A DNA stretch of 48,082 nt from Sphingobacterium sp. UBA2700 (lineage in GTDB: Bacteria; Bacteroidota; Bacteroidia; Sphingobacteriales; Sphingobacteriaceae). The stretch spans positions 91,724 to 139,805 of the forward strand of contig DELI01000019.1 of the NCBI GenBank assembly GCA_002354335.1. Reading direction: 5' to 3'. Below, one piece after another: positions 1 to 48,082 of this stretch (its first letter is position 1; every line of letters begins with the position of its first letter). Made by a program: the position numbers and the translations under genes. Below the pieces are notes generated by a model. The model saw only the letters and a program-made list of their open reading frames with translations. It had not been told where the DNA came from and did no database searches.

Positions 1-2
1 AG

Positions 3-128
3 TCCCGCGAGGAAGTTGAAAGCTACGCCCGTAACGAAGATGAAGCAAGTGCATTGCATTGGTTCTATACCCGTTTCGTTGGGAATAAGGTTAAGAGCAA
101 GGGGAGCAAGAGGATGGGGGGATATTAG
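3..128 (+). CDS. 3' end of an unidentified gene (partial)
   Basis: The last 41 codons of a rightward gene that begins before the window. The frame is open from the first bases to a TAG at 126-128. The residues look like real coding sequence: an acidic/aromatic stretch followed by a basic tail rich in Lys, Ser and Gly that ends GGY. A weak hairpin (139-163) follows the stop. I do not recognise the family. It is probably host DNA flanking the prophage, because it runs against the leftward phage operon, but this cannot be proved from the fragment. Confidence 0.5.
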   Translation, partial: SREEVESYARNEDEASALHWFYTRFVGNKVKSKGSKRMGGY

Positions 129-181
129 CAACAAAAATAAAGACCTCCAAAATGGTGGCCTTTATGCTAATAATGATCAAA

Positions 182-418
182 TTAATCATGTCCTTCTGTT
201 TTTACAATCTTGTTGTAAATCCCCAGAAGTAAAAACGGTGCTGCCCATTGCCCGATAAAAAGCGCATCTTTATCGTCTTTCCATCTGCTACATTTCAGAG
301 CTGCTGATACGCCCATAGATAAGAGCGCAGCTCCTAAAAATACCACCGAAGGTATTTTCGCTGTCTGACTTTCAATAGCCTTGCTTACTTTGTCCTCGTT
401 TGCTGTGTCTAGTGCCAT
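182..418 (-). CDS. Small membrane protein, probably host
   Basis: A 78-residue protein with two hydrophobic stretches (roughly residues 23-42 and 55-68) separated by a charged loop containing Lys, Arg and Asp, which suggests a two-helix inner-membrane protein with both ends on the same side. Its C-terminus is highly polar. It converges on the partial gene at the left edge. The composition resembles short conserved membrane proteins I associate with Bacteroidota chromosomes, so I place it in the host flank. That assignment is an inference from memory of the family, and no function can be given. Confidence 0.55.
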   Translation of the reverse strand: MALDTANEDKVSKAIESQTAKIPSVVFLGAALLSMGVSAALKCSRWKDDKDALFIGQWAAPFLLLGIYNKIVKTEGHD

Positions 419-589
419 AAGTTTAAAATTTAATTGTGATTCTATTTTACAACAAGCTGGACAATAATGTGTTTGAAAAAATGCGATTTTTATATTTCAT
501 GTATTTGCAAACTTTTTACATAATCCGTTTGTAGTATAAATGATTACAACCATCTCAAAACATTGGTGCTCGTAACATGCAATGCTTAT

Positions 590-614
590 AGCTCCGCGAT
601 CGTGGGGCTTTTTT
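590..614 (+). terminator. Rightward intrinsic terminator, orphan
   Basis: A six-pair stem AGCTCC/GGGGCT with an eight-base loop is followed by T6. No rightward gene of any size precedes it. The 50-60 bases upstream contain further short inverted repeats, so it could end a small RNA like those at 4.5-5.0 kb. It lies close to the likely left end of the prophage. Confidence 0.5.
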
Positions 615-636
615 GATTTATGTAAGTTAGTAGAAT

Positions 637-662
637 TAAAAAAGCCCCTTAGTTGGGGCTCG
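637..662 (-). terminator. Terminator of the leftward late operon
   Basis: On the minus strand GCCCC-AACTAA-GGGGC is followed by T6, a strong intrinsic terminator. It lies just past the last leftward phage gene and marks the end of the late transcription unit. The prophage's left boundary should therefore lie between about 420 and 640. Confidence 0.8.
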
Positions 663-691
663 TCACAAATATTGTGATTTCTTGATTGAGT

Positions 692-886
692 TTATATACT
701 GCAAGACTCTACGAAATAATTAATTTTAGACTGAATCTGCTCAGGAAGCATCCTAACGACCTCGTGCTTTATTAGCCCATCCTTATCAAGGATTAGTTTG
801 AAATCACCGCCCAGCCATTTGCCCTCATTAAGCAAATAGTCTGAAAATTCTAAGTTCAATTGATTTAAGAAATTCTCTAGTTTCAT
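692..886 (-). CDS. Small hypothetical phage protein
   Basis: A 64-residue soluble protein, rich in Leu, Asn and Glu, with no membrane segment and no motif I recognise. It starts 12 bases after the acyltransferase stop and is the last gene before the late terminator, so it is probably co-transcribed with that gene. The close spacing and intact frame argue for a real gene. Function unknown; as part of the conversion module it could help the acyltransferase or have its own role during lysogeny. Confidence 0.6.
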   Translation of the reverse strand: MKLENFLNQLNLEFSDYLLNEGKWLGGDFKLILDKDGLIKHEVVRMLPEQIQSKINYFVESCSI

Positions 887-898
887 ACGTTGTTTTAC

Positions 899-2758
899 CT
901 ACTTGACTATGTTCTTTTTCACTACCGATAATAACCATTTATATTCTTGCATGTTTTTAATTTTTTCATAAATCCATTCAGAACCGTAAGCTGTCAAATG
1001 GTCTGCATTAAAATATATTGGTAAATTATTATCATCAAATCTAATATAATCATCGCTCTTCTTTAGCACAGAATTAAAGTCTAATATCGAAATATTTTCC
1101 ATTTCTTCAAACATTCCTAAAACAACCTTGTTTGCTTTATCGTAAGATATATCAACATCTTTACAATCATCTACGTATTCTTTCCCAAACCTTTTTGCTG
1201 TCATCCATTTCTCTAAAAATCCCGACTCCTTAAATTTTGGTACTTGTTTTATCAAAATTATGGTCTTCCCAGAGGATGCCAATTTTGAAACAAAATCAAA
1301 AAACTCCTTTTTGAATTTCGCATCTTCATAGGCGAAATCTAACCTTTTAGCTATAATAACAGTGTTTACTTCCTCCAACTCTTTTTTGATTTTTAATTTC
1401 AAGTCCTCACACGGATTGCTGTAGAAATCGTTCGAATAAAAATTACAGCCAGATGCCGCCATCAATTCAAGCGATAGATTATTATCGTCAAACCACCTAG
1501 TAAATAAATTACCAAAGTGCTCTGCGTGCGAATCTCCCAATAGCATAACCCTTTTTGTTAAATCCTTATTTTTAGTGACAAGACAACCGGGGTTGAGCGG
1601 AGGACAAGAAACCGTTGAAGTTACTGTAAACTTTTTCTCAATACCGTAACGTGACGGCATGCCGCCACTTTTATATACAAATCCAGACAAACCAATTGTA
1701 ATAAGAACAGGTAAGATTAAATAGAACGCCATAGCTCTTTTAAAATCAACTCTTTCCTTGAACCTAAAATAGTCTTCAATATATTTTTTAGAAAGATAGC
1801 CAACTCCTATTGTAATGGCGAAAACTAAAACAAACTCTATTGCCGTGAATTCTTTTATTCCAAAGTACAGCTTGGTAAAAATGATTATAGGCCAATGCCA
1901 CATGTAAATGGAATATGACGCAGTTCCAATAGAGACAAATAATGGTTTAGAAAGAACCTCTCCAAACCCTTTTCCATTCGATAGGATCAAAAATACTGAT
2001 CCTACCACCGGCAGCAGAGTTATGATTCCTGGAAAAACACTCTGTTCGTTTATAACAAATAAACTTAAACCAATCAATGCCACCCCTATCCATGATAGTA
2101 AGATTGAAGTATTTCTTGATAGATTAATTGTAGTAAAAGCAAATATCCCCCCTGCTAATAACTCCCATGCCCTTGTTGGCAAAAGAAAATATGATAACTG
2201 AGCATATTTGGGATCCGACGAAAAGTATTCTGCAGATGCTAGCGAAATTAAAAGCGTAACCACCAATAAATGAAGTACGTATTTTCTAAAATACTTCATT
2301 ATAATGATAAGGAACGTAGGCATAATGAAGTAAAACTGTTCTTCAACGGCTAAAGACCAAAAATGAAGTAAAGGACGAATATTGTCGTGATCAAAATAAT
2401 TCCCACTAAAGGCTGATTTCACATTAGAAAGAAAAAGGGTTGCGGCTAGCGCGTCGCCGGAAAATTGTCTGAACACGTCGGGAAATAAAAGAAAATATCC
2501 TGCGATAAATGAGAACGTTACCACAGCAAAAAACAATGGCAGTAATCTCTTAATCCTTTTAGTGTAGAAATCCTTATAATTGAATTTTTTATTTTCTATC
2601 TGATGCTTAACAATGTTCGTAATCAAAAAGCCAGATATCACAAAAAATACGTCTACACCAACAAAACCACCAGGGAGATAGCTTGGGTTAATATGAAAGA
2701 TTAAAACTGCTAAAACCGCAATAGACCTTAGTCCGTCTATATCAGCACGATATTTCAT
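899..2758 (-). CDS. Membrane O-acyltransferase with SGNH domain (OafA/YrhL type)
   Basis: A 619-residue integral membrane enzyme. Residues 1 to about 345 are an acyltransferase-3 domain with about ten membrane helices and the family signature at the N-terminus (RADIDGLRSIAVLAVLIFH, then GGFVGVDVFFVISGFLI). After a linker, a periplasmic SGNH hydrolase-like domain carries GDSHAEH near residue 404. Enzymes of this architecture add acetyl or other acyl groups to cell-surface polysaccharide. The gene is more AT-rich than the structural genes and sits at the end of the late operon behind the lysis genes, the usual place for a lysogenic-conversion gene. I infer that it alters the host surface, perhaps blocking superinfection. 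The substrate is unknown. Confidence 0.85.
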   Translation of the reverse strand: MKYRADIDGLRSIAVLAVLIFHINPSYLPGGFVGVDVFFVISGFLITNIVKHQIENKKFNYKDFYTKRIKRLLPLFFAVVTFSFIAGYFLLFPDVFRQFSGDALAATLFLSNVKSAFSGNYFDHDNIRPLLHFWSLAVEEQFYFIMPTFLIIIMKYFRKYVLHLLVVTLLISLASAEYFSSDPKYAQLSYFLLPTRAWELLAGGIFAFTTINLSRNTSILLSWIGVALIGLSLFVINEQSVFPGIITLLPVVGSVFLILSNGKGFGEVLSKPLFVSIGTASYSIYMWHWPIIIFTKLYFGIKEFTAIEFVLVFAITIGVGYLSKKYIEDYFRFKERVDFKRAMAFYLILPVLITIGLSGFVYKSGGMPSRYGIEKKFTVTSTVSCPPLNPGCLVTKNKDLTKRVMLLGDSHAEHFGNLFTRWFDDNNLSLELMAASGCNFYSNDFYSNPCEDLKLKIKKELEEVNTVIIAKRLDFAYEDAKFKKEFFDFVSKLASSGKTIILIKQVPKFKESGFLEKWMTAKRFGKEYVDDCKDVDISYDKANKVVLGMFEEMENISILDFNSVLKKSDDYIRFDDNNLPIYFNADHLTAYGSEWIYEKIKNMQEYKWLLSVVKKNIVK

Positions 2759-2835
2759 AAATGATTAGTTTGATGATGCAAACATATGATAAAATCTTGA
2801 GATGATTAGCGTTCATACCATGTAATATTTCAATA

Positions 2836-3477
2836 TCATGGTTTCCTAGCTCCCTTAAAGCACCACCATAAAACACCTATTACCACAAGTAGGATAGCAA
2901 TGCCCCAACCGATCTTGCTGACGAATACCGCCCACGCATTGGGTCTGCTTTCGCTTTCTGCAGTAGCTGACGATTCACGTCTATCTGCTTGCGCTTGCGT
3001 TGCTACCTGCTTATTTGTGCTATCCTGCTTTTCCTCTTGACGTTCTTTTTTTATATTCTTACGCTCCGTTGTCCTTTCCTTAACGGTCGTTTTCGTGACT
3101 TCCTCAGGCGTTTCTATCTCAATGGTAAGTGTTTGATTAAGCGTATCTAATACAGCCTTGATAAGCTTAAAAGCGCTATCTACTGGCAGATAGTTTTCGC
3201 CAGGCTTTAAATCACCTTTCTTAATGGTGATGCTTTCCTTTGCGCCGGATTTGCTCGTTACGGTAGTTGTTTCCTTCTCCGTTACAACTACACCTTTGTC
3301 AATTTCCTTCTCTTTGATATCGGCACTTGACACGGCAGTTTCGGACAGCTTGAGTTCTACCTTGGCGCTTTCCTTGATCTCTAGCTTTTCGCTGTGCTTA
3401 GACTTGTTCCTGATTGCTCCACAAGATGCAAGGGCAGTCACTATGACTACCATTGCCACTAATTTAATTCCCTTCAT
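2836..3477 (-). CDS. Lipoprotein with C-terminal membrane helix: candidate unimolecular spanin
   Basis: 213 residues. A lipoprotein signal ends in LASC (Cys19, followed by Gly). A long, highly charged middle rich in Lys, Glu, Thr and Ser follows, and then a C-terminal hydrophobic segment (about 187-207) with a basic end (KGARKP). A lipid anchor at one end and an inner-membrane helix at the other is the defining layout of u-spanins, such as T1 gp11, which fuse the outer and inner membranes in the last step of lysis. It overlaps the preceding single-helix gene by 14 bases and lies two genes after the endolysin. An o-spanin role paired with that neighbour is the alternative. No sequence homology was checked. 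Confidence 0.65.
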   Translation of the reverse strand: MKGIKLVAMVVIVTALASCGAIRNKSKHSEKLEIKESAKVELKLSETAVSSADIKEKEIDKGVVVTEKETTTVTSKSGAKESITIKKGDLKPGENYLPVDSAFKLIKAVLDTLNQTLTIEIETPEEVTKTTVKERTTERKNIKKERQEEKQDSTNKQVATQAQADRRESSATAESESRPNAWAVFVSKIGWGIAILLVVIGVLWWCFKGARKP

Positions 3478-3781
3478 TTCCTATCTTCTCAATTACCGTA
3501 TCGACCTTTTTAGTCGTGTTCTCTACGTTCTCTTTGATCGGCTGTATCTTATCGTCAACCTCTTGCTTTATCATCGATTTAAGGTCTTGAATACGCTTCT
3601 CGTTCAATTCCTCGCTTTGCTTCACAAGTCTATCGGTTAATTTGCTGTTATTCCATCCCTGACAGCAATTTACTATCAGTGATACCACTAAGCAAAATGC
3701 TAAAGTCTTATAGTGCGCTACACTTGTAAGCTTGGCTATTCCCCCTGTACCCTCTTTTATCAATTCTGCTTTGTCGCTCAT
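3464..3781 (-). CDS. Single-helix coiled-coil membrane protein: candidate holin or i-spanin
   Basis: 105 residues. About 26 cytoplasmic residues are followed by one hydrophobic helix (about 27-43, ending in a Cys-Cys pair) and then a charged helical tail with heptad-like spacing. It lies 4 bases after the endolysin stop and overlaps the spanin candidate by 14 bases in another frame. Its N-in, C-out layout with a periplasmic coiled coil resembles Rz-type i-spanins, while its place next to the endolysin would also fit a one-helix holin. I see no other holin candidate with two or three helices in the cassette. Role in lysis inferred from context. Confidence 0.6.
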   Translation of the reverse strand: MSDKAELIKEGTGGIAKLTSVAHYKTLAFCLVVSLIVNCCQGWNNSKLTDRLVKQSEELNEKRIQDLKSMIKQEVDDKIQPIKENVENTTKKVDTVIEKIGNEGN

Positions 3782-3785
3782 TCTC

Positions 3786-4427
3786 TTACTTCAATAATCC
3801 CTTATAATGATTCGTTTTATTGATTCTATCCTGTAATCCGTTCGTTCCTCCGTTGACACGCTTAGAAACAGAAAGAATACTTGATTGAGAATAGTCCTTA
3901 GCTAATGCCCAAATACCGCGAGCATCAAACTCTCTTAAGGCAGTGGTGAAGTAAAATTCAGAAGTCTCAATCATTTCAGGATTATCGTACAATCGTTGAC
4001 CGCCATACTTTTTATAATCCGAACCGCCTGTACATTGTAAGGCACCACCCCCACGATATTTAAAACCATCACCTACTTTAGTATTACCTAATTCCTTAGC
4101 CTTTTTGGGATTCCCTAATCCGTAAACACGCTCCGACAAATCCCATGGATTCCCCGCTAGACGACCTGCTTCGGCTACCGTTACCTTTGCGGAATGTTTA
4201 CCCACTCCGAATATTTGCATTATCCGAGGGGCTGTATAATTCATGTTTTCGCGCCCGATTGTGAACCCTCCACTTTCATGGTGGATCTGGGCAAAGAAAT
4301 GAACCGTTTGTACAATTGTTTTTCCAAACTTTGAGGCAAACTTTCTTAAAGTTTCATTACCTATCACTCCATCAGGGATAGCGCCTACTAACCTCTGTAA
4401 ATCTTTTATTCTTTCTAACCTTGTCAT
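3786..4427 (-). CDS. Endolysin, glycoside hydrolase family 19
   Basis: A 213-residue muramidase-like enzyme that cleaves peptidoglycan glycan strands at lysis. A short N-terminal segment (LQRLVGAIPDGVIG) resembles a peptidoglycan-binding helical motif. The GH19 core follows: AQIHHESGGF with likely catalytic Glu51, SERVYG with the second acid Glu99, and the family signature FKYRGGGALQCTGG (122-135). It has no signal peptide, so it should need a holin or other membrane lesion to reach the wall. It is the first gene of the lysis cassette, followed by a one-helix membrane protein and a spanin-like lipoprotein. The length is normal for phage GH19 lysins. Confidence 0.9.
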   Translation of the reverse strand: MTRLERIKDLQRLVGAIPDGVIGNETLRKFASKFGKTIVQTVHFFAQIHHESGGFTIGRENMNYTAPRIMQIFGVGKHSAKVTVAEAGRLAGNPWDLSERVYGLGNPKKAKELGNTKVGDGFKYRGGGALQCTGGSDYKKYGGQRLYDNPEMIETSEFYFTTALREFDARGIWALAKDYSQSSILSVSKRVNGGTNGLQDRINKTNHYKGLLK

Positions 4428-4499
4428 GCTATTCCCCTTTCCCCTGTTCTCATTCTTTTTCCCCTTTTTTATTTGAATCTTTTAATTATCTTGCGAGTT

Positions 4500-4589
4500 A
4501 TTTAGTTAGCGTGGGAAGATGAATAGCCGCCCGGCTAAGTGATCCCAATTTGGTAAATCCTAGTGTTACGCAACGCACTAGGATTTTTT
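4500..4589 (+). ncRNA. Putative small RNA unit A (of four)
   Basis: A -7-like box TATCTTG (4487-4493) precedes a nested hairpin (TGGGA 4512-4516 with TCCCA 4543-4547, enclosing AGCC/GGCT) and then a 10-bp perfect stem AATCCTAGTG/CACTAGGATT (4556-4585) with a T-run. It runs rightward, against the flanking late operon, and contains no reading frame of note. Transcription is inferred only from this layout. Confidence 0.4.
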
Positions 4590-4701
4590 ATTAGCAAATC
4601 CATACATTTGCATAAAGTTTTAAAACTGTTGATGAGCCAAAGTATAAAGTGCAGGCTTATTTAAATTTTATTCTTTTGCCTTAGAATTTTCACTAACTTT
4701 A

Positions 4702-4781
4702 AACTCTGATGTTCGCCATTTCATTTGGTAATATTACAGTTTGAATTGCCTAGCGCTGTCGTTTGCGCTAGGCTTTTTTTT
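4702..4781 (+). ncRNA. Putative small RNA unit B (of four)
   Basis: The -7-like box TAACTTTA (4694-4701) is followed by AAACT (4701-4705), which can pair with AGTTT (4738-4742). A 9-bp perfect stem GCCTAGCGC/GCGCTAGGC (4748-4773) then ends in T8. The order of elements matches units C and D. Confidence 0.4.
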
Positions 4782-4806
4782 GTTTTAAAATTTATAGCTT
4801 TGTTTC

Positions 4807-4881
4807 ACCAATCTGCATAAAGGTTGTTAATTGGTATGTTTTTACTAGCCTGACGTCTCGCAGTTCGTCAGGCATTTTTTT
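4807..4881 (+). ncRNA. Putative small RNA unit C (of four)
   Basis: The best-formed unit. A consensus Bacteroidota -7 box TAGCTTTG (4795-4802) would start RNA near 4807-4809. ACCAAT (4807-4812) pairs with ATTGGT (4830-4835), and the terminator stem GCCTGACG/CGTCAGGC (4848-4873) is followed by T7. The predicted transcript is about 75 nt and noncoding. Confidence 0.5.
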
Positions 4882-4907
4882 AAAATATTTTCTTACATTT
4901 ATATATT

Positions 4908-4977
4908 GTAACTGTTTATAGGGGCAGTTTAAATGATTTGTATCAGCCTGGTGTGTATAAGACATCAGGCTTTTTTT
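4908..4977 (+). ncRNA. Putative small RNA unit D (of four)
   Basis: The -7-like box TATATTG (4903-4909) is followed by AACTG (4910-4914), which pairs with CAGTT (4925-4929). The terminator stem AGCCTGGTGT/ACATCAGGCT (4945-4971, one G-U pair) is followed by T7. Another short stem, GCCCCTA/TAGGGGC, lies between it and the tail-fibre stop codon. Confidence 0.4.
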
Positions 4978-5006
4978 AGTTGCCCCTAGATATATAGGGG
5001 CTTTGT

Positions 5007-7871
5007 TTAAATTACAACCACATTTCTTGAATCGGTAGATAACACGCTCATTTTACCGCTTGTTATAGTGACCGATTTATCTATCCTGCTACCTGAGACT
5101 AATTGACAGCTTCCTGAACCTGTCACAATGATCTCCACCACTGCATTTGGCATCAGTCCAGTAAAAGCATTAATAATTACGTCGCAATCTTTGACGTGAA
5201 TGTATTTTGCTGAGTGAACATATAACTCGTTTATGATTTGATCTTCGTCCAAAAAAACAACTTCACTCTCTCTACTTACCTCTCTGTTAAACGGCAGTAA
5301 TCGGTAGATATCGCTACCCTCAGCTAGCATCATCCCCTGATAACCATCATCTTTTATGTAGGAATAGAAGACTTTGTAGTGTCTGTTTATCTTTAGGATT
5401 GACCCTCTGTACAGTCCATTATACTGATTAGGATTGCCGGGCAGGTTTTCCAATGAAAGAATCTTACTCGCAGGTGTCAACACTCCATCAATTTCCTTCA
5501 TGTAAAACATTGAGGAATGCAGGTTATCGCCCCCGCCTTCTTCCCACCCTTGAATAAGGTACTCTAAGCCAATATCGGTTCTTATCACGTCCATGTGCCA
5601 AGCATATATGTCTAACTCTCGTCCAGTCGGAATGCTCCAACCAACTGGAGACGACCCACTGCTTTCTGTGTAGTAGATAGTTTTGGTCGACGCGGGAAAC
5701 CAAACCTTATATTTGCCATTCTCGAAAATTATCGATGGAGACAATACCCCGTCGATCCCTTGTATTGTTTCTTCAGGCGTCCAAATAACCCCATCCAATG
5801 TAGTTCTTCTTACTAGTTTTGCAGAGTTAGTCGGACTATGGAAAGGTCTATACCATAGTTCAAGAGTCTGTGTATCCTCTCTCCATACCAGATGCGTGTC
5901 AGAATTGTATCCGTTTGCAGGAGCATAAGCTAATGGATTTTCCAATCCCGTTGGGACTGTCCACTCAATTCCATCGTTACTCACCGCAATACTTGGGTTT
6001 TCATCCTGGTCCCATGCCCATGGAAACGGAGTGTATCCCATCCAATATTTGTACCCCCATAATCCATTTGGGAAATATAAGACCTTTGGATGCACGTTCT
6101 GATAATTACCTTTATAGTTCCTAATTCTTACAGTGTCACCATAAGGTAGTGAAATCGTGTCCAATCTATTTGAGAGATCATTCTTTACTGTTTCGGTAAA
6201 TATCAGAGTGTCATTTGCCGTCAAAGAAACATCTGCATTTGAAACCTTACGAATTGTGTGGTTTGCGGTGGATGTCGCCCTAATAAATTCAGCCTTAGCC
6301 GGAAATAAATTTTTGTTAACTAAGTAGTCTAAGACAATTCCCTGAGTAGGAGCATTAATAGATTTTATGTGTCTGAATTTTTTATCATAAAACGAACACA
6401 GTGCCGCTGCGTCATCCCGGCCTGAATACCCGGATATCAACAAGTCTTTATTTTTGTCGATACGCAAAAACCTGGTGGTTACGAAATCATCCTGATCAAT
6501 TAGTTCTCCGCTGACCTTATTTATATATCCGCTGACATTAAAATAGCCAAGATCGCTATCTACGTAGTTCAGAGATCCTACCTTATTACTTACAAAATCC
6601 TGAATTACATAATCACTCATGTAATCAAATACGCCTTCAACCTTAGATACTTGGGTTTTATGCCTGGTGAATCTAGCGTAAACCGCATTTGTTGGGTAGT
6701 CATATTTTAGGATGGAAAAGTTATTTACTATCCCATGAGTTGGGGCATTAATCGATGAAATGAAATTTAGATTCTTGTCAAAAAACACGCACAGACCTGC
6801 AGCATCATTCAATCCTGAATATCCATTGACCAAAATATCCCTAGTAAAATCAAGTTTTAGAAAGATCGAGCATCTAAGGTCCCCATCAGGCACAACCGTT
6901 CCGTTGCCCTTCTCTATAAAGCCTTGGATATCAAAAAATGAAGCCTTATTCCTTGTAGAAAGCTCGTTTGTCTTAAATGCCAATTTTTTTAGTGGCACAT
7001 CGATAAACTCCTGATTGATATTCGGACGGATAAGCAAATCTACTCCCGATAGGAACGGGTTTTGATTGATATGTTTCGTGGACTTGAACCATACTGCATT
7101 CGTTGGTATTGATGAGCTACTGATGACGTGCTTTCCTACCCATCCTTGGGTTGGAGCATTAACGGATGAAATGAAATTTCTATCCTCATCATAGAACGCG
7201 CCTAGGGCTGCGGCATCATCCCTCCCAGAATAACCCGTTACTACTATGTCTTGATGGCTTAGAATCTTTAGAAAGATTGTCGATATCAACTCCCCGTCAG
7301 GAACTAGCGATCCGTTACCCTTTTCCACGAATCCCTTTTGAGTGTAGATATTAGCGCCAATTTCAGATGATGGAGTGAATATTTCCCAATCGTTAGCTAC
7401 AATCGCTGCAACTTCATTTGTGTTCCTTACGGCTCTTAAATAAACGTCATCAACAATTTTGATAGTTCCCTTAGTGTATGCTGACGGGACATACTCTTCG
7501 ATTTTAGCAGAGTTATCCGGCAAAGCCCCCATGTCTTTTAAAGACCAGGAAGAACCGTTATCAAGCAAATACCAGTCCTTGCCAACAGGAGCTTCAAAAA
7601 TGCTTCCACTATACGAAAAATATCCAGCTCCTGCTTTGTACACTTTCTCACCTGTCGCACTTGGTGCCGGTAAGATGGTCGGCGCGGCCAGGGTTCCTCC
7701 TTCAATAAGACCGATGCATGCGATATCAAATGCAAGACTATCCTTGAATTTCCCTTTACTGATCTTCTTAGCGAATTTATCAGTTGTTCCCTGAACGACA
7801 ACATCCGCAAAATCTTCTACTCTATTTACAACCTCATTCCAAGGCTTTGCACCTCTTGCTATATCTGCCAT
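5007..7871 (-). CDS. Tail fibre/spike with three repeat modules and a beta-propeller
   Basis: 954 residues. The N-terminus (about 1-130) should attach to the tail. Three homologous modules of about 131-137 residues follow, each with the motif GYSGxxDAAxL then NAPTxGxV (about 213-245, 350-382 and 481-513). The C-terminal part (about 580-860) has strand-rich repeats such as HPKVLYFPNGLWGYKYWMG, SDTHLVWRED and SPSIIFENGKYKVWF, which look like a five-bladed propeller of the GH43/GH32 type. A short C-terminal domain ends the protein. By position it is the receptor-binding fibre and, if the propeller is active, a polysaccharide depolymerase. It lies 12 bases after the tail hub gene. Enzyme activity is inferred. 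Confidence 0.8.
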   Translation of the reverse strand: MADIARGAKPWNEVVNRVEDFADVVVQGTTDKFAKKISKGKFKDSLAFDIACIGLIEGGTLAAPTILPAPSATGEKVYKAGAGYFSYSGSIFEAPVGKDWYLLDNGSSWSLKDMGALPDNSAKIEEYVPSAYTKGTIKIVDDVYLRAVRNTNEVAAIVANDWEIFTPSSEIGANIYTQKGFVEKGNGSLVPDGELISTIFLKILSHQDIVVTGYSGRDDAAALGAFYDEDRNFISSVNAPTQGWVGKHVISSSSIPTNAVWFKSTKHINQNPFLSGVDLLIRPNINQEFIDVPLKKLAFKTNELSTRNKASFFDIQGFIEKGNGTVVPDGDLRCSIFLKLDFTRDILVNGYSGLNDAAGLCVFFDKNLNFISSINAPTHGIVNNFSILKYDYPTNAVYARFTRHKTQVSKVEGVFDYMSDYVIQDFVSNKVGSLNYVDSDLGYFNVSGYINKVSGELIDQDDFVTTRFLRIDKNKDLLISGYSGRDDAAALCSFYDKKFRHIKSINAPTQGIVLDYLVNKNLFPAKAEFIRATSTANHTIRKVSNADVSLTANDTLIFTETVKNDLSNRLDTISLPYGDTVRIRNYKGNYQNVHPKVLYFPNGLWGYKYWMGYTPFPWAWDQDENPSIAVSNDGIEWTVPTGLENPLAYAPANGYNSDTHLVWREDTQTLELWYRPFHSPTNSAKLVRRTTLDGVIWTPEETIQGIDGVLSPSIIFENGKYKVWFPASTKTIYYTESSGSSPVGWSIPTGRELDIYAWHMDVIRTDIGLEYLIQGWEEGGGDNLHSSMFYMKEIDGVLTPASKILSLENLPGNPNQYNGLYRGSILKINRHYKVFYSYIKDDGYQGMMLAEGSDIYRLLPFNREVSRESEVVFLDEDQIINELYVHSAKYIHVKDCDVIINAFTGLMPNAVVEIIVTGSGSCQLVSGSRIDKSVTITSGKMSVLSTDSRNVVVI

Positions 7872-7883
7872 ATCTTCCTTTTA

Positions 7884-10394
7884 TTAATAAACCATAATCT
7901 CAACTGAACCTTGAGCACCTTTTATTTTACCATTCCACAACTTTACGATCATGACCTGATACTTGTCTTCGCCTGTTTGCAATAAATATTCTTTTTCTGG
8001 AAGGAATGACGCGGAGATGTAATAGTATCCGTTAGCAACAAATGGGGATTCCTTCGTATTCGAGATATGATATCCCTGATAAATTACGTTGCCTGCCGTG
8101 CTGTCATTGACACCGGCATCATAGAAATGTCCCGTAATGCCTCCTGATATATACACCTGCCCAGGAGAGTCTTTAACGGCATTTGAAGTAAGTACACTCT
8201 GTACTGCTGACGCATCGAAATCCTCATCTTCGGTCGCGATGGTATGAAGTTGCAACAAACGATCAGCCGTCCAACTCTCAGGCGTGTTTGTTACATAGAC
8301 GATTCCATTCTTTGAAGCGTTCCAAATCTCAACACCCGTTTCTTCATCATACCATATAAGTTTTGGGATACCGTCGACAATCCCGAAAATGGCGCCTGTT
8401 TTTTTCTGCTCAATATCATAGTAGAACCGTTGCGCATTTTCGCCATTCTTACCTATGCTTATATAAGGCAACATTAGCACCTTTGCAATGAGTATATTAG
8501 TTTCTACTGTGCCCCCTGATATCGCGGTGAACATGTTCGTAGGACGAATACTTCTGTTGTTTTCAATTACACTTGTTAATACTCCGAAATTGAAATACCA
8601 GTAATTTGGATCTTCATCAACCATTCTCTTAATTGGCGATACGTCCCACACCGCGCTTTCACTTGTCCGGTTTGCTTTTAAAGCTATGTAGTATGCTTTT
8701 TCGCTTGCCAGACCAGATATTGACAGTTGCGTTATGTTCCAAACATTTCCAATAGTTGGGATATCGTATGCGTAATGAATAAGATTCCCCTCACTAAGGA
8801 GGAGCTTGTTCGGATCTGCTAAGTAATTTTCTGTAATGGTGACTCCATTTAGATCAAACATTTGACTCTTTGTCCCAAAGATGCCGGCCATTGCTTCCAA
8901 CATTGGTTGTTGCATATTGCCATCGGGATCAAATACCATATTCTTGAACTCGTTAAGGGCAGTTACACTCCTTCGATTCGATTCTATGGATTGGTTTTTA
9001 TATACGGTCACCACATCTTTCGTCTCCTTAATATCCTTCTCGATCTTCTGCAGGAAAGTATAGGTAACATCATTGCCGACCTCACAAGTAAATTGCATTC
9101 CCGGAACTAATACATCTGGAAATAATGCGGGGTAGCTCACGGAAGTAACCCGCAAATCGTCATCAATCGCTAAGTCCGTATCTGTTACATGAATAAAATC
9201 CCCCTCATTTGGGAAAACTCCTTTACGCTTAGCGTCGAGTATGTCTATCGATAATGAATATCCCACTCGCGGGACCTTGTTACTATTCAGATATTCCAGT
9301 GTTTTTTCCGACAGCGCCTGCAGGGCGGTATCAACATAAGTCGAAGGCATTCTGATACCGATTAGGGTGTAGCTGTCACCAATCTCGGCAACGCGTAGCT
9401 CAGCAGGGATTAACGCGCCATTAGCATCCTTATTCGCTTCGTATCTGATACGCTTATGTTGATGATTGTAGGAAAGTATCTTAAATTCCTGACCATTAAG
9501 CGCACCGGATTTGAACACTATCTTAGCTTCTGTGCCGGAAATACGTTGATCATCTAAATCGAAGTCGATCGTGCTATCATCTAAGGTAAACGTCCCTTCG
9601 TTTATTTGTCCTACTGCAGTGGCTGTGCTGGTCCTTTGTGGATAAATACTATCGTCGGAATACGCTCCCTCACGAACACCGTATAAAGCTATACTTGCAG
9701 CATCCTCTAGTGGCGTCGTTAAGCGCAATGCCTTGCCCGAGTACCCCTGTGGCAAGTTATTTGAGCCACCATATCCATACGCACGGTTGACAATAGCACC
9801 ATTCTCCATAGCTTCTCGTGTCAATTTGTACAATCCATTATCTTTGCCGTAAGCAAGTTCGATAGCGGTAGGTAACCCGACAGTCTTCTGAACAGAAATC
9901 ACCTTGTTCCGTATCTGCCATTCAAAACCGAAAGCTTGAGCGATCATGTTAAGAGCAGAGAAGCAATCTGTCTTATCGAACGAGAGTCCTACAGGCTCGC
10001 TCGTGTCAATTTCACCAAGCGTCCAGCCCGTATCATCGCCATTAATCGACTCCAAAAACATGTACATAAACTCATCAAGCGAGCCGAAGTAATCAAATGA
10101 TATTGAGCCTTCGTCCTTTAGTAGAAACCTCGCTAACGTATGCCTATACCCTTCGAAAGTCACCTCTGTATCGCATTGCAGGGATGAAACCTTCGCACGC
10201 TTCGGATCGCGGTTTATGGTCATCACCTCGCCTTTGTAGGTCAACGTATCGCCGATACGCAAGTCTAACATAGCAGGTGATCGCAAGGAAAATACTAGCT
10301 TATGATCTCCCTGCAAAGCGCGGGTGAACACAGCGTCCTGTAATGGCAACTCTATCGTCGCTACACCATTTCGATATATTTGTACTTTCCCCAC
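7884..10394 (-). CDS. Tail hub / Tal-like tail-associated protein
   Basis: 836 residues. The N-terminal 400 or so have the layout of the baseplate-hub (gp27/Tal-type) fold of siphovirus tails: an opening strand-rich domain (VQIYRNGVATIELP, then RIGDTLTYKGEVMTINRD) and a domain with SCFSALNMIAQAFGFEW-like sequence near residues 140-160. The C-terminal half resembles fibre or carbohydrate-binding regions, ending in a domain that probably docks the fibre encoded next. It starts 1 base after the Dit-like gene. The order tape measure, Dit, Tal, fibre is standard for siphoviruses and supports the call. No peptidase motif was identified. Confidence 0.75.
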   Translation of the reverse strand: MGKVQIYRNGVATIELPLQDAVFTRALQGDHKLVFSLRSPAMLDLRIGDTLTYKGEVMTINRDPKRAKVSSLQCDTEVTFEGYRHTLARFLLKDEGSISFDYFGSLDEFMYMFLESINGDDTGWTLGEIDTSEPVGLSFDKTDCFSALNMIAQAFGFEWQIRNKVISVQKTVGLPTAIELAYGKDNGLYKLTREAMENGAIVNRAYGYGGSNNLPQGYSGKALRLTTPLEDAASIALYGVREGAYSDDSIYPQRTSTATAVGQINEGTFTLDDSTIDFDLDDQRISGTEAKIVFKSGALNGQEFKILSYNHQHKRIRYEANKDANGALIPAELRVAEIGDSYTLIGIRMPSTYVDTALQALSEKTLEYLNSNKVPRVGYSLSIDILDAKRKGVFPNEGDFIHVTDTDLAIDDDLRVTSVSYPALFPDVLVPGMQFTCEVGNDVTYTFLQKIEKDIKETKDVVTVYKNQSIESNRRSVTALNEFKNMVFDPDGNMQQPMLEAMAGIFGTKSQMFDLNGVTITENYLADPNKLLLSEGNLIHYAYDIPTIGNVWNITQLSISGLASEKAYYIALKANRTSESAVWDVSPIKRMVDEDPNYWYFNFGVLTSVIENNRSIRPTNMFTAISGGTVETNILIAKVLMLPYISIGKNGENAQRFYYDIEQKKTGAIFGIVDGIPKLIWYDEETGVEIWNASKNGIVYVTNTPESWTADRLLQLHTIATEDEDFDASAVQSVLTSNAVKDSPGQVYISGGITGHFYDAGVNDSTAGNVIYQGYHISNTKESPFVANGYYYISASFLPEKEYLLQTGEDKYQVMIVKLWNGKIKGAQGSVEIMVY

Positions 10395-10395
10395 G

Positions 10396-10908
10396 TTAGA
10401 AGTTTTGTTGTTTTTCGGTTACTATAATGTATTCGTTATCCTCCGTTAATATGTAGGCTTCATCATCCGCTAAATAAAATTGCGTATCAGTAGCGTGGAA
10501 GTTGTTTTCAAGCTTCAATGTGAATTCGCAATACAATTTTCCTTGCACAAATAGTGGCGTGAGGTTGCGAAAACTGGGACTATCTATATAGCGCAGATGA
10601 TATCCTCGACCGAGCGTATTACTGAAAAGCGTAAAGCCAGCCGGAGCCGATATCAGTGATAGGATTGCCGCACGTTTCTCTTGAAGGTCAACAACGTCAG
10701 CCGCCACGAGATAGCATGCGATGTCGTACTCTAATGGTTCGTAATAGGTAGGTGCGCTTTCGTCGTAATCCTTACCATGCTCATCAGCCCACTCATTGAA
10801 AAATCGTTGCTTAGGCTTTGGCAATCGAAGCAATTCCGCATACAGGCTCCCCCGCTTGAAATACAAGCCTAACCCTTCTGTTGATTTGTCATTTAACTGG
10901 CCCGCCAT
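10396..10908 (-). CDS. Distal tail (Dit-like) protein
   Basis: 170 residues, mostly beta-rich and soluble. It lies between the tape measure protein (sharing one base) and the tail hub, the position of the distal tail protein that caps the tail tube and carries the baseplate. Segments such as YEPLEYDIACYLVAA and GFTLFSNTLGRGYHLRYI fit the galectin-less Dit family, in which a strand hairpin joins the ring. Its length is shorter than Gram-positive Dit proteins, so it probably lacks the added carbohydrate-binding domain. The call depends mainly on gene order. Confidence 0.65.
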   Translation of the reverse strand: MAGQLNDKSTEGLGLYFKRGSLYAELLRLPKPKQRFFNEWADEHGKDYDESAPTYYEPLEYDIACYLVAADVVDLQEKRAAILSLISAPAGFTLFSNTLGRGYHLRYIDSPSFRNLTPLFVQGKLYCEFTLKLENNFHATDTQFYLADDEAYILTEDNEYIIVTEKQQNF

Positions 10909-13900
10909 TATAAATATCGTTTAGAAAGGTTGCTATCTATTGCCTTCAAGTGAGTCACTGCCGTATCCAACCGCGCCACCGTCGCTGCCGTATTGGTATT
11001 GATAGCATTTAATTCAGCCAATTGAGCATTTGCAATTCCTACGTAATCCACCTGGCCTTTGCTCATTAACTGCAATTGAGTCAACTGTTGTTTCCATATG
11101 TCATAGCCAGAGCGGAACATGCCCACGATCTCAGTACCGGTTTCTTCAGTCATGCGAGTGATACCCTCTTCAGCTTTTAGGGAAGAGGTGGAGTCTTTCC
11201 CCGCCAACCCTAAAATGTCTTTCATCTCATCCAATCGCTTCTGCCCCTGCTCTCTGATTTTCTCCCATTCGCTTGATAACTGATCTCTCTCTGCTTTATC
11301 AATACCATCACCGGATTGAGCGAATTGGTCCATCATATCATACCACCCTCGCATCTTCTCCTGTAGAAAGTCGCGAGAGAATTTCTGCATCATGTAGTTT
11401 TCGAGCGTCTTATCAAAGCCATCAGCCCATGCCTGCCCAGCATTCTCCCCTTCGTTTAGGAATAAAGCAGACACATCCGAAAGCAAGGAAGAGAAAGTAT
11501 TTCCCGTACGCTCTTCGCGCAGTTTATTCATAGTCTCGTCGAACAAATCGATTTGTGTCTGCAGTTGATCGATAAGCTTCTGTGTGTAATCGTCAACGTT
11601 GCCTAGATTAGCTTGATTTTGCAGCCTCGCTAATTCTTCGCGAGCCTTAGTGATATCGTCAGGGAGTTTTTCTAGCTTATCAAACTTCCATAGATTGTCG
11701 AAGATCTTCGCTACCTTATAATACTCAGCGGATGCGACACTAAATGATTTTTGAATCTGCTTCTGCGTTTCCCCATTATTTAATCGCGATAGAATGCTGT
11801 TGGTAAAATCATCATTGGCAGTAAGCATATATCTGCCTGATAATTGATCGTTAATGTCTTTCCAATTCTTCTTTATCGTATCGAGTGAAGTAGCATATTT
11901 TTCTAAGCGCTCTGCTCCGTATATTTCATTGATAATCTCCAATTGCATTTGAAGCGCTTTAGTTATCGCTTCGGTAGCGCGTAATTGGCGATCGTTTTGT
12001 AGCTCGATTTTCTCTTGAACGGCTCGGTTTTCTGAATCTCGTCTTTGGTTTGCCATTTGAGAAATCATGTTACCAACTTGCATGGCAGCGGCGAAATAGC
12101 CGAAGCCTTGACCCATACCTTCCATCTTAGCACTACCGGTCATTTTTCCCAAAGCGGATGCTAGCTGTCCGACTGTTCGGAGCATCGTATCAATAGAACC
12201 CACTCCTTTTTCTAGGTTGTCCCCAAATTGTAGAGACTGACCGATCAATTCTGCAAAACCATCGGCCATACCGCTGATGGCTTGCATATTCCCCAAGTCA
12301 GCTTCTTTTGCGCCATCATCGAAGAATTTACCGAACAGCTTCTTCAACTCACCTCGCTGCTCTTTAGTAGCATCCGCCATACCGTCAATCAATTTAAAGA
12401 CAGTTTCCTTGCCTGTCCGGAAAGCGTTGCCTAACATTACTTGAGAGGACACATTGATGTCCTCAATTGCCTTCTTGAACGCCGGATTGTTTTCTACCTC
12501 ATCAATCTGCAATTGTTTCAGTTCTTCGTCACGGACTTGCCTAGCATACTCGGCTCGTTCCTTCTCCCCTTTTGCTTCTAACTCAGTAATAGCTTTATTT
12601 GCTTCCTTCACGACCTTCTCCCGCTTTTGCTGATACGTTTGGTATTGCTTGAGAAGCTCTTTGTATTTCTTGTCAGCTTCCTCAATACGTTTAGCTTCTG
12701 CTTCTTTCTCCTGCTTCTCAATGATGCTATTTACAGCTTGCCCTTGTTGCTGACGTAACGCAGATACGTCTAGTTTATCGCGCGTTTTAGTCATCGCATT
12801 ATATTCTTCATATTTAGCGATCAACTCATCATACGACTCTATAACTTGGTTAATTTCTTGTTGTTCTTTTGAAACGACTTCGCTGCTATACTTTCGAGAA
12901 ATGTCACTCGCTGCCTTTGTTAATTGAGCAAACTGATCTTGGTATTTCTTGATATCATCTACACGTTTTGAAGATTTGTTTCCCGAACCTGATGATTTTG
13001 GCGTTGCTACAGGAACAGGAGAAACGACTTTTGTCCCTTCTTGCACAAAACCTTTCTCTCTAGCAATCTTTTGCATACGGATATAATGCCTATCAGCAAA
13101 AGCCTCTTGGCGTTTATATTCAAATTCAATCGCTTTTGTCGTTTTAACTCTGTTATTCAGAATAGCCGCCTGTAAACCGATTGACGTTTTCTCCATTTGT
13201 TCGCTATGATCTTTCGCGAGCTTTAATTCTTTCTCAAACTCCTCACGAGAAAGGTTTTTATAATAACTATCACCTGTAGAATATCTTGAGTCGTTGAATG
13301 ACTTAGTACTCTGATACGATTTACGGAAATCTTCTTCTGTCATCAACGCTCCGCCACCGCTCTTACCCACTTCGCCGAGGCGACGCCAAAACTCGCTCCA
13401 CGAATCAGAATTAACTAAACGACGTATTTCACCTGTTAAGTGAGAAAGGCCATCTATAACGGAAGAGAAGAAGCTTGTCGCTTTTTCACTCTGCCATAAC
13501 GCGTCGAACTCGTTTTTGAGTCGATTGACTGAAGCCTGCATACCTTCAATGCGTTCGGTTTTATCGTTACCAAAGGAGATGTCTAGTTGAGCCGCGAATT
13601 TTGGTAGAAAATCACTCGCCACAACTTGACCCGTTTCAAGCATTTTGTTCAATTCCTGTTCGGTGACTCCCATCGCTTTTGCAGCGAGCGCAAATGCTCC
13701 CGGCAAACGTTCGCCTAGCTGGCCACGCAACTCTTCTGCCTGAACCTTGCCCTTAGACATCATTTGACTAAGCGCAAGGAATGTTCCCTGCACTTGATCA
13801 TTAGACATCTTCATTTTGGCAGCCGCGTTAGCTACAGACTCAAAAATCTTTCTGCTTTCATCAGCAGTGAGGTTTGAAAACTTCGCTGCCCCCTGCCACA

Positions 13901-14747
13901 ACTTGAAGGACTCGGCTGTTGAGATAAATTCTAATCCAAGACGATCCGTTGATTCACGCAAGAAAGCTATGTTTGTATTGAATTGCTCTGTCGTTCCACT
14001 AGCCACTAGGAGTGCCTGGTTAATCGGCTCCATTCGAAGGTTAGATGTGAACGACTGCCCAACAGCGGCAACCCCTGCAGCAACTAATCCCAACCTTCCC
14101 GCAAATTGGCTAAGCTGTGGAGCAACCATACCGATGGCGTCGGAATAGTTACCGACATTACGCTGATGTTGTCCGACTGTTACATCGATTTTTTTAACGG
14201 TACGATCAAGCTGGTTTGTTTGCGCGACTAGCGAGCTAGAACTTGCTTCCAATTGCTTGTAAGCGACGCTATTTTTATAGCCTTGACGCTCCATTCTAGC
14301 TAGCTCAGCTAATGCATCTTTACTAGCATTCCGTAGACGATTTAATTCAGCAGTAAGCTTGTTGTATTCACGGTTTTCTGAAAGCGCGCGTTTAGTCTCG
14401 CGTGCCTGTTTAGCCGCTTCTTTTTCCGCATCGGCTTGCTTCCGCTTCTCTAGCGCATATTGCTGTGCAGTAATCCGCCCTTGTATATATTCTGCTTGTA
14501 AATCTGATTGAGCCTTTTTTTGAGCTGTCAGCTCTTCACGGTATTGTTTTAGCGCCATGGCCGACGCCGCATGCGACTCTTTGAGTCGAACTTGCGCCCC
14601 CCTCACTTCGTCGATACTAGCGGTCGCTTTCTTAGCGTCCTCAGACATGCCAGAGAATGGCGAATTTACACCAGTCCCCTTCAGCAATTCCGCGAGTTTC
14701 CTGCGGGCTTCTGCATCATCAACAACAACTTTATACCGTAAATCCAT
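10908..14747 (-). CDS. Tape measure protein
   Basis: 1279 residues, strongly helical with long Ala/Lys/Glu/Gln-rich coiled coils (about 60-190 and 590-760). The tape-measure domain lies at about 190-430 and includes the typical stretch MSKGKVQAEELRGQLGERLP. Hydrophobic Gly/Ala/Met-rich segments near 870-910 may insert in the host membrane. It sets tail length and passes into the cell on infection; at the usual 0.15 nm per residue it predicts a tail of about 190 nm. It has its own putative late promoter 35 bases upstream and follows the two tail-chaperone-position genes. Confidence 0.9.
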   Translation of the reverse strand: MDLRYKVVVDDAEARRKLAELLKGTGVNSPFSGMSEDAKKATASIDEVRGAQVRLKESHAASAMALKQYREELTAQKKAQSDLQAEYIQGRITAQQYALEKRKQADAEKEAAKQARETKRALSENREYNKLTAELNRLRNASKDALAELARMERQGYKNSVAYKQLEASSSSLVAQTNQLDRTVKKIDVTVGQHQRNVGNYSDAIGMVAPQLSQFAGRLGLVAAGVAAVGQSFTSNLRMEPINQALLVASGTTEQFNTNIAFLRESTDRLGLEFISTAESFKLWQGAAKFSNLTADESRKIFESVANAAAKMKMSNDQVQGTFLALSQMMSKGKVQAEELRGQLGERLPGAFALAAKAMGVTEQELNKMLETGQVVASDFLPKFAAQLDISFGNDKTERIEGMQASVNRLKNEFDALWQSEKATSFFSSVIDGLSHLTGEIRRLVNSDSWSEFWRRLGEVGKSGGGALMTEEDFRKSYQSTKSFNDSRYSTGDSYYKNLSREEFEKELKLAKDHSEQMEKTSIGLQAAILNNRVKTTKAIEFEYKRQEAFADRHYIRMQKIAREKGFVQEGTKVVSPVPVATPKSSGSGNKSSKRVDDIKKYQDQFAQLTKAASDISRKYSSEVVSKEQQEINQVIESYDELIAKYEEYNAMTKTRDKLDVSALRQQQGQAVNSIIEKQEKEAEAKRIEEADKKYKELLKQYQTYQQKREKVVKEANKAITELEAKGEKERAEYARQVRDEELKQLQIDEVENNPAFKKAIEDINVSSQVMLGNAFRTGKETVFKLIDGMADATKEQRGELKKLFGKFFDDGAKEADLGNMQAISGMADGFAELIGQSLQFGDNLEKGVGSIDTMLRTVGQLASALGKMTGSAKMEGMGQGFGYFAAAMQVGNMISQMANQRRDSENRAVQEKIELQNDRQLRATEAITKALQMQLEIINEIYGAERLEKYATSLDTIKKNWKDINDQLSGRYMLTANDDFTNSILSRLNNGETQKQIQKSFSVASAEYYKVAKIFDNLWKFDKLEKLPDDITKAREELARLQNQANLGNVDDYTQKLIDQLQTQIDLFDETMNKLREERTGNTFSSLLSDVSALFLNEGENAGQAWADGFDKTLENYMMQKFSRDFLQEKMRGWYDMMDQFAQSGDGIDKAERDQLSSEWEKIREQGQKRLDEMKDILGLAGKDSTSSLKAEEGITRMTEETGTEIVGMFRSGYDIWKQQLTQLQLMSKGQVDYVGIANAQLAELNAINTNTAATVARLDTAVTHLKAIDSNLSKRYL

Positions 14748-14787
14748 ACCTTCTCAAAAGTTGTGAAATTTGGTTTTCACTAATACT

Positions 14788-14853
14788 CAAAGATATATAT
14801 TTTGATATGTTACGATACAGCAAATAGGTTGTTTCCATCATGAGAAACAACCT
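14788..14853 (-). promoter_or_regulatory. Putative late promoter P-tape with operator and inverted repeat
   Basis: On the minus strand a consensus -7 box TATCTTTG (14788-14795) lies 7 bases from the operator TGATATGTTACGATACA (14803-14819, plus-strand reading). Next comes a perfect inverted repeat AGGTTGTTTC/GAAACAACCT (14825-14852). The 53 bp at 14801-14853 align without gaps to 20206-20258. It would start RNA about 35 bases before the tape measure gene. Confidence 0.6.
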
Positions 14854-14858
14854 ACAAA

Positions 14859-15020
14859 CTATAGATTTTCAAAAAAATCAAAGGCATCAATTTCTTCGCC
14901 ACTACCTTGCTTTCCGCCACTCTCGTAAGTTGGAATACAAAGGCTGTACAGGACAAGTTTCTGGAAAGGAATTTCCCACAATAGTTCATGTTCGCTCCAT
15001 CCTTTGCTCGCAATTGCCAT
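14859..15020 (-). CDS. Small protein in tail-chaperone position
   Basis: A 53-residue protein that starts 2 bases after the stop of the preceding gene. Its N-terminus (MAIASKGWSEHELLWEIPF) and acidic C-terminus (EEIDAFDFFENL) look like a real globular or helical peptide, and no alternative gene fills this gap. In many siphoviruses two chaperone products (G and GT) are made here, often by frameshifting. Here the second gene has its own ATG in the -1 frame, and no clear slippery heptamer is visible. It probably works with the 159-residue protein to load the tape measure. Confidence 0.6.
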   Translation of the reverse strand: MAIASKGWSEHELLWEIPFQKLVLYSLCIPTYESGGKQGSGEEIDAFDFFENL

Positions 15021-15022
15021 AT

Positions 15023-15502
15023 TTATGATTCTTGCGAAGGGGCTTCTTGATCCTGGAAAAGGTTTAGCTGCAGACTCTTGGCGAAACCCATAATGCCGAA
15101 AAAAGCCTTTAAGTCTAACCTCCGGTAGACTTCGTAAAATGCAGTTTCCAATTGTTCCATCGTAAAGCTGAACTTAATTGCATCAACAAGTTCTCGCGAT
15201 GGCATTTTAGCCCCACGGCAAACTGCTAGTGCGATAATATTCACGATCGGAGTGACGTTGCTTTTGAGTAGTAAATTAATTTGGTCAGTCTGGTTAAGCT
15301 TCTTTAGAGCGTCCTCCCCCAACATCGCAAACAACTCTGCTCCGATAAGCTCAACCTTTCCATTTGGTTGACCTGCCACTGTAAGGGAAACTCGCCGCTT
15401 CAGTCCAAGCTTACGACCTATCCAACCTCCGTAGCTTAAACGGACCATACCAATCTCTGTCGGCGTGTCCGTAAGTACATCGGCAATTTCTTTTTGTTTC
15501 AT
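15023..15502 (-). CDS. Tail assembly chaperone (gpG-like)
   Basis: A 159-residue helical protein between the tail tube and tape measure genes, the position of the tail assembly chaperone that coats the tape measure before tube polymerisation. Visible features are a Gly/Arg-rich loop (GGWIGRKLGLKRR) and a Leu-rich helical centre. The C-terminus is acidic and Gln-rich (NLFQDQEAPSQES). The next gene begins 2 bases past its stop. In the gap upstream (15503-15615) the minus strand has AACCCC and GGGGTT arms about 40 bases apart, a possible attenuator that could lower expression relative to the abundant tube protein. Confidence 0.6.
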   Translation of the reverse strand: MKQKEIADVLTDTPTEIGMVRLSYGGWIGRKLGLKRRVSLTVAGQPNGKVELIGAELFAMLGEDALKKLNQTDQINLLLKSNVTPIVNIIALAVCRGAKMPSRELVDAIKFSFTMEQLETAFYEVYRRLDLKAFFGIMGFAKSLQLNLFQDQEAPSQES

Positions 15503-15615
15503 AAAGTGTGTTGAATCCTAAAACGGTTGTGATAAATAAACCCCTACTAGCCAACTAACCTTATGAAAAGATGGCGTTCGGGGTTATGTTTTACGCTACA
15601 CAGCGACGCACGTCG

Positions 15616-16155
15616 TTATGCTACTGGCGTTTTTTCGTAATACCATGGAGCAACTGGAGCTCCTTCTGCATCAGAAACCGCAGTAGCTTCAACAGTGGCA
15701 CCAATAGCTAGGAAGTCTGCCCCATCTTTTGTGATCGTGTTCTGCAAGTTTGCAGTAACGGCACCGTTCAAGATCACGAATACCATCTTGTTGCCCATAC
15801 GTGGTTTGGTAGTCAACCGGAAAGCTAACTGTACATTCGTAGCGCCATCGATAGGAGCTTCAAATTTATTGGTTGATGTCGAAGTGGTCAACCCTTTGAA
15901 AAGTAAATCCGCTGCAACTGGCTCCAGGTTTAATGATTTCAACGTCACCGTCGCACCATCACCTTCTTCTGCAATCACGGCCCAAACTCCCGGCTTATCC
16001 TCAACTTTAACTTTCGTTCGAGTTGCTTCAGGGATGTCGATTGATACCGACCCCATTTCGATATCGGTCACCTTTACCCATCCGGTTGATGGCAAGGTTC
16101 CATTTGCGCCTACGGGTGCAAATTCAATGCTTTCAATTCCTTTAACTGGAAACAT
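15616..16155 (-). CDS. Major tail tube protein
   Basis: 179 residues from the start I prefer (MFPVKGIESIEFAP). An upstream ATG at 16200 would add 15 residues, but those codons coincide with the conserved hairpin leader and CTAACAAAG element found ahead of three other genes, so they are most likely untranslated. The protein is beta-rich with GANGTLPSTGWVKV and repeated T/V strands, fitting the tail-tube fold. Position between the tail terminator and the tail chaperone supports the call. The residues near the C-terminus (ATVEATAVSDAEGAPVAPW) may form an exposed loop or arm. Confidence 0.75.
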   Translation of the reverse strand: MFPVKGIESIEFAPVGANGTLPSTGWVKVTDIEMGSVSIDIPEATRTKVKVEDKPGVWAVIAEEGDGATVTLKSLNLEPVAADLLFKGLTTSTSTNKFEAPIDGATNVQLAFRLTTKPRMGNKMVFVILNGAVTANLQNTITKDGADFLAIGATVEATAVSDAEGAPVAPWYYEKTPVA

Positions 16156-16196
16156 AATATTCTTTGTTAGAGTTTTACACGAGGTTGCCTCCTCGT
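16156..16196 (-). promoter_or_regulatory. AGGCAA-hairpin leader of the tail tube gene
   Basis: On the minus strand CGAGG-AGGCAA-CCTCG (16180-16195) forms a 5-6 bp stem with loop AGGCAA. AAAACTCTAACAAAGA follows, ending 6-7 bases before the ATG. The same arrangement occurs before the genes at 30818, 35128/35078 and 39129. It decides the start of the tube gene. Confidence 0.65.
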
Positions 16197-16251
16197 TCAA
16201 ATTTTGTTACTAATCCTAATGCGTAAAGTCGCCACCGTACCGTAATTGCAG

Positions 16252-16686
16252 TTAAATATCTATTCTCAAGTAATTGTAATCAACTTGGATATTGTAAATC
16301 CAATCATTGCCGAAGTTTTCAAGTTTCCCAGGATTACGAAGACGCAAGGAGAAATCAAAGCCATTATGGAAATCTAGAACAGGGACTGCAATCGCTGCGA
16401 GTTCCAAGAATCGTGGGATGTTAGGCTGGGTCTTGTCCATTGTAGAACCACCTTCACCTGTCTGCCCCTTTAGGTATGGCACATGAATATTCACATTGAT
16501 GATTCCCGACTGGGACTGATCGCCATCCCAATAAAGGGTATTGATAATTATATCCTCCTTAGTGCTATTAAGCATTCTCATGTTATGGCGAATCTGACCA
16601 GTGATCACGCCTGGTAATGCAGTCCCATCTAGCAATCCTTTTACATCCGCCTGCGCATCAAGTGAAGTCTTTAGAGATTTTTTCAT
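16252..16686 (-). CDS. Tail terminator / tail completion protein
   Basis: A 144-residue soluble alpha/beta protein lying after the gp10-like neck protein and before the tail tube, the place of the tail terminator that ends tube growth and joins the head. Segments such as NTLYWDGDQSQSGIINVNIHVPY and RIDI at the C-terminus suggest strands around a compact core. The gene starts 4 bases after its upstream neighbour's stop and is followed by a 96-base gap holding the leader of the tube gene. Identification is by order and size only. Confidence 0.55.
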   Translation of the reverse strand: MKKSLKTSLDAQADVKGLLDGTALPGVITGQIRHNMRMLNSTKEDIIINTLYWDGDQSQSGIINVNIHVPYLKGQTGEGGSTMDKTQPNIPRFLELAAIAVPVLDFHNGFDFSLRLRNPGKLENFGNDWIYNIQVDYNYLRIDI

Positions 16687-16690
16687 ATGC

Positions 16691-17149
16691 CTACACTGCT
16701 ACATCGTTAAATGCCTGGTCCAATGTTTTCTCTACCTCTTTGCTCGCATCCGTAATCACGGAGAGTCCGTGCCTACTTTCCACCCAACTAGCGTATTCCA
16801 TTCCTGCAACAATGGTAATTCCCCACCCTTTGCTCTCTCGTAGTTCTTCCAGCGCTAACTTCCTGCCCGTTTCAAGACCAGGTGTCTTATCAGTTCCATA
16901 AGGAGCAAGTTTGAAGTCCTCAAACAGCACCTTTCCATCTCTGTAGATAATTCCACCGGTAGAAGAACGCAATTGACCTGTATCGTCATTATAACCACCA
17001 TCCGCACGCATCTTTGCCCGTTGGATTTCCAATGCACGTTGCAGCACTTTTTTGAATGCTTCACGCGTTTGTCTATCCATTTCATCGTATTGCTCTCTTA
17101 AGAGCGAATCGATTTCCTGTGGTGTCATATCTGGTACAAGTCTGATCAT
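16691..17149 (-). CDS. HK97 gp10-like neck protein
   Basis: 152 residues. A long N-terminal helix (QEIDSLLREQYDEMDRQTREAFKKVL) is followed by DDTGQLRSSTGG and the characteristic MEYASWVESRHGLSVI near residues 115-130, which matches the HK97 gp10 family (tube-side neck protein). The C-terminal helix resembles others in the family. It follows the head-closure candidate by 22 bases and precedes the tail terminator, as expected for the order connector, head closure, neck, terminator, tube. Confidence 0.75.
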   Translation of the reverse strand: MIRLVPDMTPQEIDSLLREQYDEMDRQTREAFKKVLQRALEIQRAKMRADGGYNDDTGQLRSSTGGIIYRDGKVLFEDFKLAPYGTDKTPGLETGRKLALEELRESKGWGITIVAGMEYASWVESRHGLSVITDASKEVEKTLDQAFNDVAV

Positions 17150-17171
17150 TTCTCCGTCTGCTACTGCCTGA

Positions 17172-17441
17172 TTAAATATACGCTACACAATGAAGCTGTC
17201 CCGGATGGAAAACGATAATCTCTCCGCTACAAATTTCATAACCTGATTTGTCTCGACCAATGATCAACTCCCGTTGAATCAGTTTTGGAGAATCAACAGG
17301 TAAAGCAATTGTAAATTTCACATCTATTTGCTTACCGTCCTGCTCGTTCTTGATACCACTACCACGAGATCCCGGATAAAACCTACAAGGTATTTCCGTT
17401 CCATCTTCTCGTTCAAGTATATCAGGATATTGCTCAATCAT
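17172..17441 (-). CDS. Head closure (head-tail joining) protein
   Basis: An 89-residue beta-rich protein with DGTEIPCRFYPGSRGSG and VFHPGQLHCVAYI. Small barrel proteins of this size between the connector and gp10-like genes form the head closure ring that plugs the portal after packaging. It starts 2 bases after the adaptor gene stop. Similarity to FII/SPP1 gp16-type folds is suggested only by length, predicted strands and order. Confidence 0.6.
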   Translation of the reverse strand: MIEQYPDILEREDGTEIPCRFYPGSRGSGIKNEQDGKQIDVKFTIALPVDSPKLIQRELIIGRDKSGYEICSGEIIVFHPGQLHCVAYI

Positions 17442-17443
17442 GG

Positions 17444-17770
17444 TTAATGCGTATTGCTTAAATCGGTGAAACTGCTGGATGGATCCTCGTCAATACCCCA
17501 CTTCAGCAGAATTCGCCTGCGAATTGCAAGCAAAGCATCTGCATCCTGTTGGGTAAGCTGATAATCCAATTCCTTTATTGTCTTGGGCTGAGTAATAAGG
17601 AAGTCAATCAAATCCGCACGCGTTAAGTCCATTGCTCTGGTCTGTTCTTCGATTGATGTATCACGTGTTTCGCTAGGCGACAAACCGTGCTCTGCTAATA
17701 TTTCATTGACCGTTGCATCAGGGAACTTATACCCCATCATCGACACTATGACTTCCCTTACTGTACTCAT
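17444..17770 (-). CDS. Head-tail adaptor (connector) protein
   Basis: A 108-residue, mainly helical protein. The helix-rich pattern (TVREVIVSMMGYKFPDATVNEILAEHGL, then a run of helices ending in LAIRRRILLKWGI) fits the HK97 gp6/SPP1 gp15 type of adaptor that docks under the portal. I recall similar proteins in Bacteroidota phages filed as domain-of-unknown-function. It overlaps the previous small gene by one base and lies just before the head closure gene. Confidence 0.6.
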   Translation of the reverse strand: MSTVREVIVSMMGYKFPDATVNEILAEHGLSPSETRDTSIEEQTRAMDLTRADLIDFLITQPKTIKELDYQLTQQDADALLAIRRRILLKWGIDEDPSSSFTDLSNTH

Positions 17771-17970
17771 TACCCTTCTTTTACCAATCCTCTGTTGATT
17801 GCTGATTGCAGACGTTCTTGCGAGAAGTGCGAAACATCGTCGCCTGGTCTAATCACCTTCCCTGGATTCAATTCATCATGGAAAGGATTAACAGCTACAA
17901 ATACTTTTTTTTGTTTAGTAATTGCTTCCGTTTTTTCAGAAGCAATTGCCTTTTTTTCAGTTTTAGCCAT
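17770..17970 (-). CDS. Small hypothetical protein between capsid and connector
   Basis: 66 residues. A Lys/Glu-rich N-terminal half is followed by a compact C-terminal part (NPFHDELNPGKVIRPGDDVSHFSQERLQ, then GLV) that resembles short domains found in Mu-like and other phage head operons. It starts one base after the major capsid stop and overlaps the adaptor gene by one base, so it is surely part of the head operon. Function unknown; it may be an extension module or a minor head component. Confidence 0.55.
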   Translation of the reverse strand: MAKTEKKAIASEKTEAITKQKKVFVAVNPFHDELNPGKVIRPGDDVSHFSQERLQSAINRGLVKEG

Positions 17971-17971
17971 A

Positions 17972-19075
17972 TTAGTTCAATTCTGTGGAGAGAATGAACG
18001 TTCCGTTCGTGTCGTTCAACACAGGAGAAGCGTAAGCCACACCTTTTGTGATGACAGTAATAGGATCTTCTTCCGCCCAAGATTTAACCAAAACAATCCC
18101 TGATTTCATTTTTTCAGCAACACCAGCTTTCACGAACTCGTCAGCTGATAAAGTGTACTGAACCTCACCGATCTGAGCACCAACGGTAAACGTTACGTTA
18201 CCTGGCTCCCATCCTGACACCACATCGTGATCACCTGCTTTATCTTCAAGCGTGATGTACGATTCCCAAATAACAATACTTGGTAGTCCTGCACGGGTTA
18301 AAGCAGAGTTTACTTGTTCTAACGATGGTTGATTGGTAAGGTTTAATGAAACCGCTACATAAGAAGCTGTGAACTTCTGCAAAGCAGCAGATTGAACCAT
18401 GTTTTCGAAAGTTGCCATGTCCATTGTGGCATACTTCAAAATTTTACCTTTTTTACGAGCTTCGTCGCGCACACGCTTAAAATCAGCGATTGGATCAGAA
18501 GTTGCAGGAACAGACCATTTACGGTTAGCCGCACTCATCTTCAACTTGTTGGCTGTCGGAATACCGAAATCAACCTCAATCGTACCTTGAACACCTGCCG
18601 CGTTGTTAAGAATATCCAAAGTATATCCGCCACGTGAAGCTACTTGCTTAGACATCAACTCCAATTTTGCGCGAACACCATCAGCCACGAAAGTTGTGTC
18701 ACCATAAATCCATTCTACCAATTGCTGTGCAACACTGTCACGTGAACCCGGAATAGCTAAGCGCAAATCGTTCTGCAACTTGCGGTAGGTATTGAAGTCG
18801 GTTTCAGTTTTATCACGAGCAATCTCGATCTTTGGAATTTCACCGAATGCTTTCCCTGGCGTAGGACGACCCTTTCTAGGTGAGCGTGAGTTAAAAGCAA
18901 CGATATCCGCCGCTACTTTAGCGCCAGTGTTTGCTTCGATTTGACGCCAAGATAAATCTGACGTATATTTTTCAGGAAATCTAGATTGATAGCCTAATTG
19001 CTCAAATGGATGCTTTTCCAAATAAGCCTTAGCGTCTGCTAATCTAAATTCAGGAACTAAATCATTAATATTCAT
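17972..19075 (-). CDS. Major capsid protein (HK97 fold, gpE family)
   Basis: 367 residues. The C-terminal part (GIVLVKSWAEEDPITVITKGVAYASPVL) and the N-terminal segment with PEKYTSDLSWRQIEAN are typical of the lambda gpE-like capsid family. Such capsids form the head with a separate scaffold. The upstream neighbours in transcription order are a scaffold-like protein and a probable decoration/head-fibre protein. No N-terminal delta domain is evident, which fits a separate scaffold. I see no head maturation protease gene in the window. Confidence 0.85.
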   Translation of the reverse strand: MNINDLVPEFRLADAKAYLEKHPFEQLGYQSRFPEKYTSDLSWRQIEANTGAKVAADIVAFNSRSPRKGRPTPGKAFGEIPKIEIARDKTETDFNTYRKLQNDLRLAIPGSRDSVAQQLVEWIYGDTTFVADGVRAKLELMSKQVASRGGYTLDILNNAAGVQGTIEVDFGIPTANKLKMSAANRKWSVPATSDPIADFKRVRDEARKKGKILKYATMDMATFENMVQSAALQKFTASYVAVSLNLTNQPSLEQVNSALTRAGLPSIVIWESYITLEDKAGDHDVVSGWEPGNVTFTVGAQIGEVQYTLSADEFVKAGVAEKMKSGIVLVKSWAEEDPITVITKGVAYASPVLNDTNGTFILSTELN

Positions 19076-19099
19076 ACTGTTGTTTCCTCCTTATTTAAA

Positions 19100-19471
19100 T
19101 TAAACCAAGGTTAGTTTTGGTAAAGCTGTACTAATTGCCGCTGCGATTGTTTTCTCGTTAGCAGGCAATGCCGCAATACGTGCCACACCTTCAATTACCA
19201 CTCCTACGAAAGCGTTAGCTTCCATTTTGACATCTCGATAGGATAATCCGACAACTTTGATGTTTTCGCCCGGCGCGGCAGGATCTGCAACGATCTTACC
19301 AACTCCGGTCAAAGTATCTCTACCGATCAAAGTACCTTCAGGAATATACCCATCTACTGCAGCCGTGTAACCAGTCGTATCGACAATTACACCACCTGCT
19401 AAGGTGTCAATAACGCTCTCAAAAACTACTTTTTGAAAACCTCCACCTTCACGAGTTACACTTAATCCCAT
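19100..19471 (-). CDS. Head decoration / head fibre-type protein
   Basis: A 123-residue beta-rich protein with many Gly, Val and Thr residues. Motif-like stretches include GYIPEGTLIGRDT and GVGKIVAD. Small proteins with this pattern just ahead of the capsid gene are head decoration proteins or the lower part of head fibres in Bacteroidota phages. It overlaps the scaffold gene by one base and lies 24 bases before the capsid gene. It probably binds the outside of the capsid to stabilise it. The exact family is uncertain. Confidence 0.6.
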   Translation of the reverse strand: MGLSVTREGGGFQKVVFESVIDTLAGGVIVDTTGYTAAVDGYIPEGTLIGRDTLTGVGKIVADPAAPGENIKVVGLSYRDVKMEANAFVGVVIEGVARIAALPANEKTIAAAISTALPKLTLV

Positions 19472-20118
19472 TATTCTTTTGTTGTTTCTTTAGCTTTTAA
19501 ATAGCCTTGCATTAAAGGAGAAACATCTTCATCCTTAAGCTTAGCGTTTCCTACTCCCAAAAACGGCGCATCTTTCCCCAATGAACTTTCAGCTTGTGTC
19601 TGAACGTGAGCAGCGTAATCTGATTCAACGTGTCCGAGGAATTCCCCGAATGCGTTATCGTCTGCGAAGTTCATGTAACCGAAGTCACGTACAACTTTCG
19701 CTTTGTAATCCTCACTTGCTCCATCCAATTTTGCTAGGATTGCTGTTTTGCGGTCGGTTACGAGTTTCTCGCCTTTTAAAGCAGACACCGTTTCTGTCAT
19801 CGCCTTTTGCCCATCGATTAGCGCTTTTGCCCAAGCGGGAATTTCATCGTCCTTCACTTCTTCTTTCTTAGTTTCCTCAACTTTTTGTTCCGGCTTCTTT
19901 TTCGCTTCCGCTTCCAATGATCTCATGCGATCATCATCGCTTTTAATGGTCGCAAATGGATACCCCTCGTTCCATGCTTCCAACTTTGCCAATAACCCAG
20001 CTTCATCTGTCACCTTTCCTTCCGCTTGCTTCGCAAACTGTTCAATCCTTGCATCTGAAAGTACCACGCCCCCAAACTTTGTCTGAAGTAGTGTCTTAAT
20101 TGATTCTTTGATATTCAT
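19471..20118 (-). CDS. Capsid scaffolding protein
   Basis: A 215-residue acidic helical protein. A long Lys/Glu-rich coiled-coil segment (about 65-90, KKKPEQKVEETKKEEVKDDE) and helical regions either side fit a scaffold that directs capsid assembly and is then lost. The C-terminus (DVSPLMQGYLKAKETTKE) is basic and helical, as is usual for the capsid-binding end. It is the first gene of the head operon and lies about 70 bases after the putative late promoter at 20.19 kb. Assignment rests on composition and order. Confidence 0.7.
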   Translation of the reverse strand: MNIKESIKTLLQTKFGGVVLSDARIEQFAKQAEGKVTDEAGLLAKLEAWNEGYPFATIKSDDDRMRSLEAEAKKKPEQKVEETKKEEVKDDEIPAWAKALIDGQKAMTETVSALKGEKLVTDRKTAILAKLDGASEDYKAKVVRDFGYMNFADDNAFGEFLGHVESDYAAHVQTQAESSLGKDAPFLGVGNAKLKDEDVSPLMQGYLKAKETTKE

Positions 20119-20192
20119 CCGTTGTTATTTTTTTAGTAATAGCCCATCCCAACTGGCCGGTCGGGGTAGTTTATGCCCAAATATTTTACAAA

Positions 20193-20258
20193 CAAATATA
20201 AATATTATGATATGTCATGATACATCAAAGAAGTTGTATGAGGAGTGGGAAACAACTT
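20193..20258 (-). promoter_or_regulatory. Putative late promoter P-head with operator
   Basis: A minus-strand -7 box TATATTTG (20193-20200) lies 7 bases from TGATATGTCATGATACA (20208-20224), the same distance as in P-tape. An imperfect inverted repeat AAGTTGT/ACAACTT lies beyond it. The 53-bp block 20206-20258 is a diverged copy of 14801-14853. Transcription would start about 70 bases before the scaffold gene. Confidence 0.6.
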
Positions 20259-20347
20259 GTATTAATAGTTGTGCTTCATGGAAATGTCTTCCCTTAAGTA
20301 TATGGATTAAATATTTTTCATAATTTCGTAAGACCAAACGGAAGATT

Positions 20348-20908
20348 ATGAGAATACTATTCGCGATAACTGCTTTAATGCTGTCCCTTTCTGCTAGCGG
20401 TCAGGAATACGGGAAAAAGTTTGTTGATATTTATGTCAATATTAACGGACAGGATCCAAAGTCGTTTGTTATGGACGACGATACTTTAAAAATAACTAGC
20501 GGATGGTTTGAGCCTAAAAACTTTATTCTTGAGATCAACAATAAAACTTCCGGTATGCTATACGTCGATTTTAACAAATCGTACTTCATTCTTGGCGGCG
20601 AGACTTCCGATGTTGTTCCCGGTGAAACTTACATCAAAGATTTAAACCTTGAGGTGAAGAAAACAAACGTTGCCCCGGGAGCCAGAGCTAGTTTGAATTT
20701 GTACAGCTGAGAGCGTAATAATGAATTCAATCCAATATTCAGTTCCAGGCAGGCACATAAAGCATACAAGACTGACAAATCTTTCGTAACAGAAAGGCTT
20801 GTACTAGCGTTCGATGATGAAAATGGCAGTAAGTTCAAACGAGAGTTTATTTTTGAAGTTCGTGCAACAAAGTTGGTGAATGATTTGAAGAAAAGGACCC
20901 AAAAATGA
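20348..20908 (+). pseudogene. Exported protein interrupted by an in-frame TGA
   Basis: A signal peptide (MRILFAITALMLSLSASGQ) leads a small exported protein of 120 residues ending at TGA (20708-20710). The same frame then stays open for 65 more codons (ERNNEF to KKRTQK) to a TGA at 20906-20908, with sensible composition, so the natural protein was probably about 186 residues. Its middle part (DDDTLKITSG, then INNKTSGMLYV, SYFILGGETS) is related to the leftward gene at 21688-22188. It runs against the late operon. A nonsense mutation or stop read-through would explain the pattern. Function unknown. Confidence 0.6.
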
Positions 20909-21048
20909 AAAAGTTAATAACCTGCTGCCTAACTATCCCTCGTGATGATGCTGAAGGATCCGAGGGTGATCACGACTTAGAAGACGGCTTCCACTTCGGA
21001 TTCGATGGTGAAAACCTGCATTATGTGGTTACTTATGAGGTGGGGTGA
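20905..21048 (+). CDS. Short remnant or small protein after the broken exported gene
   Basis: A 47-codon frame whose ATG overlaps the TGA of the previous frame (ATGA). It opens like a lipoprotein or secreted protein (MKKLITCCLTI) but continues at once with an acidic stretch (PRDDAEGSEGDHDLEDG) and ends in HYVVTYEVG. The join looks like a deletion between a signal sequence and the end of another domain. A fragment with a similar ending (DGDRLSYVTKDTYRYF) lies at 21560-21676. I treat it as a probable remnant. Confidence 0.35.
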   Translation: MKKLITCCLTIPRDDAEGSEGDHDLEDGFHFGFDGENLHYVVTYEVG

Positions 21049-21074
21049 AGGGGCGAAATGAAATTTAACCTTAT

Positions 21075-21105
21075 GAAAAAACCCCAACGGTTATCGTTGG
21101 GCTTT
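21075..21105 (-). terminator. Terminator of the leftward membrane-protein gene
   Basis: On the minus strand CCCAACG-ATAAC-CGTTGGG is followed by a G and T6. It begins 3-4 bases past the stop of the gene at 21109. Its symmetry would also weakly stop rightward transcription. Confidence 0.7.
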
Positions 21106-21108
21106 AAT

Positions 21109-21507
21109 TTAAATTATTTTTAGCATAAATAGGTATAGCAACACTATAATGCTCATTATAGCGGTAACATAATACCCTCTTGATTTATACTGACTACCAT
21201 CTTTTACACGGCGGTAAATTCGTACAATTAGAATTATAAACAAAGCAGATATAATAGCAAGGTGAAAGTATGTTAATGTAAAATTCAGAGGTATTGCGAC
21301 GTTCCTAGTGATGCCTATTTGTTCAAATTTCTCAACTTCCAAATAGCGTTTTCCGATCGCGTCGGAATATGAGGTCTCTCCCCAATACCCAACTTTCAAT
21401 CCTCTAACAAGGGGAGATCCAATGATAAACCATCTCAGAATGACATCGAAAGCCGATATGATATATCCACAGTATGTTAGGGTTATCAAAATAATCGTCC
21501 TGTTCAT
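21109..21507 (-). CDS. Multi-helix membrane protein of unknown function
   Basis: 132 residues from the ATG giving MNRTIILITLTYCGYIISAF; a start 10 codons upstream is possible. It has an N-terminal hydrophobic helix, a polar exported-looking loop (GYWGETSYSDAIGKRYLEVE) and two more helices near the C-terminus separated by a basic loop (RIYRRVKDGSQYKSRG). Three membrane passes are likely. It is AT-rich like the rest of the accessory island and ends at a strong terminator. I do not recognise a family. A role in surface exclusion is conceivable from location alone. Confidence 0.55.
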   Translation of the reverse strand: MNRTIILITLTYCGYIISAFDVILRWFIIGSPLVRGLKVGYWGETSYSDAIGKRYLEVEKFEQIGITRNVAIPLNFTLTYFHLAIISALFIILIVRIYRRVKDGSQYKSRGYYVTAIMSIIVLLYLFMLKII

Positions 21508-21559
21508 AATTAATAATTGTTGATCACAATATATCAATAAACACGTACATTATAAATAA

Positions 21560-21676
21560 ACATTAATATCAATTATCAACGGACGTAAATCGGTGCAACA
21601 TTGGGTGTCTTCAGAAAGCGCTATCGATGGTGACCGTTTGAGTTATGTTACAAAAGATACTTATAGATATTTTTAG
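21560..21676 (+). pseudogene. Coding-like fragment without a start
   Basis: A rightward frame open from a TAA at 21557 to TAG at 21674-21676 (38 codons) with no ATG. The ending (AIDGDRLSYVTKDTYRYF) resembles the end of the 47-codon frame at 20905. I read it as a gene remnant; chance cannot be excluded. Confidence 0.25.
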
Positions 21677-21687
21677 ATACAAAAAAG

Positions 21688-22188
21688 TTACAGAAATCCG
21701 GCTTCAAATAAGGCGATTTGAGCGTTTGTATGGATCGAACATACATTACTATGCTTATAATATTTGTTAACATCATTGTAATTGAAGATCTGTTTTTCTA
21801 AAGACAGCACTTTGGCATCCAACCCCTCCTTACTGGCAATTTTCTGCGGCGCATTATTATTAACTTGATTTGATGAAATCATTCCCATAGCAACTTTACT
21901 AACACCTGCGTTATCTACAGGATAGGTACTACCATTTATAACGTAGTACGATTCTTTCCAAATCACCGATATTGTTTTATCAGTCTTATTATCTATTCTG
22001 AAATTCATACACCGCATAGAACCATTAAGAAATGTGATTTTTACAGCGTCATCTTCCAGGGTAAATTTATCAGGATGCTGGTGATTTAGTTGGACATGCA
22101 CACTTTCTATTCGCTTTGAATTTTGGGCGAAAGTTGCTGTGCTGGTTAAAATGATTATTACAGTAAAGAGGTGTTTAACAAATCTAAT
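21688..22188 (-). CDS. Exported protein related to the 20.3-kb gene; start codon lost or ATT
   Basis: An internal GTG at 22101 would give 137 residues and no signal peptide. The frame continues upstream to 22188 and encodes RFVKHLFTVIIILTSTATFAQ, a perfect signal peptide, but the codon where the start is expected is ATT. The gene therefore either uses a rare ATT start or has lost its ATG. The mature region (LEDDAVKITF, then IDNKTDKTISVIWKESYYVINGSTY) matches the pattern of the rightward gene at 20348. The C-terminal third is helical and polar. Function unknown; both relatives are damaged or nonstandard. Confidence 0.5.
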   Translation of the reverse strand: MRFVKHLFTVIIILTSTATFAQNSKRIESVHVQLNHQHPDKFTLEDDAVKITFLNGSMRCMNFRIDNKTDKTISVIWKESYYVINGSTYPVDNAGVSKVAMGMISSNQVNNNAPQKIASKEGLDAKVLSLEKQIFNYNDVNKYYKHSNVCSIHTNAQIALFEAGFL

Positions 22189-22282
22189 TTATGAGGTAAA
22201 TATATTAATTAGCTTGGACCTCGAGTAAATTAAGTTGTGTTGTAAGTTGTATGGTGTTGGGGGAACGTGTAGAGTAAATATA

Positions 22283-22317
22283 ACAAGACCCTCAGTTTTT
22301 TCAAATGAGGGTCTTGT
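22283..22317. terminator. 12-bp perfect hairpin
   Basis: ACAAGACCCTCA (22283-22294) and TGAGGGTCTTGT (22306-22317) flank an 11-base loop. On the minus strand it is followed by an AT-rich stretch (TATATTT) rather than a clean T-run. It contains the stop codon of the 35-residue frame at 22301-22408, so it could end that transcript. Confidence 0.5.
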
Positions 22318-22408
22318 CCTTTAACATTCTTTTGAATTGCAGATGATTATGGGATATATTCATAAGTATATCGAAAGTAGCTTTATCCCTAAACTTATAG
22401 AATTCCAT
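22301..22408 (-). CDS. Small hypothetical protein (35 residues)
   Basis: A 35-codon frame preceded by GGAGG 8 bases before its ATG, a good Shine-Dalgarno match that is unusual in this organism. The peptide (MEFYKFRDKATFDILM then a basic end) is soluble and could be helical. It lies after the Ig-like lipoprotein gene and its weak terminator. Its stop codon is inside the hairpin at 22283-22317. Too short to be certain of expression. Confidence 0.4.
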   Translation of the reverse strand: MEFYKFRDKATFDILMNISHNHLQFKRMLKDKTLI

Positions 22409-22493
22409 AGCGTCTACCTCCGTCTACATCAAAAATACACTAACTTTTCTTGTTAAATTTAAGATAAATCGTATTACCTACCATAAAAAATAG

Positions 22494-22528
22494 GAAAATA
22501 AATCCTCTACTTTTTATGGTAGAGGTTT
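22494..22528 (-). terminator. Weak terminator after the Ig-like lipoprotein gene
   Basis: CCTCTAC (22504-22510) pairs with GTAGAGG (22519-22525), followed on the minus strand by ATTTATTTT. An overlapping alternative pairing, TACCATAAAAA with TTTTTATGGTA, is possible in the same stretch. Confidence 0.5.
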
Positions 22529-22542
22529 ATGATTGCACTTTG

Positions 22543-23937
22543 TTAATTTAACGTTAAAATTCTTTCGTACGTTTTGCCGTTTATCTCAAATTTAAAAATA
22601 ATCCTAGGGGTGTCTACCGAGTTTAATCTTGAAGTGAGACTTAGTTGCGTTCCTGGTGCTATGTCTTGTGTCTCGTTATTAAATGAAACAACTACATTAT
22701 TTATATTTTTTACTTCATAACTTTTGAATTTTATCGGGCTATTACTATAGTTAGCTAAAACAGAAGTAATATTTCCGGTCACAAAACCGTTGTTACTAAA
22801 TATAGATTTGACGGATATATATGACTGAACAAGGTCTATAGCTTCTACAACTTGGACGGAACAATAAGAAGATATTTCGGGATTAGAATTTGACTTGGCA
22901 GATATTACAGAAAACCCTTTTGAAATAGCCTTAACTACTCCTTTTTCATCAACTGTCGCAACTGAAGGGTTTGAAGAAGTCCATGTCAAAGTTTTGTCTT
23001 TTGCATTTGAAGGGGAAACGGTTGCATATATTTGACTCGCTTCTCCAATCGTTAGTTTTAGGTTGCTTTTGTCTAATATTATTGTGCCAACCTTTGGTAA
23101 ATTCACCTTTATGGTTAAAAAATCTTCTTTGTGACCTTCGTTAGTCGTTATCTTTATTTTTGTTTCACCCTCCGCCTTAGCTATTATAACTCCGTCTGAG
23201 ACTGCTGCTATTGATGCATCTAACGACTCTAATTTAACACTTTTATCAGTAGCGTTTGCGGGCAAAACGTTGTATTTAATTATTGATGAACCTCCAACCT
23301 CAAGCGTAATGGATTTTTGTTCAAAAGAAACCGATTCAACCAATATTGGGTTTACTTTTATAGTTATTTTACCCATAATGGATGTTCCCTTTATTTTTCC
23401 AGTAATCTCAACATCTCCAACAGATATACCAGAAATAACTCCGCCTGTACTAACTTTTGCTATATTCTCATCGGAGCTAGCCCACTCTACAGATAAGTTG
23501 TTAATATTAGTTGTATTTGGCGGCTCAATAGTATAAGTTAGTGTTGAAGTTTCTCCAACCAAAATAACTTCTTTATTCGCTTTAACTATTAATTTTTCAG
23601 CAGCAACTGGAAGAACAGTGATTTTGATTTCCGTTTTTAATGCAGTGCCTTTTGAAATTGCCGTAATAGTTGCTGTACCAGCATTTAGCGCAAAAACTTT
23701 AAGTCCCTCTACTTTTGCAATATTATTATCACTGGACGTTAGTTCGTAGGACGGGGATGTTAAATTTTCGGGAAAGTGGTTTATTACTAAAATCTCGTTT
23801 TGTCCCTCAATTAACTCAATCTCTTTGCTGTTAAAACTAATTGATTTAATAACACTTTCAGGCTCCGGATCATTACTTTTAGAACAGCCGAATAAAGTAG
23901 CTAATGCTACAAATAAAATTAATAATTGTTTGGTCAT
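22543..23937 (-). CDS. Surface lipoprotein with four BIg2-type Ig-like domains
   Basis: 464 residues. A lipoprotein signal ends at LFGC (Cys18), followed by Ser-Lys and an acidic linker. Four bacterial Ig-like (BIg2) repeats follow, at about 30-110, 112-195, 197-280 and 283-365, with the family patterns VxWxSSDxxIAKVS-GVI and LTWTSSNPSVATVDEKGVV. The C-terminal domain (about 370-464) is a separate beta sandwich. Such proteins sit on the outer membrane and bind ligands or polysaccharide. It is AT-rich, placed between portal and scaffold genes and absent from standard head operons, so it is probably accessory cargo expressed in the lysogen. The ligand is unknown. Confidence 0.8.
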   Translation of the reverse strand: MTKQLLILFVALATLFGCSKSNDPEPESVIKSISFNSKEIELIEGQNEILVINHFPENLTSPSYELTSSDNNIAKVEGLKVFALNAGTATITAISKGTALKTEIKITVLPVAAEKLIVKANKEVILVGETSTLTYTIEPPNTTNINNLSVEWASSDENIAKVSTGGVISGISVGDVEITGKIKGTSIMGKITIKVNPILVESVSFEQKSITLEVGGSSIIKYNVLPANATDKSVKLESLDASIAAVSDGVIIAKAEGETKIKITTNEGHKEDFLTIKVNLPKVGTIILDKSNLKLTIGEASQIYATVSPSNAKDKTLTWTSSNPSVATVDEKGVVKAISKGFSVISAKSNSNPEISSYCSVQVVEAIDLVQSYISVKSIFSNNGFVTGNITSVLANYSNSPIKFKSYEVKNINNVVVSFNNETQDIAPGTQLSLTSRLNSVDTPRIIFKFEINGKTYERILTLN

Positions 23938-23966
23938 TTTTATATTTATTTAAGTTATGCTTTATT

Positions 23967-24050
23967 TTAAGTCAATACTGTTGTTGGTTCTTCAAACTGT
24001 TCAATATACGCAATGCTGGCTAGCACAAGCGAAAATAATAGTTTATTCAT
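23967..24050 (-). pseudogene. Orphan signal-peptide remnant
   Basis: A 27-codon frame encoding MNKLLFSLVLASIAYIEQF then a short polar end. It looks like the start of an exported protein whose body has been deleted. It lies directly upstream of the Ig-like lipoprotein gene and reads in the same direction. Confidence 0.3.
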
Positions 24051-24191
24051 AAGTTCTTTAGATTAAAAGCTAAGATAGGAAATGCTTTAAGTATTTCAAT
24101 GAATAAATGTGGGTAAATTGCATTGTAAGTTCCTTGGTTTTAAGTTTTATTATTTATATACAAAATTGAACAATTTTCTTTTAATGAAACT

Positions 24192-24428
24192 ATGGAAGAA
24201 GGAGTATTTGTACAAATAAAATTATCCGATTTACAGGATATGATTAAGAAAGCAGTAGACGATGGAAATCGTGATAGTTTTGAGAAATTCACAAATCCTG
24301 ACCCCATTCTTTTGACACAGATGAATTAGGTGATAGAATTGGTATTACTAGGCAAACAGTTTAACAGTGGAGAAAATCGAAGAAAAATACTCTTTATTAA
24401 AATAGATGGAGTCATTATATACGATTAA
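24192..24428 (+). pseudogene. Frameshifted small HTH (excisionase-type) gene
   Basis: The 5' part is open (MEEGVFVQIKLSDLQDMIKK and on to codon 45). Read through changes of frame, it continues as DELGDRIGITRQTV, an in-frame stop, QWRKSKK and finally KIDGVIIYD and a stop. That is the layout of small Bacteroidota DNA-binding proteins: a coiled start, a helix-turn-helix and a short beta wing. At least two frameshifts and one stop codon make it a clear pseudogene. It was probably an accessory regulator or an excisionase-like gene of an older mobile element. Confidence 0.6.
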
Positions 24429-24528
24429 CACAAGTTCCTCCAAGTAAAAGAAACAAAGAGAAAGAGGTGAGAAGCTTTATTATTTACATGGGATAAATCA
24501 ACTGCAAACTGTTTTTTCGTTCGGAACG

Positions 24529-24696
24529 TTATTCGCCATGTCTTTGTGATAGCAGGGCTTTATTGCTATTGATCACCAGTGGATTCGTTAGAATATAACC
24601 GCCACGAAAAGTCTGCGATAACAACATATGGCCGAAGTTTATCCCTGCGTCTACCAATTCCGCCATCTCTCCAAGTTGCACGTCTTTCCGTGCTTG
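24529..24696 (-). pseudogene. Coding-like fragment in the decayed island
   Basis: A leftward frame that opens right after a TGA and runs to TAA at 24529-24531. An internal ATG at 24666 gives 45 residues (MAELVDAGINFGHMLL to SQRHGE). The composition is protein-like, but nothing matches a family I know. It may be the end of a gene formerly lying after the portal gene. The first 20 or so bases look like the 5' half of a tRNA-Leu by chance. Confidence 0.35.
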
Positions 24697-24819
24697 TCAA
24701 TCAAAACCCCTAGCAATTGATTAGCAAATAGTTTTGATGTGCATTTTTTAAAAGCAAGGGCTAGGTTTGATACCTGCACAGATTCATCTAATCTCTCTGA
24801 TCATTAATGGAAATCTATA

Positions 24820-25056
24820 TTAGCTAGTTTTCCCACTCACCGATGCGTCTCTAATTCCGCCACCTTGCTTTATGTTTTTAAACCTATCCATCCCTTGCCA
24901 AAGGGAAGTATCAAAGTAAAACCTGAAAGTTGCCCTCTCGCTGTAGCTTACTGTTTGTTAAATTGAGCTAGTAAGTCAGGCTTCTCAATTTCTTATCTCA
25001 ACAAACCGTTTTCGCATATACAATGCTTGTTGATATTGATCACTAGTGAGCGTCAG
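24820..25056 (-). pseudogene. Broken gene(s) directly after the portal gene
   Basis: Three overlapping leftward fragments in successive frames: TSDQYQQALYMRKRFVEI (stop 24985), EIEKPDLLAQFNKQ (stop 24948) and YSERATFRFYFDTSLWQGM continuing to RDASVSGKTS (stop 24820). The junctions overlap as expected from small insertions or deletions in one or two genes. In related phages this position holds small head or MuF-type genes; whether these are their remains cannot be decided by eye. Confidence 0.4.
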
Positions 25057-25073
25057 TCCACACCTCCTTTCTA

Positions 25074-26471
25074 TTATGCTACTCCCTTGTCCTTCTCTCC
25101 ATCAATCCTTTTTTCCTCGTCCTCTACGTTGGTCACTAAACCCGACATACCGATTGCAGTAGCGCGTGAGATCAATCCTGCTTCCTTCGCCTTGATCGCT
25201 AGTGATACATCCGCATCAAGATCATCCAACTTAAAGTGTGGAGCTTCGAAGGTTACAGATAGAGTCGAGAATGCACCACGCAATGTTGTGTCCATTGTCG
25301 CAAGAAGTGCCATTTCAAGGTTGATACCACGCTGGATAAGCTCGCCGTAGCCGCCTTCAATTTCCCTACGTGAGGCAAGGTGAGCGTCAATGAATACGCG
25401 GTCGAAAGCAACTCCCGAAAGATCGCCCAAAGACTTCATTTCCTCAAAGCTGATATTAGGAGTCTGTGTGAGCGAGTATATCGCATTTACCAGCGTATCG
25501 ATCTCCAGCTTGATTGCATCAACCGAATGGTCCCAGGTAACGTACTCCACATTGGCGTTCTCGCCCTCTATCAGCACGGCCTTTCCGTTCTCGCCTTTCT
25601 CCTGAGCCTTCGCATCCTTCACGTTCTTGAACACCAATGTTGGTGAAGCATGATAATCGTTGGTATCTGCAAAGTTTGAAAGCAACGTTTCCAATCTTTC
25701 AATCAACGGCTGAACGTTAGCCCAGATCGGCTTCTGCCGTGAGTAGTAGATAACCGGTATCTTGCCGTATGGAAGTGGAATGACCTCCACTGGTGACCAG
25801 TCACTTTCCGCACGTTCAAACTTTGCCAATTGAGTCGAGGAATAAATATCAAAACACTCAACCTCCTTCTCCCCTTCCGGTTGCGCAAGGATTTCATCAA
25901 TGCTCTTACTTCGTTTGTACTGCCTACCGAAATAGATCAGGTTTCCTGTATTATCGAACACAGGTAATAGTGTGTCACCCCGACTTGGTGATAATACCTG
26001 CATCTTGAAATCCTTCTTCACTCCTGAAAACCCGCCCCAATGGCTTGCATCTTCCGAATCTGTAGAATACCATAACTTAGCGCATTGCAATTCCCTATTG
26101 AGGATATCGCAAATCTCGCTTTCCTTGAAGATTACTTTGTTGTTATCGCGTAGGCGTTGCAACAAAGAGAAAGCGCGCTCCTCTTGCTGTCCGTTAGGCT
26201 CTGCAAATAACTTAACCTTGCCCAGGTTCATGAATGCAACCCTACGAGTGACAATGATATCCTGCAATGCCATTGGAAGTCGAGCCGGATCGACGTACCT
26301 TTCCTGTCCATCCCGCTTTACTTTCTTCTTCGGCCTTGCCCCCTCGTCATATATCTTATGCTTGGTAATATCAATCTCTGCACTAGAATCATAAGCAACT
26401 GCAGCACTCTTACCCAACTCCTCTATTACCTTCGGCTCGATCATTGCCGTGGTGGTTTTTTCTTTTTCCAT
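25074..26471 (-). CDS. Portal protein (SPP1 gp6 type)
   Basis: 465 residues. The pattern of the SPP1/HK97-like portal family is visible: KPIWANVQPLIERLETLLSNFADTND and the clip/stem region YSLTQTPNISFEEMKSLGDLSG. The long C-terminal helix ends in a charged tail. The portal forms the dodecameric ring through which DNA enters and leaves the head. It starts directly after the large terminase. Downstream a MuF-like gene would be expected but only broken frames are seen. Confidence 0.85.
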   Translation of the reverse strand: MEKEKTTTAMIEPKVIEELGKSAAVAYDSSAEIDITKHKIYDEGARPKKKVKRDGQERYVDPARLPMALQDIIVTRRVAFMNLGKVKLFAEPNGQQEERAFSLLQRLRDNNKVIFKESEICDILNRELQCAKLWYSTDSEDASHWGGFSGVKKDFKMQVLSPSRGDTLLPVFDNTGNLIYFGRQYKRSKSIDEILAQPEGEKEVECFDIYSSTQLAKFERAESDWSPVEVIPLPYGKIPVIYYSRQKPIWANVQPLIERLETLLSNFADTNDYHASPTLVFKNVKDAKAQEKGENGKAVLIEGENANVEYVTWDHSVDAIKLEIDTLVNAIYSLTQTPNISFEEMKSLGDLSGVAFDRVFIDAHLASRREIEGGYGELIQRGINLEMALLATMDTTLRGAFSTLSVTFEAPHFKLDDLDADVSLAIKAKEAGLISRATAIGMSGLVTNVEDEEKRIDGEKDKGVA

Positions 26472-27962
26472 TTATCCGAAACTTGAAATAACTGATTGAT
26501 CCAATTTCTTAACCATATTATCGCCGAAGCCTTCAACAACACCTGTCAACGCATCTTCTGCGTCATCATTAGCATTGTTTCCTTTTGCTGTGTAGGAAGT
26601 AATATGTTTATGGAACTTGGGCCATTTCTTGTCCCAACCTACAGGCATATGCACAAGCATATTGACCTTTGCTGAGTTTGTAAAAATTCTTACCTGTTTA
26701 TTTTGTGATTGGTGAAACCAATCTACTTTGCAATTGAATGCTTGCAGTGTTACCAAATGAGCCTCTACATTACGGGCAAATCCACGACCGCCGTTATTCG
26801 ATTCGATCTTTGCATACTCCACCTGCTGAAGCGCTAATTGACGCGCCGTTTCAGGTTCGGTAATCTCCATTGGATCCTGAGTGTAAATAACGTCGGTTAC
26901 ATATATCCCAGCTTCCGTTTCGATATAAGTGATACTGCATAGATAATCCTTCCCTGTGTCAGCAGTATCTACGTAAGCTTTCCTTCTCACAGTAGTTGAC
27001 GGTGGAACTTGATGATATTCTTTGAATGTGCCGTAAAGCAAACCTTCTCTTGGTTGTGGATTTTGCATGTATTGCCTACCAAAGTTGATAGGGTTTACCT
27101 CGTTCATTTTAAGAAGTTCATTCAACGTATGCTTGAATTCCCAAAGTGCGCGCCCCTCTTCTAAAGACTGCCCTTCTTCAACAATAATACACGGCAAGCT
27201 AAGTACGGTCCATTCTCCTGGATAATTAGCCAACACATGACCACATAGATCGTTCTCATGCAAACGCTGCATAATGATAATGATAGGCGTATTACGTGAG
27301 TTGATACGATTGATAATGGTTGAGTCGAAACGATTGTTCACTCGCTCCCGAACCGTGTCACTATCCGCGTCGTCCGGTTTAATAGGGTCGTCAATGATCA
27401 GTGCGCCTGCGAAAGTGGTTTCACCGCCTAGGGCAAGCATTTCATCCAATGATAGTTCATCGTCATGTTGCATGAGGTCCGCTTCTGTTTTATCAACCTG
27501 ACCAGCACCGAATCCCGTTACTTGACCACCGGCGGCACGAGCATACACTCCGCCCCCTTCCGTGGTGTACCATTTGTTTTTGGCTTTAGCACTAGCTTTC
27601 AGTTGAACATCTGGGAATAATTGCTGATATGCATCACTAGTCACCAAGTCCTTTACAGCCTCGGAATTATCCAAAGCAAGATCGTCCGAATATGAAAGGT
27701 GGATAAATTTTGCTGAAGGATTTATCGCCAAACCCTCTGCAATAAAATTCTTTACTGCTAGCTCCGTTTTTCCGTATCTGGGGGCTATGTTAATAATAAG
27801 CCTAGTTATTCGCCCCATCAATACATCATCCAATGCCTGAGCAATTCTTGTATGGTGGTCACCAACGACAAAACTTCTTCCGTATTGTTTCTGGAAGAAG
27901 TACTGTGTAAAGTTCATTGTTGACGATTTACACCACAAAGCAAGTAATTGCGCTTTAGTCAT
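26472..27962 (-). CDS. terL: Terminase large subunit
   Basis: 496 residues. The N-terminal ATPase has Walker A APRYGKTE (61-67) and Walker B GALIIDDP (acidic pair at 191-192), with the coupling segment IIIIMQRLHENDLCGHV near 230-245. The C-terminal nuclease has acidic clusters at VDTADTGKDY, ESNNGGRGF and NANDDAEDALTG. It cuts concatemeric DNA and drives it into the head through the portal. It starts 12 bases after TerS and abuts the portal gene. All catalytic motifs look intact. Confidence 0.92.
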   Translation of the reverse strand: MTKAQLLALWCKSSTMNFTQYFFQKQYGRSFVVGDHHTRIAQALDDVLMGRITRLIINIAPRYGKTELAVKNFIAEGLAINPSAKFIHLSYSDDLALDNSEAVKDLVTSDAYQQLFPDVQLKASAKAKNKWYTTEGGGVYARAAGGQVTGFGAGQVDKTEADLMQHDDELSLDEMLALGGETTFAGALIIDDPIKPDDADSDTVRERVNNRFDSTIINRINSRNTPIIIIMQRLHENDLCGHVLANYPGEWTVLSLPCIIVEEGQSLEEGRALWEFKHTLNELLKMNEVNPINFGRQYMQNPQPREGLLYGTFKEYHQVPPSTTVRRKAYVDTADTGKDYLCSITYIETEAGIYVTDVIYTQDPMEITEPETARQLALQQVEYAKIESNNGGRGFARNVEAHLVTLQAFNCKVDWFHQSQNKQVRIFTNSAKVNMLVHMPVGWDKKWPKFHKHITSYTAKGNNANDDAEDALTGVVEGFGDNMVKKLDQSVISSFG

Positions 27963-27973
27963 ACGGCACCTTG

Positions 27974-28738
27974 TTATTCATTGAAATTACCTTTTGAAAA
28001 CTGTTCAAGTAGCTCTTTGGCTCGTTCAGGAGACACTTTCTCATGTAGAGTTGTATTGAGATTCATTTCGCCTTCAAGTTTCAAATTATCCTTATACATT
28101 CCCCGTACACGCATTAACTTATCCATGGCGGCATCAGCTGGATACAGTTCAACTTCAAGCCCGTTTTTACCATGTTTGAAGGACTTGATTATTCCTCGCT
28201 CTTTGTCCGCAATAAGTTTTGCCATATCAACTTCGACATGATCAACCAATTGCGTTTCGCCAGGGACAAATCTTGTAGCCATCGGGTTGTGACGTAGTTC
28301 TATACGATAGCGTAATATCTTATCACGAATAGGCTCAAGTGATTCCTGAAACTTATCGTAATCTTCTTCCGTGTAACCTTTTTCTGCACAGAATTCCTCT
28401 TTCAAGAGCAGTTGGTATTCCAGATCCTTGATTATTGCAGATAGATGCTTTTCAACTGTAGGAGTATGCTCTATCTTCCGAACAATCATGTAATTTGCAA
28501 GGTTACCGCGAGCAATATCAGTCTGAAGCTTTATTAGCTCTTCTGCTTTTAGTGATAATTCGTCTAATCGTTCCTTGATCTGAGAGGAAATCTCAACATT
28601 TTTCAACAGCCTCTGACCTTGAGATGCCGCAGTAGTTTTACTATAACCGGCTTTAATTGCAGCCTGCGTAGCATTGAAACCATTGGAACAATATTCCTCC
28701 ACGAACCTGTCTCTACTGATAGCAACCTTCTTAGCCAT
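27974..28738 (-). CDS. terS: Terminase small subunit
   Basis: 254 residues. The N-terminal helix-turn-helix (RFVEEYCSNGFNATQAAIKAGYS then a second helix) is typical of Terminase_2-family small subunits, which recognise the packaging site and regulate TerL. A long helical middle (about 60-130) should form the oligomerisation domain. The protein is longer than the usual 150-180 residues and has a C-terminal region ending in a helical basic tail (SPERAKELLEQFSKG) likely to bind TerL. It overlaps the HTH gene by one base. Confidence 0.85.
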   Translation of the reverse strand: MAKKVAISRDRFVEEYCSNGFNATQAAIKAGYSKTTAASQGQRLLKNVEISSQIKERLDELSLKAEELIKLQTDIARGNLANYMIVRKIEHTPTVEKHLSAIIKDLEYQLLLKEEFCAEKGYTEEDYDKFQESLEPIRDKILRYRIELRHNPMATRFVPGETQLVDHVEVDMAKLIADKERGIIKSFKHGKNGLEVELYPADAAMDKLMRVRGMYKDNLKLEGEMNLNTTLHEKVSPERAKELLEQFSKGNFNE

Positions 28739-29112
28739 TACCCCCTCACCTCCTTTACTATTCGATCAACGTTATCGCGGAACGTACGCACGTTTAGATA
28801 ATAATGACGTGCTTGATCAACCTTCTTAGAAATTGCTTGCTGTGAAATCCCCATCACTCGGGAAAGAGTGGTTGTGACTCCTGCATTCCTTCTTACATCA
28901 CATTTGCTATAAATGGTTTCAGGCGAGCAGTGGACCAAGGCGCAAGCAATTATCGTAAGCTTACGTTGCCATGGTTCTCCATCTGCCATTTCAAGAAAAG
29001 AGCGGAAGTGTTGTTCCTGTACTGGGAAAGAATGTAATCGTTGCAAAACATCCTCCAGAACGGATGGGTGATATTCCCCAAGATATGCCTGCAATGTCGA
29101 AGAAGCGATCAT
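28738..29112 (-). CDS. HTH protein of the packaging operon
   Basis: 124 residues. The C-terminal half contains a likely helix-turn-helix (TTLSRVMGISQQAISKKVDQARHYY, about 80-104), and CDVRRN lies just before it. The N-terminal half is helical. It overlaps both neighbours (1 base with TerS, 4 bases with the nuclease), so it is translated with them. It might be a late transcription regulator or part of packaging-site recognition. The fold also brings to mind DnaA-type C-terminal domains, but the match is weak. Confidence 0.5.
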   Translation of the reverse strand: MIASSTLQAYLGEYHPSVLEDVLQRLHSFPVQEQHFRSFLEMADGEPWQRKLTIIACALVHCSPETIYSKCDVRRNAGVTTTLSRVMGISQQAISKKVDQARHYYLNVRTFRDNVDRIVKEVRG

Positions 29113-29549
29113 GCTGCACTCCTTTCTGCTTTACCCAGGATTGTTTCAATGATCGTGAAGAATTCCTCTACCGTACGGATCAGGTAAACCGGAGTTCCAT
29201 CTTCTCTCCAAATTGTATGCACTTCGTTTTGTGCTTGTGACACCGTCCCGGTTTCAGTTTTTAGTTCGAATCCGTAACAACGTCCATGGTGAACAAGTAT
29301 CATATCGGGAATACCTGCTACCACACCGCTTGCTTTTCTACGGGACAAGAACATTTGGATCCTTTTACGGATGCTATCGCGCAGTATCGTGAACCATCTT
29401 GCGGCACCTACGTGTCTTTCTACTTGAGACAATACAAAATCAACATCTGTAGGAAGTTCGTTCGATACATGGAAGAATTTCCTCCGTGTAGAAGGATATT
29501 TGTTCCACATATCTTGGAATATTTTTGCTTGTAGTTGTATTTCTGTCAT
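29109..29549 (-). CDS. VRR-NUC family nuclease
   Basis: 146 residues. The VRR-NUC core is at the C-terminal half: GVVAGIPDMILVHHGRCYGFELK, with the acidic and Lys residues of a PD-(D/E)XK active site (Asp in GIPD, Glu and Lys in FELK), followed by SQAQNEVHTIW. VRR-NUC proteins in phages often lie next to terminase genes and may act on branched DNA before packaging. It is the first gene of the packaging operon, about 72 bases downstream of the putative late promoter at 29.63 kb. Confidence 0.85.
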   Translation of the reverse strand: MTEIQLQAKIFQDMWNKYPSTRRKFFHVSNELPTDVDFVLSQVERHVGAARWFTILRDSIRKRIQMFLSRRKASGVVAGIPDMILVHHGRCYGFELKTETGTVSQAQNEVHTIWREDGTPVYLIRTVEEFFTIIETILGKAERSAA

Positions 29550-29626
29550 AACTGTCGGTAAAGAAAGCAGAGGTCTACGAACTTGCGCTCGACATACCCC
29601 TGCTTAAGAACACACGCATAAATTTA

Positions 29627-29648
29627 CAAAGATATCATGATATATCAT
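29627..29648 (-). promoter_or_regulatory. Putative late promoter P-pack with operator
   Basis: A minus-strand -7 box TATCTTTG (29627-29634) adjoins the perfect palindrome ATGATATATCAT (29637-29648). It resembles the operator of P-tape and P-head but lies about 3-4 bases closer to the box. Transcription would start near 29621, before the nuclease gene. Confidence 0.55.
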
Positions 29649-29703
29649 ATTATTTATAGTTTATGATATTACTATGACAATCTAGGAGGGGAATTGGTAA
29701 TTT

Positions 29704-30039
29704 ATTACAGAAAACGTTTTTTCAATTACAGAAAATTACAACAAGAAAAGGGCATTCTTGTGGGTGTGAGAGCGGTTTTTGAAAATTATTACAGAAAACA
29801 CCCCTATTTTTCAGAACTTCTATAAAAGGTAAATATGCATTAAACGATTACGTTTTATGCAATCGATTGCATAAATGTATGTACTATATGCACAATATAA
29901 ATTTTAAAAAGTTTTAGTAAAAAAAGCTGTAATTTCTGTAATCTATAAAAAAATACGCATCTACGACACAGTGAAGCCTGTTTTTACATTACAACGTTTT
30001 CTGTAATACACTTGTAATTGTTGTAATTTTTTCTGTAAT
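29704..30039. other. Iteron and palindrome region: candidate replication origin or packaging site
   Basis: Noncoding, very AT-rich. Three copies of ATTACAGAAAA point right (29704, 29725, 29788) and three of the reverse complement point left (29933 partial, 29997, 30029). The outer pair matches over 14 bases (ATTACAGAAAACGT at 29704-29717 with 29994-30007). A 22-bp perfect palindrome with core ATGCAATCGATTGCAT lies at 29854-29875 between the two groups. ATTACAAC/GTTGTAAT repeats are interspersed. Layout and neighbours (primase on one side, terminase on the other) fit an origin or a cos/pac site. Confidence 0.6.
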
Positions 30040-30044
30040 GCAAA

Positions 30045-30070
30045 CAAAAAAGCCCCGATTTACGGAGCTT
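30045..30070 (-). terminator. Terminator of the 30.9-kb leftward operon
   Basis: On the minus strand AGCTCCG-TAAAT-CGGGGCT is followed by T6. It lies just past the 36-residue gene and before the iteron region, so transcription from the 30.9-kb promoter should stop before the candidate origin. Confidence 0.75.
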
Positions 30071-30125
30071 TATCTATTCGAATTGCGAATTCAACAAATA
30101 AAAGTATTCATACGTCCTCAACCCT

Positions 30126-30236
30126 TCAGGGTGATCTAGGAAGTTTAACGAACTTACGACCGTTGGTAATATATTCACCATCTGCATCTAAAGAGACGAT
30201 CCAAAGTCCGTTTTCATTTAATATTTGTGTGTTCAT
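30126..30236 (-). CDS. Small hypothetical protein (36 residues)
   Basis: A 36-codon frame starting 6 bases after the stop of the membrane-protein gene. The peptide (MNTQILNENGLWIVSLDADG then EYITNGRKFVKLPRSP) reads like one small beta-hairpin domain. Location directly before the terminator and tight spacing support a real gene. Function unknown. Confidence 0.5.
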   Translation of the reverse strand: MNTQILNENGLWIVSLDADGEYITNGRKFVKLPRSP

Positions 30237-30242
30237 TAAGCG

Positions 30243-30503
30243 CTACTTTAACAGTCCAGGGAAATATGTGTGAATTAAATAAACTCCGATTACCACTATT
30301 AACATAATCGACAGCCATAAAAAAAAGCCACCTATGACGACAAATACATCTGGCTGAACATCATAGCATTCTTTTCGTGAAGCTTCTTTGAGTTCATTGT
30401 ATTTCCTATTTACGCGATCGAGTTCGGTATCGTCATTTGTAGCGTCGTAGAATCGTTTGATATATCCTCCTTGAGGAATTCTATCATAAGCCCTCATTCC
30501 CAT
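30243..30503 (-). CDS. Small membrane-anchored protein
   Basis: 86 residues. A charged, soluble N-terminal part of about 50 residues is followed by one hydrophobic helix (about 53-77, GGFFLWLSIMLIVVIGVYLI) and a short end. The layout is that of a tail-anchored inner-membrane protein. It starts 3 bases after the zinc-ribbon gene and belongs to the short operon driven from 30.92 kb. Small anchored proteins in this place might tether replication complexes or alter host functions, but no family is recognised. Confidence 0.55.
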   Translation of the reverse strand: MGMRAYDRIPQGGYIKRFYDATNDDTELDRVNRKYNELKEASRKECYDVQPDVFVVIGGFFLWLSIMLIVVIGVYLIHTYFPGLLK

Positions 30504-30506
30504 AGT

Positions 30507-30818
30507 CTACGCGGTAAGCTTTAGCCAGTGATCAAATTCAGGTCGCATTAGATCATCAGGCGATACTGGTCGAGAGCAGTAGCAGCACACAGTCTCCCCC
30601 TCCGATTGGTAATCCCACGATTCGGATCTAGTTTCTGCCCACTTAAGTTCACTTTCTACTAACGCCATTTCACAATGAGGACAGATAGTCGTATTACTAT
30701 CCAATAAGTATTCGGTATGGATTTCCGAAATTTCCTCTAAGGTAAGCCTAGAATCCACCTGATGTGCCATTTTAACGATAGCATCAGGAATTTTGATTAA
30801 TTCTTTGTTAATTTGCAT
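30507..30818 (-). CDS. Small zinc-ribbon protein
   Basis: 103 residues with two CxxC pairs (CPHC and CYC preceded by a Cys) about 30 residues apart, a likely structural zinc ribbon. The surrounding sequence is acidic (YLLDSNTT, ETRSESWD). It is the first gene of a three-gene operon with its own early-type promoter and an AGGCAA-hairpin leader. Zinc-ribbon proteins of this size in phages often bind nucleic acid or a host protein. No specific function can be given. Confidence 0.55.
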   Translation of the reverse strand: MQINKELIKIPDAIVKMAHQVDSRLTLEEISEIHTEYLLDSNTTICPHCEMALVESELKWAETRSESWDYQSEGETVCCYCSRPVSPDDLMRPEFDHWLKLTA

Positions 30819-30906
30819 CGTATTAATTCTTTGTTAGAGTTTTATTACATCGCGGCTTGTGGGTTGCCTCCCATGGGCCGCTCCTTTGTTACTTCCCTCA
30901 GTAACA
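30819..30906 (-). promoter_or_regulatory. AGGCAA-hairpin leader of the zinc-ribbon gene
   Basis: Reading the minus strand from about 30906: first hairpin GTTACT-GAGGGA-AGTAAC, then GCGGC-CCA-TGGG-AGGCAA-CCCA-CAA-GCCGC (30852-30881; inner and outer stems with a 3x3 internal loop), then AAAACTCTAACAAAGAA and the ATG. The loop AGGCAA and the single-stranded element match the other three leaders. Confidence 0.65.
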
Positions 30907-30912
30907 ACAATA

Positions 30913-30947
30913 CAAACATAGTAAACTTTTCAAACTTTTTAAACTTT
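30913..30947 (-). promoter_or_regulatory. Early promoter with three operator octamers
   Basis: A minus-strand -7 box TATGTTTG lies at 30913-30920. On the plus strand octamers TAAACTTT, CAAACTTT and TAAACTTT start at 30922, 30931 and 30940, exactly 9 bases apart, the first 1 bp from the box. The promoter at 39.91 kb has the same placement. Confidence 0.65.
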
Positions 30948-31006
30948 TGTTGACAAAAAGTGAATTTTACCACGCAACGCATTGACTATAAGCATTATAA
31001 TTTTAC

Positions 31007-33577
31007 TTAAAATGGAAACTCCTCCTCTCGAACAGCGCCTTCAAACGATCCTGTGAAAATATGCACCCTTTTTGACCCTTGATTAGGAATAGATTTTACT
31101 TGAGACTGCTCAAAATTAATCCCGTACCTTTCGCAAAATTCCCTTACCGCCTTGTTCAGGGACTGCTGCGTGAGCTTATACTTTTCTTTGAGGTCACCAG
31201 CAACGTAATCATCATAAGCACGTTGAAAATTCTTTACTTCGACGTAGTCTGCTAGCGTCCAAGTTGACATATTATCCATAAGAAATTCAAGTGTCTTGTC
31301 CCCAAACTGATTGGTAAACTTTTTCTCCCAACCTATCTGAGATAAGTCTGTCTGTTGAAGTTTTCCTCCTTGTGCCAGATTGTATTGAATACAATTGAGA
31401 ACAAAATCATCAAAACCCTTCCAGTCCTGATCTGTCCAATCTCCTTTGGTGCTTCCTGTAGGAAATAATTTTCCGTGAACCCCATCGACCCCACCATGTT
31501 TTGTATAATAATCTGTGAACTCAACAACTCTAATTCTGCGCTTAAGACCACCGTCGGAATCCTCGAAACTGTAGTTTGTATTGATTAGGATCTTAGGCAT
31601 AAGCTCAGGTGCAATTTCCTCCTCATTCCTGTACAACTTTTTTAAAAGCCCAAAACCTGTAGCCTGTTCTTTAAGGAACATCCAGTCGATCCTCTTCGGG
31701 ATATCTGCAAGAAAGTATATGCGTTGGTAATTCCATGCTTGTAGGAACTTCTCATTGAATTGCACCGAAGATCCGGGAACGGTACATACTGTTGTCATAT
31801 TACGGAGAAGATTACCAAAAATATTCTTTCCAGATCCACCGCCTAATTTTGGGTCCGATACCATCTCCTGCATCACGACTACATAACCAGCTGATTCTGA
31901 CTTAAAATCATGCGTAAGATATCCAATGATATTTCTCACAGAATCTTTCACATTCCCATTCTCAACGCCAGTAGCATTTTTTAGAAAAGATTCATATAGA
32001 GAAGACGCGATAACCTCTGGACCCAAAAAATCCCTGGAAAGCATTTTATCTGACCAGATGTAACCTTCAATATCATCATACGCTACTGGGACAATCGCAT
32101 CAGCCGTAACGCGAACGGCGGTATTGTTATAAAACTTGTAGCACACATCAGCGCTATCGGTAATACACTCAGTATCGTCAAATTTATCCAATCTGGATTC
32201 CGCGATGAACTTTCCGCTTGCTTGGACAAACTTTTCGAACGCGTTACAGATTTTCGTGTACGTTTCGACCTCCTCTTCTTGAATGTACGCCTTCATGGTG
32301 TCGAAAAATTCTATCAAGGTGACCCGCTCAATAAAGCGCTGGTTTATTTGCACCACAGATCCATTGTAGTGACGAAATCCTATGTTACGGGCAACCGTTA
32401 AAAAATCCTCTCTAGAAATAGTGTATTTATCATCTTCGATTATCCAGAAAGTTCCATAAGGATGAGCCTGCTTGAACTGCTCCTGGAGCTGTTTAAACTG
32501 CTGCTTTGCTTCTGCAGAGAAATTGTTTGGTACGGTCGCATTTCCGTTAATAACAGCCTTTTTAATATGCGATTGCTCGAATTGTTTCTTAACTTGTCCA
32601 TACCCCTGCTGAACTAAAGCCCGGAATGCTTTTGATTTATCACCTCCGTGATAAAACTCCGCGTATAATGTCGCAGGATTGTAACCACGCTTTTCCTCTA
32701 AATCGGTTGATGTTGTAAACAAATAGAAAACGCGACTTTCCCTATGGAAAGTTGCTGACACACCACTATCCTTTCCTGGCCTCGTATATCGAATATAGGT
32801 GCTGTTCTCATTAAAAAATTTCCATCCTTGCGCTTCCATGAGCTCCGTAGGATCACATTTATGGTTGTAGTCCTCAAACGGATTTGTTGTGTATATACTT
32901 TCTTGTGCTTGGGTCGGTTTTGGAGATGGAGCCACACGCACAACCTCATCATAGCTTTTACATAGATTGATAAGCGAACATCTTTCTTCCCAGGTCAATA
33001 TAGGTATAGGCATATTTTGGTGAACAGAATATCCCATACTTGGCGGACATAGAAAAAATCCACCCTCTCCTCTTGTTTCTACAAAGCAAACAGTCTTTGG
33101 AGGCTTAGCTATTCCTCGTTGCTGCTGTTCGAGAATCTCCTGCTCAGTAGAATACCGTTTTGCTAGATGTTTGTTCCCGTCGGGAGCTCCTCCAACAATC
33201 CGGTATAAGATGTGGTATCCACCGCTTGGCGTCTTATGAATTCTAAGGCGTGCGTAAAGCTGAGGGTAAAATTTAGCAAGATCAGAAAACAGTATTGCAT
33301 CGAACCCGGGAAAATACTTGGTATCAATGTCAATACACTCCAAATTACCTGACACTGCGCCCGCAACAATTGCCACACCTGTTGTATCGTAATACTCCAT
33401 TGAGCTATACAGTTCCCCTTCTGTAGCCACACGCGATTGAAACTGCTTCCACGAAGCCCCATATGGAGTCTTCTCCTTTTTTTCACCTTCAGGCTTATCT
33501 CGAACGGGGATTAACGATATACCATCTTTCAATAATGGCGTAATTTCCGCCCATACTCTTGCTAACTCAATTGCCAT
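31007..33577 (-). CDS. Primase-helicase: PrimPol plus SF3 helicase
   Basis: 856 residues. The N-terminal domain is a bifunctional primase/polymerase: GVAIVAGAVSGNLECIDID (about 65-85) holds the metal-binding acids, and TPSGGYHILYR (about 113-123) is the conserved later motif. A middle domain of about 200 residues is less clear. The C-terminal half is an SF3/D5-like helicase with Walker A GGGSGKN near residue 575 and a following acidic strand (IYFLADIPKR). It should unwind the phage origin and prime synthesis. The very end, VREEEFPF, looks like an SSB C-terminal tip. It starts 1 base after the helicase gene and shares its operon. Confidence 0.85.
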   Translation of the reverse strand: MAIELARVWAEITPLLKDGISLIPVRDKPEGEKKEKTPYGASWKQFQSRVATEGELYSSMEYYDTTGVAIVAGAVSGNLECIDIDTKYFPGFDAILFSDLAKFYPQLYARLRIHKTPSGGYHILYRIVGGAPDGNKHLAKRYSTEQEILEQQQRGIAKPPKTVCFVETRGEGGFFLCPPSMGYSVHQNMPIPILTWEERCSLINLCKSYDEVVRVAPSPKPTQAQESIYTTNPFEDYNHKCDPTELMEAQGWKFFNENSTYIRYTRPGKDSGVSATFHRESRVFYLFTTSTDLEEKRGYNPATLYAEFYHGGDKSKAFRALVQQGYGQVKKQFEQSHIKKAVINGNATVPNNFSAEAKQQFKQLQEQFKQAHPYGTFWIIEDDKYTISREDFLTVARNIGFRHYNGSVVQINQRFIERVTLIEFFDTMKAYIQEEEVETYTKICNAFEKFVQASGKFIAESRLDKFDDTECITDSADVCYKFYNNTAVRVTADAIVPVAYDDIEGYIWSDKMLSRDFLGPEVIASSLYESFLKNATGVENGNVKDSVRNIIGYLTHDFKSESAGYVVVMQEMVSDPKLGGGSGKNIFGNLLRNMTTVCTVPGSSVQFNEKFLQAWNYQRIYFLADIPKRIDWMFLKEQATGFGLLKKLYRNEEEIAPELMPKILINTNYSFEDSDGGLKRRIRVVEFTDYYTKHGGVDGVHGKLFPTGSTKGDWTDQDWKGFDDFVLNCIQYNLAQGGKLQQTDLSQIGWEKKFTNQFGDKTLEFLMDNMSTWTLADYVEVKNFQRAYDDYVAGDLKEKYKLTQQSLNKAVREFCERYGINFEQSQVKSIPNQGSKRVHIFTGSFEGAVREEEFPF

Positions 33578-33578
33578 T

Positions 33579-35078
33579 TTATACTAATGTTATATCTTCA
33601 AATTCTACTCTCGACGCTCCAATCATTTTACGCTGGTGATCGGCCCAGCCTGGTCTGTATCCCATTGCGGCAGTAAATGCCTCGAGGAAACCTTTGCGCA
33701 ACTGCTCTTGGGCGCGCGCGACACGAGCAGCAAAAGGCTGCTTCTTTTTTATCTTTGCATATACCGCAAGTTCGCCCGGTGTGAGTTCACTTATCCTGCG
33801 TCCCACCAATCGAGTGTAATGCGATGTTACCTCTATCAGTTCGCCTTGTTCCAATTCCTTTTCAGTAAGGGGACGCTCGTGTCCGCACCACGGGCAGATT
33901 CTTTGCGATGCTGAAATGATGGATTCGCATTTTTCACAAAGAGAGACCGTACCAATACCCTCGCTCTTCTTTGCGCGCTTGGTGGTTTCCCACATCTTAT
34001 CCCATTCTCTGTCCTCGAAGTATAGTCCATGACGTTCCCAATTACCGCCATAATCCAAAACTCTAAAATGTGTCTTTTCGCGGGTGCCGTTTGATGACCA
34101 AACCGGACGCGAACCACGACCTATCATTTGCAAATACAATGGAAGGGATGTTGTTGCACGGTTCAATATGACAAGATCCACTTGCGGTAGATCCAACCCT
34201 TTTGTGAGAGACGCTACGCTGACACAAATATTGGCGAGATTTAGTTCGGTGAATTTCGCAAGCTCGTAAGATGCGTTTTCAAGTTGTGAATGATACTCTA
34301 CAGACGCAAACCCCTCCTCACGCAAGCGCGCATTCATTTCAGTTGCGTGCTTAATAGACGCAACGAAAATCATACACTTGGAAAATGGAGTTGTACGCAA
34401 ATCGTCAAGAATTCCATCGTATACTGCTGATGTGCCGAATGCCGCTTGTTGGGATGCTTCGGTAAATTCTCCATTTCGCATTTCGAGGATATCGGTATCC
34501 GCTTTAGTTCTAGCGAGGTGTTGGTAGCTACAGAGGAATCCCTGTTGAATCAATTCATCAACCTGGCAACAAACCACGCATGAGTTATATAGTTCCGGTA
34601 GGTGTTTTGCCACTCGCGCGTCAGGTGTAGCAGTAAAGCCAAGGATGTATGGATTGGATGCGGAGATAAGGTGACGTATGATGTTACTGGGTGTTCCGAT
34701 ATGCGCCTCGTCCACAATGATAAGCGGAGGGAATTCGAGCGCAGCAAGTTGTTGAATTATTAAAGGCCGCCTAGTAAGGGTTTGCGCCATTGCGATATAC
34801 AATTCGCCGCCACGGATATGAACGTGCTTCTTGCCATTGGCAATTTCGATGCCACCAGCTTCATTGATAATCTGGTCGAATATCTTGGTTGTCTCGCTTA
34901 TGATTACAACTGCGCGGCCATTCTCAATGGAGCGTCGAGCGACTTCGATGAACATCTTCGTCTTTCCACTGCCCGTTGCGGCACATGCAATCACTCGTCT
35001 ATGGTCTCGAAGTCCGCGTGCAAGGTTATTTACAAAATCCTCTTGGTAAGGACGTAGTTTAAAATTAATAACTTTCAT
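33579..35078 (-). CDS. SF2 helicase with zinc ribbon, RadD-like
   Basis: 499 residues from the ATG at 35078, which has GGAGG 7 bases upstream and overlaps the stop of a 17-codon leader frame. The SF2 motifs are AATGSGKT (Walker A, about 33-40), VDEAH, TATPD, and QMIGRGSRP (motif VI, about 315). The C-terminal part has CEKC and CPWCGHE, a zinc ribbon as in RadD/YejH. RadD works with SSB in repair of branched DNA. Here it neighbours the SSB-like and primase genes and probably serves phage replication or recombination. Confidence 0.85.
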   Translation of the reverse strand: MKVINFKLRPYQEDFVNNLARGLRDHRRVIACAATGSGKTKMFIEVARRSIENGRAVVIISETTKIFDQIINEAGGIEIANGKKHVHIRGGELYIAMAQTLTRRPLIIQQLAALEFPPLIIVDEAHIGTPSNIIRHLISASNPYILGFTATPDARVAKHLPELYNSCVVCCQVDELIQQGFLCSYQHLARTKADTDILEMRNGEFTEASQQAAFGTSAVYDGILDDLRTTPFSKCMIFVASIKHATEMNARLREEGFASVEYHSQLENASYELAKFTELNLANICVSVASLTKGLDLPQVDLVILNRATTSLPLYLQMIGRGSRPVWSSNGTREKTHFRVLDYGGNWERHGLYFEDREWDKMWETTKRAKKSEGIGTVSLCEKCESIISASQRICPWCGHERPLTEKELEQGELIEVTSHYTRLVGRRISELTPGELAVYAKIKKKQPFAARVARAQEQLRKGFLEAFTAAMGYRPGWADHQRKMIGASRVEFEDITLV

Positions 35079-35128
35079 GCCGACACCTCCATATGTGATG
35101 CCGTACAAAAAATCCAAACGGTTTTCAT
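35075..35128 (-). CDS. 17-codon leader frame coupled to the helicase gene
   Basis: The frame MKTVWIFCTASHMEVSA begins at the first ATG after the AGGCAA-hairpin leader and its TGA overlaps the helicase ATG (ATGA). The CTAACAAAG element lies 8 bases before this ATG, as it does for other leaders. It may pass ribosomes on to the helicase start. A leader peptide, rather than a functional protein, is the likely reading. Confidence 0.45.
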   Translation of the reverse strand: MKTVWIFCTASHMEVSA

Positions 35129-35195
35129 GTATTAGTCTTTGTTAGAGTTGATAAAAAAAGGCGGTGAAAGGGATTGCCTTCCGCAATCACCGCCT
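35129..35195 (-). promoter_or_regulatory. AGGCAA-hairpin leader, also a terminator
   Basis: On the minus strand GGCGGTGA-TTGC-GGA-AGGCAA-TCC-CTT-TCACCGCC (35160-35194) is followed by T7, so it can end the upstream SSB-like transcript. AACTCTAACAAAGA follows before the 17-codon frame. It is the only one of the four leaders with a T-run, so it may act as a regulated attenuator ahead of the replication genes. Confidence 0.65.
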
Positions 35196-35205
35196 TGTCA
35201 TGGTG

Positions 35206-35574
35206 TTAGAACGGCAAATCGTCGTCGTCGCTCACTGTCGCAACTGGCACCGTGTTCGCTGCAGCTGAGAAATCCTTGATATTGCCAAGAATTGGTTGAG
35301 CCGCCTTCAAGGCGTCTGGAGTGTCTTTTAATGTTTTGTACACCTCTGAAGGGATACCTTTACTAATGAAGCCATTCTGCCCGTATTGGTCCGCTTCTTC
35401 ACGGACGGTCACCCTAACATCCATATAAACAGCTCCATCTTTTTCTGTTAGGTTATTTCCATCAATAGGCAAGAATATCCCTCGGATAAGCCCTGATTTA
35501 CCCTGCTTCTCGATGATGATGGATTGTGGTAGTCTTGTTAGGGCAATTGACCCATTTAAATTTCTGTTTGACAT
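35206..35574 (-). CDS. Single-stranded DNA-binding-like protein
   Basis: 122 residues. The N-terminal 85 or so are strand-rich (ALTRLPQSIIIEKQGKSG, then GAVYMDVRVTV), compatible with an OB-like fold. The C-terminus is a disordered linker ending in SDDDDLPF, the acidic tip by which bacterial SSB recruits partner proteins. It starts 2 bases after the preceding gene and is the last gene before the hairpin at 35.16 kb. The tip strongly suggests an SSB role; the body is too divergent to be sure by eye. Confidence 0.6.
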   Translation of the reverse strand: MSNRNLNGSIALTRLPQSIIIEKQGKSGLIRGIFLPIDGNNLTEKDGAVYMDVRVTVREEADQYGQNGFISKGIPSEVYKTLKDTPDALKAAQPILGNIKDFSAAANTVPVATVSDDDDLPF

Positions 35575-35576
35575 GT

Positions 35577-35996
35577 CTATTTATTTTGATTATTTAATTC
35601 ACTAATTAATTCGGCAACCTGCGCCTGTTGGGTAAGAGAAAGACAATAGAACGTATCCACTGTGGATATGATGTCGTATTGCATTTCCTCGATTGCCTGT
35701 TTGCCTGACTTTTTAAAGTGTACTTGATTTATGATCGAATTCACTTCTTTCATTGCCTCGATTGCGATAGTCGATTTCTCGACGATATACTGCACCGGAT
35801 TAATGAACTTCGGCGTTGACAATCCCGCTATCTGCACGAGCTTCGGTGTCATCCTTACCTGCGACGCATATTCGCGCAGGGAATTCTCAAAATGTTCTGC
35901 GCTGTTTAGCAGACTGATGGTCGCCTTGAACTGCGGAATGAATTGCATAGGTACTACATTGCCAGCGATGTTGGCGTTGAATTTTATTGAGGTCAT
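35577..35996 (-). CDS. Hypothetical helical protein of the recombination operon
   Basis: 139 residues from MTSIKF, chosen because its ATG overlaps the stop of the 29-residue gene (ATGA). An in-frame ATG 5 codons upstream is less likely. The protein is soluble, mostly helical with paired hydrophobic repeats (HFENSLREYASQV and IVEKSTIAIEAMKEV). It is translated between the coiled-coil protein and the SSB-like protein. I recognise no family. A role in replication or recombination is inferred from operon membership only. Confidence 0.55.
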   Translation of the reverse strand: MTSIKFNANIAGNVVPMQFIPQFKATISLLNSAEHFENSLREYASQVRMTPKLVQIAGLSTPKFINPVQYIVEKSTIAIEAMKEVNSIINQVHFKKSGKQAIEEMQYDIISTVDTFYCLSLTQQAQVAELISELNNQNK

Positions 35997-36082
35997 TTTC
36001 TTTCCTTCCAATATTTATAATCCCAGGTAGCGGCAATTACGGCAGCAATCACCACTACAACAATTTTCCACATGATGTGCAT
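35993..36082 (-). CDS. 29-residue membrane peptide
   Basis: A complete short frame with one hydrophobic helix (WKIVVVVIAAVIAATW) and a basic end (YKYWKERK). The ATG overlaps the TAA of the upstream gene (TAATG), and the TGA overlaps the next ATG (ATGA). Double coupling makes it very likely to be translated. It resembles small phage membrane peptides of unknown role. Confidence 0.55.
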   Translation of the reverse strand: MHIMWKIVVVVIAAVIAATWDYKYWKERK

Positions 36083-37245
36083 TACGCTGCTTTCTTCTTT
36101 GTAGCTCGAGCCACGGCTTTATACTTCGGTTCGTACTTCACATCCTCGTGAGTGATCATCTCACCCGTTGATTTCGCTTGACGTTCTGCAAAGGTTACCA
36201 TGCTATCAAGTTTAACCTTACCCAATTCTTGCGGGGAAGCACCAGCGTTGGTTAGATAGTAATCCACAACCGCACGCCAGCCATCTACCGACCCAACAGT
36301 GATTGAGTATGATTCAATTGCACGCGGAGCGTCAACTTCACGGTTTGCCTGCGATACCATAACGGTTACAGTAGCTTGTTGCTTTTCCTTTTCCGCTTGT
36401 TCGGCTGCGCGTCTTTCGGCTTCCTTCCTTGCATTTTCGGCTTCTTCTTCCTGTTTTCTTGCCAACTCCGCCGCTTGTGCGCTTTCTTGTTCTCCTCGTT
36501 CCAACTCTTCCTTGCGGGCAGGAAATAGAGTAAGGATATATTCAGCGTATTTGGTTACCTCAGTTGTGAAGTGGGTTGAGCAAGCATTGAAGCGCTCTGA
36601 GGTTCGCACCTCTCCAATCAGCGTATCATCGCCCACTAAGGAGATCGCATTCCATGCTTCTTCGGAAAGTGTACCGCCGATGAACCCGCGAACAGCCGCT
36701 TCCGCTTCTTCTATCTGCGCAAGCGTTGTATTACTATAAACCTGAAGAATAGTCTGCTTCACGTTAGTAAGATGGTTCGCGTATCCCGTACGTAATTGTG
36801 ATTCTAATTCAGCAATCGCATCAATTCTACGCTGTTTTTCTCTCAACTCCGCTTCTTCCTTTTCACGAGCGGCAGCCGCTTCCTGCGCATGGATCTTTGC
36901 AGAACGGTCGCGCACCTTCTGAATAGCGTCGTACAATTCTTTACCCAAAGTATTTTCAAGTGCTGTAAATTCCTTGATGAAGGCATGAGCTTTTTCAGTG
37001 TAAACAGAACGGGTTTCATTCATAAACTTTACAGCTTTCTTTGCGGAAACCTGCCAGTTCATCAATTCGTCATCCAGCTGCTTTGGAAGCTTTTCCCCGG
37101 ATTCAGCAGCACGTTCCAAAAGCGCACTATGCTTCACGCGATATTTTTCCAACATTGCAACGGATGTTGTATATACTGATCCTGCACTTTGTAGGTCAGA
37201 TTGTGACAGGGATATTATCCCCACCTTGTTTTCTTGTGTTGACAT
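36082..37245 (-). CDS. Coiled-coil protein of the recombination module
   Basis: 387 residues. Helical throughout, with Ala/Glu/Arg/Lys-rich coiled coils at about 110-150 and 255-295 (KQEEEAENARKEAERRAAEQ). A small C-terminal globular domain (about 300-370; VGSVDGWRAVVDYYLTNAGASPQ) precedes a Lys-rich tail (ATKKKAA). Proteins of this shape often sit beside exonuclease and annealase genes in Bacteroidota phages. It starts 4 bases after the exonuclease gene. A structural or DNA-bridging role is plausible; the family is not recognised. Confidence 0.55.
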   Translation of the reverse strand: MSTQENKVGIISLSQSDLQSAGSVYTTSVAMLEKYRVKHSALLERAAESGEKLPKQLDDELMNWQVSAKKAVKFMNETRSVYTEKAHAFIKEFTALENTLGKELYDAIQKVRDRSAKIHAQEAAAAREKEEAELREKQRRIDAIAELESQLRTGYANHLTNVKQTILQVYSNTTLAQIEEAEAAVRGFIGGTLSEEAWNAISLVGDDTLIGEVRTSERFNACSTHFTTEVTKYAEYILTLFPARKEELERGEQESAQAAELARKQEEEAENARKEAERRAAEQAEKEKQQATVTVMVSQANREVDAPRAIESYSITVGSVDGWRAVVDYYLTNAGASPQELGKVKLDSMVTFAERQAKSTGEMITHEDVKYEPKYKAVARATKKKAA

Positions 37246-37249
37246 GATT

Positions 37250-38350
37250 TTAAAATGGTAATGGATCTGAAACTGGTTCTTTTACTGCAACTGGTGTAAC
37301 CGGCGACGGTCTGCGACTTTCTGATAACTCCAACTGCGGAACGGCATGACCGAACTTACGTCCAACGAATTCGGAAATTCCTTCCCGGCGCACTACCGAC
37401 GAAACTCCTGTTTCACGATCAGCAATTGATAACACCCCACCGATATTGGTGTAAACCTTTCGCTCTGCTTTGCTAGCATAACGGATATCAGCTAAGGTAA
37501 GGACAGCGTCCACTTCCTCACGACTCACATCGCCCGTCCAATCCTTAAGGTTGTACGTAGGCACATCTCCTGTCCATTCTTTTGGCGACCAATTGAAAGC
37601 TGCGTCCAGCGGAAGGTCTGGAAAGTTTTCCTCCCATAACTGACGCTCCGCTTCAATCTGAATTCCGTTGGTTCTGTAAAATCCGTGACGTCCCGATTTG
37701 AAATTGATGATTGCACGAATTACCTTATCAACTTTGCATTCGCGCGGTTGACCTTTGCGAGGTCCTGACTTGTACGGGTCGCTTTCGTCGAAACCATCTA
37801 CTTTAATTGTCATGTTGCACACTAGATCTATTAAGGTTCCAAAGCCACGATCCGACAAGAGCACGAATTCAATCCCCAAAGGCTTTACTTTGTAATCAAA
37901 GAAGAATTGACAGAAAGCCGCCATGTCACTACGCAGTTTCTCCCCCCAGCCATTGCATTCGGGTTGGTAGAAGTTTTTGGAGGAAAGGTAGTTCTCTATC
38001 ACCTCCTCCACTGCAGAAAAATCATAGCTGCCATTGATCAACCATTTGCCAATTTCTAAGTGAAGGAGAGTGCCGTAATTTTGCGCGACTTCCAAAAGCC
38101 TGCCTGCCTCTTGTCTCCCATGTTTAATGTACCAATCCAAAAGACCGTCTTCCATAGGGCTGCATGTGTTGATAGCCGTGGTTAACGAAGTATACAATCT
38201 CAATGGAGATTCTACCGGAGTTCCATCTTGATCAAGACGGATGTACGCACGCCCCTGACCGAAATTCACACGTCCTACCTTGTAGGATGGTAAGCGAAGT
38301 GCATCTTCGCGAAACCAATCCGTGTGTATCTGTTCGAAAGTTATAGCCAT
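37250..38350 (-). CDS. PD-(D/E)XK exonuclease (RecB/RecE-like)
   Basis: 366 residues. The nuclease core has RGFGTLIDLVCNM (catalytic Asp of motif II) and AIINFKSGRHGF (motif III with the conserved Lys), followed by YRTNGIQIEAERQLW, the QxxxY-like motif IV of RecB-type nucleases. It would degrade one strand of double-stranded DNA to provide single strands for phage recombination. The C-terminus ends SDPLPF, like an SSB tip. It overlaps the gp3-like gene by one base, which suggests that the two proteins work together. Confidence 0.75.
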   Translation of the reverse strand: MAITFEQIHTDWFREDALRLPSYKVGRVNFGQGRAYIRLDQDGTPVESPLRLYTSLTTAINTCSPMEDGLLDWYIKHGRQEAGRLLEVAQNYGTLLHLEIGKWLINGSYDFSAVEEVIENYLSSKNFYQPECNGWGEKLRSDMAAFCQFFFDYKVKPLGIEFVLLSDRGFGTLIDLVCNMTIKVDGFDESDPYKSGPRKGQPRECKVDKVIRAIINFKSGRHGFYRTNGIQIEAERQLWEENFPDLPLDAAFNWSPKEWTGDVPTYNLKDWTGDVSREEVDAVLTLADIRYASKAERKVYTNIGGVLSIADRETGVSSVVRREGISEFVGRKFGHAVPQLELSESRRPSPVTPVAVKEPVSDPLPF

Positions 38351-39129
38351 TATTTAACCTCCTCCGCTTCTACGTCCTCAACAATGTCAACTGGACCACC
38401 GCTCGGCAATTGCAATAGGGAGCCACTAGTGATCATGTTCGTTGTAAGCCGAGATAAGTCAGCACCTGATTCTACATAACCTCGCACCATTTCCATTGTC
38501 TCCTCAGTAAAATTTGGCACTAATTGTACAATGGGATAATTTTTAGCCATTCCTGGAGTATAAGACTGTACTTTTTTAACCATTAAGGAGAAAGGGAAGC
38601 CAATAATACTACCACTGCGCTCTAGAACTGTATCAAATGATTTAACGATTCCAGGAATGGTAGTTTCTTTAGCTTTTGTTTGGAAAGTCCAGTATCCGAG
38701 AATCCCTTTCATTTCAAGAAGCACGAATCGCATCGTTAAATAACGATCCCACAATTTACCGAGGGATTTTACTCGTGGGTCATCTTTGTCGACCCCACTT
38801 TCGTAACCGCCCTTACCATCTTTACCACCCGCAGGGTTCCATACTGTGAAGATTTCGCCGTCGCCCCATCCAAAGCGCTTCCCTTTATCCCACGCTTGGA
38901 ACTGCTCATTACACACCTCTTCAACGTTATTAGATACGAAAGCTACTTTCAATTCAGTAGGTTTGTCGCCGAATAGTGATTGAAACTTATTTGCAAAATC
39001 TCCAGTGGCACGGAAATAATCCAATGATGTAGGTAGACCGCGGTCTGTTTTTATGCCTACTTTAATTTTACCGATTTCGGGCAATGTACTACCTTGCTGC
39101 ACACCCCCTGAGGAAATACGTCCTTTCAT
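38350..39129 (-). CDS. gp3-like (recombination directionality factor family) protein or annealing partner
   Basis: 259 residues. LPEIGKIKVGIKTDRGLPTSLDYFRATG at the start, followed by FANKFQSLFGDKPTELKV and a Gly-rich mid-section, fits the phage family loosely called gp3-like or hydrolase/metal-binding. Characterised members include directionality factors of serine integrases, but here the integrase is a tyrosine type. Given its place before the exonuclease, it may be a DNA-binding partner of recombination or an annealase. It starts after an AGGCAA-hairpin leader. Family moderately sure, function open. Confidence 0.5.
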   Translation of the reverse strand: MKGRISSGGVQQGSTLPEIGKIKVGIKTDRGLPTSLDYFRATGDFANKFQSLFGDKPTELKVAFVSNNVEEVCNEQFQAWDKGKRFGWGDGEIFTVWNPAGGKDGKGGYESGVDKDDPRVKSLGKLWDRYLTMRFVLLEMKGILGYWTFQTKAKETTIPGIVKSFDTVLERSGSIIGFPFSLMVKKVQSYTPGMAKNYPIVQLVPNFTEETMEMVRGYVESGADLSRLTTNMITSGSLLQLPSGGPVDIVEDVEAEEVK

Positions 39130-39188
39130 TTGTTCTTTGTTAGAGTTTTTATCTTTTCTGTGAAATGGGATTGCCTTCCCTAAATCAC
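39130..39188 (-). promoter_or_regulatory. AGGCAA-hairpin leader of the gp3-like gene
   Basis: On the minus strand GTGA-TTTA-GGGA-AGGCAA-TCCC-ATT-TCAC (39160-39188; inner and outer stems), then AAAAACTCTAACAAAGAA ending 4 bases before the ATG. The hairpin also holds the stop codon of the 32-codon frame just upstream. Confidence 0.65.
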
Positions 39189-39278
39189 GCCTTTTTTTTC
39201 TGCATCCCTACCGATCTCTCGCACTAGTCCTTGTAAATCAAGAACCTCTGCAAGTAGGTTTTCTAGTAATTCTACCAT
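39180..39278 (-). CDS. Short leucine-rich frame (32 residues)
   Basis: The frame MVELLENLLAEVLDLQGLVR followed by a charged end is amphipathic and zipper-like. It starts 8 bases after the stop of the previous gene, and its stop lies in the leader hairpin of the next. Such a peptide could be an oligomerisation or inhibitor peptide. Its length and lack of other evidence leave it uncertain. Confidence 0.4.
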   Translation of the reverse strand: MVELLENLLAEVLDLQGLVREIGRDAEKKGVI

Positions 39279-39285
39279 TTACGTC

Positions 39286-39570
39286 TCATGTTTTAAGCGA
39301 TATGTACTGTATTAAACTTTGACTTGCCGCGACGCTCGCTAATTCGACCCTATCGAGCCTCATCCTTTTACCGGGCTCATCTTGTCTCGGAGTTATTACT
39401 TGCGCATCAAGCCACGACTGAACTTGTGTTCTCCCGTATATTTTGCCGGCTTCCAATTTTGAGAGATATGGTTTTATGTTTCCGGCTGCTTTAAGCGCAA
39501 CTAGGCCTCCTAATTCCGCTTGCGCCTTTAGTAAGGCTGCTAATCTGTAATCTAGTGGTAAACCATCCAT
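39286..39570 (-). CDS. Small MerR/excisionase-like DNA-binding protein
   Basis: 94 residues. The central part (YLSKLEAGKIYGRTQVQSWLDAQVITP, then KRMRLDRVEL) has the spacing of a winged helix-turn-helix as in MerR/excisionase-type proteins: two helices, a short wing with basic residues and a final strand. The N- and C-terminal parts are helical. It overlaps the first gene of the early operon by one base. Being early, it could be an excisionase or an anti-repressor-like regulator. Confidence 0.5.
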   Translation of the reverse strand: MDGLPLDYRLAALLKAQAELGGLVALKAAGNIKPYLSKLEAGKIYGRTQVQSWLDAQVITPRQDEPGKRMRLDRVELASVAASQSLIQYISLKT

Positions 39571-39815
39571 TACTCATCCCTCCAACATCTGAAATTCAAC
39601 AAATCCGTTGGATCTCTTCTTACGGTAAACACTTTGTTTGAAACAGGCTTTTGCGTCTTTAAATCAATTCTATGGAAGTATCTCCATGCAGAATGCCGAA
39701 CAGCCTTTTCTTTTCCATTATCGACAGGAAAAGAATCTCCGACTTCCATTTTTGACATGATAACATCCCAAGCTTCTCGGGAAGGTGAAGGAATCTTATT
39801 TGTTATCTTTATCAT
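39570..39815 (-). CDS. First gene of the early leftward operon, hypothetical
   Basis: 81 residues, basic. Segments such as KMEVGDSFPVDNGKEKAVRHSAWRYFHRI and a C-terminal FTVRRDPTDLL suggest one small alpha/beta domain, seen in several phage proteins of unknown function. By position, opposite the repressor gene, it takes the place of Cro, but no helix-turn-helix is clear. Its 5' leader is about 90 bases and contains six TTTGTTTA-like repeats, the nearest ending only 8 bases from the start codon. Confidence 0.55.
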   Translation of the reverse strand: MIKITNKIPSPSREAWDVIMSKMEVGDSFPVDNGKEKAVRHSAWRYFHRIDLKTQKPVSNKVFTVRRDPTDLLNFRCWRDE

Positions 39816-39822
39816 TATTTAT

Positions 39823-39899
39823 TTTGTTTAGTTTGTTTAAAAAGTCCATTTGTTTAAGCTTTTGGCACACACGTTGTTTAAATTGTTTATATTTGTTTG
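39823..39899. repeat. Array of six TTTGTTTA-like direct repeats
   Basis: Copies start at 39823, 39832, 39849 (all TTTGTTTA), 39873 (GTTGTTTA), 39882 (ATTGTTTA) and 39892 (TTTGTTTG). Several are 9-10 bases apart. They share the core GTTTA with the reverse complement of the YAAACTTT octamers next to the promoter. They lie between that promoter and the first early gene, so they could be extra operator sites or act in the RNA leader. Confidence 0.55.
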
Positions 39900-39910
39900 A
39901 CTTGACAAAA

Positions 39911-39945
39911 CAAAAGTATTAAACTTTTTAAACTTTAAAAACTAT
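39911..39945 (-). promoter_or_regulatory. Early leftward promoter with operator octamers
   Basis: A minus-strand -7 box TACTTTTG lies at 39911-39918. Plus-strand octamers TAAACTTT start at 39920 and 39929, with a degenerate AAAACTAT at 39938, again 9 bases apart and 1 bp from the box. This is the divergent switch region opposite the repressor gene; a possible rightward -7 box TATGTTTTG lies at 39964-39972. Confidence 0.65.
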
Positions 39946-40027
39946 TTAACACAAAAAGTTTATTATGTTTTGCTTTTATCGTCTAAATCGTTGATTTAGT
40001 TGAACTTATTTTTGAACACACACGAGA

Positions 40028-40795
40028 ATGAACTTACTACACAAGGGGCTTTATATTAAGCGCCTACTCAAACAGCTCGACATCAAAGAGTTTCGACTCA
40101 ATGACAAGAATGATCCGCTCTACGTCGGATTCGGAAAAAACACATTAGTGAATTTACTTAAGCTTGAGGAATTTGAGAAAGAGTCCGATAAAGCGAAGGC
40201 TAAGGCTATTTTAGACACTATTGGAGGAAAAGAGGAAGACTATCAATTTGTATTTCCGTCGGAAACTAGATCAAACGCAAAGGACATCGGTACTACGTTA
40301 GACTCCGATGGGGATTCTGATATTTTCGAAATTAGTCCCGGATATTATTTACTAACCACGGAATTGGTGCCAGTTCACGCGCAAGCCGGGTATTTAGCGG
40401 GGTACCAAGACCAAGAATTCATAGAAACATTGCCTAAATTTAGAACAACAGTAGATCGTTTTGCCAAGGGGAAATATCGGCATTTCGAAGCCAGCGGTGA
40501 TAGCATGGATAATGGAAACATCCGAGAAGCAATTCCCGATGGCGCTATATTAATGTGTAGAGAAATCAAGAGAGAACATTGGAATAGTAAACTTCATACT
40601 CACCGGTGGCCGAATTATGTTTTTGTACACAGAACAGAGGGTATTGTAGTAAAGCAAATTGCTCACCAAGATGTTAAAAACGGTATTTTAGTGCTTCGCT
40701 CTCTGAACGAGAATAAAGAGAAATACCCCGACTTTGAGGTGAACCTCGATGACATGCTTGAGATATACAATGTAGTCAAAAGAATTATCGAATAA
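40028..40795 (+). CDS. LexA/CI-like prophage repressor (S24 peptidase)
   Basis: 255 residues. The N-terminal 65 are helical and should bind DNA. The C-terminal domain is an S24 peptidase: cleavage site QAGYL with Ala120-Gly121, nucleophile Ser159 in SGDSMD and the general base Lys209 in VVKQI. RecA-stimulated self-cleavage would inactivate it after DNA damage and induce the prophage. It is the first gene of a rightward operon and diverges from the early operon over a region with octamer operators, which are its likely targets. Its stop overlaps the next ATG (TAATG). Confidence 0.85.
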   Translation: MNLLHKGLYIKRLLKQLDIKEFRLNDKNDPLYVGFGKNTLVNLLKLEEFEKESDKAKAKAILDTIGGKEEDYQFVFPSETRSNAKDIGTTLDSDGDSDIFEISPGYYLLTTELVPVHAQAGYLAGYQDQEFIETLPKFRTTVDRFAKGKYRHFEASGDSMDNGNIREAIPDGAILMCREIKREHWNSKLHTHRWPNYVFVHRTEGIVVKQIAHQDVKNGILVLRSLNENKEKYPDFEVNLDDMLEIYNVVKRIIE

Positions 40796-41175
40796 TGTAC
40801 AGGGATCCACGTACCGGTGTAGAGTATATCAAAGACGAACAAGGCCTTCTAATTGAAGTAAAAAACAATACACCGGCACTTTGGAGTATCGTAGAACACA
40901 TTCGGGCACATTTAAATCCGCCGATGATCAATGGAGTGTACGTTAGAACTCGGCCAATTAATCGTGCAGGACATAGAATTGAGGTCAACTCTTTGCAGAG
41001 TGATGTCGATGGCGGAATCTTGAACATATTGATTTATCCATCTGATTGGGAGATACAGAGTCGTGTAGCCGCCATTTTAGAGGACGCAATTATAGAAAAA
41101 ATAAAAATAACGATCGAACGTAATCGGAGCGAACCGCCCGGTCATATTCGAATAAAATACGAACACATAGAATAA
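40795..41175 (+). CDS. Hypothetical protein of the lysogeny operon
   Basis: 126 residues, soluble and alpha/beta. An N-terminal part (DPRTGVEYIKDEQGLLIEV) is followed by a basic middle (YVRTRPINRAGHR) and a helical C-terminal half (AAILEDAIIEKIKITIERN). Its ATG overlaps the repressor stop, and its stop overlaps the next ATG, so it must be co-translated with them. It might modulate the repressor or integrase. No family is recognised. Confidence 0.55.
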   Translation: MYRDPRTGVEYIKDEQGLLIEVKNNTPALWSIVEHIRAHLNPPMINGVYVRTRPINRAGHRIEVNSLQSDVDGGILNILIYPSDWEIQSRVAAILEDAIIEKIKITIERNRSEPPGHIRIKYEHIE

Positions 41176-41516
41176 TGAGCAAAAACGACAAAACAGCTCC
41201 TGACTTCAAAGAAGTCGGAAAATTGATCAAAGACTTCCGTCTACGCCAAGGCATGACAAATGACGAATTCAGAAAAGGTCTCGGCGTTTCTTACCCTACA
41301 CTCTCAAGGATCGAAAACGGACATCATGGCCCGAGCGCGGCCGTTATCCAAAAACTCGCAGCAATGGGCATGGATGTTACTGATTTATCTTTCGCATCGC
41401 GCCCTCATTCGGTCGAACAGACATTATCTTATCGTTTAGCTGAGGTTGAAAATCGCCTTGCTAAAATGGAAGATACAATACGTCAGTTAATATCTTTAGT
41501 AAAAGAAAAGGAGTGA
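41175..41516 (+). CDS. XRE-family HTH protein with C-terminal coiled coil
   Basis: 113 residues. The helix-turn-helix (about 12-66) is of the Cro/C1 type: LIKDFRLRQGMTNDEFRKGLGVSYPTLSRIENG. A C-terminal coiled coil (RLAEVENRLAKMEDTIRQLISLV) should form dimers. It is the third gene of the lysogeny operon. It could be a second repressor, for example of the integrase or the late promoters. Its last codons and the last codons of the integrase gene form one 15-bp hairpin. Confidence 0.75.
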   Translation: MSKNDKTAPDFKEVGKLIKDFRLRQGMTNDEFRKGLGVSYPTLSRIENGHHGPSAAVIQKLAAMGMDVTDLSFASRPHSVEQTLSYRLAEVENRLAKMEDTIRQLISLVKEKE

Positions 41517-41540
41517 TAATCACTCTATCACTCCTTTTCT
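41504..41540. terminator. Bidirectional hairpin spanning two stop codons
   Basis: AGAAAAGGAGTGATA (41504-41518) and TATCACTCCTTTTCT (41526-41540) form a perfect 15-bp stem with a 7-base loop. The two convergent genes end in it (stops at 41514-41516 and 41520-41522). It can terminate from both sides although no long T-run follows. Confidence 0.6.
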
Positions 41541-42722
41541 AAATTCTTCTATCACACCCATCTGCACTTTGTGTACGACAGACCAATCCGGTTCTATATA
41601 TACATCTGTTATATCACTACCATATTTATGATTTAATGCAAAAGAGACATCGTCCTTGCTAAACTTACATACAGCTCTAGCAATGTTTGCAAAACTATGG
41701 CGCGCATAGTACATCGTACATTTAAACCCGAGCGCTTCGTTAATTTTCTTCCAGGACCGGTAGAAGGTTTTGTGAAAAATGACTAAACTAGAATAGCGCT
41801 TTTGAATGACTCCGGCATACTTTTCAATCAAAACTTGAGCTTCCTCAGGTATCTTTACATTTGTCACTCCCCCATCTTTTCGCCTTGCTTTTATCTTACT
41901 CCTTGAGTATTGCAGGAATCCGATCTTTTGGGGATCCGTTAGATAAACGTATATATCTTTAGGGTTCATCCCGCAGAGAAAAAATGAAAGCATAAAAATA
42001 TCTACGGTTAATTGTTCGGGATACGATTCGCTTTTAAATCGACTTATAGATATTATTCTTTGTAGGTCCAAGTTTCTCCGCTTTGGCACACTCTTTTTGA
42101 TTGGCGTATAGTAGTCGAACGGATTAAACGGAATTGGGAAACTCTCTATAGCTGGATTGTTGTAGTTTTTACGCAGCAAGTTGAACTCTTTTGAAAAAAC
42201 GGCCATATAGGTCCTTACACTCCCTGGAGACAATTTGATATTGTTTAATAGATAACTTTCGAATCCCATAAGGAAACTAGAATTTACTAAAATCGCACTG
42301 ATCTTTTCCATCTTTGAAAAGTTCTTAAGATGACCACATACGACTTCGACACATTTTGCACTAGAATATCTACCTGCAACATGAAGTGATTCAACGCGAG
42401 CGTTAAAATTCTCTAATACGTCAATTTGCTTATTAGAATTATCAGAAGACAGCAAGTAGGTTCTTAGATCCGAAGATGTCATAAAGTCGACTTTCTTCCC
42501 CAGAAGCGAAATCCTGTCACGATATTCGGTTAGTTGTTTTGCGAGGAATTTATCAATATATGCTTTCTTCAGCTTACCTTTACTATCCAACATCTCTTTA
42601 GACACGAAGTTGTTGGTTTCTATATATCGAGGGGTTGATCGATGGTTGACACAAACTTTCACATTCCAAGTGCCATCCCTTTTCATCTGGTGTTTTAGAA
42701 TCACCGCATTAATCGTCGCCAT
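41520..42722 (-). CDS. int: Tyrosine recombinase, prophage integrase
   Basis: 400 residues. The N-terminal region binds arm sites, and a SAM-like core-binding domain lies at about 90-200 (SAKCVEVVCGHLKNFSKM, then FLMGFESYLLNN). The catalytic domain has SKIKARRKDGG, MYYARHSFANIA (HxxR-type box, here RH) and ALNHKYGSDITDVYI with the nucleophilic Tyr near residue 375. This is the Bacteroidota phage/conjugative-element type. It lies at the right end of the prophage, reading inward toward the lysogeny genes, so the att site should lie in 42723-43000. No direct repeat with the left end was found by eye. Confidence 0.85.
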   Translation of the reverse strand: MATINAVILKHQMKRDGTWNVKVCVNHRSTPRYIETNNFVSKEMLDSKGKLKKAYIDKFLAKQLTEYRDRISLLGKKVDFMTSSDLRTYLLSSDNSNKQIDVLENFNARVESLHVAGRYSSAKCVEVVCGHLKNFSKMEKISAILVNSSFLMGFESYLLNNIKLSPGSVRTYMAVFSKEFNLLRKNYNNPAIESFPIPFNPFDYYTPIKKSVPKRRNLDLQRIISISRFKSESYPEQLTVDIFMLSFFLCGMNPKDIYVYLTDPQKIGFLQYSRSKIKARRKDGGVTNVKIPEEAQVLIEKYAGVIQKRYSSLVIFHKTFYRSWKKINEALGFKCTMYYARHSFANIARAVCKFSKDDVSFALNHKYGSDITDVYIEPDWSVVHKVQMGVIEEFRKGVIE

Positions 42723-43014
42723 AAAATAATAGTAAATTATTTGTAAATCTTTTTTTTGTTAAAACTGTCAAGCAAACAAAACACTATTAAAAACGATAAT
42801 GTGTCAAAACTTACAAAAACTCAATATAGTATGGAACAAACCCTGTAAAATGCATTGATGTTAAAAATCGAGGGATTTAATCCTGCTAAAAAATCCAAAA
42901 TTGTCTCCTAATTTTAACTTATGTATAGCCTCTACTAAGGGGGAATCAAAAATAAGAAAAAAAACTCAGAAATAGTACTTAGTACTTAGTAGTTAGTAGT
43001 TAGACCCGTGTCTT
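42723..43014. other. Noncoding region at the right prophage end
   Basis: AT-rich, no gene. It should contain the integrase promoter and attR. Near its right edge lie short TAGTACT/TAGTAGT repeats (about 42975-43000) and, beyond them, the host repeat family. The only exact match I noticed to the left-end region is ATAATGTGT, too short to count as a core. Confidence 0.5.
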
Positions 43015-43190
43015 TGAACCAAGAAAGGAAGGATATAAGGATTAACAGGATCCTGCTCATCCTTGCATCCTTCCTTTCCTGGTTCAAGACAACACGTCCG
43101 ATCCTGCCAATCCTTTTTTTTCTGGTTCAGACAACAGACATCAGACATTAGATATCAGACCCGATCCTGTCAATCCTTTCATCTCTCCCT
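43015..43190. repeat. Host intergenic repeat block
   Basis: Built of units GAACCAAGAAAGGAAGGAT, ATCCTTCCTTTCCTGGTTC (inverse of the first) and GATCCTGCCAATCCTTT. The first two form a long imperfect hairpin (about 43015-43083). The same units occur at 47805-47990 after the GNAT gene, so this is a dispersed host element. It flanks the prophage on the dnaB side and contains no reading frame of note. Confidence 0.7.
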
Positions 43191-43193
43191 CAA

Positions 43194-43221
43194 AACAAAA
43201 AAAACCTGCATTGCTGCAGGT
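43194..43221 (-). terminator. Terminator of dnaB
   Basis: On the minus strand ACCTGCA-GCAA-TGCAGGT is followed by T8. The same stem, slightly changed, occurs after the GNAT gene (47725) and at 48001, always beside the repeat block. Confidence 0.8.
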
Positions 43222-43254
43222 CTAATGTCTTATATCTAACGTCTAATATCTAAA

Positions 43255-44850
43255 TTAAAACGGCGCATCATCCGGCATATCGTTCATTCTGGAAGGCATG
43301 GTTATGCCTCCGCCGAAGCTATCGAAGCTGTTGGATGGTGCCATGGCGGAGCCAAACCCGCTAGGCAGGTCTGAGAAGCTTCCCGAGTCGCCACCCATTC
43401 CGGCGAAGTCATCTTCAAGATCGACGAACTTCACATATTTACCCACGAATTTCAACGGTACAATACCGGTTTCACCGTTACGGTGTTTAGCAATGATTAC
43501 CTCACCGACACCAGCTGTAGGACGTCCCTCCTCGTCTTCCGTAATACCATAGTATTCCGGGCGGTAAAGGAACAACACCATATCCGCATCCTGCTCAATA
43601 GAACCCGACTCACGTAAATCGGATAGCATTGGACGTTTCGAGTTACCCGGACGCGACTCTACCGCACGACTTAACTGCGATAAGGCCAATACCGGAATAT
43701 TTAATTCTTTCGCTACCGATTTTAATGCACGCGAGATACTACCGATCTCTTGCTCACGGTTACCGCCGCCTTTGCCCTCGCTCTTACCATGCATCAACTG
43801 CAAGTAATCGACGATGACCATCTGTATATCATACTGCGCTTTCAAACGACGACATTTCGCACGGAACTCAAAAACGTTCAATGCTGGCGTATCATCAATA
43901 ATCAATGGCGCCTCTGTCAATCGGCCGATTCTAGAGTGCAATTGCTGCCACTCATGATCCGCCAGATTACCTTTCTTCAATTTCTCTTGTTCAATTTCTG
44001 TTTCACCAGCAATCAAACGATTCACCAACTGCACCGAGGACATCTCCAGCGAGAATACCGCAACAGGACGCGAGTGGTCTACCGCAGCATTTCGCGCTAC
44101 GGATAATACGAATGCCGTTTTACCCATCGCCGGACGTGCCGCAATAATCACTAAATCCGAAGGCTGCCATCCCGAAGTCATTCGGTCTAGGGCTGTCAAT
44201 CCGGAAGGAATACCCGTTAAACCATCGGTACGATCGCGCAACAATTCCAAGGAAGAGATTGCCTCACGCATGATATCATCCATCTTTCGCGAGTCGCGAC
44301 GCAAGTTGTTTTGCGCAATATCAAATAAAGACTTCTCTGCATGATCCAACAAATCGAAGATATCGCTCGTCTCATCATACGAAGAGTTGATAATCTCTGT
44401 AGAAACCTTAATCAGCTCCCTTTGTATATACTTCTGAGAAATAATACGCGCGTGGAATTCAATATTCGCCGCCGAAACGACTCTATCCGTCAACTGCGTG
44501 ATGTAGTAAGCACCGCCCACCATCTCCAAGGCGCCCATTTGTCTCAATTCCGCAACAACCGTTAAAATATCGATTGGCGAAGTCTTTTGAAACAGGTTAT
44601 AGATTGCCTGGAAAATCTTCTGATGCGACTCCTTATAAAACGAGTCCGGCTTCAAGATATCAATGACCTCACTAAGCGCATTTTTCTCCAACATAAGCGC
44701 GCCCAGTACCGCTTCTTCCAAGTCAACAGCTTGAGGAGGCAGCTTACCCAAACCACTCACTAAGTTGTTCAGGCTAGTACGCTTTTTGTTAAAGTTTGCA
44801 CGGCTAGCTTGGCTAGACATATTGTTCGAATTTTCGTTTTCTACGGACAT
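43255..44850 (-). CDS. dnaB: Replicative DNA helicase DnaB
   Basis: 531 residues from MSVENENSNN. An in-frame ATG 26 codons upstream is unlikely because a -7 box (44893-44900) would then lie inside the gene. The N-terminal helical domain (PPQAVDLEEAVLGALML) is followed by the RecA-like ATPase with Walker A ARPAMGKTA, Walker B VIVDYLQLM and the H4 region (ALSQLSRAVE, then RPMLSDLRESGSIEQDAD). The C-terminal tail is Gly/Ser/Met-rich and ends MPDDAPF. It is the hexameric helicase of chromosome replication. The prophage lies directly beyond its terminator. No intein or insertion is seen. Confidence 0.95.
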   Translation of the reverse strand: MSVENENSNNMSSQASRANFNKKRTSLNNLVSGLGKLPPQAVDLEEAVLGALMLEKNALSEVIDILKPDSFYKESHQKIFQAIYNLFQKTSPIDILTVVAELRQMGALEMVGGAYYITQLTDRVVSAANIEFHARIISQKYIQRELIKVSTEIINSSYDETSDIFDLLDHAEKSLFDIAQNNLRRDSRKMDDIMREAISSLELLRDRTDGLTGIPSGLTALDRMTSGWQPSDLVIIAARPAMGKTAFVLSVARNAAVDHSRPVAVFSLEMSSVQLVNRLIAGETEIEQEKLKKGNLADHEWQQLHSRIGRLTEAPLIIDDTPALNVFEFRAKCRRLKAQYDIQMVIVDYLQLMHGKSEGKGGGNREQEIGSISRALKSVAKELNIPVLALSQLSRAVESRPGNSKRPMLSDLRESGSIEQDADMVLFLYRPEYYGITEDEEGRPTAGVGEVIIAKHRNGETGIVPLKFVGKYVKFVDLEDDFAGMGGDSGSFSDLPSGFGSAMAPSNSFDSFGGGITMPSRMNDMPDDAPF

Positions 44851-44892
44851 ATCAAATTTAATTTTACGGCTCGATGTTTCCTGACGGGGTAA

Positions 44893-44900
44893 CAAATGTA
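44893..44900 (-). promoter_or_regulatory. Putative dnaB promoter -7 box
   Basis: TACATTTG on the minus strand matches TAnnTTTG. Transcription would start near 44887, giving a leader of about 37 bases before the preferred dnaB start. Confidence 0.5.
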
Positions 44901-45006
44901 AGAAAAATAAAACAGCCCCCTCCCACAAGTTTTAAACAGTCAAAATAGGTGCTCCAACAATCATGCTACTGATTTGAAAACTAAGCCCCTAGTATTCCAC
45001 ATCTGA

Positions 45007-45072
45007 TGTGGACAACATGTTAATTTACGAAAAATCAAGCTCATTATCAATTAATTAAAGAAATGTGGATAA
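45007..45072. promoter_or_regulatory. Two DnaA-box-like sites between dnaB and menG
   Basis: 45064-45072 reads TGTGGATAA, the exact complement of the DnaA box TTATCCACA. 45007-45015 reads TGTGGACAA, a one-base variant in the same orientation, next to the palindrome-like CCACATCTGATGTGG. The rest of the 44851-45245 gap is AT-rich and has no gene. Confidence 0.5.
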
Positions 45073-45232
45073 CCCATAGCGATGTTAATAAGGTTTAGCG
45101 CTTCGTGACAGAAGTCACTATTTTGAACCCGTTTTACACTTCAAATTCAAACTCAAGGAGTTAGCCTTTTTGAGGTCTTCTTTCTCTTTAAACTTGTCCT
45201 GCAGAAAAATGAAATTTCTGTATACTTTGTTG

Positions 45233-45240
45233 TATCTTTG
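45233..45240 (+). promoter_or_regulatory. Putative menG promoter -7 box
   Basis: TATCTTTG lies only 5 bases before the menG ATG, which would make the mRNA almost leaderless. A second, less exact box TATACTTTG (45221-45229) would give a slightly longer leader. Confidence 0.5.
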
Positions 45241-45245
45241 CACCT

Positions 45246-45983
45246 ATGTCAAACGATGCTTCTACTGTAAAACCTTATAACCCAGAGGGCGGCAAAAAGG
45301 AACAAGTTGCCGATATGTTCAACAACATTTCGAAGACTTACGACCTCTTGAACCGCTTCATGACGATGGGTATCGATACGATCTGGCGCAAAAAAGCCAT
45401 CAAGCTTTTAAAGCCTCTTCAACCGCAAATGATTCTTGACGTAGCAACGGGCACGGGCGACTTCGCATTGGAGTCTATCCGCATCCTCAACCCAAAGAAA
45501 ATCATCGGTGTCGATATCTCTCAGGGCATGTTGGATGTAGCAGCAGAGAAAGCAAAGAAAAAGGGCGTAGAAAGCCAATTCGAAGTACGCTTAGGCGACT
45601 CCGAGAGCCTACCGTTTGAAGACAATACCTTTGATGCCGTTACGGTAGCCTTCGGTGTACGGAATTTTGAAAACCTGGAACAAGGACTTTCTGACATCCG
45701 CCGAGTTTTAAAACCGGGCGGTAAAGCCATCATCTTGGAATTATCGAACCCAACAGCATTTCCGATTAAGCAATTGTTCAACTTTTACTTCCATAAAGTT
45801 GTTCCAGCAATGGGAAAGGTAATCTCGAAAGACAACCGTGCCTATGAATACCTTCCGGAATCGGTAGCGAAGTTCCCCGATGGGCAACGCTTTGCTGCCA
45901 TCACCGATAAAGTAGGTTTTGCATCTTGCAAGGTTCGTCCGCAGACCTTCGGCTTCTGCACCATCTATGAATGTAATAAATAG
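45246..45983 (+). CDS. menG: Demethylmenaquinone methyltransferase
   Basis: 245 residues. It methylates demethylmenaquinone with S-adenosylmethionine, the last step of menaquinone synthesis. Visible family features are the N-terminal VADMFNNISKTYDLLNRFMTMG, the SAM site LDVATGTGDFALE, the acidic VDISQGML, and the C-terminal family motif region VKPQTFGFCTIYECNK-like (here VRPQTFGFCTIYECNK). Length is normal. It is the first of four closely spaced rightward host genes. Bacteroidota use menaquinone, so menG is preferred over ubiE. Confidence 0.93.
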   Translation: MSNDASTVKPYNPEGGKKEQVADMFNNISKTYDLLNRFMTMGIDTIWRKKAIKLLKPLQPQMILDVATGTGDFALESIRILNPKKIIGVDISQGMLDVAAEKAKKKGVESQFEVRLGDSESLPFEDNTFDAVTVAFGVRNFENLEQGLSDIRRVLKPGGKAIILELSNPTAFPIKQLFNFYFHKVVPAMGKVISKDNRAYEYLPESVAKFPDGQRFAAITDKVGFASCKVRPQTFGFCTIYECNK

Positions 45984-46013
45984 CAAAACGCTCAAAATAT
46001 ATAAACAAGGCCA

Positions 46014-46784
46014 ATGAGAACAGTATTAATCACAGGGGCCAGCTCCGGAATTGGTGCAGCATGTGCTTTAGAGTTGGCAAAAGACACGAATTATCGCCTA
46101 CTATTATGTGCGCGCCGTGTCGATCGTCTGGAGGAATTAACTTCCAAAATCAAACAGATCAATCCTTCTTGCGAGGTTCATACCTTTAAACTCGATGTTC
46201 GCAATGCCGACGAGGTAGAAACGACCCTGTCGAACATCCCTGCTGAATGGAAAAACATAGACGTTTTAATCAACAATGCAGGCCTTAGTCAAGGATTAGA
46301 CCCTATCCAAACAGGGGATATCGGCGATTGGGACCGCATGATCGATACCAACGTCAAAGGGCTGCTCTACGTCACGCGCAATGTCGTGCCGATGATGGAG
46401 GGCAGCAAACAGGCACATATCATCAACCTGGGCTCTATTGCCGGCAAGGAAGTATATCCCAACGGAAATGTCTACTGTGCGACAAAACATGCCGTTGATG
46501 CGTTGAATAAAGCGATGCGCATCGACTTACTTCCGAAGGGGATTAAAGTGACGGCAATCAATCCCGGCATGGTGGAAACGGAATTCTCCGAAGTTCGATT
46601 CCATGGCGATGCTGACCGTGCGAAAGCCGTTTACGAAGGGGTAACTCCGTTGAGCGGACAAGACATTGCAGAGATTATTGTCTTTGCTTTAAACCGACCG
46701 GCGCATGTTAACATCAATGATTTATTGGTGATGCCTACCGTACAAGCAACAGGAACTATTGTAAACAGATCAAATTCAAAATAA
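46014..46784 (+). CDS. Short-chain dehydrogenase/reductase (YdfG-like)
   Basis: 256 residues. The Rossmann fold has TGASSGIG (about 7-14), NNAG, catalytic Ser in LGSIAGKEVYPNG, and YCATK (Tyr and Lys). The C-terminal part is like E. coli YdfG, an NADP-dependent 3-hydroxy acid dehydrogenase (serine/allothreonine). CARR after the second strand has basic residues that favour NADP over NAD. It follows menG by 30 bases and precedes the YqeY gene by 1 base. The physiological substrate is not known from sequence. Confidence 0.85.
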   Translation: MRTVLITGASSGIGAACALELAKDTNYRLLLCARRVDRLEELTSKIKQINPSCEVHTFKLDVRNADEVETTLSNIPAEWKNIDVLINNAGLSQGLDPIQTGDIGDWDRMIDTNVKGLLYVTRNVVPMMEGSKQAHIINLGSIAGKEVYPNGNVYCATKHAVDALNKAMRIDLLPKGIKVTAINPGMVETEFSEVRFHGDADRAKAVYEGVTPLSGQDIAEIIVFALNRPAHVNINDLLVMPTVQATGTIVNRSNSK

Positions 46785-46785
46785 T

Positions 46786-47235
46786 ATGTCATTAGAAACA
46801 CAGATCAATCAAGATATTAAAGCGGCAATGATCGCTAAAGACAATGCAAGACTTAGAGGTTTACGCGCTATTAAGGCGGCGATTTTATTGACAAAAACTG
46901 AAAAAGGCGGTGCTGATGAGATGAGCGAAGAAACTGAAATCAAAGTATTGCAAAAGTTAGTGAAACAACGCAAGGAGTCTGCAGAGATTTATCAGCAACA
47001 GAACCGCGAAGATTTATACCAGATTGAAGTAGAAGAGCAAGAGGTAATCGAAAGCTACCTACCGAAGCAATTAGACCGCGCGGCAATCGAAGAGGTTATC
47101 AAAGGAATCATCGCTGAAACAGGTGCTGCTTCCATTAAAGATATGGGTAAAGTAATGGGCTTAGCCAACCAAAAGCTAGCCGGACAGGCAGACGGTCGTA
47201 CGATCTCTGAGGTTGTGAAATCATTGCTTAGCTAA
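46786..47235 (+). CDS. GatB/YqeY domain protein
   Basis: 149 residues, all helical. It has the YqeY layout: N-terminal helices with MIAKDNARLRGLRAIKAAIL, the central KLVKQRKESAEIYQQQNRED and the C-terminal tRNA-binding-like domain (SIKDMGKVMGLANQKLAGQADG). The domain is the same as the tail of GatB in the tRNA-dependent amidotransferase, but stand-alone YqeY proteins have no settled function. It starts 1 base after the SDR stop. Confidence 0.9.
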   Translation: MSLETQINQDIKAAMIAKDNARLRGLRAIKAAILLTKTEKGGADEMSEETEIKVLQKLVKQRKESAEIYQQQNREDLYQIEVEEQEVIESYLPKQLDRAAIEEVIKGIIAETGAASIKDMGKVMGLANQKLAGQADGRTISEVVKSLLS

Positions 47236-47250
47236 AGAAAATTATCATCG

Positions 47251-47694
47251 ATGAATTGGGTAATCAAATCATTTGACGACTTAAGCGCGAAGGAACTCTA
47301 CCGAATTCTACAGGTCAGGATAGATGTATTTATGCTCGAGCAAAACTGCCTCTATCCTGAATGTGATGATAAAGATCTCAAATCAAAACACTTGTTCCTC
47401 ATGGAACAAGACCAGTGCGCCGCCTATGCGCGCCTTCTACCTCCCGATGTATCCTACCCCAACTGCAGCTCCATCGGCCGCGTAGTGGTACATCCCAACT
47501 TCCGAAAACAACAAGTCGGACAACAACTGATGAAAGAAGCAATTCAATATCAGAAAAACGCATACCCTAACCACGTCATCCGCATCAGCGCACAACTGTA
47601 CCTGCAAGCATTCTATGAAAACCTCGGCTTCGTCAGAGAAAGCGACGTGTACCTGGAAGATGATATCCCGCATGTGGAAATGGCGTTGTATTAG
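47251..47694 (+). CDS. GNAT N-acetyltransferase (ElaA-like)
   Basis: 147 residues. The fold of the ElaA-type GNAT is apparent: the start (FDDLSAKELYRILQVRIDVFMLEQNC), the central strand with IGRVVVHPNFRKQQVGQQLM that binds acetyl-CoA and the C-terminal LQAFYENLGFVRES. It acetylates an unknown amine. It lies 15 bases after YqeY and is followed by a strong terminator, so it ends the host operon. The length is close to E. coli ElaA. Confidence 0.85.
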   Translation: MNWVIKSFDDLSAKELYRILQVRIDVFMLEQNCLYPECDDKDLKSKHLFLMEQDQCAAYARLLPPDVSYPNCSSIGRVVVHPNFRKQQVGQQLMKEAIQYQKNAYPNHVIRISAQLYLQAFYENLGFVRESDVYLEDDIPHVEMALY

Positions 47695-47722
47695 ATATTA
47701 GATTATAGACATTAGATGTCAG

Positions 47723-47746
47723 ACCTGCAGCAATGCAGTTTTTTTT
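47723..47746 (+). terminator. Terminator after the GNAT gene
   Basis: CTGCA-GCAA-TGCAG followed by T8. It is the same hairpin family as the dnaB terminator in inverse orientation. Confidence 0.8.
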
Positions 47747-47804
47747 GAACCGTTAGTATTGATATTTGTTTGAACTAAGAAAAAAAGGAAAATTTGTCTT
47801 GAAC

Positions 47805-47990
47805 CAGTAAAGAAAGGATATAAGGAATAGGTGGATCCGGTCAATATTCTAATCCTTTTATTCCTGGCTCAAAGACAGCACATATCATACCCTCACATCG
47901 CCCGATCCTGCCAATGCTTAAATCCTTCCTTTCCTGGTTCAGATACAACACAAATCCTGTCAATCCTAACATCCTTTTTTACTGATCCAG
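47805..47990. repeat. Second host intergenic repeat block
   Basis: Diverged copies of the units seen at 43015-43190, including TTGAACCAGTAAAGAAAGGATATAAGG-type and CCGATCCTGCCAATGCTT-type segments and ATCCTTCCTTTCCTGGTTCA. Short runs of TAGATATTAGA/TCTAATATCTAA flank both blocks. The rest of 47695-48082 contains no gene. Confidence 0.65.
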
Positions 47991-47993
47991 AAC

Positions 47994-48018
47994 AAAAACC
48001 CCGCATTGCTGCAGGTCT
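47994..48018 (-). terminator. Terminator of a leftward gene beyond the window
   Basis: On the minus strand CCTGCA-GCAA-TGCGGG (one G-T pair) is followed by T5. It implies a leftward gene to the right of the window whose 3' end lies just past the edge. Confidence 0.6.
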
Positions 48019-48082
48019 AATATCTAATGTCTGACATCTAGTATCTAACGCTACTAAATACTACCCGAATCAAAGCCCAATC

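Follow-up and report, generated by a model that had tools for sequence, protein, structure and literature searches.

The window analysed here, a stretch of 48,082 nucleotides from Sphingobacterium sp. UBA2700, carries on its minus strand four copies of a short hairpin with the loop AGGCAA, each followed by ACTCTAACAAAG and each lying ahead of a phage reading frame. These copies, referred to as sites A to D, and the features around them are as follows.

39570..39815, minus strand: gene 1 (81 aa), the first gene of the early run
39160..39188, minus strand: site A hairpin, outer stem 39185-39188/39160-39163, inner stem 39177-39180/39167-39170, loop 39171-39176
39135..39145, minus strand: site A box CTCTAACAAAG, 5 nt from the ATG at 39129 of a Gp3-like (PF18897) gene
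35160..35194, minus strand: site B hairpin, outer stem 35187-35194/35160-35167, inner stem 35180-35182/35171-35173, loop AGGCAA 35174-35179
35137..35147, minus strand: site B box CTCTAACAAAG
35075..35128, minus strand: short ORF (MKTVWIFCTASHMEVSA) after site B, its stop overlapping the likely helicase ATG at 35078
30913..30920, minus strand: TATGTTTG upstream of site C, read from the sequence
30852..30881, minus strand: site C hairpin, outer stem 30877-30881/30852-30856, inner stem 30870-30873/30860-30863, loop AGGCAA 30864-30869
30829..30839, minus strand: site C box CTCTAACAAAG, upstream of a gene for a small protein (ATG at 30818)
30049..30071, minus strand: intrinsic-terminator-like hairpin between site C and the late genes
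16179..16196, minus strand: site D hairpin, 6-bp stem 16191-16196/16179-16184, loop AGGCAA 16185-16190
16162..16172, minus strand: site D box CTCTAACAAAG, upstream of the ATG at 16155

All four copies lie where the earlier note had placed them, with contiguous stems of 6, 4, 3 and 4 bp (D, C, B and A) and with ACTCTAACAAAGA ending 5, 9, 7 and 4 bases before the ATG in the same order, in agreement with the 4-9 bases reported. Other parts of its description required amendment. The stem was said to differ in every copy, but only three stem sequences exist within the window, since GGA/TCC and GGGA/TCCC of the third and fourth copies differ in length only; an outer stem, reported for two copies, was found in three (A, B and C); the loop, called invariant, is AGGCAA in all four window copies but RGGCAA in relatives; and the box, given as CTAACAAAG, has CTCTAACA as its surest core across relatives. 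By itself AGGCAA occurs at chance frequency (28 found versus 28.2 expected on both strands of the window), and the significance lies in its combination with ACTCTAACAAAG, AGGCAA-N4-34-ACTCTAACAAAG, which occurs four times.

The surroundings of the sites differ from one to the next. The site A hairpin overlaps the stop codon of a preceding 32-codon ORF, and ORFs of 17-18 codons with IFC, similar to the MKTVWIFCTASHMEVSA ORF, follow site B in all ten phages read. The small protein behind site C bears CPHC and CCYC motifs with Pfam matches below threshold only, while the gene behind site D is tail-tube-like by position only, its PHROG match being of unknown function. Upstream of site C, TATGTTTG fits what we take to be the Bacteroidota -7 element, TAnnTTTG; no -33 element was identified at the spacing from it that we presume.

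Among the window and ten relatives the element, read as RGGCA[A/T] followed by TCTAACA, is present at the same four places without exception (44/44), the site A hairpin being orthologous across all 11 phages, and three relatives have a fifth copy (site T) behind promoter-like sequence. In general form it consists of a hairpin with an RGGCAA tip and the box CTCTAACA(AAG), which starts 10-43 nt past the loop, 3′ arm included, and it precedes the first reading frame of four or five successive gene blocks. From the end of CTCTAACA to the ATG there are 4-10 nt at place A, 13-15 nt at place C and 9-12 nt at place D (11 sites each); at site B the distance from box to ORF is variable, with an extra predicted hairpin in between in several phages, and at two of the three T sites the next ORF is 75 nt off. 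The term leader, used in the earlier note, calls for caution: only sites C and T have promoter-like sequence upstream (at varying distance), and A, B and D lie between genes in apparent polycistronic runs. The 48 sites (A 11, B 12, C 11, D 11, T 3) were collected by searching for TCTAACA and RGGCA[AT] in hairpin-then-box order, and possession of both defines the 11 phages as class I, so that the search itself partly accounts for those letters not varying.

In the collections searched, the element turned up in one Sphingobacterium phage lineage alone. In the viral collection, AGGCAA-N4-34-ACTCTAACAAAG gave 42 matches in 41 stretches, of which only three, from a single near-identical contig (L012, L035), had a stem of at least 3 bp, the other 39 having 0-2 bp. 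In 399 Sphingobacteriaceae genomes there were 28 matches, nine of them prophage sites; of the remaining 19, 18 had no ATG within 20 nt and one had no stem, and a reversed control pattern had 10 among the matches listed. Class I sites are present in the genome of S. corticibacter. A model search returned 49 matches, comprising 45 of the 48 sites, three sites in G015 and one elsewhere (L142 7232-7284, within a 1014-codon open frame); it missed the D sites of G006 and G013 and the A site of G007, and at some A sites settled on a second hairpin. A class-wide model search scored 19 candidates per listed genome and recovered two of the four G002 sites, so its silence elsewhere is weak. Rfam release 15 gave no match: the whole window was searched at gathering thresholds, and 30780-39300 also with E up to 1, a range that leaves site D to the first search. 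This is in keeping with the earlier note, which knew of no named motif that fits.

The hairpin is strongly supported as a selected RNA structure, as had been proposed, by compensated stem changes and orthologous copies, together with the lack of an Rfam match. Two of the three outcomes that the note had named as refuting were looked for and did not occur: related phages do carry further copies, and changes in the stems are compensated. When 35 distinct hairpins from the 48 sites were refolded with arms borrowed from other places, own arms gave -12.9 kcal/mol with the loop held unpaired versus -4.7 (sd 0.5) for borrowed arms, and -13.4 versus -7.8 (sd 0.6) in an unconstrained fold, neither value being reached in 500 trials (0/500). 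In 16 chosen sites, aligned and trimmed around the loop (alignment A8, with 9 of the 11 A sites and the enlarged-loop D sites among those excluded), 85.9% of inner-stem cells are paired (0/500 shuffles; at most 54.1% in slid controls), 15 cells carry double changes (0/500) and all four pairs show a double change (14/500), while the number of pair types is not above shuffles (290/500). An initial count on alignment A2 showed no pairing signal (47.7% paired versus 47.1% in shuffles, and 72.9% when slid by 3) because MAFFT had set the loops out of register. The fold results count against a simple picture of an exposed loop: in the unconstrained best fold it is fully unpaired at only 30 of the 48 sites (A 5/11, B 2/12, C 10/11, D 10/11, T 3/3), most B sites pairing GGG with CCC within the presumed loop, and the hairpin is absent from that fold at three of the 11 A sites (G006, G007 and G011). 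The box is fully unpaired in it at 39 of the 48 sites, and at none of the three T sites.

A second version of the element is found in G009 and G010 (class II), where the loop is CGGCAA and the start-linked element is different. This element, TTTATTATGAA, is an 11-mer including the start codon, which in those records stands at 5/5 start-linked CGGCAA hairpins and at no other position. At the D place, G010 keeps a stem and AAAGAATATTATG but has the loop GTACAG and no CTCTAACA, and G009 keeps a stem with both the RGGCAA loop and the box absent. As both parts are missing from the D place of these two phages, loop and box seem to be read together.

The earlier note had offered a translation enhancer, a 5′-end stabiliser or the target of an RNA-binding protein; these are inseparable by sequence, and an RNA-binding factor acting near translation starts appears to fit best. 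The reading that we prefer, with a probability of roughly 0.4, is a two-part RNA operator whose loop and box would be bound jointly by a single factor, phage-encoded or phage-specific, that controls the translation start of each block. The stem would act as a variable handle and the spacer as a flexible tether, and the bound factor would activate or repress translation of the first frame and the genes coupled to it, such that recombination/excision, the helicase-primase, the small-regulator unit and the tail genes would respond together. The element may in this way let one factor control gene blocks together. A more specific version, which we advance only tentatively and consider doubtful, holds that loop and box are read jointly by one RNA-binding protein of the phage, which would switch the blocks (recombination/excision, replication, the late regulator, tail and, in some phages, tRNAs) by RNA and not by promoters, through either the ribosome or RNA polymerase. 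Classes I and II would then be two specificity groups, exchanged along with the early control genes in the way that N and nut are among lambdoid phages.

Among possible partners, gene 1 suggests itself as a trans-acting factor through its position and divergence only, and it was rejected. Its structure model is confident (pLDDT 86) but had no PDB match with E ≤ 0.001, and its best viral match (E 0.0097) is a protein without a name; identity is 36-38% in class II versus 42-59% within class I, which separates the classes weakly. An SSB-like gene is present in class I and was not found in G009 or G010 by tblastn from the window. Its product was rejected as a partner because such proteins are widespread in phages without the motif, with only two weak model matches (E 0.11 and 0.87) among 22 further SSB-like-encoding loci; its structure model was too poor for use (pLDDT 44). 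The box itself was rejected as a ribosome-binding site on account of its varying distance to the ATG and the absence of its complement from the 16S rRNA of two host relatives, and its duplex with the 16S tail was no better than shuffles (98/200 as good; two 16S sequences).

The best-surviving alternative, which we nonetheless regard as unlikely, is nut-like antitermination, in which a phage antiterminator, together with host factors, would be brought onto RNA polymerase by the nascent hairpin and box, so that terminators within long runs of phage genes are passed. Nut sites comprise a conserved-loop hairpin, a separate box and a tolerant spacer, in versions that differ between related phages. 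The same layout is seen here, the motif version also varies among phages, and a conserved loop on a variable stem is matched as well, the incomplete exposure of the loop aside. Site A comes after the first early genes, like nutR after cro, and in both phages scanned for tRNAs these phage genes lie beyond site T, downstream of it. Terminator-like hairpins follow site C in 9/9 phages scanned, 322-2074 nt away in eight, but the scan was lenient (10-21 matches per record in eight of nine records, no shuffled-sequence comparison), which makes this count weak. At site B the hairpin, with a T run behind it, is itself terminator-like in three phages (the window, G011 and G012), and the scan of nine phages listed none of the remaining sites. 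On the other hand, CTCTAACAAAG is unlike the boxA of host relatives, which weakens this explanation: of 30 16S leaders, 24 contain GTTCTT (23 GTTCTTWA), at -153 to -185 in 20 of the 24, and the box was rejected as boxA on this comparison. Order and copy number are also unlike nut; lambda-type nut has boxA before boxB, whereas here the hairpin comes first at all 48 sites (searched in that order), with four or five copies, most of them within 15 nt of a start codon, a proximity that nut does not require. In E. coli rrn the hairpin precedes the box. No N-like protein was found.

RNA processing or 5′-end stabilisation, with the hairpin recruiting or blocking a nuclease to leave a defined, protected 5′ end near the start codon, is a distinctly improbable explanation. 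The intergenic position of sites A, B and D near an upstream stop codon, with the box between hairpin and start, would suit it, but a stabiliser alone needs no conserved loop and conserved distant box that are absent together, and in some phages the leader would still be structured after cleavage, owing to the extra hairpins predicted between box and ATG. That the element is a signal in the DNA itself, be it an operator, a promoter or a replication site, and palindromic by chance is very hard to credit, for although palindromes with a conserved neighbour are common among operators, the stem here changes sequence with pairing kept and only the loop is conserved, the opposite of a fixed half-site operator, and every match of the both-strand model search is on the coding strand.

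The nearest precedent for the element appears to be the start-associated sequences (SAS) and extended SAS (ESAS) of mycobacteriophages. In Cluster K mycobacteriophages and Cluster EF Microbacterium phages, SAS is a short asymmetric repeat beside the start codons of unrelated genes, mostly in one orientation and largely within one phage group, and the inverted-repeat consensus, which differs per subcluster (PMC3203893, PMC7302621), lies just upstream of about half of SAS in Cluster K (PMC3203893). The authors of the Cluster K study found little evidence for hairpins at the RNA level and preferred a reading as sites on DNA (PMC3203893), and a later paper placed putative promoters within ESAS (PMC11373665). 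The repeat studied here is likewise within a few nucleotides of the starts of unrelated genes at the 33 sites of places A, C and D; at B the distance varies and at T it is longer. SAS has a Shine-Dalgarno core that the present box lacks by the comparison with two host relatives, and the present hairpin covaries as RNA, unlike what is described for the ESAS inverted repeat. Two exact copies of the ESAS core GTAGAG upstream of SAS-like sites were found in part of the AnnaSerena phage genome, and neither forms a hairpin loop, which leaves Cluster EF ESAS unsupported as a loop-conserved hairpin, and a pattern scan for such hairpins in the collection of viral contigs found nothing.

Phage translational operators include the T4 RegA and gp32 targets, Mu Com/mom and the coat operators of RNA phages. 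In these, as is proposed here, RNA close to a start site is the target of a factor from the phage, sometimes for several genes, but through a single hairpin over the ribosome-binding site, in contrast to the bipartite, tethered element described here. To our knowledge, little has been established about how Bacteroidota phages time their genes, and we know of no genome-wide regulon of this kind at the RNA level among them. The two natural versions of the element, together with the natural sites without both parts, could aid in finding the partner factor. A repeated, covarying bipartite element heading four or five blocks suggests genome-wide RNA control and, on the RNA side, parallels the start-associated repeats that are seen, unexplained, in actinobacterial phages; if the blocks are indeed switched by RNA, this would constitute a genome-wide RNA-level regulon in Bacteroidota phages.

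The window holds a Sphingobacterium-like prophage with terminase, portal, capsid, tape measure and integrase genes. At all four places put forward in the earlier note, its minus strand was found to carry a hairpin with the loop AGGCAA, followed by the short conserved box ACTCTAACAAAG and an ATG. We regard this as a selected RNA element, with a probability of about 0.95. The nearest record to the window, G001, has an identical set of four copies.

Hairpin and box sites of the window, with the start codon and gene behind each
Site A, ATG at 39129, minus strand: Gp3-like gene (PF18897)
Site B, ATG at 35128, minus strand: short ORF preceding the helicase
Site C, ATG at 30818, minus strand: small protein with CPHC/CCYC motifs
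Site D, ATG at 16155, minus strand: tail-tube-like gene by position (PHROG match of unknown function)

The label of tail tube for the gene at D stands by position and not by PHROG match. AGGCAA on its own occurs at chance frequency, and the joint pattern of loop and box matched 41 stretches of a viral collection, with a stem of at least 3 bp in just three matches (one near-identical contig) and of 0–2 bp in the other 39.

Related phages and prophages were found through the Gp3-like protein, the helicase protein and the pattern, and were fetched whole or in large part. The expected further copies exist: sites with the loop RGGCAA and the box, possession of which defines class I, stand at A, B, C and D in the window and ten relatives, site D of G005 and G008 being on a second contig presumed to be the remainder of the phage. 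In G009 only B carries a class I site, and G010 has none. A fifth site, T, lies 3′ of a promoter-like TATATTTG in three phages (G006, G013 and G219), upstream of phage tRNA genes in the first two, and in two of the three the next ORF begins 75 nt past its box. Leaving out G001 and G015, both near-identical to the window, 48 sites were counted (A 11, B 12, C 11, D 11, T 3). The loop described as invariant is so in the four window copies and not across these 48, where the first base is G in 36 and A in 12, GGCA is constant (48/48), and the last base is A in 47 and T in one. C precedes TCTAACA in 44 of the 48 boxes, which lie 10–43 nt from the loop end, 3′ arm included.

When each 3′ arm was replaced by one from another site class, the mean folding energy of 35 distinct hairpins went from −12.9 to −4.7 kcal/mol under the constraint of an unpaired loop (sd 0.5; 0/500), and from −13.4 to −7.8 without it (sd 0.6; 0/500). 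Loop-anchored alignment of 16 chosen sites gave 85.9% paired cells in the inner stem, which closes the loop (0/500 shuffles; maximum of slid controls 54.1%), and bore out the proposed compensating changes, with two-sided change at all four inner-stem pairs (14/500 shuffles) and 15 double-change cells (0/500); pair types there were no more numerous than in shuffles (290/500). An initial pair count, on an alignment with poor register, gave no signal. The stem is better established than the exact loop, since RGGCAA is wholly unpaired in unconstrained folds at just 30 of 48 sites (A 5/11, B 2/12, C 10/11, D 10/11, T 3/3); CTCTAACA is wholly unpaired at 39. An extra short inverted repeat lies between hairpin and box in seven of nine A sites read, and in the best fold of six. 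By eye, a near-CTAGTAAAAAAT string recurs at several A, C and D sites (G005, G006, G007, G011, G012, G013), 3′ of the hairpin at A and C and 5′ of it at D.

A covariance model built from these 16 aligned sites matched, in 35 phage stretches, 45 of the 48 sites, three more in G015 and one place within an open frame, all on the coding strand. Run against 28 stretches surrounding more distant Gp3-like genes, it gave only a remnant (L063) and three weak matches; 22 stretches with distant SSB-like genes (an earlier candidate partner) yielded two weak matches, and 295 Bacteroidia genomes only the known prophage G002, where strict filters lost two of four sites. The pattern matched 28 times in 21 of 399 Sphingobacteriaceae genomes; prophage sites make up nine matches in four genomes, and of the other 19, 18 have no ATG within 20 nt and one has no stem. 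Rfam returned no match, in agreement with the earlier statement that no named motif fits, and searches of open-licence papers brought up no account of the motif. Mycobacteriophages of Cluster K (PMC3203893) and Microbacterium phages of Cluster EF (PMC7302621) have SAS/ESAS of a similar layout; in Cluster K, the inverted repeats were considered not to form RNA hairpins (PMC3203893) and were later said to contain putative promoters (PMC11373665). In the part of phage AnnaSerena covered, GTAGAG is not a hairpin loop at two exact copies upstream of SAS-like sites.

Among mechanisms, putative translation control is tentatively ranked first: the box ends 4–15 nt ahead of the ATG in 33/33 A, C and D sites, the class II element (the CGGCAA version of G009 and G010) takes in the start codon, and in the window the end of the short ORF at B overlaps the probable helicase ATG. 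A 17–18-codon ORF with IFC stands 3′ of site B in 10/10 phages read (window 35075–35128); the frame that comes next begins differently in G005 and G007 and may be an inserted gene, and in some phages the short ORF contains GGAGG, which is unusual for Bacteroidota. The box as a Shine-Dalgarno element was rejected, having no complement in two 16S sequences; its variable distance to the ORF at B also opposes this, and several phages have an additional predicted hairpin in that interval.

Antitermination at a putative nut-like site is the main rival, at a lower probability. The layout is nut-like, the site B hairpin is itself terminator-like in three phages, and terminator-like hairpins, picked by hand from a lenient scan without shuffled control, lie downstream of C in 9/9 phages scanned (at 322–2074 nt in eight; in G002 at 4958 nt, or about 500 nt counting a weaker one). 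In the 16 distant loci read, a plain hairpin often comes after the SSB-like gene where site B would stand, and at some of these loci it has a T run. Identity of the box with boxA was rejected, boxA being GTTCTT in 24 of 30 16S leaders of host relatives (20 at −153 to −185). A putative role in RNA processing or stability is less probable still.

Host-type boxA GTTCTTTRA, the form in rRNA leaders of host relatives, adjoins tRNA genes in G006, G012 and G013 (records L143, L159, L161) and recurs at the corresponding place in G010 (position 19124, record reversed); host Nus antitermination may therefore serve phage tRNA transcripts. ARAGORN found no tRNA genes in the window, where inspection by eye shows tRNA-like fragments between the portal and capsid genes (24600–24900), a place of tRNA genes in some relatives; the portal–capsid insert (20100–25000) has a gene for an Ig-like protein as well as terminator-like hairpins. 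Before the late genes (29565–29634), promoter-like TATCTTTG stands about 20 nt ahead of a very stable hairpin (−22 kcal/mol) with a T-rich tail; the two may form an attenuated late promoter. Within the C gene's coding region in G002 and G231, TCTAACAAAG precedes AGGCAA, the reverse of the leader order (G002 prophage, 21113–21150 of joined stretch L138; an 11-bp stem computed in G002 only).

CGGCAA-loop hairpins, some with large loops, stand at A and C in G009 and G010 and also at B in G010; TTTATTATGAA, start codon included, accompanies all five and occurs nowhere else in these records. At D, G010 keeps the stem and AAAGAATATTATG with the loop GTACAG and lacks CTCTAACA, and G009 keeps the stem without class I loop or box; stem and start region thus remain, and loop and box are absent together. 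Identity between G010 and the window is 85–95% for the 11 proteins listed, 36% for gene 1 (first of the early run, 81 aa) and 44% for the repressor. Class I relatives also reach only 42–59% in gene 1 and 49–60% in the repressor, so these identities are suggestive only of a link between motif class and the phages' control genes, gene 1 and the repressor.
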